Source: Thuidium tamariscinum
Lineage: Eukaryota; Streptophyta; Bryopsida; Hypnales; Thuidiaceae
Assembly: GCA_947034885.2 (NCBI GenBank)
Contig: OX344752.2
Coordinates: 17,856,001 to 17,920,000, forward strand
Length of the DNA stretch: 64,000 nt
Reading direction: 5' to 3'
This document shows positions 1 through 64,000 of this stretch, piece after piece (the first letter of the stretch is position 1; each line of letters opens with the position of its first letter). Below the pieces are notes generated by a model that worked only from the letters and a program-made list of their open reading frames with translations, searched no databases and had not been told where the DNA came from. The position numbers and the translations under genes were made by a program.

Positions 1-376
1 CTCTGGCCGTCCAGCGGACGTCCCGCTGTCCAAACGACGGCCTGGCCGTCCCCGCTGCGTGGACGGACTCTGGACGCCGTGACCGTCCGCTGAACAGAAA
101 ACTGTCGAGGCGACGGCCTGGCCGTCGCGCCTAAACCCTAAAGCCGCGGACGCTCTGTCCGTCCACGCGACGGCCAGTCGTCGAGGCGGCCGACAGGCCG
201 TCTGCGCGCTGTCGACGGACTTCATCCGCGCTGTCGACGACGCCGTCAGCATTCGGGACGGCCTCTGACGCGTCCTGCCGCGTCACGACTGACGCGTCAT
301 GACATCCCGACGGGAAAAGCCCACGTCACGTCAGGATAGACAACCCTGGTTGGGGAAGATGTTGCATGCCGTACCT
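1..376. repeat. GC-rich degenerate GGCCGTC/GACGGCC repeat block
   Basis: This block is far more GC-rich than what follows. The heptamer GGCCGTC and its complement recur (near 5-11, 47-53 and 117-123, with GACGGCC partners), together with CTGTCGACG and GACGCGTC variants. No long open frame with plausible codon use is visible. It may be the edge of a larger GC-rich satellite or element that starts left of the window. Nothing functional can be assigned. Confidence 0.4.
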
Positions 377-1055
377 TTATCTCCTTGCTTTCGTTGAAGT
401 GGTGAGCATTGTAGAACTTGGTCGCTTCCAAAAGTGCAGCCCGTCTACATTGACTGAAATGAGAAGTTGTCCCACCTGCCTAGGCTGGCACATGCAAGCA
501 ATGACAATTGGTAGATACTCTTGAATGTGGCCCATCGAATTCTGAGAAGGACCACAAGTGGAAGGGGGGCCTTGTCGGCTAGTCCCCTCCCTCCAATGAA
601 TGGCAGAGGGTGCAGTTGACGGAGACGTCGTCACGGATGGAAATGCAAGCGTTTCTGTCTCGAGTCGTTGGCGAGGGTGCGGTCAAGGAGTACCGGATCG
701 AAGAGACTGAGGTTCTATTGAACGGAAAGAACGTTCACGAATAACTGTTGAAAACACCTGCGAAGCAACTACATCTCGACTTCATCAAGCAGCTTCTCTC
801 TGGGAGAGTTCTGTCAAATGTTGGCTTCAGTCCCCGATGTTGGCCCTTAGATCGATATGGTGACCAAGTTTATTAGAGTAGCCAAGACCCTAGTCTTTGT
901 TTCTTGGGTTCGTTTCTCTTCAGAACCTATTTTTTTTATGGTTGTTGATTCTCTATGCTACCGCTTGGCTTTGCCGGTTTTGTGTTTCGGTTCTTTTAAG
1001 TGAAGTGCGGTTTCTCCATTTGCTCCCAGAAATTGAAGAACATGAAGTTGAAAAC
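377..1055. other. Intergenic, no feature seen
   Basis: Only short open frames occur, without recognisable motifs. Composition falls from GC-rich to AT-rich across the interval. It may hold downstream sequence of the minus-strand gene that ends at 1581. Confidence 0.4.
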
Positions 1056-1059
1056 ATAG

Positions 1060-1328
1060 ATGGTCAATTTCGTTAAAATGGCGATATTCCAAGTGCCATT
1101 TTGACAAATTCCAGTGCCATTTTGACATATTCTAGTGCCATTTTGACATATTCCATGTGCCATTTTGACAAAGTTCAAGTGTTGTTTTGATATATATTGT
1201 GTACCATTTTGACATAGAGGCTTAGTGGTAGAGGAAGAAAATGTGCCATTTTAACGGAATGTTGTGCCATTTTAACAGAATGTCATGCCATTTTATTGGA
1301 GTATCGCCATTTTAATGAAATTGACCAT
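1060..1328. mobile_element. MITE with inverted ends built from iterated GCCATTTTRAC motifs
   Basis: The left end reads ATGGTCAATTTCGTTAAAAT and the right end is its near-perfect reverse complement, ending in ATTTTAATGAAATTGACCAT, so inverted repeats of about 30 bp bound a 269-bp unit. The flanks are a direct repeat ATAG (1056-1059 and 1329-1332), consistent with a 4-bp target duplication. The interior is a series of roughly 18-26 bp iterations of TGCCATTTTGACAWATTC and TGCCATTTTAACRGAATG, clearly related to the terminal sequence itself. No protein is encoded. The superfamily is not certain. A related remnant lies at 56920-57090. Confidence 0.7.
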
Positions 1329-1580
1329 ATAGTATTTCTTTGCACATGAAGGTCGGGAGTTGGTACAAAATGAATTGAGCAACTCGGTTGTCCATATTTG
1401 CAAGACTACGTCTACTAGAAAAGTTTTCACAAAAAAGAACATACTATAGACGGGCTATCCATTTGAACGAACGATGACCGTGTGCTATTGTGTTTTGGTA
1501 CGCAACGTTGAGGAGACCCCCTTTCCCGAAATAGAGCACACTTGTCGATGGTATTCGAAAAAGTGCCCACTTAGGGAGAT

Positions 1581-4500
1581 TCATGGTGATGGAGCTTGTT
1601 GTTCTTCCTCTGCGATTCGGCGTAAATTATCCACGGCAAATTTAATTTGTTGTCGAGGAGCAACAAAAGAGGCTCCTTCATTTTTATGTGGTTTCCATGA
1701 TGCCATGATGCTATCCGTCGAAACGTAGTCGTTTTGGGAGGCTTGCTTGTCGACCTTCCATCTGAAATTGGACTTTGTATCCCACCCTGCGTACAGTCGT
1801 TGCATGTCCTTTGATGTTCCGCAAGGTAGGTGCCATTGCAGCAAGACCTCTCGAAAGTGGCTTTCTCCAGGATCAAACTGCAGATCTTCCACCGCTCGTC
1901 CGAGCCACACGGGCTCTACATGACCCTGTGCCGGTCTGCCAAAAACGTAGAAGCCTGCGCGAAGATCGGTGACCACGTTGTACGTCCGTGGTGGCCTCCC
2001 TTCGAGGATACCGATGTAGGGGTCTTCTTCCTCGAGTTCCTCACGCGTTCGCCCGTCTTGCATGAAGTCCGTCATGAAATCCCCTGGTTGCCTTGTTTGG
2101 GGCCAAAATCCCTCCTTCAATTTGTCGGAGTGGGGGGGTCCAGTTCGCCTCGGTCACGCAAGGCATTTCTTACGACGGTCCAATACGTGACCAAGTACGA
2201 CATGCGTGCTTTATATTCCGCCGTCCCATCTTCTTGTGCTATGTCTGTCCAATGTTGGATGTATTCGTCCAACCCACGTAGGATGTCGGATTCCTTTGCC
2301 ATTTTCGAGGGTTTGACGTTGAGCGGATCACCAGGAGGAAGGTCGGGCTTGTGCTCCGCATCTTCTTTCCACAGCCTAACTCCTTCTGTGGGCAACCATG
2401 GAATGTCCGTGCATGCCAATTTGTATTGCATGATGGGCCACCCGTTGTCGTCCATGAAGAATTTGTATTGCCTTCCATTAGAGTGGCCCACCAATTGCTT
2501 CTTGTTCATCCCGATGTAAGGTCTGACGTAGGCTTTGAAGTCGGGCACTTCTTCTATGAGGTGTGGGATGAATGGAGCTTCTTCCATGTCCATGTACGAC
2601 TGCATCAGGAAGGGCAGGGTCGGATGGTCATGTTCACGGAGTTCCATGCTCCACCGCCCGAAAGACGCGTCGATGTCGTCGTGTGTATGTCCGACGATCA
2701 TGAAGGATACCACGACCTCTTTCACGATCCTCTTTGCCACGAGGAGGGACCAAAAACAGAAGAGGTACCTGTTTTTGTTCTCCCTCCAGGAGTTGTCCAT
2801 TTGAATGTGTAGGACCGGTGGCAACGGGAGAGCCTCGATCGCGGGCGACGGAGCATCTCCCAAAGATTCGACACAAATCTCGCTCCCCTGCAGCAATGCA
2901 CGATACAGCGCCGTGCGCCCGCTCCCTTGGAAAAGCGATTGAGATGATTTCGCGGGCCGAGCTTCCACATCTCGCAACAACTTTGCTATCGAGCCCACCG
3001 TGAAGTTGCTGTCGACGGGGAAGACGTCCAAACTGTAGTGAGCGTACTTGCCATCCCCGTGCCCGTGTGCAAACATGGCGGTCACTTTCACTGGCAACTT
3101 CATGAACCCATCCAATGCCTTTGTCTTCCTCGCTAGTGCCGGACATGCGGTTTTGGAGTGATCCATTTTGTCGTGCATGATGGACAGGAGCTGAGTGGGT
3201 CGCATCGTTGATAACCATCTGCTGCGATAATACGCATGTCGACAGGCTTCTTGGAGGAATAAGTGTTTCTCAAAACGAGCTTGGATTCGTTGAAAGTCCT
3301 CGGACCCCGGTGCGTACGAAGCACGCAATTGCTTCAAGTTGTCGCAAATGCTGCATCTTGCAAACGAATCTCCTCGTCCTTTAATGACGTAATCAAAAAA
3401 GTGTTTCATTCGAATTTTACTGAAGCTGGATTGCGAGAGGGGCAACAATCCCAGTTTCTCGTTGGCCTACATAGAACAAGAAATATGGTCAGCCCTGGTT
3501 CGGTGACATGCATTCTTCCAAGGACTCCAAATATTTCATTGCTCGTACGAGTATTGGCATGTGGGCACTCCATGATTATAAAATGGAATGCATGGAATCG
3601 ATTACAGAGAAGACGAATGATTGGGATGGATGTTAGAACTTAGATGTGCAAAGACAACCACTAAATTTGGTGCCTTGCCAGATTCCTGAAAATGAAGTCG
3701 CACTTCAAGAGACCTCATTTTCGAGCTAGTGAGGCAATGTTGAAGACCATGTACCATTCTTCAACGACGTCGTTCTAGCAAGCGGTAGTTTGGATGACGA
3801 TGAAATTCGTTACGAAATTCAAAAATTAGGTGCAATGCACATACTCTGTGCGACGTGCTGTCAACATGATCACGTGCTCAACGTGAATGCCTACTATGTA
3901 AAGTGTTCACATGACTTGTGCAATGTGAACGTCCTCGTCATCCAATGTGATGATCATGAAAGCCATCACTGATGCAATTGTTGTGCTTTATTTTCCTTTT
4001 GTCATCTCTACAGTCGACGTCGACAGACCCCCTACCTTGGCCACAATGACTAAATTCAGGGGGGAGGAGAAAAAGCATATCGTTAACCTAAATACTTGTA
4101 TCGATGTAATTCACCTTGATCCTTGTCCTCGCTCTTCTAAGGCCTTTGGTTGGGAAATTGAAATCAGAATTTGAAAGAGAAATTCCTTGCAAATAATAAA
4201 GAATTGTAATATTTCCACTTGTCGGTGAGCGAAGGGATGACTTCACCACAACCGTCTCAGTATGTTTATTTTGAACTTCCGTTTCTAGAAGAGTTGACAT
4301 GAAGGTGCCTAAACGATCTCCTTCGAGGCGATTTCTATGAGCTCCAAGGATTTGTGCAGGCAGGGTAAACATGTGGCTGCCGCCCTGGTGAGACTAGGGC
4401 ACTAATGAAGTTGTAACTTTTACCTCATTCACAGTCGCCCGCAGATGGTTCCATTGGGTTCCAGCGGGCAAAACCTTGAGACCCACTTTCTCGCCGGTGG

Positions 4501-5533
4501 ACAAAGTACGTGTCAAGTGTGGCATGTGGTCCGCCTTGGCTTCCATCAAGCTGTGCAATGTTTGAATGGCCTGCGCGGTGGCGGACCTCGTCTTTGTTCT
4601 ATTGAAGTTGCCGTGCGGAGCACCTCTGACCTCCGCCTTCGCTTTTGCTTTATATCTCTGGAACGTGCGCATGGAGACATCGTGAACGATCCTCCAAGCC
4701 TGTGGACACATGTCTACGCCTTCCACGGTGACGACATCCTTGGATCCTTGTGCTCTTTTGTGCATGGACCTGTGCACTTCCAACAACTTCGTTGTCTTCA
4801 CTTGATATGTTTGCAGGTGCAATTCCGTGCGGAGTGAACGAATGACAAGAGGAGCGATTTTACGAGTGCATCCATGCTCGCAGCACCGTTGTTCGAAAAC
4901 ACGAGCGACAAATTCCCATGATATCTTCTTGGATTTGCTATCTTCTGTTGCGGCGGCGCGAGTCCTCTTCTCAAATCGGTATTTGCGTTTTCCCGCTGTC
5001 TTTCGAGAGCGCTCCAGCTCTTCATCAAGAGCGCGTCGTTTGCGAGCATGATCGTAGACACTGACGAGACCGGTGTCACCATGATAAAAGATTCGGCGTG
5101 TGGGCCAACGCAAGCACGTGTCTCCGATGCTGGGGTCTCCACTGTGCACCTCCAACACCACAATGCCGACCTCGTTTTTGCCCAGGCGACTTCGCCCATC
5201 CACACAAGCGTTAGGATTAGCAGTGATTATGATGACGTCCGCAAAATCGGAACCGTCTTCGTTCCTTGTGAGGAGGGCCTTGCCAGACCACCCATCGGGG
5301 GCGATCCCCTCACAGTCTGGGATGGGGCTCATGTCGACGTCGACCTCCGAAGCATGATCCAATTCGACGTCCTCCTCTTCACATTCCACGAATCCCTGCA
5401 GACGCTTGCATATAGCATGGTCATGAAGACATGGCCGGAGAAGCGAACGTGGAATTCAGAAATCGAAATCCGTCAGAGGGTGCAAGGTTGAACGACCAAC
5501 CTCATCTCCGTCAGACTCGCTCGTGGAAGCCAT
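1581..5533 (-). CDS. DUF7869-like (transposase-like) protein, three exons, one frameshift
   Basis: Three exons are supported by GT-AG signals, all phase 0: 5533-5501 (ATG codes MASTSESDGDE), 5395-4424 (donor GAG|GTAAAAG) and 3466-1581 (acceptor TATGTAG|GCC). Adding one base would give about 963 residues. The middle of exon 3 carries the signature I know from DUF7869 proteins: HIQMDNSWRENKNRY, then the GHTHDDIDASFGRWS block. Exon 2 has the upstream Cys-rich and HGN...RS region, and exon 3 starts with a FARCSICDNL stretch. These families are often repetitive, and a nuclease/transposase-like fold has been suspected, but activity is unproven. The frame breaks at a run of seven G on the plus strand (2132-2138); with eight G the two halves read straight through into LKEGFWPQTRQPGDFM. 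It could be a recent pseudogene or a sequencing error. The 957-base intron 3467-4423 holds nothing recognisable. Start choice rests on the short acidic first exon and is moderately sure. Confidence 0.75.
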
Positions 5534-6004
5534 CCGAAGAAGTACTTTGACTTGGAAGCGCACTTGAGATCCTAGTGGCAAGTACAGTCGAGAATGAGCA
5601 AGACATACAACCGATTCGATCATGAAGAGTGAAGGAGGTATGACGAGAAAGAATATTGGATGATCCGTCTAGGTGAAGTGAATTCAACTTTCTTGGAGCA
5701 TTAATGAATCACTTTCGAATTATCATGTAGAATTCTGTGGTAATTTCCTATTCATGACTTTCAATCCTTGAAAAAAAAACACGTGATAAGTATGAGAAAA
5801 GTATGGCTTCGTAAGAAATGCATAGTCATAGTTGAATGAAAAAATAAATATTCATATGATGTTGACTTGTTAATAGGATTGGGAACTCACTGAATTAACC
5901 TAAATGAATCTTTTTATTTCAACGTCTGCACAAACTCAAGGTAATGAGGCCATCGATCGAATTCAGTTCATTAAGGTCTCCATTCCTAGCAGGCATGCGG
6001 ATTC
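5534..6004. other. AT-rich upstream region of the DUF7869-like gene
   Basis: This would contain the promoter of the minus-strand gene starting at 5533, but no convincing TATA box or other site can be singled out. No open frame is worth reporting. Confidence 0.3.
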
Positions 6005-6008
6005 TTAA

Positions 6009-7525
6009 CCCTTTAAGGACCGGTCGACGACTGTTTGGTTTATTTCTGCACTCTCGGTCTAATATTGGTCCAAATACATTTGATCACAAAAATCTCAAAG
6101 AGTAACGCATTCAAAGTGTCTTCATGTGCTTAAAAGAAGACCAATTTCAAGAAAATTGGAGCATTAATGCATTAGCTATGGGGTTGCAAACTCAAATGGC
6201 GTGGACCCTAAAATGGGAAGTGTTAAAAAAAAATTCAAAAAATATCAACCAATTCGTGAGAATTTTTTGGATCTTCATGTCTTGACAAGGCATAAGTGTT
6301 GCTTTGTAATCTCCTGAATGCCCAAAGTAAACTCATGCATTGAAATTTATGTAGCGCAAATTCTAAAGGGTCATTGCAGTCATTGATTTTTGAGGATTAA
6401 GGGAAACAAAGTCTGAAATTCCAACCAGGCTCTACAAGCAAACATGATGTGAACTCAAGGTACATTTTGCTTTCTTCAATGTACCAAATCTGCACATTTT
6501 AGAAGGGTATTGCTTTTGATGACCACATATGACCATTTTCTGTGAACTTCAGAAATTTGTAATTCATTTCAAAAATCTTCAAAAAATATGAAACGACTTT
6601 GGTTAGATGCCTCATAACGTTCTGTAGGCAGTGGTGGCTTTGCCTTTCCTTCTTCCCGAGTTCCATCCCTGAAAATCTTCCTTCTTTTCATTTTGGGTCT
6701 ACGAGAATGAAGGTGGAAGGCTCTGATGAGCTGCCCGCCCAAAAAAATTGTGATCCTCCTATTAAATTTGTGCCCTTACATGAGCACATTAAATCTCGGC
6801 CTCCTAAGTATCCTGTTTCGTTTTTTCAATTCCTAAAGTGAGTACCTCGCTTGAATACTCACTATCTGATCTGATGTGGAGGGAAAAATAAAAATAAAAA
6901 ACCCACCCACTTCCAACCACACCCCGCCCGCTTGGCTGATCTGATTATCAAGCCACGCAGTTCCACTTCCGAACTGAATGGAAGAGAAGAGAAAATTAAA
7001 AATTCACCCACCTACTTCCCAGCCACACCCACCGAGTCCCCAGCCACGGCATGTACTAAGATCCATAAACTGACACCATGAACAGGCGGGTCACCTACAC
7101 CGCCGTTAACTTCCCCAATTTCAGATTTGTAGGCAGGTGCTCACAAACTGTCCGCGAATTACATTTGAAATCTGTAATTACTGATTTTGGATGGAATGAT
7201 ACAAAATATTCCACATCATTCCATCCACTGCGAGGTAGCCTCTGAATGTTAAGCTATTCCACTTGCCTCCTGTGAAAAATGTACTGAAAATTATTAAAAG
7301 ATGTTCCCCCTCTCCAAAATTCAAATGTAGCCCTGAAAAGGTTAATTTATGGACATTGTACTTTATTTTAAACGATTTGTACCGTTGGATGAGTTTGATT
7401 TTGTGTTAGGTTGAGGAATCTTCCTTAAGGCAACACTTTATACAGTTTGATCTAAGATTACATCCACAGAATTCACTTTCTTGAAGAACTACGGCCGAAC
7501 CCCAAATCAACCAGTCCTTAAAGGG
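6009..7525. mobile_element. piggyBac-like non-autonomous element (TTAA target)
   Basis: The left terminus CCCTTTAAGGACCGG follows TTAA at 6005-6008. The right terminus CCAGTCCTTAAAGGG precedes TTAA at 7526-7529. The termini are inverted repeats with one mismatch in 15 bases, and the TTAA duplication with CCC ends is the piggyBac hallmark. The 1517-bp interior has no transposase, only AT-rich sequence, so it would depend on a transposase made elsewhere. Interior segments (around 6450-6620) resemble 16790-16940, showing a dispersed family. Confidence 0.72.
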
Positions 7526-7529
7526 TTAA

Positions 7530-7870
7530 CCCCTAAAGCCCTGAACGGCATTTTCTGAGACTATCCTTTTTCTTGGCAGCTCACTACGGATGGAGTTCTG
7601 CTTCTTTGAAATTTGGATACAATGTGTGCTCGAGGAGTAACTTTCCGGCCCAACAATTTTCATAACTCAACTTCAAAGTGAAATTTGAAATTGGTTCTTT
7701 AGGTTTATAGACATGTGAAGCTTTGAATCAATTTATTCCGATCAAACCACCTGTCTGACTATAAGATCCTACGGATCCACGAGTCAAAACTGTGTCTTAA
7801 AAAGAATTGGCACTAGTTTTAGAAATGGCAATTTCGCAGCATTGTTGGTGAAAACATAGTCACAAACATT
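7530..7870. mobile_element. Truncated second piggyBac-like copy
   Basis: It begins with CCCCTAAAGCCCTGAACGG immediately after the shared TTAA at 7526-7529, back to back with the previous element. Its interior (for example TTTATAGACATGTGAAGC at about 7703 and GATCCTACGG near 7766) matches the element at 15641-16566, but no right terminus is found, so it is truncated. The extent at the right is approximate. Confidence 0.5.
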
Positions 7871-8305
7871 CCAAGCATCAGTCACAGAAAACGTTTTCAG
7901 CGTCCACAAACAAACAATGAAGATGTGCACATTTTCACTCGTCTCTCACCAACAGAAAGTTGCAAGTTTTATTAAGGTCTCATTTCCATTTCAGAACGCG
8001 CGGTCTGAACTCCAACATTGAAGTGTCCGTAACTACGCGAAAGTCTCCCGTCCGTGTGTGCAGTCCTTCCATATTCGATCGGAAGGTATTCGACAGACCT
8101 TCAGGTTTCGTCATGATCAACAACATAACAAAACGAAGTCAGCTAGACTGCAAGTAGAGATGCTCAACAAAGAAGACAACTGAGGATGAAAGCAATTCGG
8201 AAATCAAGCCGTGGAAGCGAAGCATTCACCTCAACGCATGGCGGGTGTCACCCAAACTGTGGGGGACAGGGCCTGCCCAACAGCCTTGACGTTGATTTCG
8301 TGCTG

Positions 8306-8722
8306 CTAGCCGCCAAGTAGAATTTGTCGTAGCTCCTGCAGCTCAGCGACAGCGAGCTCACCAAGGAGGCTGGTCCGCAGCCTCAACGGCACTTCAACTC
8401 CAAGTGCCCATGATCTGCTTAGTAAATCCAAGTTCTTGTCAAACTCGTGCAGAATCAAACTCTCCGTCGATAGAGAGAGCTCCACAGCGGTGACTCGCAC
8501 GTCGAATTCGGCCAACCGGAGGGCTGCAAATTCAGGTGTCACCTGCACAGCCTTCCAGGTCGTACGACAAACGGCTGCGAGACAGGAAAACAAACGCAGC
8601 ATTGCGCCCCGATTCGCCAACTCCTCGAAACGCACCCATGGGTTGTCAGACTTGCAACAAAGTCCGCGGACAACTAGGGCCACAATGGCGTCACTCAGAA
8701 CCACTTCCCTCATTGAATCCAT
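8306..8722 (-). CDS. Small hypothetical protein, weakly F-box-like
   Basis: An open frame of 138 codons begins with ATG at 8722 (MDSMREVVLSDAIVALVV) and ends in TAG at 8306. The N-terminal third, with the spacing Leu-Ser-Asp-Ala-Ile-Val then LFSCLAAVCRTTWKAV, looks like the helical pattern of an F-box (substrate-receptor module of SCF ubiquitin ligases), followed by PEFAALRLAEFDV. The remainder is Leu-rich with no repeats I can name. The frame can be extended upstream only from a non-ATG codon. Composition is higher in GC than the flanks. A plus-strand TATA box lies about 90 bases upstream and points away from it, so the two could share a bidirectional promoter. It could also be a fragment or a chance frame. 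Confidence 0.4.
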   Translation of the reverse strand: MDSMREVVLSDAIVALVVRGLCCKSDNPWVRFEELANRGAMLRLFSCLAAVCRTTWKAVQVTPEFAALRLAEFDVRVTAVELSLSTESLILHEFDKNLDLLSRSWALGVEVPLRLRTSLLGELAVAELQELRQILLGG

Positions 8723-8813
8723 GTTGTGCAACTGACAGACGAAAAGAAGAAATGCTCGCACTCATAAAGACCATGCAGAGAAACAGAAGTGCAAACATGG
8801 TGGGTGAGGAGCA

Positions 8814-8821
8814 TATAAATA
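8814..8821 (+). promoter_or_regulatory. TATA box (TATAAATA)
   Basis: CATATAAATACCCGCG is a good RNA polymerase II TATA context. It lies about 300 bases before the first coding-like stretch of the plus-strand multi-exon gene, and palindromes at 8925 and 8973 follow within 160 bases. Assignment to that gene is inference from position. Confidence 0.35.
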
Positions 8822-9029
8822 CCCGCGAAATCGGTAACCTCCCTGCGAGACAAGGCACAGAAACCTAGCCGCCTGCCGAGACTACATCTTGGTGAGACTA
8901 CCGCCTGGCGAGACACCGCTGCACTTCAGACCGCGCGGTCTAAAGTGGATCCTTCGAACCACACCGATGCACTTCAGACCGCGTGGTCTGAACTGTATCA
9001 TTGATTCATGGACTCCCGAGAAATCCTAG

Positions 9030-11776
9030 AGCAAAGTGCATCGATAGAGTAAACCATGAACCCACGAGTGTGCCAATTCCTGAATACCTGCTTCTCAAGG
9101 ATTCCCGCGACTGGAATTGCATTGCTCACTTCAGATACTTGAAGAGGCACGCGATCTATGGCTGTACGAAATGCAGCAATGCTATAAGTCGAAGTTGATC
9201 AATATCTTGGAGAGCGGCAGTTCAATGCTGATACCAATTCCTTGTATTCAATCACGAAATGACAACCATAAGTCATTTCCGAATCAAATTGGAAAGACGT
9301 GCACCGACTTCACTATTGAAACTTCAGATGATTCCATTTGATCACTCTGTCGCGTCTCCAGGGAATCTTTTACTAGTAGACTTATGAATGGGACTCGTGC
9401 TTACGAGGAAATGATTGCTCACCCCGATTCCTGATTTCATACTTTTGAAATCGTTGGTTTCTTCAGGAAATTAATGAAGAAACAAGCACCAGGACGACGA
9501 CACAATCACCCACTGGAGACACCGGCACCATCGTCACCCACCGACGTTAAAATATTCAGTTCGCGAAACAGTGAACTACTAACAAGAAGTTCTATCAGAG
9601 TAACAGTCGGACACGTAAAAAAGGGAAGAAGTGCGCTTCCCCACAAGTAGCTCTATTTCCGAGACAGATTCGTGTGACTGGCGGCTTTGTTTTTGGCAAC
9701 ACTTGTGCGACACTGGTGACATAGGATGTGGCATCATCTCTATCATTATTTCGTCTCCCGCATACTTCGTTGAGTGACTGGTAGGGAAAAGGAGAGGTTG
9801 CGGCGCAGGATTTGCAGGAAGCCTCAGTGTCCATCGAGAGGGCGAACAGTACCTAGAGTGAGGCAAGACGGAAGCAAACTTCGAGCTCCAAGGAGCGCTC
9901 CTCGTTCTCCCGAACATCACATTTGATCGCTGGCGACCGTTGCGGCTCATTTGACAGAAGACGCCGCGCCACGATTCGCGAAGGAGGTGCGTCGTCACGA
10001 ATCCTTGCTTCATTGCATTTCTTGTTGAGGTTCTAGAAGTCTGTCGAGTACATCTTCAGCAGGGTGCGCTTCGAGTAATGTGAAATGCTGTTCCATTGCC
10101 GTCATGATCGACGTAGGTTTGCCAAGTTGCGGATGACCGACGTTGCATCTCCAAATTAGAGAAATACAAGCTTCTCGCGAGTCGTAGGGAAAATCACAGT
10201 GCCTTTGCGCTTCAGTGTAGCTTCTCGTAATTGTGCAGGATCATACTCCTGGCAGTCTTCAAAGTAGAATACTTCCGACATTGCTGGTCGTACTGATGTT
10301 CGTGTCCATGGCAGGAACGGGCAACTGCAGTTGAACCACGACCTAATGGCGGAAACACATTTCAAGACGTGCTCGGACGCTGTGAGGACTGTGTTGGACA
10401 GCGAACAATTCGGGTTGCGCATTCGCGTCTTGCCTTCCATTTCCGTAGAGTTATTCGTCCCGCTTATTAGAAGAGACGTTTTAGGAATGATCGCATCATC
10501 ACCATTGTCATACTAACCAGGAATGTGCGCATTTCGAAGACAACTGAACGCTGCTCTTTTCATTCAGGGACGGCGATTTCTGGGAAGGCTACAAGTTATA
10601 TTGCTTCGCTCATTACTCAAAATGCGTCGCATCCAAGGAAGAATTTCAAGTTTGTAAGATGGGTGAGTCTCACATCGTCAATCGCCTTCCAAACCTGATT
10701 CTCCTCGCACTTTTGCTGTCCTCGAGGAGATTGTCTTTATCCTGATATTGTCGGTGTTGCAAGTCGAGTTATGTGCGCGCTTCAGGACAAAGATGCTGTG
10801 GAATGGGGTGCTCATTTTGATGAGGCCATTCGCCAGACGTGGGCGGAGATGGAGGATTATGTGCAGGTTCGCCACAACAATGACTGCAAAAACCTCAGGT
10901 GCTTCTTCGAAGGTGCAACCCAAGTGCGTGTGCATGAAATGTAGGAAAGTCAATCCTCTCTCTTGTCAACGTTCTCGTAGGGTCCAGGCTTCTAACGTAG
11001 AGGGTATGCCTGTAGGGCGCTCATGGAGAAATTCGACGACGTCGAGAAGCTGTCGTCGACCACAAATGGATGCTTGCTTCTACGACTCATTGAGGTGTGC
11101 CAACAATCACTAGCCGCAAACTATGTCGTCGAATTTAGACGAATGCAGTACACGATTGTCGTTGAAAACGCAGCTTGGGTGCACTGTAATTGACCATGTC
11201 TCAGAAATAGTACAGATCTCTGATGTCAACTTCCGAGGTCTAGAAATAACGAATGCTATGTACTTTAGAACGCGCAGCCTAAACTGAAAATGGCCGTGGT
11301 CTTCAAGAACCGTACGAAATCATTATATTCAGAAAACGTCCCTCGAACTTCGGAAATTGTCATGGGATTATCACTGTAGAAACCACTAGATTCTTCAGAA
11401 GTCAGAACCCCCAAATGCTGCTCATTCAGAATATTTTAACTAGATGGCCGTGTTCTCTTCTAGGACGACGACCAAGCCACGGAATTTCCGAAAGTAGAGC
11501 CCGTGCACTTGGCAGTGGACGGTGATATATTTGAAGAGATCCGTGGGAGACTCAACGACACGAAATTGGACTTGGCAAATTTGAAGCGAAAGTCACGCCT
11601 GTCCAAACGTCGGAAATTGTGAACTGCCCACGACGTGGGGATGCAAAGTATTTCGGGTACAAGGACTCCACTGATCGGCCCGGTGGCAAAGGAACTGTAG
11701 CTCAGATATTGGAGAACAGATTACCTAGTAAGTCCCTGTCCGACAGGGGACATGTAACGGACTGTAGACCGGAGTA
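9030..11776 (+). pseudogene. Fragmentary multi-exon gene of unknown function
   Basis: A chain of coding-like stretches in one direction suggests a gene with many small exons. Recognisable pieces are about 9128-9211 (EEARDLWLYEMQQCYKSK), 9862-10080 (ELQGALLVLPNITFDRWR, later VLEVCRVHLQQGALRV), 10331-10460 (LMAETHFKTCSDAVRTVL), 10568-10669 (DFWEGYKLYCFAHYSKC, acceptor TTCATTCAG|GG, donor ATGG|GTGAGT), about 10724-10910 (CLYPDIVGVASRVMCAL then EWGAHFDEAIRQTWAEME), about 11003-11190 (ALMEKFDDVEKLSS then LLLRLIEVCQQSLA) and 11465-11776 (FPKVEPVHLAVDGDIFEE then DAKYFGYKDSTDRPGGKG). The last piece switches frame near 11570-11590, and a TGA interrupts the 9862 piece, so it may be decayed, or some splice sites are missed. 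I do not recognise the family. TATAAATA at 8814 may be its promoter. Palindromes lie in its upstream region (8925, 8973) and between its exons (11264). Confidence 0.45.
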
Positions 11777-12120
11777 CCGATTTCTTTTTTGAATATGTAA
11801 TCTTTCTTTTTTGCAACGAGACATGTGATGACGAAACATCGCAGAGCCATTTGTTCATCAGCTGTCTGAAGTTGTGCAAGTCGACGTCGAGACTACATTT
11901 CTGGGCTTGTCGATACAGTTCAGACCGCGCGTTCTAAACTGCGGACAACACCGAACATGCACTCGTCCTTCTCAGGTCGGCGCTCCACATTCTCAAGAGC
12001 ACAGCTCCGGGATTGTCCGCCGCTTGCTCTATTTGCGTCGTCTGACTTGTACAAAGGAACTCGAGCAATGGCGAAATTTGGATGCTCCGACGCGCTATTT
12101 CCTGAGAGTGCCCTACAAGG

Positions 12121-12504
12121 TTCAGACCGAGCGCCCTGAACTGATGAAGTGACACCGTGTAAGAGTGCCAGCTGAACTCAGCGAACCTACATGCAGTCGT
12201 CGATGCTGAATTCTTGTTCGCTGTGACCTACTTCGTATCGAAAAAGGTAGGCTCCGCGAAAACCGAATTTTCGAGGGGACTCTCTCCCGGGAGAGCGCAC
12301 ACGGTTCAGACCGCGCGCCCTGAACTGATGAAGTGACCGTGTAAGAGTGCCACATGCACTCAACGAACCTACATGCAGTCCTCGATGCTGAATTCTCGTT
12401 CGCTGTGACCTACTTCGTATCCGAAAAGGCACGCTCCGCGGAAACTGAATTTCCGAGTAGACTCTCCCGGGAAAGCGCAGACGGTTCAGACCGCGCGTCC
12501 TAAA
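12121..12504. repeat. Tandem duplication (~182 bp) bounded by palindromes
   Basis: Two consecutive units (12121-12304 and 12305-12484) share CTGAACTGATGAAGTGA, GTAAGAGTGCCA, CGAACCTACATGCAGTC and GTTCGCTGTGACCTACTTCG. Each unit starts with a copy of the 20-base palindrome, and a third palindrome (12485) closes the array. They look about 85-90 percent alike by eye. No protein is evident. Confidence 0.8.
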
Positions 12505-13440
12505 CTGTGGAATCAACGAAATGGCATGTTCACTAAGACATGGGGATTTTACCAATTCGGCCGAACTCATCAACTGTGGATTGAACACGAAGGATCGCTC
12601 TTCGTTGATCGTCTTCACTTCCAGAATCCCTAGTGGGCCTACATCTCATCCAAGCATGCGAGGTACGCTCCGACAAGACATCTACGGAGCACGGTCGATC
12701 CAGGGTTTCTAAAAAACTCACTCCATCGTCACCCTCGTCCACCAATCCGAAATGAACCTACCGAAACGTTCAACCAAATGCTTTTTTCACATTATACAAC
12801 TGACCTCGCAATGCAACTGTACAGTGTTCCCTCAACCGTGACGTGCTCATGCAATGGAACCCAAAGCGAGGAGGCATACAAATCAAACATACTTCTCTCC
12901 CATTCCAACACCTCACCGTACCACTCGGAATACAACAACCGACCTTTCAGCCCACAAACTTCAGAAACCGGAATACAAGCCGCAGGGAATTTCCTAGGCT
13001 TACGGTAGGTCGACGCTGAGAACACCACTTCATCAAAAATGAAAATCACTAACCGACGTCTAAGCCAAGCGCACAACATGCAAACACTCGCTGAAGCAAT
13101 GCAGTACGACAGCAAGCAATCAGAAAGGTACCGCTGCAGCCGGCGACGAAGAAATACTCCACCGCAAACGCAGCCATTGCAGATCGCAACTCTCTTCCTC
13201 CCGTGCACTTGCTGTCTCCGCTGACACGTTCTTCTCAACGAACCTAGCAAAGAAAACCGGCCTCCGGACCAAGGACGACACTAAAACTGAGAATTCAGAG
13301 AAGGGCTGAGAAATGGCGTGCGCTCTAGGGTTCCGACGAAGAAAAGTCATCGACGGCTTCAACGGTAACCTAGGAAAACGAACGGGGTCCCACCGCCAAC
13401 TCTCATCCAACTTGACATCATTCACCCTTAAACGAAAACA
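12505..13440. other. Intermediate-GC region with unassigned open frames
   Basis: A minus-strand open frame of about 150 codons at 12792-13250 and shorter ones overlap on both strands. None shows a recognisable motif or a convincing start context. Composition is gene-like rather than AT-rich, so a small gene or exon cannot be excluded. Confidence 0.25.
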
Positions 13441-15636
13441 TCCATTGCCATGTAGTCAAACATCATGTCCTAGGTGAATTGAGCCTTTTAGACGGCCTTC
13501 AAATTTTGATCTTATATTCTCATGACTTCAAACAATGGAGAATGTGAAACCATGGAGATATTTCAATTGATTTTGGAAACAATTGTAATTGCCATCATTT
13601 GGGTTGCAAATTATAGAAAATTATAAGTAAAAATACATTAAATGATCTAAATTTTGAGACATTTTGTCGCGAGCTACAAGTAACAATGAACATTAGTCTT
13701 ACTACAAAATTTTCAATAGATTATTCCTTTTTTAAAACCCCAAACAACCACAACAAAGACTTGAAGTAATATAAGCCTATCAAACCACATTTCGTAGTTC
13801 ATTCAATAGACTGAGGTATAAGAATTTGATGTTTCTTACTAATAGGAAATCGTACTTCCTATTCACTGAAATGTTTTCAAAATTGTGGTTGAAAACTACA
13901 AATTATTGTCATTTTTCAAAGTTAGGGATAGAAAATAATTATATCAACTACATTATTCTTAAATATATCATTAATGAAGATATAAATGGACAAGTTCATT
14001 TTGGCATTCAAGTAGAACATTCCATTGAAAAGAAAAAAAAATGAATCGAAAACACAACAACTTGTCCTTTTTGGATTTTAGCACATAGAGCTTGCAGTTG
14101 CAATAACTTCTTCAATTTCTCAACTTCTCCACAATTTCAAGTTGAAATTGAAACAGAAATTGTCGAGCTTCATTTTCCTTGTCAAAGTCAAATTCCAAAA
14201 GCGGGTATATTTGAAATTGAAATCAAGGATGACCTACTGAGGCACATCCACTTTTTGGATGCGTATGCACTTAAGGATTAACCAACAGTCTCAAAACACT
14301 CTTTAGGTGGCTACAACATCATAGGACACAAGTAAATGAAGACCACATGACTTCAAGAGTCGGCACACCTAGTAAGAGCACCAAATATTAAGCAAAGATG
14401 TCTAAAGAACCTTTTCCTATAATTATTGTACAATACGTTGAAAGATAGCAAAAGGTTATACATGAAAGAACAACAACTTATATGGCTAGAGCCACTACAA
14501 ATTTATGTTTCATAGGATTAATGTCTTCCTCAAATGGACATGCCAAAATCATGCAATTGTACCTACTTACTGAATTTGACGTTCCTGATGGAAAGGCCTG
14601 AAAATTAGATCTGCACTAGTGCTCAAACTATATGCACATTGTGCTCGATGCCTACACATAATTCAGTGTCAATGATCATGCGTTACTTAATACCACAATT
14701 GCAATCATAGAAATATGTAAGTCGATCTTCAGGAGTACAAGGACAATTACTCGGGTGCAACACTCTCTGCATATTTGGATACCTACCCTGAGGCAAGGGG
14801 GCAATTACTTGGAGTTCATTTACTTCCCATGAAGAAATAAAAAGGACCCAACAATTATAAATTTTCTAAAAATTGCCTACATTATGGCACTCTACATTAC
14901 TTATGCCGAAAAGATGGTACTAATTTCTTTCTCTTCTTTGGAAAGGGAACAAAGATTGATAAGCTAAGCAAAAGCCACTTTTTGGCAACAGAATTGTACA
15001 CACTCGGATATGTGAATCTTTTCACAGTAGTATTTCTGACTTTGTAAAAAGTTACTTTTCTTAATATCTTCTTCACACCGTACGTTTCAAGTGAAGGTAA
15101 CTAGTAAGGTTCTTAGTTTCTTCATTTCGTTCATATTTTCATTGGATACTTTGTTTGTCTGGATTCACTGCTCACTAGGTTCTAATTTCTACTCCCTATT
15201 TCTCTATAATTTCTAATCTTCATTTCTACTCCCTATTGCAGTATTGCAGAAAAAAATTGTAAATAGAAAGAAATAGAGAATGATTCAAAATAATACATTT
15301 TGAAGAATGTATTTATCATAACGAAATTTTCAAAAACTCTATTCCAATGGGTCTATTGTTTTAATAAACTATCTGAATCAAAGAACAAACATTTCTTGAA
15401 GGTACATTGAAAGCTTGACTCGAATAAAGAACTTCAAAGTACAAAATCGAGAACCACGCAAAAAAGAACTCATCACTTTCATTTCATTCATCAAAATAGA
15501 ATGATTATGAAAACATTTCCTTGTGTGGATAAATTCAAAGAAAAAACAGTAAATTAAAGTTTATCAAAAAATTTATTTCAATTAGTTTTCCCGGATTGCT
15601 TGGTTAAACACAATCTACATATCATACAAGAATTAT
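13441..15636. other. AT-rich intergenic region, nothing recognised
   Basis: This is long AT-rich sequence with only short chance open frames. No repeats or element ends with target duplications could be identified by eye. Confidence 0.4.
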
Positions 15637-15640
15637 TTAA

Positions 15641-16566
15641 CCCCTAAAGGACCAACATGCCTTTTTTGGCAACATAGCGATTTTGGGCAGGTACGTGTGG
15701 CTAGAGATTTCCATATTTTGGAACCAAAATTTAATAGAAGGTGTGGACGAGAAGTGTCTTGAAAGTCCAACAAATTCCGTGACTTTTGCCTACATGGTTG
15801 AAAAGTTATCACATAAAACGTTGTTTGTTTCTCAATTCGGGCAGTTTGGGCACATTAGAAAAAATCACTTTTTTTGGAAATAAATTTTTTTAATTTATTT
15901 TATAGATTTATATACATGTACAGCTTTGAATCATTCCATTTGAATTAATGAGCCAAAAGTTATGAAGGATTTTAGTTTGCGAGTAGTTATGGATTCTCTT
16001 CTCTAGAATAAACTTTGAAGTCCTCTGTTTTACTCAATTTTCAATATAATTTCTGAAAAAAAATATAAACATTGGGTGTAGATTGTTTATTACAACATTT
16101 GAACCATTGGGATGGGCATTTTTCAATTCAATAAATAAAGTTTTACCATTTCTGTATTTTGAATCATTATGTACTTCTTTCTTCTTACTATTTTGTTGTA
16201 CATGTTGTACAATTCCAAATGATATGAAAATTTTCAAGCATGTAGCCAACTTGAATCGGAGAATAAGTCTAAAGAGTTGCAACCATTTTGGACATTTCTT
16301 CATACAAATGTGGCCTTCTGAAGTGCAGCTGCCCAAATTTTCGCAGTGGAAAAACATTGATTTTTGTAACTTCAAACACTAATATCTTGCAATCTACATG
16401 GTGGAAATCTCTGAAATTTTTTCTACATCTTTCCAAACTAGTGCACTAAGAGATCCTACGGTTACATGTATCAAAATTTTTTTTTTTTTCTGAAATTGGG
16501 TAGCTGTCCTCGAAATGACAGTTTTGGAGCAGTTTTGGTGGAAACATTGTTGCGGTGCTTTAGGGG
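15641..16566. mobile_element. piggyBac-like non-autonomous element
   Basis: The left end CCCCTAAAGGACC follows TTAA (15637-15640). The right end GTGCTTTAGGGG is followed by TTCA (16567-16570), a one-base variant of TTAA. The ends match the element at 6009 and the truncated copy at 7530. The 926-bp AT-rich interior encodes no transposase. Sequence at 16780-17040 repeats interior motifs of the 6009 element (GGTACATTTTGC...TGTACC; AATATGAAACGA) and is probably another decayed member. Confidence 0.62.
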
Positions 16567-17045
16567 TTCAACATGTAGTCAAAGTTTTTGGAAACTGCTG
16601 GGCATTAGAAAAAAAGCTTTTTTTGATATAGCCTGAACATTTCAAAGGAGAAAACAAAATTCCATTCATAGTGAGCGACCTAAAATAATTTTAGGAGTTC
16701 AGTTTCTTCATTCTAGTTATCCCTTCTCTTTTGTTTCTAGAACGGCGAACTGTAAAGTAGGGGGCTGTAATTGCAACCCTGTCTCTGAAAGTGATCAGGT
16801 ACATTTTGCCTGTAACATGTACCAAAAGTGTACATTTCAAGAGGGGGTCGCTTTGAGAATCCATCGTGTTTTCAACTCCAAATATTTATAACTCATTCCA
16901 TGAAGGTCCAAATAATATGAAACGAATCGGATTAGATGCCAATTCCATTTTCCTCACTACGAAAATTTATTAAAAATGGTTTTCAGGCGTTCAACTTCCC
17001 CGAAATGCAAATCATGTGGTAAAGGGTCGCTTTTATAACCCCCTA

Positions 17046-17350
17046 CTTTAGATATAAATACGACCTCTTTCAACTTCATTCTTACAAATACATAATAAAT
17101 CAAGTAGATGATACTTCTAAATAATGAGTAATTCATTAAAAATGAGCTAAAAATTTAATAATGACTTAATAATGAACGAAACAACAAAATCAATTCAATC
17201 ATAATAAATTAAATAATAAATATTTCATTATTAATGAACTGAACAACTAATAATAAATTCATTCATAATGATTAAATAATTAATAATGAAATAATGAATT
17301 ATGAAATAATTTATTTATTAATATTGAAAAAAATAATTAATTACTAGTTC
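17046..17350. repeat. AT low-complexity tract
   Basis: This is almost pure A/T with iterated TTCATTAATAATGAA-like words, probably a decayed microsatellite. There is no coding potential. Confidence 0.6.
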
Positions 17351-18492
17351 ATTAATTTGCACCGACCTTGCTTGCTATGTGGCATAAACCAATTGATGTT
17401 TTACAAAATTTCTACATGTCTAAGTTCATGTTGCTCAAAACCGTATGCAATTTTTCTAGACACCTAGTATGTTGACATTGCTTAAAACAAAATTCAAATT
17501 TTATTAAGGTGAATAAAAATCCCATGTGGAACTACTTGCCTGTGTGGCACTCACGTGGCTGCCAAATTGCGCACTTTTGACAGCTTCGTGGCCCATGTTT
17601 TCTAGGATGCTACTCTCAAAATAGGGCACTCTTTTTCATATTTTCTTGTTTCTTTCGCTTGTCAATCGGGATGGATTTTCCTAGATAAGCATAATAGACA
17701 TGCTTGATGTAAATTCGAACATCCCTCCATGTTTGGAGACTTCTCATAAAAAATGTGATTTTCTTCTAGTGATCATAAGATTTGACGATCAATATTGTGA
17801 TTATTGAAAACTGCATATGAACTGTCTTGTGCCACTGAAATCATGGAACTGCCTCATGGAAATCAATTGGTCACATTGACATGACCTTGATATTCAAAAT
17901 CTACAATGAAGCTCGCTCGATGGTATACACATTCAACTCTAAAATGTTAATTACAACAAATCAATTTGAAATATTTGGTGTCACAAGAAGCCTTAGGATT
18001 CATTTGGTTGTAATTTTGGAAAATCATGTTAGTATGTATCCATACATGCTACTTTCAAGATGTACAAATGGATCCAATAATCATACAAATTTCGCTACTA
18101 GTAGTACCAAATAAATTGAAAGAAACATTAGAAAGAGAACTTCGAGAAGCTTGAACGCAATTATATGTCAGTACTACAAATAGAATACTTCTCCAAACCA
18201 TACATTCTGTTATAATTGTAGTAAACAGTACTCCCTTATTGCAAAAAAAGATGCATCATCATGAAATTCATCAAGACTTAACTCAATAATTCAATAATTC
18301 AATTGCATATATATACTTTAGATGAATATTCATGAGTGCTATCGAAATTTCAATTGTGTCCCCTAAATTCCCTTGAAACTTCATTGAGTGAATAATTACT
18401 TGTGAATGCTTTGGAAACTTCAAGTGTTTGTTTTGTATGTGCACCTAATTAATTTGTGGTGGTGGTACGATTATCAGCAGTTAGTTTGAGTT
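17351..18492. other. AT-rich intergenic region
   Basis: No gene is seen. ATATATATACTTTA near 18307 lies about 190 bases before the BTB-like pseudogene and could be the relic of its TATA box. Confidence 0.3.
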
Positions 18493-19454
18493 ATGGAGTT
18501 TGTGCAATTGGAAAATGTTGACACTGCAGAGTTGCTCACACCAGACGAGTCAACAACAACAAATCCAAAGTGAAATTACTGTGATTTCACACTCAAGATG
18601 TTGGAGGAAGGTGTATTTGCAGACATCATGCTCAATGCCAACGGCGGCTTTGTGAAAGCATACAGAAGTGTGTTGGCGTGTGTGTCACCTATCTTCAAAA
18701 CTATATTGAAGCGCGACATCAAGGAGCATCTGACATCTCTGTCAAAGCTCTACAATTGTTCCTACTTTAATTTGCTCTATACAACAAAGAAAGTGGACGA
18801 GGATATAGTCGCAAGTTCGCTGCAGATGACAGATTTAGCGCTCTCATTGGCAGATTTGCGTTTCCCTAACATCCACAAGGTTGTCCTTGAGTACCCACTA
18901 TAAGAAACTCATGTTTTAGATGACGGATTGTAGGTGACATCTAATGTAGTAACTTGTGTTTTTATGTCAACAATGATGTCCGCCATAACATCAAGATGTT
19001 ATGGCGGACATCATTGCTGACATGAAAACACAAGTTACTACATTAGATGTCACCTACAATCCATCATCTAAAACATGAGTTTCTTATAGTGACTAGATGC
19101 CACCTTTTCGAGCCGCCATTGATAAGCATTTTGGGGAAATTTTCAAGGCCTCGGTGAAGTACCGGGTAGAAAGGAGACTCGGATATGTTCTACTATGAAT
19201 CGGCTCTGGCTAGGAATTTGACACTTGAAACCTGTTGGTACTTCTACGGAAGTTCATTGATGGCAAAAGGAAGGTCATTCAAGAACAGTGCCTGTCATGT
19301 TTGTCTGGATTACATATTGGGTAACTACCATGATGTTATCACATCCAAAGGTTTTCTTGAAGATATGAGGTGCCCTCCATTTCAATTACAGATAGTGATC
19401 ACATATGTTGGATCCCAAGATATGCGTAAAAATGCACTTGAAAACTATCTTTGA
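18493..19454 (+). pseudogene. BTB/POZ-BACK family pseudogene split by a hairpin MITE
   Basis: From ATG 18493 the frame runs MEFVQLENVDTAELL, meets a TGA near 18571, then continues LEEGVFADIMLNANGGFV and KAYRSVLACVSPIFKTIL. This is the start of a BTB/POZ domain (GxFADI...AYRSVLA...SPIFKTI), which in intact plant proteins dimerises and recruits CUL3 ubiquitin ligase. The frame is interrupted by a CACTA-type hairpin element at 18896-19091. Beyond it, 19185-19454 reads NLTLETCWYFYGSSL and CLDYILGNYHDVITS, matching the helical BACK region that follows BTB in such proteins, in disrupted frames. A premature stop, the insertion and frame changes make it a pseudogene. Downstream exons may have been scattered further by the insertions at 20149 and 21037. 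Confidence 0.6.
18896..19091. mobile_element. CACTA-type foldback MITE (near-perfect 196-bp hairpin)
   Basis: The element starts CACTATAAGAAACTCATG and ends with the reverse complement. The whole 196 bp folds into two 97-base arms with only three mismatches and a two-base centre (ATC AA GAT near 18993). CACTA termini are those of the plant En/Spm superfamily. The 3-bp flanks are ACC and ACT, an imperfect duplication. It interrupts the BTB-like pseudogene. Transcription through it would give a long double-stranded RNA stem. Confidence 0.85.
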
Positions 19455-20138
19455 ATTAAAAGACTCTGATGTGGCGATGGACCAGTCATGGAGCACAAGT
19501 TGACTCGAAGAGACTGAGGTAGGTCTGTAAGTGTGGACTATTTAAATTCAGTGGTGTCCCATGTGAACATTGGCTCCAACTTTGTGAAGAGAACTCAAGT
19601 TCAAAGATTTGGTTAGGTTGCCGTTGAATTATTGTAGACTTTACACGACGTCACACTCCATTAAAAAAATTCCTTGGGTACGATGATGCTTTTTTTTTGT
19701 GACTTCGGACACCATACCTTCATAATTGGTCGAGCAATTCGAGTGTCCTTGACATCGTCAACTTCTCAAACTTCAAGTTTTCATTTCTTGCTCTATGATC
19801 TTGAATGGACCCCCCTTCTGTTCAGTGACTGGCTATGAGTTTTGCATTGCACAAGCAAGAGGGTCGTGGCTGCAGGTGAAGGTCCTCTTGTTGTGTAAGA
19901 TGAGATCTAATCGACGAGTAAGTTCACTCGTTCAGGTGCTCACGGAATTCTCGCTCCTGAGTTCTGTATGCAAATTGACACTGATGCGATAAATTACAAG
20001 TTCTTGAGTGGCAAAGTTCACATGATTCTCCTTGAAGGGGCTCATGCAAGGGACTGAGTGACTCCGCAGGCTCTTCCAACTGATGAAGCACATTGAACGT
20101 GCATTGTGACCGCAGAGATGGAGACCGAATCGATAGCT
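19455..20138. other. Unassigned, possibly further pseudogene remains
   Basis: Composition is moderate and there is no intact frame. It lies directly downstream of the BTB/BACK remnant and might include more of it. Confidence 0.25.
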
Positions 20139-20148
20139 ATCGTGGTAA

Positions 20149-20905
20149 GGGTGGGTCACTTCCCGCATTTTACAAACCACGTGCGGCATAATGTAGCATA
20201 GGTTTAATTGTTTCAAGGTAAAATTTATAAAGGATTTACAAATAAAGTAGGGGACTTTCAAAGTCAAGGTTGCATTATAAGTAAAATAGGTAGCTAAAAA
20301 ATGTCAAGTATTACAAAATTTTACATATAATTTAAGGACTAGAAATTAGGATATTGGAAATTGTATTTAGTAGGGTCAATTTTATTTAGAGCCGGTTGTA
20401 CAAAGTAGTCAAAGTATAAAGGTGGTAGACAATATTTGCATAGCTAGATATACAAAGTAGTTAGTGTATAAAGTTGGTACACAATGTTTGTATAGCTGGT
20501 ACATTCAATTTTTGGATTCTTGTGTATTGCAAGTGGTAAAATTGTCGCACTAGTTCACTTGACTAAATTTTAAATACAAAAAAAGAGTGTGATAACGGAA
20601 AAAAATATTGAGCCCAATAAACATTCTAACTTTTCATTCAAATTTCCTTAATCTTCTCTCTAACCTTCTTGCTTTTAACTTTCTCTTTGATTCACTTTTT
20701 TCCCTTATAAAGAAAATATCCTAGAAAAAATACTTTCACCTACATTATATAAGTAAGTATAGGGTGCCATAATATAGGACATTTTCACAAATTATGTAAA
20801 TATAGGGGACCATTTATTCAAGCCTTCAAAGTGAATAGCCCCCCCAAAAATACCCCCTTGCCGCACGGGGGGGGTATAAAACATACAAAGAGTGACCCAC
20901 CCGAG
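20149..20905. mobile_element. Non-autonomous element with GGGTGGGTCACT ends (Mutator-like?)
   Basis: Inverted ends GGGTGGGTCACT (20149-20160) and AGTGACCCACCC (20891-20902) enclose AT-rich DNA. The 13-base word ATCGTGGTAAGGG occurs at 20139-20151 and again at 20906-20918, so a target duplication of about 9-10 bp fits, as in Mutator-like elements. No protein is encoded. A shorter relative in opposite orientation lies at 25309-25600 and shares CACTTCCC...CGTGCGGC and ATAGCCCCCC.AAAAATACCCC. Confidence 0.6.
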
Positions 20906-21299
20906 ATCGTGGTAAGGGTTTGGTTTGTATTTCAAGGTTGTGAGCTCCTTTGAAGACAATCTTGTGAACACTGCCATTTAAGGATACGTAAATTCTTGTG
21001 TATCAACTCGAAAATACAAAACTCCGGAGCTAGCATCACTACAAAAAGGAGGGGTATAAGTGACTGCGATCTATGACTGTAAACCAATCATTCCGGACAA
21101 AAATGACTGCGTCGCGACTCGAGGCTCTGGAGTCATTGTGGACAAGTCATTCTTTAAATGACTGCAACCTTATTATCACCATCCATTTTAGACTTGGATG
21201 GAAAATGGATGAGGGGGTCTACATGGACGATGAGGTAGATAAGCAAATTTTTAGAAAAGATTGGGCAACTGCCCATTTTTAAAGAAATTTTGCTAACAT

Positions 21300-21660
21300 A
21301 GATGTCCACATCAACCAATTGTGCAGTCATTTTGTAGTCGTGATATAGTCCAAGCATTGTTGACGTGGACATCCATGTGAGAGTCACATGTAAGTCATTG
21401 TGAAGTCATTATATAGTCATTTTGCAGTTGTAATATTGTATGTAGGTTGCTGACGTCAGAGTCATGTGTAAGTCATTATGAAGTTATCATGCAATCATTT
21501 TGTAGTTATAATATAGTCTAAGTACTGCTAACATGCACAACCACGTCAGAGTCACATGTAAGTCACTGTGAAGTCATTTTATAGTCATTCAGAAGTTGTG
21601 ATGAATGTTAAGATGGACTGCCACATAGCAAGTCATTTCATAGTGATTTCTCAGTAATGT
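21300..21660. repeat. Left subterminal repeat array of the CACTA element
   Basis: About three diverged units of roughly 115 bp share GAGTCACATGTAAGTCATTGTGAAGTCATT, here shortened to its core AGTCACATGTAAGTCA, followed by TAGTCATT and a GTTGTAATAT-like word. They concentrate the AGTCA motif and probably act as transposase binding sites. Confidence 0.65.
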
Positions 21661-23725
21661 AGAGTTAGGGTTCAAATCACTCTTTAAGGATGTTGAAAGT
21701 TATTTTTTATTTGTAGCAATGTGTGCAAGAAAAATGTATTAACAATTATATGAGCAATAGTCATTCTACAATCATATATGAATACACTCAAAATTTCACA
21801 ATTATACACCGTACACAATAAATATGCAATACACAATGCACCTTACACAATATACCATATGCCAAACACAATTCACCAAATGCCACACACCATACACCAT
21901 ACACCATATACCAAGGCTTATTTATTGCCACTTAGTATGTGAGTATGAATAGAACAAAGGACAAGCCTTTTATAGAAGTAGGATAGTAGTTGGCAAGACA
22001 AAACTTGTGGGATATATAAAAAACGCAAAAATTATATTACAAATAATATTTCAAACCTCATTGAGGCATAGTACATTCACTTTTTTCAATGAACTTTGAA
22101 CTCCTGAAATTTGAAAAATCATTTTCATTTTCATCTCCAAAAATCCATTTCAGATTTTGAGCTTCAAATCAAAAGTTATAGACAAATTTGCTAAACAATT
22201 TGGAAAGGGTTTAGGGTTAACTAAGGCTCTAGAGTAGTAATAGCGTAGGTATGTAGTAGTAGAGTAGTTGTGCATTAGTCCAAATCAAACTTCTAAGTAG
22301 TCGTTTGGCAGTCATAGGAAGTCGTTTGGTAGTCACACAAAGTCATTCAATAGTATAACCCTCGAGTGGTGATGTTGTCATTTGCGTTAAGGAAAAATGG
22401 GACTTAACAATTGCTCTTGTTTTCTTCCTAAATACTTTAGTGTATGTTTATTGAAACCCCTAAAGTGTTCAAAACTAGTGCAACAATAGTGGCACACATT
22501 TCTAGAAGTATTGGTGGCATGTCAATAGGAATTTTAGCAAATCATACAATTGGACTTTTAGAAAGAAAATATTGTACAACATCAAAGACAAAGGCCACTA
22601 ACAATGCATCATTTGAAGAAAAAAAAGTAGAAAGAAGAGTATTTTATTAAGAAAATTATTTTAAAAAGAAATGAAAAAGATAAACCTCAAGGGGGGTAGG
22701 CACTTTATATATTTATATTGTGAGCCAAAGCTCTATAAAGATTTTGGACCCCTCATTTCTTAAATATTGATGCCATGGTTACGAAATTGTATTTTCTATA
22801 ACTGTTTCAATTAAAACACACATCATCATGACTCATTTCAATTCATTTTTCAATCTATCTTAAAAGTCATATTATATATTATTTGAAGTGAAATTTTTGA
22901 CAATAGAAATCTAATATAGTCATTATCAATCAAAGATCAAAATTATTGGTTGAATTTTTATAGTTTATTAAAAAATTAATAAGGGGTCAAAAATCACTTT
23001 ATTGCATATGATATACAAAATTTCTATAGATTTATCCTCCTAAGAAATAAACTAGGACTACAAAATTGAAAAGAATAAAAGATAACCCGTCGTACATTAT
23101 TCTTGTATTATACATAAGGGGCATTGGCAATAAAACAACTTAGATTCTCAAAAGATGGATTTTGTAAATATATCAAATTATACAAAGACTTTGGAGAATA
23201 AAAATTTATAAGAATTAAGCATAGAAAATTTTAGGTTGTGTTCGATTTTAAGAAAAAATCACAATGTATATGAAGAATTAAAACATTTATGCATAGTTTT
23301 AAAACTTTTATATATTTAATTTTTTCTAATTAAAATTAATTAATTTTTTAAATGAAAAATATTGGGTATCTTGTTCTATAATATGTGTATTAAAAAAATT
23401 CATATAATTAATTTTCTTAATGCTATTATTGTCTTCAAAGAATATTAGTTTCATATATGTAATTACAATTTTGGATTCTTTGTTAAAAGGGCTTCAAGAA
23501 TTTTCTACATTTAAACTAATTATGTTCCTTAAAATTAGACTAAAATGCATTATAAATGATTCTAATTAGAGCCATATAATATGGGAGTTGCTTATCCAGT
23601 AAGATAATTTATTAGCTTAAAAAGGATATTAGAGTATGAGTGTTGAAAAATCCCAAAGGATCATTGCAAGAATCATTGTACTTTTTTAGTGCATTTTAGC
23701 ATTAAGCACATTTTTAAAGTATTTA

Positions 23726-24500
23726 AGTCATTTTCAAGTCACGTAGTAGCCATGTGTAGTTGCATTGCACTAATACAAGGGCGACTGAAGTCCATATCAA
23801 CAAATTGTCTTATCCATATTTTCTATATAAAAATCTTGACTTAGCTATAAAAGGAATATTTAAGTCATTTTGGAATCACGTAGCAATGGTGTGCAATTGC
23901 ATTATAGTCACACACACGAGAATGACTGAAGTTCACATTAGCAAATTGTCCTATCCATCTTTATATAGAAAATCTTCACTTAGCTTTACAAAAGACACTT
24001 TTATATAGAAACGATTCACTTGGTATTAAATATGACACTTGAATCATTTTGGAGTCACGTAGAAGTGATGTGCAGTCACATTGTAGTCGCACAAAAATGA
24101 CTAAAGTCCACGTCATCAAATTGCCCTATCCATTTTTTATATAGAACATATTCACTTTGCTTTAAAAGGGACACTTAGGTCATTTTGGAGTCACGTAGTA
24201 GTGATGTGCGGTTGCATTGTAGTCACATAAGAATGACAGAAGTCCACGTCAGCAAATTGCCCTATCCATTTTATATATAGAAAATCTTTACTTGGCTTTA
24301 AAAAAGACACTGAAGTCATTTGCGAGTCACGCACTAGTGATGTGCAGTTGCATTATAGTCACGCAAGAATGACTAAAGCCCATGTCAAGAAACTGCCCTG
24401 CCCGTCCTCTGTATAAGAAAATCTGAATTTGGCTTTTTGGAGTCATTCAAGTCATTTTGGAGTCGTGGAATAGTGATGCGTAGTCATAGTTCATAACACC
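23726..24500. repeat. Right subterminal tandem array of the CACTA element (~130 bp units)
   Basis: Six diverged units start near 23729, 23857, 24045, 24179, 24317 and 24449, each with GTCATTTTGGAGTCACGTAG, GTGATGTGCAGT, TTGTAGTCAC, ATGACT, CCACGTCA and a TATATAGAAAATCTTCACTT-like tail. Spacing is 128-138 bp with one longer gap of 188. The AGTCAC/ATGACT words are the same motif class as in the left array. Confidence 0.8.
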
Positions 24501-24706
24501 AAGTAGTTGTTCATGACTTTGGCATCCATATTAGATACCTCTTATTCCCCCTTGTATTGTGAATGTCATTTTTCAATGAAAAATGACTTTAACCATTGGA
24601 TAGTGCAAATTTGGTGCAATTACAGAATCAACAGTCATTTTCTAGTAAAACCGGACAAGCAGTCATTCTTTGGAGTCATTTTTAGCCCTATTTTTTTGCA
24701 GTGCAT

Positions 24707-25308
24707 GGATTCCATTTTACGAGCACCAGAACTTGTGCAAGCCCATCTCAAACTACAAGTGGTCTGGACTTCATCAACAACCACAACCCTCTTGCCTCTG
24801 CGTGCAATGCAAAGTACAAATTCAACTGATCTATGAATAGATGGGGCTTTCATTCAAATTTATGTACATAATTGTAGTTAACAATAATTTCAAAATTGAG
24901 AAGTTCATGCTTCCAAGGACACCGGAACTGCGGCTCACTGAGCAAGTTACAAAGTTTTGGTGTTCATTGCTGCAGGAAATTCTTCAACTGCAACCATTGG
25001 CTATCCTTCTAGGCATCTTCTGCGAAAAGAGCTCCTTCAGTTAGAACTGACTTTTGCCATAGGAATACCACGATGGCAAGTGAAGCAATTACTTAGGATT
25101 TGCTTCACTTCAAGAATTCCATAATTTGTTTGTATATGATTGAGTTGACCTAATGAGAAAACTGAGCATTGAGGAAGACCTTCATTCCTAGTATACAACT
25201 CTATCAATGGCCATTAGTGACCGCACTATACTTTGATTTGGAGTTTCTATGATTGAACCTCACATTCTAAAATGCCAGATTTCATGAGAGGGAACAAAGC
25301 AAATACCC
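24707..25308. other. Flank of the CACTA insertion, no intact gene
   Basis: Moderate GC just after the element (24707-24840), including a frame HFTSTRTCASPSQTTSG that ends in TGA, might be part of an interrupted gene. The rest is AT-rich. Confidence 0.25.
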
Positions 25309-25600
25309 CGGGGAGGACACTTCTTGTATATTTGGGGGACCTACATGCGGCGGTGGGGTATTTTTAGGGGGGCTATCAATTACTTGTAATCATTACTTGG
25401 CAACATTAAAAGAGCCCCTATTTTATCATAAAGCGGAACAATCAACCATATTATCATCCCTATTTTATTTTTGAAACACTTTGCCTTTTTAATGTCCTGT
25501 ATTTTATATGTAAATGTCTTATAAATTTACCTAAGATTATTTAAATGTATCCTATATTTCGCCGCACGTAAGTTATTAAACAATGGGAAGTGTCTTCCTC
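25309..25600. mobile_element. Short inverted relative of the 20149 element
   Basis: The ends GGGGAGGACACTTC and GAAGTGTCTTCCTC are inverted repeats similar to the GGGTGGGTCACTTC end at 20149. The interior read on the minus strand matches 20160-20300 and 20830-20900 of that copy. No clear target duplication is seen. Probably a deleted member of the same family. Confidence 0.5.
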
Positions 25601-28267
25601 TAGACAACTTAGAACCCATCAACAATCCTTCTTTTTAAGTATTTTTAGTGAAGTGGCATGATCGTGGAAAACCATCATTGTTGGCTAGAGAGAAGTCATT
25701 GTCTACTACTAATGTCTTGAAAGTAACATTATATTTTCATTCACTTTATGATTTCATTTACATTTTTTGATCTTTCAATTCCAAAAGAATTTGTAGAGAA
25801 GCAAATGACTGATTAGGTAAAATTTCTTGAACCATAATCTCTTGCAATACAAAGAGAAATTGCAAATCATCAGGCATGTTGGAATTAGGAATGCATCTAA
25901 TTGTTCAAACTATATGCATACACGTGATCGAGAATCTCAGTCTTTGTAATGAGAAGAATTCTTCCTCGAAATGGAAAAAAATATGGATAATTTGAAGAGC
26001 ACTGCCTATATTATCTCTCGTGAAATTCAAAACTAAGAAAATTGTTTCGTAAATATGGTCAATTTCATTATTGATAGAGAATGGAAAATACAATGAAAAG
26101 AGCTCTTTTTTACTAATTTCGTAAAAATAGTAAGGAAATTCAGAAAATGAGAATGAGACATCCATTTATTCTCTAAGTCAAGGTCTTTCTTTTCCAACAA
26201 ATTTAATCTTTGGAAAAAATAAATTCTATTCTCCACACTTGCGCAAAGTCAGCCACTTTGACGACATGTGGAGGGTGAACAATATAGTATTTTCAAATTT
26301 GTACAATTCTGCAATGCTCGGAAGACTATATTAATTTGAATTTTAATGAAGTAGTGGAATACTCTTGATCTAATAAAATTGCTTGGAAGTGAACTTTAAC
26401 GACCACAGACATTTGCAATGAATGGCTAATTCAACTACGATTCTCTTTCATATTGCATGTCGAAATATTTTTCTAGTACAACTAGGAAGTAATTACCTAT
26501 TGCTATAATTGAAATTCATATTCATTGTGAATATTACTATTTTAAAGATACTCCTATTTTTTGCATTCACTAATTCAGAATGGATATCTGTAAGGCACAG
26601 CTTGCCTTGTCATATTCATACATTTGTGGGACTTCTTGTTTTCAGATGAAGAAAACATTGAGCACCTCATTTTGAAGAAGTTGAAAGAAAAGGATGGAGA
26701 AATGTCTTCTTAATAGACTTATAGCTTGAAGAAAGATGAATTAGAAATTTAATAATCCTATTTGGTATAAAAATGTTAGTAATCATTCATCAAAATGATT
26801 CTAGCATGCATTGTAGCCATTCATAAAAAATAAGCTTTGATTTGGTAATCACTTTGTATAATTGGCAGAGGTAGAATTCCAAAGATCTAGTTCTCCATTG
26901 GACGGTTTTCTATTCAAGAGAAACTATATGTCAGAACACCTATTTTGAAAACTCTACCCTTTCTTTTCCTTTTCCTACTGAAAGAAATATTTCACGTCCA
27001 AGGCATATTCTATTGGAAGGTGAAATCATTGGCAATGTACATTTTTTTGGGTTGAATGATCTCGTAACTTAAAAGTTCTCAAAAATAATTATACAAAATA
27101 CAACTAAAAATACCAAGATTTCTTTCAATTGTCTTCATAATGAAGGTGTTCTTTTATTACCATTCCAATTGAAGGAAGACAATAATTGTACTAAAGGTAG
27201 TCCACTTACCTCGTACACAAACTTGTCTTAGTAGTACAAACAAAAAATTAGTGTTACCTCACAATATTATTTTGTGGAAATGAGCACAATAGAGTACTAC
27301 TCCAATCGACTTTCATGTAAAATATAATTGCGATTTCAGTGGAATCGCGGAACAACACTATTTGAATACATTAAGGTACAACCCACAATGCTTGTGTGTG
27401 AGCATGGACATGCAAGCATGTGAGCTTCTAATGTGTACATAAGTACATATACTTCCACCTTTGAAGGTGGTCATAGTAAAAATACCTATAATATATTAGG
27501 TACTGCCTACATTAAAAAAACACTCTCATTTATATAACTTCAAAATTCCACCAGAAATACAATTTCTATTTTCAAGATTTGAAATTTTTTTTTCGGTCAT
27601 AAAATTTATGTATTTTTATTGATTTATAAAAAAATGAAAAATATTCAACCTCCAAACCCCAAGGGATTAAGAAAAAATACGAATGTGTTATAAAGTATAA
27701 GCTTTACAAATTTTTTGAAGTTAGCATCAAAGAAGGTAATGTAAAGCATAGACATTAGAAAGAATTCATATGATCAAAATTAAGAAACTATTTATAGATT
27801 CTCTTCAAATGAGTATCGAAGATATAACTTCCAAAATTCACCGAACATACAATTTCTATTTTTAGGATTTGAAATATTTTATCATTGGTCAAAATTGTGT
27901 TTTTTATTGATTTGTCAGAAAATAAAAAATATTTATGAATGAGAGCATCAAAACTTCCCCCAAATAGTAAGTTCGTCAACACTAAGTAATTTTAGACGTT
28001 TTATGCTATTTCTTTTTTTTTTGCTATAACTTTTGTTTGATTGTATAGATCTTAGTTTTGAATGCAAATGTTGAAACACAATCCAATATTTTGAAATTTT
28101 GGAAAAAAAATTTGAAATTCTTTTTTTTCCCGAAAATGTTGCCCGAAGTTGGACAACGACCGTAAAATGGTCACTTGAGCACTTAGGGGTTACCAAAATC
28201 AATTTTTTAATATGAAATGATTTTTAAAATTTTCAAAAAATAAGAAACTTAATTTTTGTCATGATCT
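25601..28267. other. AT-rich intergenic region, nothing recognised
   Basis: Very AT-rich with scattered short frames only. GCACTTAGGGGTTAC near 28180 resembles a right terminus of the piggyBac-like family, but no left partner was found. Confidence 0.35.
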
Positions 28268-28271
28268 TTAG

Positions 28272-29007
28272 CCCCTAAATGCCGGGCCTATACCCACAGT
28301 TTTCAGCCCTTGTGTCCAACACTCTGTTTGCTCCTTTTTAGGGACTCTATTTGTATAAAAAAATTTATATTTATTTTTCAGAGATGAAGCTACAGGTCTT
28401 CTATACTTCCCAAAAAATTTAGATTTTTTTTGACGAAAATTGATTTTTCTGAGAATTTTTGAAGAAAAAAGGAAGAAAAATCATATCAAATAGAAAATTA
28501 TCTCGAAAAATCTGAGAATTTCACTAAGTGTGGAAATTTTAGTGGCAAACATCATGGTGTAAACTCAATTTCCGTGTCATTCTATAATTACAATCTAGAA
28601 GACTTTGAAAGTACATATGAAGTTCAAATTGCAATAAAATATTGAAATTATGTTTCTTTTTCAGAATTCCAATTGGAGAAGAAACTAGAATAGATAAGCT
28701 TCACTTTATTAGTTGGAATCAAACTCCAAAAATATCATTTTTCTGGAGAAATTTGAGATTTAGAGAAAGGAACAAAATTTCCCAAAGTACACTGAAAATA
28801 GCATTTTTTGTGATCCGTTTTTTCCTGTAATTTCTAATTCATGTGAAGAGAAATACTCACATGATTGCAAAATGAGTTAATTACTCTTCGTAATCCTTTG
28901 TGAAAGGTCAAGCAATGAGAAATGGATGAAAAATTGCTAGCAATCTCCCTGTACACTGTAGCAAATTCGTGCAAACGCCAGGAAATGGCGCTGCCGGCGC
29001 TTGAGGG
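28272..29007. mobile_element. piggyBac-like element flanked by TTAG
   Basis: The left end CCCCTAAATGCCGGGC follows TTAG (28268-28271). The right end GCCGGCGCTTGAGGG is followed by TTAG (29008-29011). The termini are imperfect inverted repeats of the same type as the TTAA-flanked elements at 6009 and 15641. The interior is AT-rich and non-coding. The four-base duplication with an unusual last base lowers certainty. Confidence 0.5.
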
Positions 29008-29011
29008 TTAG

Positions 29012-29592
29012 AAATAATTTTTTTTTTGGCATTGGATTCCTACATGAAAAGCTCTAGTGCTCCAAAATGTGAATGCAACGAAACTGCTAGGTGTTTTGTG
29101 CAATCAGCCTCTATAATTATATCAACACCATCAAATCTTGGAAATCCCAAAACGAAGGGATGATGGATTAGAATTGTGATTGTCATCAACAATCCTAATT
29201 GTATTTTACAAAATGCAATCATTCAATCTCATGTTGATTCCAATGAAGACACTTGTGTTGGTTTCATTTCCATTTTCAATTTCACTAGTTTTCTAATAGT
29301 AGAAATTTATAAGGGATTTAAGGCAAATGTGTTGAACATTTCTACGTTACCGTCTGAAGAGACCTTCATTTCAAACCCAATCTAATCAACAATACTGAAC
29401 ATGTGGAAGTCATTTTCTTTAATTTGAATTGTGGAGGAATTTTTAGTAACTACTACTTCCTGAGTTTCCAAATTTGTGGAAAAAATAGGTGATAGCAACG
29501 GTGTGTCTAACTTTACGCAAAGCAAATGAATTTGTAAATAACACTAGTATGCAATTGTCATTTGTATCACAGCTCTAGAATTGTATGCCAAA
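29012..29592. other. AT-rich spacer, nothing recognised
   Basis: Only short open frames with no motifs. Confidence 0.35.
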
Positions 29593-29594
29593 TA

Positions 29595-30166
29595 CTACCT
29601 CTGTCCCAAAATGATTTTCCTATCAAACAAAATATTATGGATTAATGCCAAAAATAACATTTTAAAGTCCCCTTTGGATTTGTAAGCAAAGTTTGGTTCA
29701 CTCTTTAAGTTATTAACTTTGAAACTCTGAGTTTCAAAAGCCTTTTCCAAAGTGTAATTCTCTAGTACAGAAAAGTAGAATTTTGGAGGCATTTTCAAAA
29801 AGCAAGAGTAGGCACTTGAATTTTGAATTTGAGGTTTTTATTTTGTGGGTGATTAATATAGGCCTATGACCATGTGTGAACCTTTGTTCCAACTACGAAA
29901 GGTCGACCTCCTTCAAGTCGGCAACATTGAAAGAGATGCAAGAAATACGAACAAAAAGTGTTGATAAACCCCTTTAGTGATTTTTTTTGTCTTTTGATTG
30001 ATGGTTTTATAAATGGAAGGGAAATTATTGCTTGAAGTTTAATTTGCTAGTCTTGGAGAAGAATTAAAATCCGAATCTGACAAATTTTCATATCGGAAAA
30101 GGCAACAAGATCATTTTGGGCCAACAAATTAGCGCCAACATAAAGATCATTTTGGGACGGAGGGAG
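29595..30166. mobile_element. Mariner-like non-autonomous element (Stowaway type)
   Basis: The left end CTACCTCTGTCCCAAAATGA and the right end TCATTTTGGGACGGAGGGAG are inverted repeats, flanked by TA dinucleotides (29593-29594 and 30167-30168). CTCCCTCCGTCCCAAAAT is the well-known terminus of plant Tc1/mariner and Stowaway elements. The interior of 572 bp encodes no transposase. Confidence 0.85.
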
Positions 30167-30449
30167 TAGCCGTTATTGATGATTTTCCAGACATCCTCCA
30201 TTTTCGACAGGAGTCTTCCAGATTGGGGGATCACGAGAAGCCTTTTTCTTTCGCGGCACCGAGTGGCCACATTCCACCATTTCAAATAGTATTTTTTTGC
30301 GTGACATTTTCCAAATCTATTAAAGATATGGATGAAGTTACCAAATTTGCATGAGAAAGTGTCTGAATATGACTGGAAAGTGTTTTAATATGGATGAATG
30401 TCAAATTACAATGCTTCACCATCTTGGAACGTTCTCAAAAAGTAAAAGT

Positions 30450-30926
30450 AAAAGGCTGGTAACGGTGACCAACTTCGGGACAGGCTTGAGCGGCCACTGT
30501 AGCTCCGGCGGAGGTTCGGTTTTTTGTCCACGACGTGCAGGTTCGGCCCGAACCTAGAGGGCCGTGCCGAACCTGCTGGCATCGGGTGGTCGTCATCTGC
30601 GTGGGGTCGGGGTCCAACGCTCATTTCCAGGTTTTCTGTTTTCCTCTTCCTCTCTTCGCGCGCTGTCTCCCTGCTGCATTGCGAGAAATCGTAGTCGCCC
30701 TCCTTCGTTTTCTCTCTCCTTGCGGCGTGCGCATCTTAGTGTTTGTTGTGTTTGCTCATTTTGTGGAATATGAGCGTGCACAGGGGAGTCTCTTGAGGCA
30801 TCGGCGTCTTCTGTATGTCATAGTTTTGTTGATTGGAGGCGTGCGCGAGGGAGTCGATGTGAGCGCCGCCTTCTCCCGCTGCCGCACTGCGTCGTGTGGG
30901 CGACTGGCCGAATCCATTGCGCCACT
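30450..30926. other. GC-rich island with a hairpin, possible promoter or leader
   Basis: An abrupt GC-rich block follows the AT-rich tract. It contains GCAGGTTCGG (about 30538) and CCGAACCTGC (about 30574) as an inverted repeat. It ends exactly at the left duplication CCACT (30922-30926) of the TG...CA element. Open frames here overrun into that element and are not credible genes. I infer that it is the promoter or 5-prime leader of the gene at 36.8 kb, displaced by the insertion. Confidence 0.35.
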
Positions 30927-31954
30927 TGTCGTAGCACAGGAAAGCACAATTCCTTCTCTAAGGCTTTAGAATGCACTAAATTAGCCTTAAAGTGACTCGT
31001 GTATCGTTCCCAAGAGATTTGGTCGAAAGTTGACGAAAGACCGGAATACGTTAGTGGTTATCACAACAAAACCCAAGCAAAAGACTGATCCGGTCTTGGT
31101 CTCCAACGTTCCTAAGATTTCCTTGGACCTGATTACCAGATCAATCCTTTATCCTTCCAAACTAAGTCTATCTATCTATACCTGTATGTTCACCACCTTG
31201 ATGCTTACGCTCACTAGATATGGGACTAAAGACCGGATACTAGTAGCTGGTCCAATCCCTAGTATAGTAACCAAGTGTAAGTTTAACCTCGATAACAAGA
31301 GGGATCTGCTTGTTTGGGCGTTTAGGAAGGAAGCTTACTCCTACCCTTCAAGTTTTAAAGTGTCAGAAGTTCCACTTATGAGTAAAAAGAAACTACTACT
31401 ACAAACAGACCGGAATACCTCACAACTGGACCGGGACTAATCCGACCCAGCAGGTCACGCAAGCACTCCTACCTAATCCTAACAAAGACTACAACGACGG
31501 AAGAACCAGTTAGTCTAATCCCTGGTAGAATAAGGGCGGTAGCTTATGCAAGAGAGCTGAATTTCCTCACTTAGTCCTTCTTTCTTCTACAGAGACCGGA
31601 TCACCATTCAGTTGGCATTTGGCCGGACGCTCCCGATCTCAAACCCAGACTCTACAAGTGTCTATCTCTATCAAATACTCCCTAGACCTGTTTCAGAAAG
31701 CACTGTGGGATCCTACACAAATTCCCTATCAAAACCGAATTCACTTTAAGTCCAGAGACCGGATAAACTGACCATCCGGGCACACACTTATCCACACAAG
31801 GTTGCAATCCTAACCATCACCATAAGACTTTGACAAGGTCCCATGCACACAGTCCACTTCAAAGTGAATCAGAAAGGTTCTGACTTGTATTTGCAACACA
31901 AAAACTTGTGAAAGTAAGATAACATAATGCGCGCCCGAATTCAATTACGAACCG

Positions 31955-31965
31955 GGTTTAAATAC
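31955..31965 (-). promoter_or_regulatory. TATA-like site in the element's 3-prime part
   Basis: On the minus strand this reads GTATTTAAACC, conserved in copy 2 (about 60258). If the whole element is an LTR, this would be the U3 promoter for the full retroelement transcript, with the ORF lying in U3. Inference only. Confidence 0.3.
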
Positions 31966-32193
31966 TAAACTGCAAGAAAACCTAAAAGTGCAAATGGAAT
32001 CAACACCAGCCGCCAAGAATGCCACCTCACATTCCTTTACAACTTGGGTAGGTTGACTTCCACAAAACTACAAAAATACCAACAAAATAGGATCATAGAT
32101 CCTACATATCTGGATCCGGTCTAAGTTCAAAAGTTCCTAACCTAAATATAACTTGGTTTAGTCGCCTTCCTATCTACCTGTAATTAATGCCCC

Positions 32194-34290
32194 CTATTTC
32201 CTCGCCTTCTTGAGAGGCGACGCACCTTTCCGGGTTGGCTGCTTCTTCGGAGACCGGTACATCTTGATGGGCTTGGGTTTCGGTTTGGTCTTACCCCGCG
32301 CCCTGGCCCTGGTCTTCGTGGTCTCTGCCAATGCCTGGTCCGCATCTGAGTACTGTTCCGACTCATCACCGGAGTCGGTCTCTTCCTCCGAGTCCTCATC
32401 TTCCTCATTTGACTCCTCTTCCTCTTCATCCCGGGCCTTCCGCTTCACCTTGGATGTCTCCGCGGTCTTCTTCTTGAATCTGGTGATGGGCGGGTGGTGC
32501 ACTATCTTGCTTTGCGGGGTCTGCTCCCCCACTCTCTCGGCAGTCCGGGCTGGTCCCTGGCTTGGTGACCCGGATCCAGATCCGGTCTTCAGTATAGAGC
32601 GGACCTGCACCGTTGCCTTCGCTTCCCCTCCGGTCTTTGGTTGTGTGATGACCGTGGGTGATGACTTGCTTGGAGAATCATCCAACAAGGTGATGAACTT
32701 GGTCTTCTCCCTTGGTGGTGTAGTTCCCCGGATTATCTCCCTCAACACAATCGGCTCGGGTTCCGGCTCCTTGGTCTTCTCGGGTTGAGAAACCCTGGGC
32801 TCTTCAATCCGGGCCGGTGGGACAGATTCCTCCTCCACTGCGTCGGTCCTGGTTCCCTCTTCCTTCGCCGGTTCAGATATGCCGGCTTCTACCTCGACAG
32901 CTGCTAGTGGTGGCTGATCCTTCGGTTGCTCCTTCTCCATCTTTGTCTCTTCCGGTCCTGAGACCGGAGCAGAACTAGCTTGGACCTCCGTGACTACTGA
33001 CCGCCACTTCTCCAGCGCTGCCTCCATTTTCTTGTTGTAGGCCACCAGAGCTGTAAGCATCTGAGGACCCACCATCTTGCCTACTTCCAAGACCTTCCTG
33101 TCGAAAAGCATGGCTTTGTTGACGACTTCACCCGGATGCGTGATGAACTCTCGGATTTCTCCGAGTGTGTTCCGGGCCTGCGTGGTGAGGCGTCTCTCTT
33201 CATCCAGCTCCTCCTGAGTGTGATGGAGCTCCCTCCTCAGGGCTGAGACCTGATTTGTTAGCCGGAGTACCTCCTCTCTGTCCCGACTATCATGAGCCTC
33301 CTGAATCAATTCTCCCAACACCTCCATGATCTTGGAGGGGGGAATAGAGCCTAAGGCTTGGCTTATGGCCCGCAATAACCCTCTCTCCTCTAGGTGGTGC
33401 TTTCTGAAATCTTCCAGGTCTCGCAGGATCCTTAGCAAGGGATCCTGTTCCCAGACCGGATCTAACCTCTGGGCTTCCCCGGCTACTACAGGGGTTTCTA
33501 GAGGTGGATCCTCTCTTCCTACCTCTGGAACCTCCTCTACTTCTTGTGTGCCTCCTTGATGCCCCTCCTGACTCTCATCCTCGGAGTCCTCCTCATCCTG
33601 GTCATTTTCCGCTTCCGGGTCTGCAATCTCATACTCTATCAATGCAGCCCCTACCTCGTAAGCTTCCATCTCCTTCTCTCTCAAGAGGTCTAACGAATGA
33701 TACAGATGAAACAGGAATGGTGAAATGGGAGAGGGTTTAGATTTCCCAATTCCTTTCACCATTCGGTCCATCCGGTCCCTCATAACTAACCCCCAATCTA
33801 TCTTCCTGTCTCCCGACAGTGCACCAAAGACAGTGTTGGCCACGGTGACCGTAATCCTACTAGGTCTATCCGGGTTCAAGATCGCCATCATGAACCGCAG
33901 TAGCCTCTTGTGTCTAGCAGACACACACTCTGCTACTGTAAAGCCGTCCTTCGGGTTGGTGGGCCTGCGGAACTTCCCTTGGTGGAATTTGTCCGTCCGG
34001 GTGCCCGTCGCATCTCCTCCTTGCTCGAAGGCGTACACCTTGCGCCACATCGCTGCACTCCACTCCTTTGGCAGCGCCCGGACCGTCCCTTTCCACTCGT
34101 TGGTCTGGCCGGCCAGTAGCTCCTCCACCATCGCCTCATCCTTCAGGTTCCAGGGGTGAGCCATGAACCCCTTGCAGCCCATCTGCCTGAGGTCTTCCTC
34201 CAGCTCCCTCTTGTCTTGTGCGTCAGTTGGCACGACCGGATTCACATTCCGGAAGGCTAGAATCCTTCCTTCCTGCACCTCTTCTGCCAT
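32194..34290 (-). CDS. 698-aa element-encoded protein, plant transposon-protein-like N-terminus
   Basis: An uninterrupted frame runs from ATG 34290 (MAEEVQEGRILAFRNVN) to TAG 32194. Residues about 1-220 look globular: ARHKRLLRFMMAILNPD, then ANTVFGALSGDRKIDWGL and PSPISPFLFHLYHSLDLL. The order (invariant helix, DWG-type motif, a final FP-type hydrophobic helix) recalls the 'putative plant transposon protein' domain that precedes retroelement-derived ORFs in other plants; I hold this loosely. Next comes an acidic stretch (about 225-260), a helical coiled-coil region (about 290-440), a long Pro/Glu/Lys-rich linker and a basic tail ending KKQPTRKGASPLKKARK, a likely nuclear signal. No catalytic motif is seen. 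A TATA-like TATAAG on the minus strand (34521-34526) lies about 230 bases upstream. The copy in the other element is broken, so this one is probably the younger or selected copy. Confidence 0.8.
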   Translation of the reverse strand: MAEEVQEGRILAFRNVNPVVPTDAQDKRELEEDLRQMGCKGFMAHPWNLKDEAMVEELLAGQTNEWKGTVRALPKEWSAAMWRKVYAFEQGGDATGTRTDKFHQGKFRRPTNPKDGFTVAECVSARHKRLLRFMMAILNPDRPSRITVTVANTVFGALSGDRKIDWGLVMRDRMDRMVKGIGKSKPSPISPFLFHLYHSLDLLREKEMEAYEVGAALIEYEIADPEAENDQDEEDSEDESQEGHQGGTQEVEEVPEVGREDPPLETPVVAGEAQRLDPVWEQDPLLRILRDLEDFRKHHLEERGLLRAISQALGSIPPSKIMEVLGELIQEAHDSRDREEVLRLTNQVSALRRELHHTQEELDEERRLTTQARNTLGEIREFITHPGEVVNKAMLFDRKVLEVGKMVGPQMLTALVAYNKKMEAALEKWRSVVTEVQASSAPVSGPEETKMEKEQPKDQPPLAAVEVEAGISEPAKEEGTRTDAVEEESVPPARIEEPRVSQPEKTKEPEPEPIVLREIIRGTTPPREKTKFITLLDDSPSKSSPTVITQPKTGGEAKATVQVRSILKTGSGSGSPSQGPARTAERVGEQTPQSKIVHHPPITRFKKKTAETSKVKRKARDEEEEESNEEDEDSEEETDSGDESEQYSDADQALAETTKTRARARGKTKPKPKPIKMYRSPKKQPTRKGASPLKKARK

Positions 34291-34520
34291 CTCTCACTTG
34301 ACGCCTACACAATCTAGGCGCGGTCCAACTTAACTAAACCTCCCGCGCTCAAGAACCTGTCAGCTAGCGTAGTGCTATTCGCTCAACTATGTACCAGACC
34401 GGATTGACAGTTTATCTATCCCTTCTCTCTGTCTGTAGACCGAATACTCTATCTCTGGCCGGAAACCCTTTCTCGAACTGCGTGCAAGAAAGTGGCAGGA
34501 CCTGGCCCTGCTTCCCTGGT

Positions 34521-34526
34521 CTTATA
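34521..34526 (-). promoter_or_regulatory. TATA-like box upstream of the element ORF
   Basis: AAAGTATAAGACCAGG on the minus strand lies 230 bases before the ATG at 34290. The same site is kept in copy 2 (57692-57697, AAATATAAGACCAGG). Conservation between two otherwise diverged copies is compatible with a promoter but not proof. Confidence 0.4.
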
Positions 34527-34846
34527 CTTTTTCCCCCGGCATTAATTACTGACCGTTAGGTTTAAACCAGTCTGGTCACGTGGGAGAGATCCCGACGATC
34601 TCTAGACTCGGTAGCCACTCATTACCTATCCGGTCTCGGTCGCTAGGTGGGCGGAATCCGGGATTTCATACGCTGTCCCTTAACGTAGTTTCTGGTTTAC
34701 GGTCTAGGGTTTTCCGGTTTCCAGTCTTGGTCCCAATTATGTGTAGAAACTAAGAAAAAAAAAAAAAAAATGGGGATTGAATAGATCCCTCTTCCCGTAT
34801 TTTGCTTAAGAACTTGCTTAGGTGAATTCTAGGTTGCCACACCACT

Positions 34847-35072
34847 CCAATTCAACTGTGAGGTAAGTTCGTTCTTCATTGCAGCTTCAATTGTTCAATG
34901 CAGTTTCAGGGTTCCGTTTGAGTTATTGGGGGAGTTGGCGAGCGGGATTGTGCTTTGTGTCTCGATGTTGTATCCGTTCCATCAAGGTTTGCAATTTCTA
35001 CTGCTTGTGTTGGAAATGTGAGTTGCCTAGCACGATGGTGGTTCAGTGTTCGGAGATTGTGTAGTTCCATTT
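34847..35072 (+). promoter_or_regulatory. Leader exon end and strong 5-prime splice site (34863)
   Basis: AACTGTGAG|GTAAGTTCG at 34863 is a near-ideal plant donor. It follows directly after the right edge of the TG...CA element. With the element removed, it joins the GC island at 30450-30926, which supports an untranslated first exon of the plus-strand gene at 36829 (preceded by CTGTCAG, a good acceptor). This is inference. Confidence 0.4.
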
Positions 35073-35460
35073 CTCTCCGCGTATTTGTTTCATAGGTTTC
35101 CGTCCGTTGATTGCATTAGTTATGCAAATGCGGAATTGGATAGCTTCCAGATTCTAGGTCTGCTCTCTCCGCGTGTTTGTTTCACAGGTTTCTGTCCGTG
35201 GATTGCATTTGTTATGCAAATGCGGAATTGAGTAGCTTCCAGATTCTAGGTCTGCTCTCTCTGCGTGTTTGTTTCATAGGTTTCCGTCCGTGGATTGCAT
35301 TTGTTATGCAAATGCGGAATTGAGTAGCTTCCAGATTCTAGGTCTGCTCTCTCTACGTGTTTGTTTCATAGGTTTCCGTCCGTGGATTGCATTTGTTATG
35401 CAAATGCGGAATTGAGTAGCTTCCAGATTCTAGGTCTACTCTCTCCGCGTGTTTGTTTCA
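35073..35460. repeat. 92-bp minisatellite, 4 full units plus a partial
   Basis: Units begin at 35073, 35165, 35257, 35349 and 35441 (last one partial), exactly 92 bp apart. Each contains CTCTCYCCGCGTGTTTGTTT, TTTCCGTCCGTGGATTGCAT, TATGCAAATGCGGAATTG and CTTCCAGATTCTAGGTCT. TATGCAAAT matches an octamer-like word, and each unit has a CTTCCAG acceptor-like word. It lies in the inferred first intron of the 36.8-kb gene. Confidence 0.9.
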
Positions 35461-35552
35461 AAATGTGCACTGCAGTAGTATTGCACGCCTGTCGCAACAA
35501 TAGTGCCCTATAACTGCGCAGCCATGGTAGATCGCAGCAGGTTGATTCACGG

Positions 35553-36802
35553 ATTAGACCGCGCGTTCTAAACCATTCCGCAGCTAGCCGAGAGAACTGG
35601 ATTCATTGGCGGATTAGAGTCCCGCAAATGACTCTGAAGTTCAGACCGCGCGTTCTGAACCATTTTCCTTTACAAATACTCAGTGCGTCCTAAAATGCTG
35701 AAATCCTTGAAATGAATATGAGGATCAGAACGCGCGTTCTGAAGCCAATGCCGATAGAGCCAATGCCAACAGAGACGAAATTATCAAAGGAAACATGACC
35801 GCAGACAGAAGCTGTGACTCCATAGAAATGCAAAGACCCTGAGCTTCAGACCGCGCGTTCTGAACCAATCCTCCACTACAAATGCTTAGAGGATTCATCA
35901 TAAATGTTAAAAATTTCAGAAATGAATATGAGGATCGGAACGCGCGTTCTGAAGCCAATTCCGATAGAGCCAATGCCAACAGAGACGAAATTATCAAAGG
36001 AAACATGATTGCAGATAGAAGCCGTGACTCTATAGAAATGCAAAGACCCAGAGCTTCAGACCGCGCATTCTGAATCAATCCTCCGCTACAAACGCTTAGA
36101 GCATTCCTCATAAATGATAAAAATTTCTGAAATGAACATGAGGATCAGAACGCGCACTCTGAACTAAATGCAGAGACGACGAGGGTAAAAATAGTAATAT
36201 TAAAAAATGGACACGATGATCCCAGTGAGAAACCTTGATTCGACTCAAATAAAAAGTCCCGGGGCTTCAGAGCACGCGGTCTGCAGCTCTGGGTCAGTGC
36301 CATGTTGAGGACCTTGAGAACAATCCATTGTTGAAATGCGCAAAGACCATGCAGTTCAGACCGCGTGGTCTGAACTAAATGACCATGAGACCTTGTTCAA
36401 AATTCAGACCTCGCCGTGTGTAGAAAACTGATAATCAAATAAGGAGTTCCCAACACAGTTGGAACTCGCGACCCGAATCGACCTCGAGGTTCAGACCACG
36501 TGGTCTAAACCGCCTGAAAGAGGGTGCGTTAGCGAGGAGCATCAGTTGCCCTGGAACTTGTAGGTTCACAGGGAAGGCCACTTGGCCGTCCGTCGAGACG
36601 TACGAATGAATTGATGGGATGGGGCGCACATGGTGAAGAGCAGAATCGACTAGATCGGCGTCGACCCAAAAGAGAGAACGAATCGTAAGCGTCCCTACGG
36701 TCGATGTCACGAACTAGTCCGCGCGCTCTGAATATGTCGTGCGATTCTCCATCGCCTATTATACAATGCATGCCTCTGGTAGTTCAGACCGCACGGTCTA
36801 AT
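35553..36802. repeat. Palindrome family, cluster B (12 copies) with ~210-bp tandem units
   Basis: Copies start at 35553, 35640, 35724, 35845, 35934, 36055, 36144, 36266, 36355, 36490, 36713 and 36783. Between 35640 and 36163 they alternate in two types inside three tandem units with a period of about 205-210 bp: TTCAGACCGCGCGTTCTGAA (35640, 35845, 36055) and ATCAGAACGCGCGTTCTGAA (35724, 35934, 36144). Units share AATGCCAACAGAGACGAAAT and ATAGAAATGCAAAGACCC. Several copies show CpG decay: CACGTG at 36490, GCACGG at 36783, CGTGG at 36355. Confidence 0.85.
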
Positions 36803-36828
36803 TTGTTCGACTTCTTGTGGACTGTCAG

Positions 36829-38730
36829 ATGGGGGAGTTTGTCGAAAACAACCCCACTTTGCGGGGCTACCTAGAAGAAATCTCGCCAACCAGGATCCAC
36901 GAGAACTGGAAACCGCATCTCGAAGACAAATTCCCGATGCGGATATCTGCGAGGAGGGGACTGTGGACTGTGAAGTTGAGTCATGCGATGGGGTCGCCCA
37001 CCTTCGGTCTTGAAATAGGGTTCACGTCTTCGGACGGGATGCGGTGGAAAACGCTGAATAACGTGATTCTCATCAACGTTTACGTGATGCGTGAGGCCAT
37101 CCTTTTGGACGTGGCCAATTCCATTAATAACGAAGTCGGGGTCATCGTCATCCGTGTCGAGGACGAGATGATGTTCTGCACGCGTAGGATGGTAGAGAAT
37201 TCAGAGAACGTCCCGACCGCCTACCAGTACCTGATGCGCGACGTCCAGATGAGGTGTGATGCACAGTCCGGTAGGTTTGTGGAGACCGGGAAGGTCATCC
37301 AGACCTTCATGTCGGACGCAAACACCCTTCATGCGTCAAGACTGAAATCGGGGTGTGATTCATAGGCCAAGAAGGGAGAAATGGAAGACAAGGGCGGCAG
37401 CAGCAGCAAGAAGGCCAAGAAGGGGAGTGGGTCGACGCCGACGGTAAAAACTCGAAGCCGCGCCGCTCCACAGTCCGCCGTGGCGGGTGCCACCTCGCGA
37501 GCCGCCCCTCGATCCGCGCCACGATCCACCGCACGGCCTGCCACGAGAACTGCCGCACCCGAACCAACTCGGAGCACAACAGCACCGACGGCCGCGGCCA
37601 CACCCCCTCCCCGTGCCGCAGCTAAGCCGATCATCGCCACTCCGGCGTCGACCGCAGCGGCCGCTCCATCTTCCCGTACTGCACCGAACGCGCGCCCGAA
37701 GAAGTTGGCGACGAAGCGGAAGGTTGAGTCCGAGCCTGCCGCGATGCAGAGCGAGGATGACGCCGCGGAAGCGGAGCGATGGCGAAAGCAGAGGCGAGAT
37801 CCCGTCCCTGACGAGGCCGTGCAGGGACCCTTGAGCCCGTCCATTCGAGCGGCTGAAGTTGCGCGGCGCTCCACGTCCCAAGAGGCGAACCCTACGCCAA
37901 GCTCCTCCAGCCACGGTGCTCCGGCGGCTCCGAGTTCTTCCACGCAGGAAGTGTGCATGGAGCCCTTGGAGATGAGCGAGGTCGAGGCGCACTTAGTGGC
38001 CGTGAAGAAGGTGAACGACGAATGGACGAACAACCCAGATACGATCCCATTGGACCCGTCCTCCATCCCGGATAAGATAATTGTGGAGATCGACTTCAAA
38101 TCGAACTCCAAGAGAAGCGCGGATGTGAACACCAAGGGTCGGCTGAAGGCGCAGGCCAACGCGAACAAGGCGTTCAAGGAGCTGTCGTCCTACATGTACA
38201 TTTTCGGGCGCGGCAAGTACTTCGAGCTGGACGTGAACGAAATGACGAACGTGGAGTCGAGTTCCGGGATTATTGTGAGGCCCCTGGAGACGGAGGGCGT
38301 CCTCTACGTCCTGAAGCGGATGGTGCTCGTGAACTACACGAAGCAGATCCTGACCGTGATGCCCGACACGGCCACGCGACCGAAGGACTGGAAGGAGTGC
38401 ACGACGGCCGGGAAGTTCAAAATCATCAACGGCCAACACACGTGGAAGGCCGCGTCAGAGATCCTGTCGGGGGAGACGACGGTTGACGACGAGTCCGTCA
38501 AAGCCCGGTTGCAGAAGTGGACATGCGAGATCGTCTGGTCGGACAAGTCGCACCACCTGCACACCCTGTCCTTGATGTGCAACTCGGGGAACGTGCTCGC
38601 TCCGTTTCTGTCTTCGGTGCCCGCCACGATCAAGCATTGCAAGGAGATCTGGGAAAGCACCGGCCGGCCGACGCAGTTCAGGAAGAACACGAGGCAGACG
38701 AGTCAGGGCGAAGATTTCCATTCCTATGAG
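36829..38730 (+). CDS. Large gene, exon 1 region: N-terminal module and ParB-like segment
   Basis: ATG 36829 follows CTGTCAG. The first part (MGEFVENNPTLRGYL ... ARRGLWTVKLSHAMGSPTFG) has no family I know and reaches an in-frame TAG at 37363-37365. The same frame resumes at once (AKKGEMEDKGGSSSKKAK). After a 200-residue Ala/Pro/Ser/Arg-rich linker comes a folded region: DKIIVEIDF, GIIVRPLETEGVLYVLKR, then KFKIINGQHTWKAASEIL. The order 'position-dependent strands, then INGQHxWxAA' resembles the ParB/Srx-like fold and the GQHR motif of DGQHR/DndB-like proteins, though Trp replaces the usual Arg region; such folds bind nucleotides or DNA. The exon ends TATGAG|GTATGA in phase 0. The TAG could be a true end, a mutation, or part of a 3-prime splice site (ATTCATAG|GCC). 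Confidence 0.65.
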
Positions 38731-38749
38731 GTATGATCTTACCTTCCAG

Positions 38750-39118
38750 TTCAGACCGTGCGGTCTGATGTGCCCCACCCTATCACAGGAGACGAAGTCC
38801 AGGCCTCGGATTTCGTTTGCTGATCTCCGCGAGGTCGTCGCTATTAGTCGGGGTCGACTCCGACCGCGCGGTCTGGATTCTCCGTCGTGCAGCTTGATTG
38901 TGATGTAAAGGACTTGTTCGATTCTTGCAGTCGTAGGTTCAGTGCCCGAGACACTTCAGACCGCGCGGTCTGATGTGGGTTACCTTGTAGCCTTGCCTCT
39001 TGAATCCGGGACAGGGTTCGTTGGACGGGACTGGTCCTCCATGGAGGGAGACGAGGGTGTGCTGTGGTCTCGTGTGCTGTTTTCCTGATCGGACATGGAT
39101 CAGGGCGCGCGCTCTGAA
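38750..39118. repeat. Palindrome family, cluster C (4 copies, intronic)
   Basis: Copies start at 38750, 38859, 38955 and 39099, all inside the 421-base intron 38731-39151. Spacing is about 96-144 bp. Forms include TTCAGACCGCGCGGTCTGAT, which is close to perfect symmetry. Confidence 0.8.
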
Positions 39119-39151
39119 CATGGTCTCTGATGTGTCTCCGTCGTTTCGCAG

Positions 39152-40536
39152 GAGTTCAAGGCCAAATGCGAGGAGAGCTTCGAGTCGACCGGGACTTCGC
39201 AAACCCCCAACGGAGCGAAGACGACAATTAAGGACTTCGACAAATTGGGGGAGCGCAGGGTCATCATGGCCTCCGATGAGACTTGGGTCCTCTGGAAGGA
39301 GCTCTTCGAAAAGCACGAGTCGGACACCTTGTACAACATCGACCACGGCTGCATGTACAACGAGTTGGATACCGAGGCGGGCAATTCTAAGGCGACGAAG
39401 CTACCGCCCTTCAACAAGAACCAGATGCGGACCCTGTGCGGGTTGGACGACTTGGTTGTGGGGGAGGCTGCGAGCAAGATGATGCAAGTCCCTCCCAAGA
39501 TCTACATGAAGAGGCCGACGCTCTGGTGCTCGGCCCTGGCCATCGCCATGTGGACCACGCGAAAGAAGCACAAGACCAAGCTCGTCGTCGACATCTTGGC
39601 ACAGGTGGCTGGGCAGAACGTGCCCGCGGCGAAGGGAGTCATCAACGACTCCGGCGAACTCGATCCCGCCCGATGGAAGGAACTGAAGGCGGCCCTGTGC
39701 ATACATGGCTTTCACATGCAGTCATGGAGCGTGTGGGGGAGGAGTACCTGAAGCAGGAGTGCAAATCGGGAGTTAGCAAGGATAACAATCCTAGCTCGGC
39801 GCTCGTCGTGCTATACGAGCGCGTGGCAGCCAACGCGAGGCGATTCCACGTCGTGAGTAGGTGCGCGTCCGCCTCAGTCTGCGCGTGGCTCCGTCCGAAG
39901 TTGATGTTCCACCCGCAGCTGTCCAGGAAGCTCCCTGAGGGGTGGTTCAGCGTGAAGAAGGGTGCCGCGCTCCTCTAGTACTACGAGGTGGGAATCATGG
40001 ACTTGCGCCTATTTCCGAAGATCGACAAAACGGAGGTCACCTACGGCTACAACATCATCCTGGAGCAAGTGAAGAAGGTGTCCGAGGGTTACATGTCCAA
40101 ACACGTACACACTTGGATGATCATTTACAGCGCGGAGAGGGCTTCCGCGGTGGATCACATAGTGAAAGCATTCTTTCCTCATCATCGTCTCCGCCGCAGT
40201 GCCGAGTATAGATGTGCGAAGGGGGAGCCCACCTATGCCTTGAAGGACACCGTGACTGTGGAATACCTACAGCGATCCGACATTTCCTTCTACAACTCCC
40301 ATCTCGTGGATAGGAACGGAGTGGTTCCACCACTGTCGGCCGAGGAGGACGCAATCTTGGAGACGAAGGTCCCCATGTTCAGGCAGCGGGAGACGTGCCG
40401 TCACGATTTCCCGCAAGTCCAGTCGATGAAGGAGCTGCGATACGAGGTCTACTTGCGCTTCATCGACAAGTTCTGCAGGGACCAAGGGATCGTCATGCTC
40501 GTCTCCGCAGGAGCGAAGGCAGTCTCGGCCTGCGCG
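39152..40536 (+). CDS. Large gene, central exons (two, with a small frameshift)
   Basis: The acceptor CGTTTCGCAG|GAG at 39152 opens in phase 0 (EFKAKCEESFESTG ... NKNQMRTLCGLDDLVVGE ... RPTLWCSALAIAMWTTRK). Near 39712 the frame shifts by two bases: the CACATG there may be a duplicated CA, since ignoring it joins ALCIHGF to HAVMERVGEEYLKQEC. A GTGAGT donor at 39853 and acceptor CTCCTCTAG|TAC at 39979 (both phase 0) remove an apparent in-frame TAG. The last part reads YYEVGIMDLRLFPKIDK, EQVKKVSEGYMSKHVHTW, RYEVYLRFIDKFCRDQG and ends GCG|GTGAGT at 40536. No further domain is recognised. The frameshift could mean recent decay or a sequence error. Confidence 0.6.
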
Positions 40537-40622
40537 GTGAGTTTCGATCTCTACAGATTGGTGAATTCCTCTTCCGTTGATCGAAATGTGAACACGGACT
40601 GATTTGCACTTGTGGTTTCCAG

Positions 40623-41405
40623 ATGTTGTGCCGGAGCTCCGTGGCGTTCATCTCCAACACGGCGAACAGCCTGCATCGGCATTCGGTGCACAGCCGACGA
40701 GGAGCCGAGATGTGGCCGGACGTACTAGTCCACGGTCCACCCGCCCTCAGGTACAACTACGAGGGCATGGCTCCCAACCAGCTCCGCAGAGGAGAGAGCG
40801 TGCTTGTGACGGCCGAGGGATTGACGGTGGCGGTTCGGCCGGAGTCCGAGTCCGAGAGCGAGGAAGAGGACAATGATGAGGATGAGGAAGAGAGGGACGC
40901 TGCATTGGAGGGTGAGGACCCGATGGATGTGGGCGCGTCGAACCCCGCGGTGGACGACGACAGAGAGGAGTCGGGGAACTCGGATGAACGTTCCGACAAG
41001 GCCGAATCCGAAGATGACGAGCATTCGCCCGTGCACCTTGGCGAGCCCGAAGGACGGACGTCCAAATCCGTGGACGCCGACGACCTCTTCTCCGAGACGC
41101 ATCCACCGCCGTCACCGCCGAGAGGGCATAATCAGGCCGCGCGGTCTGATTTGCACATGGAGGACTCTCCTCCGTCTCCTGTGCTTTCGGTTCGGGGCGC
41201 GCGGTCTGATCCGGTGTCAGGGTCTCCGAGTGCAGGCGCATCCCCTCCGGTAGACGCGACCGCGAGGATCCTCTTCGCGACTCCGACGGCCGTCCTCTCG
41301 CCCCAGGTCCAGGGGATTCGGTCCGCGTGTCGTGCATCCGGGAGCGAGCCGGCCCTGTCGACTTCCGCGTCGCCTGTGGTTCAGACCGCGCGCCCTGAAC
41401 CGTAG
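40623..41405 (+). CDS. Large gene, acidic exon
   Basis: The acceptor TGGTTTCCAG|ATG at 40623 continues phase 0 (MLCRSSVAFISNTANSLH ... ALRYNYEGMAPNQLRRGE). An Asp/Glu-rich stretch (about 40845-41080) is followed by Ser/Pro-rich sequence. Three palindromes (41131, 41191, 41380) lie within this open frame and would code for NQAARSD, VRGARSD and VQTARPEP, so either the palindromes have been drafted into coding DNA or the exon ends before 41131. The TAG at 41403 is the upper limit; the true donor was not identified. Confidence 0.5.
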   Translation: MLCRSSVAFISNTANSLHRHSVHSRRGAEMWPDVLVHGPPALRYNYEGMAPNQLRRGESVLVTAEGLTVAVRPESESESEEEDNDEDEEERDAALEGEDPMDVGASNPAVDDDREESGNSDERSDKAESEDDEHSPVHLGEPEGRTSKSVDADDLFSETHPPPSPPRGHNQAARSDLHMEDSPPSPVLSVRGARSDPVSGSPSAGASPPVDATARILFATPTAVLSPQVQGIRSACRASGSEPALSTSASPVVQTARPEP

Positions 41406-41456
41406 TCTCACCTCCCACTCCGGGTGGCGGACGGGGTTCAGGCCGCGCGCTCTAAA
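41131..41456. repeat. Palindrome family, cluster D (4 copies)
   Basis: Copies start at 41131 (ATCAGGCCGCGCGGTCTGAT), 41191, 41380 and 41437. The first three lie in an open frame of the large gene and the last in the gap before the next exon. G for A at position 6 of the left arm is shared by several copies here (CAGGCC). Confidence 0.8.
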
Positions 41457-41518
41457 GCGGACTCCGCGGCGATGCCCCCCCTCGTCCTTCGTCGCGGAGC
41501 CCTCCCCTGGTCAGCTAG

Positions 41519-42952
41519 GTCGAACCTGACCCGACGGCTGGCTCGGAGACCGCTCGGGCCAGAATTAGAATCGAGGATATGCAGCTGGACCTCGACTTCA
41601 TGAAGAAGGCATTCTCCGAGAGCCAGCTGCTCGAGCTGGACAATGTGAGGGTCGGGCTGCTTGATTCTGCCTCGGAGGCGAACGATCTGCCATTCGAGAA
41701 GAGGGTCGACAGGTATTGCGGAATGGTGGCGGACATGAAGGCCAAGCGTCTCGGATCGTCGTCGGTGGAGAGACTCAAAGTGCACGTGATGGCGCAGGTG
41801 AGAGTCGACACTCTCGCCTCGGAACTGCCGACTCCGACCGCGGCAGAGCAGGCCTACATCGATCACCACCGGGAGATGAGCACGAAGTATCGCATGGACC
41901 AGGAGTCCAAGACCGTCATCGACCTCGATGACGCCGAACTGGAGGCGAAGATGAAGACGAGAGAGGAAGCCAGGAAGGCGGTTAATGCTGCGTCGCGAGG
42001 AGCGTCATTCTCGGGGGGTGCGGACGTGAACGCCGGCGAGAGCTCCAACTCGAAGCCGGACGTCGGAGCACGGCCGCAGCTCGCTACGAGCGGGGGGGTG
42101 CGCTCGTCCTCTAGGGCTTCCGAGGTCGACGAGAAGCCCGACGTGAAGCCCGAAGTGCGGGACGCCTTGATGGAGGCGTTCGAGAGGCAGATGGAAGCCG
42201 CTCGCAAGAAGTACGAGAAGAGCCAGCAGGCTAAATTCGACAAGGAGAGGGAGCACTGGGAGAAGGAGTGGGCGGAAAAGGAGAAGGAGAGGGAGAGGAG
42301 AGCGGAGGAGGAGAGGGCCAAGAACGCGGAGCGGGAGGCGAAGTGGGAGGCCCGTATGAAGGAGAAGGAGGAGCAGGATCGGAAGGATGCGGAGATGAAG
42401 GCGGCCCAGGACGCCAAGGCAACCGATCTGTTTGCCAGATTGGAGAAGCAAGCCGCGGAGGTGGAGTACATGAAGTCCGAACTGCACGCAAGGAACCCCG
42501 GGGTAGTGCCCGTGACAGTCACCGTGGCTGCCGCTCCGAGTCCCAACCGTGTGAGTGAGCTCCAGAACGTGTCCGGGGTGTCCACGACCAACTCCGAATC
42601 GGCAACGGCCTCCGCTGCCTCGGGGCTCCGGCAGATGGCGACGAGAATCCCGGCGACGCCTCCGGTGAGTACCGATCCTGATGTGGATGATCTGGCGCTC
42701 AGTCAGTTTCCTAATGTGCATGTCCCTGAACTCCTGACTCGTCCGCACCAAGAGGACGAGGTCCCCTTCATCCTTGATCATCGTTGGGGGAGTGTTGAGG
42801 AGTCCTTCCCTAACTTGACTGAGCAATAACCTCTCGTCGTGCAGGCTCCGCACGGTCAAGAGCAGCCGCAGGTGCTGCAGGAGGAGCAGGTCACGGTGGG
42901 ATCTCCGACGCGGCAGGATCAGACTCCCGTGGTGGGTAACCCCTCCACATAG
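41519..42952 (+). CDS. Large gene, coiled-coil exons
   Basis: The acceptor TCAGCTAG|GTC at 41519 opens VEPDPTAGSETARARI, in phase 0, into MQLDLDFMKKAFSESQLL. The central part (about 42150-42480) is a long charged alpha-helical coiled coil, rich in Glu/Lys/Arg (EREHWEKEWAEKEKERER). The donor CCTCCG|GTGAGT at 42664 and acceptor CGTCGTGCAG|GCT at 42845 are phase 0. The short next exon ends at TAG 42952 (VVGNPST), or splices out in phase 0 at CCCGTG|GTGGGT (42931) to the acceptor at 43374, joining the FCP1-like part. Coiled coils usually mediate assembly; no enzyme motif is present. Confidence 0.6.
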
Positions 42953-43373
42953 CTCCCTTTTTGTTAGTTAGCCCGGACGCTATATGAGGGCGTTACGCCG
43001 GGCCGGTCGAAGGTCGGCCCGGCGAGTCTTAGAGAGCCGCGGGAGCCATAGTCGTAGCGGCTCTTTCTTTTGTGCATAGGATTTCTAGGCATTCAGTCAC
43101 TGGCATCCATTTTGAGACATGTTAATTGGGCCCAAGCATGTGCGGACGTTGTGATTGATTTGTTGTGCACCTCGCATCTTGTAAATATGGTGCATTCTTG
43201 TAATATATGAGACGTGATTTTTTTGGTTTTGTACCGTGCGTGCTTTGGTGACGCGCATGGCTTTCGTGGTGTGTGTGCTCTGCATTATCGATGGCGTTGT
43301 CACTTCCCTTGCGTCGCGTCCTCACAGTTCTTTTTGGACAATGTAGTTACACTCGTATGCTTTTTCGGTCCAG
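42953..43373. other. Intergenic or intron, with dyads and TGTAA words
   Basis: This contains GCCGGGCCGG..CCGGCCCGGCGAGTC-type inverted words, then GAGCCGC...GCGGCTCTTTCTTTT (about 43035-43073), a GC-rich hairpin followed by T-rich sequence, and TTGTAAATATGG and TTGTAATATATGAG (about 43180-43210), reminiscent of algal/plant polyadenylation signals. It ends in the acceptor TTCGGTCCAG (43373). It therefore looks both like a transcript end and like an intron. Confidence 0.35.
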
Positions 43374-45205
43374 GGTCCAAATGCTCCTGTGATGGACACC
43401 AACCTCCCCGTGAAGCCCCCGCATCCACACCCGTTGCACTCCCCTGGCACGCTCGATCCGACGAGAATCCCAACCATCCACCTGACTAGCCCCGACGAAG
43501 CCCCACACTGCCAAGCCCCCGAAAAGCTCTCCTTGTCCGTGGACGTCGCTCCACCCTGCCCCCGTGACGTGGAAGTGGACAGCGCTTTGCGGACGCCCGT
43601 CGCTGCGGATGTCCTTCCGCCGCTTCCAGTGGAGGTCGACGCCGGGGGACCTTGGATGACTGCACCTCCGCACGCATTGGATGGCTCGCTCGCGACCCCG
43701 TTTGAGGAAGAAGTCGACGGGCCCTGGACGACGATCCCTCCCGCCACCTTGCAGGCGGTGCCTCCCGAAGTAGAAAGTAAAGAAACGGCACGGGTCTTCC
43801 CTGCAGCGGAACCGCAGCTCGCTCCATCGATTGGTGCACGCGAATCCCCTCCGACCCCTCCAATCCGCACGGCTCCGGCGGATGCGCCGACGAAGGTGAG
43901 CCACAATGCCTCTCCCCACTCCCACCCGCACTCTGTTGTCCTCCCATACTCCTCCCCGCGTAGTTTGTAAGTATTGATAGGATGCCCACATAGACGGGGG
44001 ATGTTTCAGGGCGCGCGTTCTAAACTGCATGCGTCCCCGGCTTGCGCCGCACGACGGGCGATGTGTTTAGAACGCGTGCTCTAGACTGCACGCCTTTTGC
44101 AATGTGTCGCGTCTTCGTGCCTTGGATGTGATGATGGACTGTCTGCGTCGTCCGCAATTGCGTCTTAGTTTTTTCTTCCGCCTCGCCCGTTTTAGAAATC
44201 CCTACTCAAGGAGAGGGGCATTCGGACGCGTAGGCACCACTGCCGGTACCCCCGGCGATCCCTTCCCCTCGCCTCTCGCGCATGAGTTATTTCGTCCTCT
44301 TAGAAGTGGAGGGGGTCTTGTGCCACGTCGACCACGTCGGTCCAGCTCCGCGTGCCCCCGTCGCCCCGGCCGCGCAGCCTTCCGAGGCGGATTTCGATCC
44401 CGCGCGCCGTCACGTCTTCGGGGAGTACGCCCTGTACTGTCGACCCGAGGTGCGCCACTTCCTCAGCGGATTGTCCAAGAGGTTCCGCGTGGGCATCTGG
44501 ACCCGGCTGCCGGGGGACGTCGCGAGGCCCATGGTGAAGTTCCTCTTCCAGGACAGGGACGTCAGTACGATGTCCATCCTCACCATGGAGGATTGCACCA
44601 CCTTGGTGGAGAGGCGCGTGTGGTGGACCTGCGAGTGCCCGCCGTACCCGGAGTTTCCCCTCCTCGGTTGCCCGGCGCACCCGGCGAACACGTTTGTCGA
44701 CAAGAAGGTCGAGAAGAACACCTGGCTGGCCTTTCCCGACCATCCCGGGGGGCTGCTACGGCTCAAGGTGTTGTACAAGGTCGTCTGGGGCGACCCCAGG
44801 TTCCGCGCGAGCGCTTTCAGGGCCAACGCGACCAACACCCTACTCATCGAGTCCAGCCCGGAGAGCACCATCCTTAACCCCATTCACAACGCCATATTCC
44901 CTCTGACCTTCATTGGCAGTGCGACGGACAGTTTCCTCAACTGCTCTCTGTACCCGTACTTGGCGGGCCTCCTGGAATCCGGACGAAGCGTGTCCCAATA
45001 CCTGTCGGAAACCCCCCCTTACTTCGGACGGCTCGACAGACCTTGGACCCAGACGGAACTGGGAATGAGAGTAGTCAAGTTAGCTCGGTCGAGGGACAGT
45101 GATCTCGTCTTGGACTATTTGGACTTCGTCGGAAGTTACACTGTGGACGGGAGCAGTCCTTTCTTTAAGAGGAGAGCGGTCACTCATCCCTTGAGGAAAA
45201 CGTGA
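43374..45205 (+). CDS. Proline-rich protein with catalytically dead FCP1/NIF-like HAD domain
   Basis: Exon 43374-43895 is Pro-rich (MDTNLPVKPPHPHPLHSP) and ends GACGAAG|GTGAG. Exon 44234-45205 (GCGTAG|GCA) is phase 0 and reaches MSYFVLLEVEGVLCHVDH at 44282. This and RRHVFGEYALYCRPEVRHFL, FRVGIWTRLPGDVARPMV match the FCP1-homology (NIF) fold of RNA polymerase II CTD phosphatases, in which the first strand is normally hydrophobic-DLDxTL. Here it reads LEVEGVL, so both catalytic aspartates are glutamates and the Thr is missing: a likely pseudophosphatase. Later parts (NTWLAFPDHPGGLLRLK, TDSFLNCSLYPYLAG) keep fold-like hydrophobic spacing. It could start at ATG 44282, or be the C-terminal half of the upstream gene. 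The stop overlaps a following ATG (TGATG) of a 60-codon frame that I do not trust. Confidence 0.65.
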
Positions 45206-46800
45206 TGCTTGTGCAGATCCGACGACGCATATACGTCGGGGGTGACCGGGGCGTGCCGGAGGGCGTTGCGATGGCCGCTCGCTCCAAGCGGCGCCAGACG
45301 CGAATGGCGGAAGGGGTGGGCTCCTCCGAAGGCTGCTCCGTCCCTCAGGACACCGGGGACGACGCGACGTCGGCTCCTCCTTGAAGCACGACCACTCGGC
45401 CACGGCACCACGGACGTGCACCGCTCCCGTTGGGCGCACGGTATGCGGGATTCGGCCCCACGGTAAAAAAATACCCAGGTACGCTTCTCGATGACATCGT
45501 CGTTGCGGTCAGGAGTCCTCCACTCAGGCGGTCTAGGACTCCATGCAAGCTCTGAAGAAATCCCCCGTCCATTGGAAGATTTCTTCGAGTTTGTTCTCTA
45601 TCTCTGCACCTCCTCATCCGGTCGTCCTTCCTTTTGGATCTTCTGCATGGGATGGTGGATGGCTGGATGGCTTCAGTCTCTCGTCTTCGAGTCCATTGGG
45701 ATGTTCTTTTATTGCACGTCGGAATATGTGGGTCGTCTGGGAAGGGGTACTGAGCGCCAGCTGATCGTTGACTCTCGCAGGTGCAGCGACTCGCGCGGGA
45801 TTTGTGGATGTCCTCCCGTGTAGGCCCGCGGGCGGCGTGCGGTTCAAGCCGCGCGTTCTGAACCAGGGTTGTCTTGTCGGACATATTTTTGGGCTTGGGT
45901 GTCGTGTAGGACGTCTGACGTTGCGTGTCACGGTGACAACTTGTTACGAAGGGCGTCGCACCTTGTCGCGAAAGTCCATTTTCAGCAGCTCAAAAAAATG
46001 AAAATCTTACTATAACTATGAATCTAAATATAAAATGTAATATGTAATCATGAAACTAAAACACTTAATTGAAACCGAACTTAAATATGTCAAAAATTTA
46101 AATTTCTAATGATTTATTTTTATTTTTTTATGATGTTGACACTATTGGACGTCGCGAGGGCTCTACTAGACGTCACGTGACGTCTGTTGGTCGCGTTGTC
46201 GCGCTGTCCGGGTAGAAAACCCTGTTCTGAACCGTGGGCTCCGTCGCGGAGGGAGTCGCCACTATCGCGCCGTGTCCTTGTCCACGGACGTCGCGAAGGA
46301 CGATGTCGGCAAAAACCTTGCTCGCGTCAAATTCAGCATAGGATGACTAGCCTCAACCCCTTGACGCTTCCACGGTCTCGGGCTGTCGTAATCATGACTC
46401 CACCGCAGACCGTGCATCAGCGAAGAAACTGGGATCCCCTCGTGGACTCTTTATATCCTTGTCTTGTTTAGCTAGTAGTTTTTCCCCCTTAGCGTTCAGT
46501 AGGACGTGCAACCTCGTCACCATTCCAACGTGGATGCACTTATGATGACAATATTGTGATTTGCATTGCATTTCGTTTGCATCACTAATTTGACATACAT
46601 TTTCATCTACATTTGACTGGGGACCCGTTGTTCTAACATTATCCGTCGCATGAAAAACGCAATGGAGTGCGACACCCATCCTGGCCGCTGCATGGTGCGT
46701 AGTTGTATGGCAGCTGCATCAGTCTGTTCCTTGCCCTCTCGTAGACCTCTTCGCCTGATCCGCGAACCGTACATTGATGGACGTTAGATCTTACTAGTGC
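45206..46800. other. Downstream region without a recognised gene
   Basis: Composition is GC-rich to 45960, then a short AT-rich tract (about 45990-46140), then moderate. Several overlapping open frames exist on both strands with no motif. TGACGTCNCGNGG-like words recur near 46130-46200. Confidence 0.3.
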
Positions 46801-46839
46801 ATTCCTTCGCCTCCTCGATTCCAGTCACGCGCTCGAGCG

Positions 46840-49250
46840 ACAATAACATGAAATGAGCATCGCACCCGAATAGTCTTCATCGTAGAGATCATATCCCAGA
46901 CACGTCTTACTTTGGTCGTTGCAGAGCACTCCGAGGAAGCCAATCCGTGATTCACATTTCTGGTCGCTGTTTGTCGGCTTGCGAACTTGAAGGTATCCGC
47001 ACGGACAGCCGGCGTCATGATGGCCTCCCGGTGGAATCCGGCAGCGACGATGGGAGAAGCTGGCGTCGGCACGTATCTCGCGGCTCTCACGGAGCACGGT
47101 GGGCAACCCAAAATACGTTCACCTCGCCCGTGTCCATCATCCTCCGCAACGAGGGACCTTGTGCAAGTCTTCCCGTCATGGCCCTCCATTTTGCAACGTG
47201 GGGCTGCCTTGTTCTATGGGTATGAAACTCGGAGTCTCGACTTCTTTGGCGGACCACTAGCCGGCCAGGCCCCGAGTGGCCGGGCAAGTTCAAGTGCGTC
47301 GTCCATGTCCGGTGCCGCACAATTACCTTCGACGGACGAGTGTCCTTCGGATGTGATTGTGCGGTGTCGGATGTGTACCGATGCACGTGAACTCGCTCGC
47401 CTCGTCGGGGATGGCCGAGGAGCGTCCCGCGCTTAGACTCCAGACGCCGAGCTTCAGACCCATTGAATGGGACAGCTCCACGTCTCCTACAACAAAGTGG
47501 GGGGCGGTGACGGAAGACTTGCATGGAATCCTGCCCGATCGCTGCATGCTGCACTCGATCAAGTTTGCGTCCGCGCGAACGTCGTCCTTGTTGCACGCAC
47601 AGCTCCACAAACGCCGATAGACGTACCCTATTATCGCTGCTGGCATCCACCGTCGGTGCGAAGAGGAAGACGCTTGAATGACGTCATGAGCCTCTCGGAC
47701 GTGAACAATGCTCCACTGCCGTTCAAGTTTGCAGCTCCTCCGCGCCCTAAGAACGTGGAGGCAAACGTCCACGGTCGTACGAAAATCATTGCCAAGGTGC
47801 CTAATGTTGCACCTGATAATGTGATAGCCATTGCATTCGCTTCCTCGGAGTGCTATGCGTCGACCACACAAAGACAGCTTGCTGCCAATCTGTGTCAACA
47901 AGGCGGATTCGCGGAGACAACTAGAACAAGGAAACTTCAACGGCAACTCCGCCTCTAGCGAGGGAGATGGTTGTCGATGCATTGGATCGACGTTGCTCTG
48001 GAAGCCAAGTTTGGATGGAGAGGTGCATTCCATGCCGTTGGCAACCACCTCCCTTGTCAGAGGTGGGGTTACCTTGAATATGGCGACTTTCGTATGGGGA
48101 GTCGCGAAGATCCAGTCGGTGGATCGAGTGGACATTCGGACGACGCGTGTTCCAGGTTCGTTTTCCTACGACGGCTTCTATTTATGTATGTACCGAATGT
48201 CGTATTTCTAATTTCTTGTCCGCCTTTGCTTAGGGTAATCGAGGAGAGATGCACTTCTAACGACCTCTCAATCTGCGCAGCCTCTACTTCGCTGGTCTTC
48301 AGGACTCTTCAGGCCGCGCGTTCTAATCCTCTGGTCCTCTGGACTCTTCAGGCCGCACGTTCTAATCCATGCATGTCCATCCCATGATGGTCGTAGCATG
48401 TGGCTCTGCAGTTCGGACCGCGCATTCTGAAACGCGGGCTTGGATTATGCGTCGACCACACGAAGACGGCTTGCTGTCGATTTGCATCGATCGGGCGGAT
48501 TCGTGGAGACTGAACAAGATCACTTCAGCGGCAACTCCGCCTTTAGCAATGGAGTTGGTAGGCAATGCATTAGACCTACGTTGCTCTGGAAGTCCCGTTT
48601 GGATGGAGAAGTGCAGTCCATGCCGTTGGCCACCATCTTCCTTGCCAGAGGTGGAGTTACCTTGAATATGGCGACATTCGGACGGGGAGACGCAAGGTTG
48701 CACTTGGTAGACCAGGCCGACATTCGGACGAGCTCTCCTCTTCCGGCATTCTCGCCCTGCACGAGATGATATCCCGATTCCCAAGCACGTCTTCCTGTGC
48801 TTGTTGTTCAAAACTCCCAGGAAGTGGGTCCAGAACGGGCGGCGATTGTGTTGGCAGCCCCCGCGTCCGCGCGCACGATACGGGGTTCGTCCTCTTGCCC
48901 TCCCGACACGGGGGAACATTAGCAAGGCCTGTGTTCTCTCTCTTCCACGTTCGCAACGAGAGCCGTCGTCATCTTCAGACTGCTGGTGCCTGGCATCGAC
49001 AACTGGGGACGCACTCGTCGGCACATAGCTTTCGGCATTCACGGAGTTGTGTCGGCGACGAAAAGGGCATATCATCCAGGGTGATGCGCGCGCAGACGTC
49101 GGCCTCGTGGCCCACACTTCTCTGTGGATGCCGGAAGATGTGTGCCCACGGCGGCGTCGCCCATTATCGCTGTCAGGCTCCACCATAGTGTGAAGATGAT
49201 GATGGCTAGCGCTGTGAGCGTCCTCGACATGGATGACCATGGCCAATTTG
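46840..49250. repeat. Diverged dispersed modules in both orientations
   Basis: A module around GAGATCATATCCCAGACACG (46890) recurs near 48765 (GAGATGATATCCCGATTCCC). A second module (CAGCGACGATGGGAGAAGCT, 47040; through CGGCTCTCACGGAG) recurs near 48985-49060 and, on the opposite strand, near 49115-49185. A third (TTGCTCTGGAAG, TGGATGGAGA, CCATGCCGTTGGC, GGTTACCTTGAATATGGCGA) occurs at 47838-48160 and 48440-48750. The open frames here are explained by this repeated, decayed sequence. Its origin, perhaps an old element, is unknown. Confidence 0.6.
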
Positions 49251-49799
49251 AGGAGCGGAGATGTTTCGAAACTCGCGACTGTCGCACATCATTCCCATTT
49301 TGCTCGCTTCCTGGGAGCGTTGCACAACAAGCACGGGAGGGCGTGATTGGTCCCCATGTGCATCGACAAAGGGGTCACGGGAGGACCGAGCAAGTTAGAG
49401 AACTTCAACGACACCTCGCGTGCGTGGGGAGCGCTCCCCGAACGACGAGCGCCGGGATCGTCGACGAGGGGCGAGCATTCCATTCAACATCTCCCTCGAC
49501 ATCGATTGAATTTCCTATCTGTGCTCTTTGAACCATCCATTCCTTCGTGCGTGCCTTTTTCGTCCTCTGCGAGACAAGATGCATTCCTTCATCGCCTTCA
49601 TGCTTTGCGGTCCTAGTCCGGGACTCCGTGCGTCCCTCCACCTTCGTGGTCGTTGTCTACCGAGCCGTTGGAAACCTTCTGAATGTGAGCTTCTCGTCCG
49701 TAGGTGCGTGGATTGCCGGTTAAGATGGAGGAGCGCCTTCTGATGTTGGTAGTAGCCTCGAAGAAGTTCAGGGCGCGCGTTCTGAACCGTCGGCTTCAA

Positions 49800-50630
49800 C
49801 TCGGGCGGCGGGCTGGGTGTCCCCATCCCATACCATCCCATGACGTCGCGGATGATGATGTCAGTTGACGGATGGAACTTGAAATGTAGCGTGTAGGCTA
49901 AATTAGATGCGCCCACGCACGCTTGCACGCACTCGGGTAGTCGCTCTCATGACTTCACCGTGAACCATGCATCGGCGAATAGTTTCTAGGCGTCGTTCCG
50001 CGCCTCATTGGGGGACGCAGCACGCATCATTCGCGGCCTCCTGGAACTTGCATGAAGTCATTTTGTAGGCCACCGAGGAGGTGTTCGTCCAGACGACCAT
50101 GCCATCAACCTCGACCCTGAAACCGGAGCTATCTACTACCCTGCGTATGAAGGGTGTATTTGGACTCCACTCGTGCAATCCTTGTTCACTCCGACCGATA
50201 GGGAGTGGGCAATTCGTGTCCGACACTCCACAATGGCTTTCATATGGAGGGGCTCCCATGGACGTGATAGTGTGGTTTCGGATACGAAACGACTTGTGAA
50301 AGCTTGCGCGCTCCCTGTCAGTCGGGGTTAACTATCATTGTGCGAGGCGAGCCCCAATGCAACCTTCACACGCAGGGGAGTGGATTGCTCCATGTCACGG
50401 CCATTCGGGTGTAGGGCGATCAATCCGGTCATGGCAGATTCAAAGATGGGCTCCGAACACTCCCACGAATGGCGGAGGGAGCTAGGGTTCCCAAGGAACA
50501 CCTTCGTGAGTTGCACTTGAGGAATGAATCCAGAAACACTGTGCCATGAGCCGCGTCCCTTTTTCGACCAAACATTACATCTTTCTGTGTAGCATGATTT
50601 GATCCTTGTCCTTCACTCTCACTTATCGCG
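49800..50630. other. Unassigned moderate-GC region
   Basis: No gene is recognised. A minus-strand frame at 50005-50259 and others are short and without motif. Confidence 0.25.
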
Positions 50631-50639
50631 CTGTCCACC

Positions 50640-51900
50640 TTTCAGGACAAGAAAATGCGTGGCCTACACTATGAAGACTTCCGATCCCAATCATATCTCG
50701 GTGTGCCCATGCACATGATTCCAGGGAACAGAGCTCCACCTGCTCGCCCTGTGTCTCGCACTCCGTTCGTACTACTCAAGCTTCCTTGGAATCGTGTGCA
50801 TGGGTACACGGAGGCACGTCTGGCTCCAATGCACCAAGCAAAACAAGTATGCAACGTTCATGGAGGGCACGAGATGTGGAAGTTGTCGATCATCTTTCGA
50901 TCGCATCCTTCGGTCCAGACTACGGAAGCGCGTGTGGGGATCGGTAGTTTTGACGCTAGGCGATGGCTTTCTTCAATTGATGCATTCCAATGATTCTTTC
51001 GGGCGTTCACGGACAACATCTTGCGTTGTCGTCGACCATGAATGTCGTTCACGTCATTGATCGTCCCTGAATTTTCCGTGACGATGGTGCCTCTGTACAT
51101 GAAGAAAATGGGTCGTAGCGACTCCTACATCTCGCTTTCTTCGCGTACGGAGGCACCCACGTACGGGAATATTCAGGGACGATCGATGATGTGAACGACA
51201 CAATATTCTATTCGTGAACGTCCAAAACATTCATTGGAAGACATCAATTGTAGGAAGCCATCGCTTGTCGTCACAACTCCTCCCTGCATGTGCTCCTATA
51301 GTCTCTACCGAAGGATGTATTTGGGGGGTGGTCGGCAACTGCCACATCTTGGGTCCACCATTACCTTGCAAATGGCGCACGTTGACGCTCAAATGGAACC
51401 CCCGGAAGAAGGTCCGCAGAGATGGCGACGAATGCTCGACGAAAGAAGTCTGCATCGATTCTGGAGGGCACGAGGTGTGCCAGTTGTCGACCATCCACCG
51501 ACCGCATCCCTCGATCAAGACTATGGAAGCACGTGCACTGATAGGTTGTGACCAGTGGCGATGGCTTCTGTTCGCGTCGTTGAGGAACCCTGAATTCGCC
51601 TTGACACGGGTGCCTCCGTGCACGAAGAGAATGAGCTGCAGCGACGCTCACGACCGCTCATTTCCTTCCTGTATGGAGGCAACGACGTCAGGGCAAATTC
51701 AGGGGTGATCGATGATGTGGTCGACATTCAAGGTCGACGACAGTGCAATGTTCGGTCCGTGAACATCCAAAGCGGTCATTGCACTGCGTCCGTTGAAGGA
51801 AGCCATCGCCGCTGGTCACAACTTACCAATGCACCTGCTTCTGGAGTCTTGATCGAGGGATGCATTTGGGGGGTGATCTGCAGTTAGCAGACCTCGTGTC
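50640..51900. repeat. Alternating head-to-head repeat modules (~300 bp)
   Basis: A module with GATCGATGATGTGRWCGACA, a GTCCAGAGC/GAACGTCCAAAAC word and GGAAGCCATCGCYDSTMRTC occurs plus-wise near 51180-51300 and 51710-51890 and minus-wise near 50880-51070 and 51480-51620. Neighbouring copies therefore face each other and could form long imperfect hairpins. No protein function is suggested. Confidence 0.55.
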
Positions 51901-52199
51901 CACCGTTACCTCGCAAAGGGCAAATGGAGATGAGCACGAGGGTTTGCGATGTCATGAACGTCCACAATGCCAGCTACGCACGCGGAACGTTGCGGACCAT
52001 GGAAGATGGTATCCTACACCCTAACCACCTTCTTGCCCGTAGAACCTTGTACATGTGTCCAGCACTATGTGCCCTAGTTTCCGGTTCTGCGTGCCAAGTT
52101 TCGTTGTAGAAAATCATCAATGCCTACAACTGATGCTCTACTCTGTCGATCACCTCTGCAGATGCTGGTGCAATCCACTTTGCGACGTGAAAGGCGAAG

Positions 52200-54770
52200 T
52201 CGGAAGCCAAAGAGGACATATCACAAACCACGTCGTATGGATGCGTTAGGGAACAAAGTTCCCACTGCTAAATTTGGCTTCGGAATGCATTAGGGTACAC
52301 ACTTCTAGGTAAATTTTAGCAGTGATAACTTTGTCCCCAAACGTACTCATTGCATGACAATGGAGCACGTGATTAGAGGACAACGTGCCCTCCAAAGAGA
52401 GGTTGCAAGACCAGATCGACCTTCGAGGAGCCAAACATCCAAGAGGTCAACCATGCATGCCCGAATGCTTGGGTTAACTTCTTCCTCCAATCAATCCGTT
52501 CTCACTCCCAAAACTAACGCTTCACCTTGTGCAACACCCAAATCCCATCTCCATTGCAACCTTCACATGGTGGATCCATGGTCCGTACGATTCAATGTGC
52601 ATGGACGCTAGAGATGCAGTTCCTCGATTTCATCCAACAACGTAAAATCTTACACCCCTCGGATGGACCTGTGTGTAAGACTACTTCACAACACAAAGGG
52701 ATTCACCTCTTTCAATATCAGGAGGGAGCGTGAACTTGACATTCTCACGAGCATCTTTTGTGGGGTCTGAACTTAAGTTCGCACAATTGGCTTCAAACAA
52801 GGCTTGCCCATTATTCATCTTCACTCAATAACATGTAGGAAAAAGTTACATACAACTTCACATTCAAAGACAACATTCTAAATGAGGAATGTGGCAGGGA
52901 TCACATGAACTTCAAAGTATCCAAAATTAAGTAGAGACATTGCTAGTCATGCTCATGAGATAGTGAAGGTCACGTCCATCCACATTCACATGCTGCAAAC
53001 AAATGATGAACTGTGTCAAGGTTGCATTGGAGTCTGGGATTCTGGTCTTGTACGAGGTGAAGAGTTAGTTCTTGGGGTGAAGAGAATGGATCGAGTGGAG
53101 GAAGAAGCAGATCCAAGCTATTGGGCATACACGACATCTCCCTACATGCAAGGCCAAGTTCAAAGTCAGAGAGGAGGCACACCACAAACCACGTCCAATG
53201 AGTGCGTTGGGGAGCCAAGTTCCCAGTGCCAAATTTGGCATTGGAATGCATTGGATTACATTTCAATGTAAATTTTAGTACTGGGGACTTGGTTCCCGAA
53301 CGACCCGTTGCATGACAATGTAGGACACCACAAGAGGACAACGTGCGCTCCAAAGCTAGGCTCCAAGACCAAATCGAACTTCAACAACCAAGATATTGAA
53401 GAAGTCAAACATGCATGTCCAGAAGCTAGGAATTGTTTCTTCCTCTACTGTATCCATTTTCTTCACCTCCGAAAGTAACTCTTTGTCTTGCTCGACAGCA
53501 AAATCCCAAACTTGAAAGGTGTCTTTTTGTTTGGGATGTTGCTATTATCTAAAGCAAAGAGTCAATTTGGGAGGTGAGCAAAACGGAATGACTAGAGGAA
53601 GAGGCTAATCCGAGCTATTGGGCATACATGACATTTTAATTCCAATGTGGAAGACCTCCTTCAAAGTCACATTGGAGACACGTCACAAACCGCGTCCAAT
53701 GAGTGCGTTAGGGAGCCAAGTTCCCACTGCCAAATTGGGCATTGGAAGGGCGTTAGCATACATTTCAATGCAAATTTTAGCGTCAGGAACTTGGTTCCCG
53801 AACGACTCACAACATGACACTAGAAGAGGACAACCTGCGTTCCAAAGCTACGATCCAAGACCGAATCAAATACTTCAACAACAAAGACATTGAAGAAGTC
53901 AAGCATGCATGTCCAAAAGCTCGGATTCACTTCTTCTTCTATTGTATCCAATTTCGTCACCTCCGAAAGTAACTCTTTTTCTTGCACAACACTAGTATCC
54001 CAGACTCAAATGCTGTGTTTCAATTTGAGATGTTGGTATTGTGCAAAGCAAAGAATCTGTTTCCAAGGTGAGGAAAATGGATAGACTGGAGGAAGAAGGG
54101 AATCCGAGCTGTTGGGCATACATGACATTTCACTATGTGGAAGTCCCCACTGCCAAATTGGGCAGTGGGATGCATTACGATACGCTTGAATGCCAATTTT
54201 GGCATTCGGCACTTGGACCCCGAACGACTCACAACATGACCATGAAGGACATTCCAAGACGACGACGTGCACTCCGAAGCTAGGTTGCAAGACAAAATCA
54301 AACTTCAACAAAGACATTGAAGAAGTCAAACATGCATGTCCAAGAGCTCAGATTCGCCTTTTTCTCTACTCCAAGAAAATTCCTCACCTCCAAAACGAGC
54401 TCCTTACCTTGCACAAGACCAACATCCCGAACTCAAATGCTGTGTTTCTGTTGGAGATGTCGGTATTGTCCAAGGCAAAGAATCTATTTGGAAGGTGAAG
54501 GACATAGATGGAGTGGAGGAAGAAGCGAATCTGGGCTATTGGGCATACATGACATTGTGCAACGTGGAAGGCCAAGTTCAAAATCGCAAAGGAGACACAT
54601 CACAAACCACGTCCTTTGAGTGCATTAGCGAACCAAGTTACTCACTTCCAAATTTGGCATTGGGATGCTTTACGATACACTTCAATGTCAATTTGGGTCC
54701 GGGATACTTGGATAGCAAACGACTTCATTCATGACAATGAAGGTCATTGTGAAGCAACGTCCTCTGCTGC
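52200..54770. repeat. Satellite-like array, ~430-500 bp units
   Basis: Landmarks such as CACAAACCACGTCCAATGAG, GTTCCCACTGCCAAATTTGG, ATTGAAGAAGTCAAACATGC and GGGCATACATGACAT recur. The ATTGAAGAAGTCAAACATGC landmark occurs near 53395, 53889, 54315 and, diverged, 52432. Spacing of 494 and 426 and a double gap of about 960 suggests a missing copy. The TTTGGCA/TGCCAAA and CCCAAATT/AATTTGGG words are palindromic in most units. No coding assignment. Confidence 0.75.
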
Positions 54771-54779
54771 ATAGCTACG

Positions 54780-55790
54780 TTCCAAGACCAAAGGAAGCTT
54801 GAAGAACAAAGACGTGATTGAAGAAGTGAAACGTGCATGTCTAATAACTCTTATGAGCTTCTTCCTTCCGTCAATCCACCTTCCTCCCCTCCAGGACGAG
54901 CTCCACATCCTAGACATCACCAAAATCCCAAATTCCCATGGTTGCATCTCAATTTGGGATGTCGGTGTTGTCCGAGGCGGAGACTTCATTTTGGAAAAGA
55001 GAAGAACACATTGACTGGAGGAAGAAGCTCATGGGAGCTACTGGGCGTACATCACATGCACCTCCATTGGAAGTACGCGCGTTTTCAGTGAAATATTACA
55101 ATGACGTCGGCCTCCAAGACTAAAGGAAGCTTGAAGAACAAAGACATGATTGAAGAAGTGAAACGTGCATGTCTAATAACTCTGATCAGCTTCTTCCTCC
55201 AGTCAATCCATCTTCCTCGCCTCCAAGATGAGCTCCACATCCTTGACATCACCAAAATCCCAAATTCCCACGGTTGCATCTTCATTTGGGATGTCGGTGT
55301 TGCCCGAGGCGGAGACTTCATTTTGGAAAAGAGAAGAACACATTGACTGGAAGAAGAAGCTCATCGGAGCTATTGGGCATACATCACATGCACCTCCATT
55401 GGAAGTACGCACGTTTTCAGTGAAACATTACAATGAACCATTCCAAGACCAAAGGAAGATTCAAGAACAAAGACATGATTGAAGAAGTGAAACGCGCATG
55501 TCTAATAACTCTGATCAGCTTCTTCCTCCAGTCAATCCATCTTCCTCGCCTCCAAGATGAGCTCCATATCCTAGACATCACCAAAATCCCAAATTCCCAC
55601 GGTTGCATCTCAATTTGGGATGTCGGTGTTGTCCGAGATGAAGAGTTCATTTTGGAAAAGAGAAAAACACATTGACTGAAGGAAGGAGCTCATTGGAGCT
55701 ATTGGGCATACATGACGTGCACCTCCATTGGAAGTACGCGCGTTTTCAGTGAAATAGAAAGTACAACGTTTAAAATTCAGAGGTCTGACT
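54780..55790. repeat. Satellite sub-array, three ~330-bp units
   Basis: GATTGAAGAAGTGAAACGTG recurs at about 54816, 55148 and 55477 (332 and 329 apart). Units share TCAATCCATCTTCCTCGCCT, CACATCCTAGACATCACCAA, TCCCAAATTCCCACGGTTGC and GCACCTCCATTGGAAGTACG. They are much more alike than the longer units upstream and are evidently derived from them by deletion and amplification. A frame (RACLITLISFFLQSIHLP) is conserved only because the DNA is. Confidence 0.85.
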
Positions 55791-55973
55791 TCCTTTTTTG
55801 CACTTCTAAGTCTTCCTTCATATTTCATTATTTACAATGAAGCAAAAATTATTGGATGGGGGTATTTGCTCTCCACATTCTAGCAAAGGCGTGGTTCGTT
55901 GAAATCCATGTTGTACAAAGCAACCCTCTTTTAATTGCAACACCAACCTAACATTTCTAATCTTCAATCGAAG

Positions 55974-56259
55974 TTTGAAGTAGACAAGTGTTGCAACGAG
56001 GACTACCTCACTCATAGTGGTACCTTCCCTAGTATTCCAGGGAAATTAGTACCCCATAATCTTCGGCATATCTTGTTTGGAACACCGCAAAGGAAGCTGG
56101 ACATGGATATTGTGCCATCTCAATCTGACAACAAAAAACAAAGACAGCAAAGACATGGACCTCTCAGATTTCTCCAATGACGAAGGGGACTACAGACTAA
56201 GAAACACTCTTAGGATGAAGAAGGCAGAGATCGTGGCGAATGTCCACGGTCCTTTGAAG
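55974..56259 (+). pseudogene. Single-exon gene fragment, unknown family
   Basis: After acceptor-like TTCAATCGAAG| the frame reads FEVDKCCNEDYLTHSGTF and PHNLRHILFGTPQRKLDM, then breaks at an A-rich run (about 56130, CAACAAAAAACAAAG). One base later it continues DSKDMDLSDFSNDEGDYR and RMKKAEIVANVHGPLK, ending GAAG|GTATGT, a good donor. The frameshift and lack of neighbours point to a relic. I do not recognise the protein. Confidence 0.4.
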
Positions 56260-56919
56260 GTATGTAGTACAAGAAAATGGGCGTAATCACTATTTGTAAT
56301 GAGAAGTTGGCATAATTGACGATGAAGAAATAATTGGGGTGTGCCTTCACTACCCTATTGTTTTCCACATCTATAAAATCATGCATCACATCATGTACAG
56401 AAATGTTTTGACGACAGAAGGCAATACATGGGAGGCTTCGTTTTCCAAATTCCTCACTCTTCTGAAAGAAAGGAATTCCAAGGTAGCTACATTCATATCT
56501 TTGAACTCGGATTTCCCAACCTCCATTCTCTGGCCATGCACACTTTTGACCAACCAGTGTAGCTTTGGTCAAATTCCCAGTGCCGTACTGTTTCAACTTT
56601 GAAGTCTAAACTACTTTGATTCGTAGTTAGCCAAGCGCAAACTTTTATGGAGAACCTTCAAAAAGGGGAAGCTCAAATCAACGTCTCGACCATTGTTGCT
56701 TTGTATGTTGACTTCGAGACGGTGGACTCCTGTGGGATGCAAGGTCGCCTTGAAAACCACTCTCTGCACCGTCCCATACAATCAGGTCCCTTCTTCCCCC
56801 CCCCTCCCCAAATGCATAGTGACTTCACAACTACTTTGGTTTCCCTCCTCGTGTCCGACCCCTCGGAAAACGACGCACTTCTCCATGGACCCGCCTCAAG
56901 TGCACCCAAGAACGCCATT
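56260..56919. other. Unassigned intergenic region
   Basis: Short frames on both strands, none with motifs. A C-run (CCCCCCCCTCCCC, about 56798) is notable only as low complexity. Confidence 0.25.
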
Positions 56920-57090
56920 TTAATGGAATACCGTCCCGTTCGTAGGGAATGTCGCGCCATTATAATTGAATGCCATGCCATTTTAATCGAATGCCATGCC
57001 ATTCTAATCGAATGCCGTGCCACTGTAATGAAATGGAATGCCACTGTACTAGAATATCGCCATTTTAACGAAATTGCCCATACATCTAAA
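56920..57090. mobile_element. Remnant of the GCCATTTTAAC-iterated MITE
   Basis: Iterations of AATGCCATGCCATTTTAATCG-type (here GAATGCCATGCCATTTTAAT) end in ATCGCCATTTTAACGAAATT followed by GCCCAT, matching the right end of the element at 1060-1328. The left inverted terminus is absent, so only one half survives. Confidence 0.65.
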
Positions 57091-57691
57091 ACTTTGTTTT
57101 AGAGACAACAAATCACAAATGACTTTCTTGTAGACTAAATTGAACTTGGTTTCTTTAAACTCTTCAAGATCATGGTAATTTCAAAAACATTTGGAAAAAA
57201 ATATGGAATGATCAAAAATGAATTTATAAAGTTCTGCAGTGAACACAATAATTTTATTTTTTCCCTGCATAGAAAAAAACCTTGATTCACATATCCCATT
57301 CTCTTCTGGAATTAAAATTAGCCTTTTGCATCACCAAACAAAAACATCTTCATATATGATCAATTGATCATATGATGGTGTGGCAACCTAGAATTCACCT
57401 AAGTAGATTCTTAAGCAAAATACTGGAAAAAGGGATCTATTCAATCCCCATTTTTTTGTTGTTTTCTTAGTTTGATGCACAATTAAGACCAAGACCGGAA
57501 ACCAGAAAACTGCAGACCGGAAGAAGAAAACTACGTTAAGGGACAGCGTAAGAAAACCCGGATCCAGTCCCCCTAGCGACCGAGACCGGATAGGCAATGA
57601 GTGGCTACTGAGCCTAGAGATCGTCGAGAACTCTCCTACGTGACCAGACTAGTTTAAACCTAACGGTCAGTAATTAATGCTGGGGGAAAAA

Positions 57692-57697
57692 TATAAG
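57692..57697 (+). promoter_or_regulatory. TATA-like box upstream of the degraded ORF
   Basis: AAATATAAGACCAGG lies 232 bases before the ATG at 57929, at the same place as in copy 1. Confidence 0.4.
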
Positions 57698-57928
57698 ACC
57701 AGGAGAACAGGGCCAGGTCTTGCCACTTTCTTGCACGCAATTCGAGAAAGGGTCTTCCGACCAGAGAGGGAGTATTTGGTCTATAGACAGAGAGAAGGGA
57801 TAGAGAAGCTGTCAATTCGGTCTGGTGTAGAGTTGAGCGATTAACACGAAGCCATCTGAGAGGTTCTTGAGCGTTGAGAGTTTAGTCAAGTTGGACCGCG
57901 CCTAGATAGTATAAGCGTAAAGTGAGCG

Positions 57929-60027
57929 ATGGCAAGTGAGGTACAGGAGGGAATGATTCTAGCCTTCCGGAATGTGAATCCGGTCGTGCCAACTAACGTA
58001 TAAGAGAAGCTGGAGTTGGAGGAAGACCTCAGGCAGATGGGCTGCGAGGGGTTTATGGCGCGTCCCTAGAACTTGAAGGATGAGGCGATGGTGGAGGAAT
58101 TGCTGGACGGCCAAACCAACGAATGGAAGGGGACGGTCCGGGCGCTGCCAAGGGAGTGGAATGCGGCTATGTGGCGCAAGGTGTACGCCTTTGAGCAAGG
58201 CGGAGATGCGACGGGCACCCGGACGGATAAATTCCACCAGGGTAAGTTCCGAAGGCCCACCAACCCAAAAGATGGCTTCACGGTAGCAGAGTGTATATCC
58301 GCTAGACACAAAAGGCTGCTACGGTTCATGATGGCTATCTTGAACCCGGATAGGCCAAGTAGAATCACAGTCACCGTAGCCAACACCATTTTTGGTGCGC
58401 TATCGGGAGACCGGAGGATAGATTGGGGTTTAGTCATGCGGGAGCAGATGGTTAAAATGGTGAATGGAATTGGGAAATCAAAACCCTCTCCCATTTCACC
58501 ATTCCTGTTTCACTTGTACCACTCGTTAGACCTCCTAAGGGAGAAAGAGAGAGAGAGGCTTATGAGGTGAGAGCAGCAATGATAGAGTACGAGATAGAGG
58601 ATCCGAAGGCCGACAAGGACCCGGATGATGAGGTCTCGGAGGAAGAGGGTCAGGATGAGCAGCAAGAAGAACTACAGGAGAGGAAGGAAGAACCAGAGGT
58701 AGGAGAAGGTAGTGTGCCTCTAGAAGCCTCTGTGTTGGCAAGAGAGACCCAAGGAGTGGATCCAGTCTGGGGACAAGACCCCTTGATGAGGATCATCCGG
58801 GACCTGGATGACTTTAGGAAGCACCACCTGGAGGAGAGGGGGTTGCTGCAGGACATCAGCCGAGCCCTAGGCTCTATCCCACCCTCCAAAATCATGGAGG
58901 TATTGGGAGAGTTGATTCGGGAAGCCCATGAGAGCTAGGACAGGGAGGAAGTACTCCAGCTGACGAACCAGGTCTCAACCCTGAAGAGGGAGCTCCATCA
59001 CACCCAGGAGGAGCTGGATGAAGAGAGACGCCTCACCACGAAGGCCCGGAACACTCTCGGAGAAATCCGAGAGTTCATCACACATCCGGGCGAGGTCGTC
59101 AACAAGGTCATGCTGTTCGACAAGAAGGTGTTGGAGGCAGGCAAAATGGTAGGTCCACAGATGCTCATCGCTCTGGTGGCCTACAACAAGAAGATGGAGG
59201 CAGTTCTAGAGAAGTGGCGAGCGGTCGTCACGGAGGTCCAAACTAGCTCTATTCCGGTCCCAAGATCGGAGGTGTAGAAGATGGAGGTGGAACACCCGAA
59301 GGAACAACCACCACCAACTATCGATGAGATGGAGGCCGGCGCGTCCGAGCCAGCGAAAGAAGAGGAGATCAGGTCTGAAGCCGTGGTGGAGGTACCTATC
59401 ACACAGACCCAGATTGAAGAGCCCAGGGTTTCTGAACCCGAGAAGACCAAGGAGCCGGAACCCGAGCCAAGCGTGTTGCGGGAGATTATCCGGGGAACAA
59501 CACCACCGAGGGAGAAGACCAAGTTCATCAACTTGATAGACGATTCTCCCGGTAAGTCATCACCCACGGTCATCACGCAACCAAAGACCGGAGGGGAAGC
59601 AAAGGCAACGGTGCCAGTCCGCACCATACTGAAGACCGGATCTGGATCTGGCTCACTAAGCAAGGGACAGGTCCGGATTGTCGAGAGAGTGGGGGAGCAG
59701 ACCCCGCAGAGCAAGGCAGTGCACCATCCACCCATCACCGGGTTCAAAAAGAAGACCACGGAGACGCCTACGGTAAAGCGGAAGGCCCGGGTTGAAGAGG
59801 AGGAGGATTCAGAAGAGGAAGATGAGGACTCGGAGGAGGAGACCGACTTTGGTGATGAGTCGGACCAATACTCAGACGCAGACCAAGCACTAGCGGAGAC
59901 CAAGTAGACCAGGGCCAAGGCGCGAGGTAAGACCAAGCCGAAACCCAGACCAGTCAAGATGTATCGGTCTCCGAAGAAGCAGCCAGCCCGGAAGGGTGCA
60001 TCACCTGTCAAGCGGGCGAGGAAGTAG
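57929..60027 (+). pseudogene. Degraded copy of the 698-aa element protein
   Basis: Reading from ATG 57929 (MASEVQEGMILAFRNVN) to TAG 60027, it aligns to the intact ORF at 32194-34290. It carries a TAA near 58002 and a TAG near 58068 (a Trp codon in copy 1), a frameshift at a GA-repeat near 58550, and further TAG codons near 58936, 59276 and 59905. The tail KKQPARKGASPVKRARK-like sequence is kept. Substitutions otherwise look conservative, so decay is moderate. Confidence 0.85.
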
Positions 60028-61298
60028 GGAAGCATTAATGCTAGGTAGATAGGAAGGCGGCTAAAGCAGGATATATTTAGGATAGGTATTTTTTTGAACC
60101 TAGACCGGATCCAGATTTGTAGGATCTGAGATCCTATTTTGTTGGTATTTTTGGAGTTTTGTGGAAGTCAACCCGCCCAAGTTGTAGAAGAATGTCACGT
60201 GGCATTCTTGGCGGCTGGTGTTGATTCCATTTGCGCTTTTAGGCTTACTTGTAGTTAGTATTTAAACCCGGTTTGTAATTGAATCCAGGCGCGCATTATG
60301 TTATCTTACTTTCACAAGTTTTTGTGTTGCAAATACAAGTCAGAGCCTTTCTGATTCACTCTGGAGTGGACTATGTGCATAGGACCTTGTCTTAGTCTTA
60401 TGGTGATGGTTAGGATTGCAGCCTTGTGTGGATAAGTGTGTGCCGGATGTTCAGTTTATCCGGTCTCTGGACTTAAAGTGAATTCGGTTTTGATAGGGAA
60501 TTTGTGTAGGATCTCACAATGTTTTCTGGAACAGGTCTAGGGAGTACTCGATAGGGATAGACACTTGTAGAGTCTGGGTTTGAGATCGGGAAGTACTCGG
60601 TCAAATGCCAACTGAATGGTGATCCGGTCTCTGTAGAAGAAAGAAGGACTAGTGAGGAAATTCAGCTCTCTTGCATAAGCTACCGCCCTTGTTCTACCAA
60701 GACTTAGACTAACTGGATAATCTATTGTTGTAGTCTTTGTTAGGATTAGGCAGGAGTGCTTGCGTGACCTACTGGGCCGGATTAATCCCGGTCCAGTTGT
60801 GAGGTATTCTGGTCTGATTATAGTAGTAGTTTCTTTTTCCTTGCAAGTGTAACTTCTGACACTTTAAAACTTGAAGGGTAGGAGTAAGCTTCCTTCCTAA
60901 ACGCCCAAACAAGCAGATCCCCTTGTTATTGAGGTAAAACTTACATTTGGTTACTACACTAGGGACTAGACCAACTCCTAGTATCCGGTCTTTAGCCCCA
61001 TATCTAGTAAGGGTAAGTATAAAGGTGATAAATATACTGGTATAAACAGATATACAAGTCTTGAAAGACAAAGGATTGGGCTGGTAATCAGGTCTAAGGA
61101 AATCTTAGGAACCTTTGAGACCTAGACCGGATTGGTCTTTTGCTTGGGATTTGTTGTGGTAACCACTAACGTATTCCGGTCTTTCGTCAACTTTCGACCA
61201 AATCCTTTGGGAACGATACACGAGTCACTTTAAGGCTAATTTAGTACATTCTAACGCCTTAGAGAAGGAATTGTGCTTTCCTGTGCTACGACAGATGG

Positions 61299-61527
61299 TG
61301 CATGTCAGACTTCAACTAAAATAAAACTCTTGAAATGTATACACATTTGCAACTCTATATTTCACACATATTTTCGTATTGATAAAAAAAATACAAACCA
61401 TACTATAGCTACTATGAATGATTTGCAATGAATCTCCGAAAGATTCAAAGTTAAAACAAATCCTTAGTAATATAATATCTAATAGCTAATAAAAGATCCA
61501 CTTCTACTATATCTTTTCACGAATACC
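61299..61527. other. AT-rich spacer
   Basis: No feature is seen. It separates copy 2 of the TG...CA element from the 3-prime end of the RING-H2 pseudogene. Confidence 0.4.
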
Positions 61528-64000
61528 CTACGGTGTAACATGAGATGGACCCTCTCTATCCCTAAGTCTTGCACTTGTACGGCGAGTGTGAGGACCGGGG
61601 CTTCCTTCGCCAGTGGACCCTCTCGAAGCCACTGCCATGTCAACAGCACTGAATTGTCTTTTTGTTTCTGGAGAAAAGTCATCCTCATCTTCCACCCTCC
61701 GCTTATTCTTTCGCTTCTGAGGCAGATCCACTTCATGTGCCTTTAATGCTTCCAAGGCATCATCTACTGAAGCTACCATCAAGTTCAGTGTTACATTGAC
61801 ATCTCCAACGGAAAACCAGTGCGGGCTGGGGCAATCTCCTCCCACTAAAAATTTTCGAAAAGACATTACGGCCTCGCTCATCCTCCTATCAAAAGCCCCT
61901 GCCACTTCCACAATTGACTGTGAGGAGTTGGAATCCCCGTCTAACTCTACAAGAGCTCAAACCTTGGCAGCTTCTTCCAACTTCGACAAGAAGAGGGCCC
62001 TCCCTATCAATGTGTGATTGTACGCCCTGTATCACTCTTGCAACTCTTTTGTATACTCCACATCCACCCAATTGCCATCTGGTCCTTTGTTCACTTCCTT
62101 CTCTGGAAATCGAAAGAACTTGTGATGGTCTATGGTCCAATGCCCACCCATGCCGCGGCAAAACAATTCGCGAGCTTCGGCATCTTCAATACCCCTTGCT
62201 CGCAATTCCACGTGTCGATCTCTAGTCATCCACACAAAGGGATCCCACGTGAGAGGTTTTCCCCAATGCATATAATTTTGGAAGTAAAACGGGGCTTGAT
62301 CAAGTGGAAGGGTCCATCGATTGTATTCGTGACTAGGGGGCATACATTCCAAGGTCCCAACCATTTCGTAAAACCTGGAACTCAAAGGAGAACGACACTC
62401 CGGACAAATCGAGCGAACGAGTGAGGCTTTGATTATGCACGTCATATGGAAAGTGTGACGACATTGGCCCATAGTTAGGGCTCCCTCGGGACCAAATGGA
62501 CCTTGACAAATGCTGCATTTACCTTCCAAGATCCCTCGAGAAGTGTGAGAAGCATGCACCACTGTCTTCTCATTGTCCTTGATGTATGCCGAAAGAGTGT
62601 TGTACGGAACCCAACCTTCTTCTACCTCCAAGGCCCAATTGATGTGGGGTGATTCTTCTTTCTTTGTGTGGTTCAACCGCTTGAACATCGCGTCCATGTC
62701 TCCCCAACACGTGATTTCTATAGTCCCCTTCGGATGTGTTTCAAACCTCTTCCTCAAACTCATCAGTGAAGATTCTACTATTTACTGTTGCTCATCCGAT
62801 TTTCATGCCAATTTGAGAAGCCCTTTCATTGCTCGCGAAACTATGGTTGGTTTGTCTTCTAGTTTTTGAATCCATGCCAACCATCGATCGTCTTTGCTAC
62901 TCTTTGGAAGGTAGTCATCCAATCGAACAACATGCTCTAGTCATTGCAATTCACTCTGCAAAGACGCGTTCTCTTCAGTGAGCTTATCCACTTTCTGCTT
63001 CAATTCATCAACTTCATGGCATTCTGTTTGAATGGAAGCATCTTGAAATGAAGATGCACGATTTTCAATGGCGACTACAGGTGTCACTTCCTGTATCTTG
63101 TTTTTTTCATTGCCACTGAAATGCTTAGCTCCATCTTTTTGCTTAGCTTTGGAAAACTCAGCTTTTTTGATTACGTCCTTCAATGTCCCAACTTCTGACT
63201 CCGAAGCTTCAATACGCTCACTTTACCATTTCACTGTTGCAACCTGAAAGTGTGCCTCATTCTTGGAAATCCTCAATTGCTCTACCATTTTGTCTAAGGT
63301 TCCCTTGAATTCTTCCTGCAACGCCACGAACTTCGTATTTTCTTCCAAGAAGGCCACCAATTGGCGCTTGTCCTCGAAGCGCTTGTCCAAAAATGGAAAC
63401 AAGGACTCGGTGAACTTATGAAACGTCAATGCACTTGCCAACAATTCAAGTGACAATTTTGCAAAGTCCTGTGCCACCTCTGTAAGTTGCGGAGATACTT
63501 CAGCTATAAATCGACCTAGATTTGCCAATCTCACTTGGATTTCAGCAACACTTGCCCAACTGTGACGATTGGCTTCACCTTGGGTTGCATTGCTTCTGGT
63601 GGCCTCACTTGTCTCTCCCGACCGGTTTAGGTCAAGAAGGTGAGACCGAAACATAACTGAAGCCTCCAATAACCGTTCCAACTCTGCGGCATTCGGCATG
63701 TTCGAAAGAGCCTCCAATTGTGATGTGTTCAAGGTGGACAAATGCGGGTATTGGTTGGGGATGACTTCAACATCGATGACTACTTCTTTTCCTTTTCCCT
63801 GAGATGCCTCTCCATTTTTTTTGGTAGTAGCTGCTTCAATTGTTGCGCTCTGTACGGGGCTGGAAACGCTCGGTTTGCTCAAACATGATGGTTTCGAATG
63901 TACAAGCCCAAAGATGTCGAGAGCATTACTGTCAATAATATCATGAATTGTAGCATTGGCCTCTGCAATTTCTCCCTCGGCTACCTCTTCCGTATCTTCA
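61528..64000 (-). pseudogene. RING-H2 protein pseudogene, continues past the window edge
   Basis: One reading frame stays open in register from the window edge to TAG at 61528, about 820 codons, broken only by stops: TAA 63223, TGA 62941, a TGA and a TAA in 62764-62850, TGA 62032 and a TGA near 61966. No frameshift is seen. Order: Ser/Thr-rich N-terminus (off the edge), a helical region (LANLGRFIAEVSPQLTEV), a coiled coil (VDELKQKVDKLTEENASL), then a RING-H2 finger (about 62395-62517) with Cys83, Cys86, Cys101, His103, His106, Cys109, Cys120 and Cys123 counted from 62763, and a basic C-terminal tail with RKNKRRVED. RING-H2 fingers bind E2 enzymes in ubiquitin ligation. All premature stops can arise by C-to-T or G-to-A change. 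It belongs to no gene name I can give. Confidence 0.75.

Follow-up and report, generated by a model that had tools for sequence, protein, structure and literature searches.

In the Spm/En system, the autonomous element has its TnpA motifs packed at the ends, the OB sites of KorB are many and dispersed, and VANDALs are Mutator-type transposons with an anti-silencing VANC protein that demethylates copies bearing its motif, the VANC domain being DUF1985. As far as the relevant parts of two reports describe them, the VANC motifs of Arabidopsis VANDAL elements are short, non-coding sequences, present in many copies and multiplied in tandem, that serve an element-encoded protein, and the VANC21 motif is the 9-base YAGTATTAY (PMC5735166, PMC10398659). 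The sections of a report on KorB of plasmid RK2 used here describe a ParB/Srx-type fold and OB operators that control distant promoters (PMC11790492). Among giant transposons, the 21.5-kb Sola1-1_Ec32 of Ectocarpus is described, in the part of the source drawn on here, as carrying a ParB-like plus DNA-methyltransferase accessory gene on the strand opposite the transposase, and similar ParB-like proteins are cited there from transposons of green and red algae (PMC12477816). The same part offers the guess that these brown, green and red algal proteins bind and modify their own element, and names no binding site for them (PMC12477816).

Here we describe a 20-bp CpG-rich palindrome family in a 64,000-nt stretch of Thuidium tamariscinum contig OX344752.2 (the window), with genome-wide counts over the whole 363-Mb assembly. 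Judged from sequence, the palindromes are very probably functional protein-binding sites of a transposon family. We lean towards their being sites at which a symmetric dimeric protein of a giant TIR transposon family loads or acts on an operator; the element gene G1 is the prime candidate for that protein.

Abundance of the palindrome

The window contains 34 palindrome sites at ≤4 mismatches, spanning positions 7990 to 49786 (Table 1), and six extra matches at 5–6 mismatches (6044, 26930, 31692, 36713, 41317 and 44066). At ≤3 mismatches there are 29 sites, compared with 0.01 expected from dinucleotide shuffles, and 29 was reached in none of 100 shuffles. Across the assembly the exact palindrome occurs 128 times and its reversed control 0 times; at ≤2 mismatches the counts are 1286 and 2, respectively. 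These shuffle and reversed-control counts, in window and genome, rule out a chance origin. An earlier sequence-only reading, which had proposed a genome-wide count as a check, had located the sites correctly and claimed about 35 copies, the 35th of which (44066) carries 5 mismatches; the intervals that it gave as palindrome-free (12.5–35.5 kb and 50–64 kb) are so at ≤4 mismatches, with two 6-mismatch matches in the first. The exact pattern had no match in viral_contigs or in genome_contigs (prokaryotes), which gives no hint that the site came from a virus or a prokaryote. No earlier description of this family was found in the literature searched, which included palindromes in moss elements.

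Table 1 Features of the giant element in the window (window coordinates; mismatches to the palindrome consensus)
Feature	Position	Strand	Mismatches	Remarks
Window copy of giant TIR transposon	348..57082			left end missing (lost at about 348); ends at 57082 on the right; contains later nested insertions
DUF7869 gene main part, candidate transposase	1593..3466	-		Pfam PF25273 E=7.8e-43 in ORF 2117-3466; tblastn
DUF7869 gene upstream exon	4394..4783	-		tblastn homology to Physcomitrium protein P0041
Palindrome	7990..8009		0	same in copies B, C, D, E
Palindrome	8925..8944		1	
Palindrome	8973..8992		1	
Palindrome	11264..11283		4	
Palindrome	11919..11938		1	
Palindrome	12121..12140		3	in 182-bp tandem unit
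Palindrome	12305..12324		2	in 182-bp tandem unit
Palindrome	12485..12504		2	in 182-bp tandem unit
Palindrome upstream of G1	35553..35572		3	
Palindrome upstream of G1	35640..35659		0	
Palindrome upstream of G1	35724..35743		1	in 210-bp tandem unit
Palindrome upstream of G1	35845..35864		0	in 210-bp tandem unit
Palindrome upstream of G1	35934..35953		2	in 210-bp tandem unit
Palindrome upstream of G1	36055..36074		1	in 210-bp tandem unit
Palindrome upstream of G1	36144..36163		3	end of 210-bp tandem array
Palindrome upstream of G1	36266..36285		3	
Palindrome upstream of G1	36355..36374		1	
Palindrome upstream of G1	36403..36422		4	
Palindrome upstream of G1	36490..36509		3	
Palindrome upstream of G1	36783..36802		3	26 bp to likely G1 start codon; similar site in L048
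G1 first exon	36829..38730	+		borders inferred (homology, GT...AG); in-frame stop 37363-37365 in window copy
ParB/Srx-like domain of G1 (predicted)	37924-38733	+		as modelled
G1 intron	38731..39151	+		four palindromes; GTATGA...CAG, inferred
Palindrome in G1 intron	38750..38769		2	
Palindrome in G1 intron	38858..38877		3	
Palindrome in G1 intron	38955..38974		1	
Palindrome in G1 intron	39099..39118		4	
G1 downstream coding region	39152..40602	+		ORFs 39131-39751 and 39979-40602; interrupted in window copy
Palindrome upstream of ORF 41519-42829	41131..41150		3	
Palindrome upstream of ORF 41519-42829	41191..41210		4	
Palindrome upstream of ORF 41519-42829	41380..41399		2	
Palindrome upstream of ORF 41519-42829	41437..41456		3	
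Palindrome upstream of NIF-phosphatase-like ORF	44005..44024		3	
Palindrome	45843..45862		2	
Palindrome	48308..48327		3	in 39-bp tandem unit
Palindrome	48347..48366		4	in 39-bp tandem unit
Palindrome	48412..48431		2	
Palindrome	49767..49786		2	
Right TIR of giant element	57052..57082	-		~21-bp subterminal repeats at 56914-57043

A giant TIR transposon and its small relatives

All palindromes of the window fall inside one copy of a ~47–57-kb TIR DNA transposon and appear not to be free-standing. Giant copies B–H (contigs C2, C3, C4 and C5) are mostly 95–99% identical over long stretches, with a few 1-kb windows down to 87%, and in copies D and E homology to the window ceases at the right TIR. 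Both flanks were read for one giant copy, E, which has the 4-bp target duplication AATC on both sides; related TIRs lie at both of its ends and at the right ends of copy D and the window copy. Genome-wide, the TIR has 2908 matches at ≤2 mismatches (control, 0). A small TIR element at 1060–1328, flanked by ATAG, was rejected as the left end of the giant because it is missing from copy C, so that it represents a separate insertion. In small elements the target duplication agrees at 4 of 4 bases in five of seven cases and at 3 of 4 in the remaining two. The Sola superfamily has a 4-bp target site duplication, according to the portion of the source used (PMC10741241), and this duplication and TIRs, both Sola features, are present in the giant element. 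Sola elements are further marked by a DDD transposase.

The element also encodes a candidate transposase, the DUF7869 gene, of which there are 30 copies at ≥91% identity, with omega about 0.30 among copies (region 2117–3466) and invariant D/H/N residues. Foldseek returned no match, to a transposase fold or otherwise, for its predicted model, which is poor (pLDDT 62), and our literature search found 0 papers on DUF7869. For the window as a whole, the best species-named protein relatives are from the mosses Physcomitrium (P0041, 49%) and Ceratodon (P0136). G1 and the DUF7869 gene are kept together in divergent orientation: a divergent G1 match lies within 70 kb of 68 of 94 DUF7869 matches, compared with a mean of 3.3 and a maximum of 10 under random placement (500 trials), and a non-divergent one within that distance of 12 of 94.

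TIR-like sequence (≤5 mismatches; ≤2 in 9 of 14) was found within about 1.2 kb of all 14 isolated exact-site loci examined. For comparison, 83.1 kb of window and flanking sequence, with known element ends excluded, held none, nor did any of 280 Markov shuffles. At seven of the 14 loci a palindrome, in some cases decayed to 2–5 mismatches, starts 41–42 bp from the TIR start. These observations favour the alternative that the transposase (the DUF7869 protein) itself binds the palindromes as subterminal sites, as for TnpA of Spm/En, with interior copies as by-products or decoys. We consider this unlikely, because the giant element has ~21-bp repeats at its ends, from either of which palindromes at ≤4 mismatches are missing over >7 kb, and because the strongest clustering and deepest conservation are seen near G1 rather than at DUF7869 or the ends. 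The suggestion that the sites might prove to be ends of one larger known element holds in that they lie inside one larger element family, and fails in that they lie away from the giant's ends, though subterminal in its small relatives.

Each of the 18 exact-site loci inspected one by one (14 isolated and four giant copies, holding 19 of the 128 exact sites) lies within or next to an element of the TIR family; the sites examined, those of the window with their flanks read by eye, likewise lie inside or beside TIR elements. The palindrome is present in several TIR elements whose bodies otherwise differ, and this, together with sites ahead of genes and within an intron, would suit host transcription or chromatin factor sites repeatedly recruited by transposons for expression or insulation. 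That reading is quite improbable, since no singly read locus was seen without the TIR family and the site is missing from the intron of L049, the one distant G1 relative read. High copy number and differing element bodies would also suit a minimal sequence that moves or copies itself and invades larger elements, as the sequence-only reading had proposed. This we set aside as highly improbable: the sites travel with larger TIR elements, their positions are shared between copies, they multiply within three tandem arrays (units of 182, 205–210 and 39 bp), and in the G1 intron they keep their location at about 52% identity and, in L047, were apparently lost through deletion between two palindromes.

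G1 and the conservation of its palindromes

Upstream of G1 the palindromes are dense, and its intron is filled with them. Three G1 copies that are 52–54% identical retain 3, 3 and 1 palindromes in the same intron, the rest of which is unalignable with the window: comparison of the window intron with that of L045 gives palindrome matches down to an E-value of 1e-8, versus a best E of 0.41 once palindromes are masked. The 701 bp upstream of one of these copies hold five palindromes at ≤5 mismatches. Between L045 and L046, intron positions are conserved no better inside sites (55/60) than outside (151/169). More distantly, G1 has 94 relatives at 26–39% identity. The intron of L049 (29%) is present without a palindrome, which fits coevolution and would also fit a lineage-specific accident. 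Of 16 relatives of G1 in the databases, six have a predicted protein whose final residues, just past the exon end, are a translation of the palindrome or of a near variant, and ten have no palindrome tail.

None of the 34 sites lies in the exons examined (7627 bp); three lie in an open frame that may or may not be coding. Rotation of the clustered 26-site pattern placed a mean of 10 sites in exons, and in 6 of 2034 rotations, a figure that includes the unrotated arrangement, it placed none there; the exon borders used here (38733 and 39153) are ≤3 bp off those listed, with no site affected. At 36055, 36355, 36490 and 38750, among others, the window copy matches the consensus less well than most other copies do, and at a few sites the opposite holds. 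CpGs differ among copies less often inside sites (22/760) than in flanks (93/1988), whereas non-CpG positions differ slightly more often inside (95/2160 versus 547/15339), so that young copies alone show no strong constraint.

Over 91 distinct site sequences, half-site symmetry is within 0.09 of the independent-halves expectation at all ten positions, with symmetric pairs slightly in excess (0.07–0.09) at positions 3, 7 and 9. Nearly independent halves fit a symmetric DNA-binding dimer, not a hairpin. An RNA hairpin in transcripts (8-bp stem, GCGC loop), which might act when the G1 intron is spliced, draws on the filling of that intron and on its first site, which in the window and in L045–L047 lies 19–21 nt past the 5′ splice site, but it is very hard to credit given little compensatory pairing, common mixed forms such as C7/T14, and sites in small elements and upstream of genes; we reject it. 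Binding sites of a dimeric protein, a candidate of the sequence-only reading, gain support from the symmetric consensus, the near-independent halves, the intron and upstream conservation in diverged copies and the empty exons.

The G1 domain is predicted to adopt a ParB/Srx-like fold. Its AlphaFold2 model has a pLDDT of 78.6, and the best 24 Foldseek PDB matches are ParB, Noc, KorB, PadC, sulfiredoxin, SbnI, free serine kinase and one hypothetical protein, the last three of which share the ParB/Srx fold; the matches are weak (best E 2.4e-3 at prob 1.00, none below 1e-3, TM-scores 0.22–0.31 over the query). No ParB model in Pfam or NCBIfam recognises G1, no methyltransferase domain was detected by Pfam, NCBIfam or PDB sequence search, and no helix-turn-helix DNA-binding part was identified in G1, where the structure model spans the domain. 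At the presumed equivalent place, aligned by eye, the ParB CTP motif GERRxR (GARRYR) is replaced by NGQHTW, which makes clamp behaviour of G1 doubtful. The downstream region of G1 is kept beside the ParB-like domain in many copies.

Proposed self-recognition and its closest parallels

From these observations we infer that a protein binds the palindromes, and G1 is, by a modest balance of probability, that binder. The G1 protein would bind palindromes upstream of and within its own gene, as well as those dispersed across non-coding parts of the element; binding would control the element's expression or chromatin state, assist transposition, or both, and small non-autonomous relatives carrying the palindrome near their TIRs would use the same protein. 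Precedents for such control are VANC, acting through clustered non-coding motifs, and the ParB-family repressor KorB, acting through promoter-distant operators. A bolder version, which we hold only tentatively, is a ParB/KorB-like operator system in which a ParB-fold protein would load at dozens of palindromes over ~40 kb and spread or bridge, marking, silencing or protecting the giant as a unit and steering transposition, while small relatives would hitch-hike via their near-end operator.

The palindromes are perhaps the missing binding sites of the ParB-like accessory proteins reported in algal transposons. The family offers a specific candidate site and a specific gene, together with a series of diverged protein–site pairs in one genome, so that the self-binding guess becomes testable by a simple binding assay. 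If G1 binds the palindromes, this would be a newly recognised kind of transposon self-regulation open to test, and another route to what VANC achieves in Arabidopsis: self-recognition of a transposon by a short motif in non-coding DNA.

Set against the described parts of Sola1-1_Ec32, the element here is likewise a giant DNA transposon with a ParB-like accessory gene opposite the transposase; unlike that accessory gene, with its DNA methyltransferase, G1 has no recognised methyltransferase, and Sola membership is here a candidate assignment (PMC12477816). With KorB/OB and ParB–parS, as the source covers them in part, G1 shares a predicted ParB/Srx-type fold and candidate operator sites on a mobile replicon, but it lacks the GERRxR CTP motif, and a eukaryotic transposon takes the place of a bacterial plasmid (PMC11790492). 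DUF1985 was not among the Pfam matches of the 30 ORFs scanned, which include part of the exons. The motif here is a 20-bp CpG-rich palindrome rather than the 9-base YAGTATTAY given in the relevant parts of the VANC reports; in common with VANC/VANDAL, short transposon-borne motifs lie in non-coding DNA and in tandem repeats, here for a candidate self-encoded protein. As for Spm/En TnpA, the giant element differs in having ends without the palindrome, and the two systems are alike in a repeated motif for an element-encoded accessory protein, here a candidate, placed near the ends of non-autonomous relatives.

Abundance and carrier of the palindrome

The palindromes form a real and conserved family of regulatory-type sites that belongs to a lineage of giant transposons. 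Searches with the consensus TTCAGAMCGCGCGKTCTGAA found 29 matches in the window at ≤3 mismatches (0.01 expected) and 34 at ≤4, close to the roughly 35 copies claimed by the sequence-only reading. A genome-wide comparison of the kind proposed there places the family far above chance: in the 363-Mb assembly (19 contigs), the exact consensus occurs at 128 places, compared to 0 for its reversed control, and at ≤2 mismatches 1286 palindromes compare to 2.

We identified the carrier by comparing the window with the surroundings of exact palindromes elsewhere. All of the palindromes in the window fall within a single copy of a giant repeat; contigs C2–C5 hold further copies, B to H, and the copies are mostly 95–99% identical (a few 1-kb windows are lower, minimum 87%). 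Ends were located in copies C (left), D (right) and E (both) and in the window copy (right), and are formed by a terminal inverted repeat (TIR), related to ATGGTCAATTTCGTTAAAATGGC, and then by ~21-bp subterminal repeats. Copy E (about C2:18192856–18239961, 47 kb) has AATC on each flank; the window copy ends on the right at 57082, is truncated on the left at about 348, and contains later insertions. Since its insertion places differ in some other giant copies, the 3.9-kb repeat is an unrelated nested element; one of its two copies has a 699-aa open frame. Between giant copies, identity in the AT-rich stretch of the window copy is about 97–99.8%, and beyond 17 kb it mostly exceeds 99%; GC-rich parts are nearer 96–98%. 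This fits either a quicker decay of CpGs or a passenger of more recent origin.

Features of the window, with coordinates
Feature	Position	Strand	Description
DUF7869 gene	near left end of giant element	minus	PF25273, E 7.8e-43
Small element, 269 bp	1060–1328		same TIR as giant element; ATAG duplicated; absent from copy C
AT-rich stretch	13000–30900		palindrome-free
Nested repeat, 3.9 kb	30918–34844 and 57376–61302		two inverted copies, 82–98% complementary by segment
Twelve palindromes	35553–36802		immediately upstream of G1
G1 gene	begins 36829	plus	
G1 conserved domain	37924–38733		predicted ParB/Srx-like
G1 intron	38731–39151		borders inferred; filled by four palindromes
Cargo ORF	44234–45205		NLI-interacting-factor-like phosphatase domain, E 3.1e-11
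RING-finger ORF	62032–62781		outside giant element; adjoins inverted nested repeat

From 50 listed of the 128 exact places, 18 loci (19 exact sites) were read singly. Four are giant copies. In each of the remaining 14, a TIR-like sequence (≤5 mismatches) lies no more than about 1.2 kb away; in nine it matches at ≤2. As background, no such sequence at ≤5 mismatches occurs in 83.1 kb (known ends excluded) or in any of 280 shuffles. TIR matches at ≤2 mismatches number 2908 in the 363-Mb genome, a density that would give about 0.01 per 1.2 kb. The palindrome starts 41–42 bp from the TIR start in 7 of the 14, and several are ~220–310 bp elements with 4-bp duplications. The element at locus L004 has 40 near-complete copies, at 88–100%, scored among 2704 candidates; element bodies differ at L031, L038, L040, L042 and L043.

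Placement and conservation of the sites around G1

Only 26 bp separate the last palindrome upstream of G1 from the likely start codon. Four palindromes precede the ORF at 41519–42829; those remaining are found near additional ORFs or at 8–12.5 kb. None of the 34 falls within the 7627 bp of exons, which were defined by homology, Pfam matches or codon pattern. When the 26 palindromes within 35.5–49.8 kb are rotated, clustering kept, a mean of 10 fall in exons, with zero in 6 of 2034 rotations (unrotated pattern included). Three palindromes (41131–41399) lie in an open frame at 40581–41405 whose coding is only putative.

The G1 intron provides the decisive observation for palindrome conservation. 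In three diverged copies (L045, L046, L047), G1 is 52–54% identical to the window's protein, and the same intron, with common borders (exonic GAG, intronic GTATGA...CAG, exonic GA), holds 3, 3 and 1 palindromes, respectively. With palindromes masked, the window and L045 introns have nothing in common (best E 0.41); unmasked, their significant matches are the palindromes, at E down to 1e-8. In the close pair L045/L046, the sites are not better kept (identity 55/60 inside palindromes vs. 151/169 outside). The L047 intron (L047 1–60) resembles that of L046 with everything from the first palindrome to the third cut out, so the apparent loss of two palindromes is as expected from recombination between repeats. 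The 701 bp upstream of the L045 gene (start codon unplaced) contain five palindromes at ≤5 mismatches; ATTTG follows the last of them, and the window shows the same arrangement. Among 16 database relatives of G1, judged by protein sequence alone, six (P0121, P0123, P0125, P0127, P0129 and P0130) have SDRAV-like C-terminal residues shortly after the exon end, as the palindrome reads when translated in that frame, with P0123 and P0130 fitting a looser variant only; the other 10 lack a palindrome-like tail. In one distant relative, L049 (29% identical to G1; a single case), the intron has kept its position but contains no palindrome.

Differences among copies, counted with related copies treated separately, are lower inside palindromes than in flanks at CpG (22/760 vs. 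93/1988) and slightly higher at non-CpG positions (95/2160 vs. 547/15339), so that constraint is seen between old lineages and not between young copies. Across 91 distinct site sequences, symmetric pairs are within 0.09 of composition expectation at all ten positions, with a small excess at positions 3, 7 and 9. Because its two halves vary nearly independently, the palindrome behaves like a dimer site and not a hairpin. The binding sites of a dimeric protein suggested earlier thus appear to hold up, the consensus being symmetric with near-independent halves, as for dimer sites.

The DUF7869–G1 pair and a candidate binder

The DUF7869 gene likely encodes the transposase, although a structure model and structure search did not recover a transposase fold. 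It has 94 scored matches out of 725 candidates in the genome (30 at ≥91% identity), and G1 has 142 out of 369. Among the latter, 31 are ≥80% identical over ≥241 of 270 residues (26 of them ≥93%), five are diverged at 52–56% and one at 46%, 94 lie at 26–39%, and 11 are fragments of near copies. The downstream coding region of G1 has 50 matches; in the near copies compared by eye, 2 kb separate it from the ParB-like domain. Contig C11 (17.5 Mb, about 5% of the genome) holds 17 of the best 48 G1 matches and is perhaps a sex or heterochromatic chromosome.

A divergent G1 match lies within 70 kb of 68 of the 94 DUF7869 matches, compared to 3.3 under random placement (maximum 10 in 500 trials, contig sizes approximated from the largest listed positions); non-divergent G1 lies this close to 12 of the 94. 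Pairing involves 27/37 of the near DUF7869 group (≥73%; median distance 33.5 kb) and 41/57 of the far group (49–52%; 14.5 kb). Given this excess over random placement, DUF7869 and G1 form a conserved pair, and the giant element in the window represents an enlarged version of it.

The predicted model of the G1 domain (pLDDT 78.6) has its best PDB matches in the ParB/Srx group: ParB (Caulobacter, Myxococcus and others), Noc, KorB, PadC and sulfiredoxin. The best E is 2.4e-3 (probability 1.00), with none <1e-3 and TM-scores over the query of 0.22–0.31; sequence-profile searches of G1 did not detect this likeness. The simplest reading is that the palindrome would be a binding site for a protein encoded by the giant element. 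G1 is our preferred candidate binder, as the palindromes hug its gene and its predicted fold family includes palindrome-binding regulators.

Comparison with known systems

Published reports describe KorB as a ParB-family protein acting from distant operators (PMC11790492) and a giant Sola1 element of Ectocarpus in which an accessory gene, ParB-like, lies opposite that of the transposase (PMC12477816). Unlike true ParB proteins, G1 lacks the CTP motif. VANC mediates self-recognition of a plant transposon via motifs in its non-coding parts (PMC5735166, PMC10398659). A 205–210-bp unit with two palindromes (window 35709–36163) seems, from the spacing of the sites, number-variable among the giant copies (the window copy, B, C, D, F and G), and this variation would resemble that of VANC target repeats.
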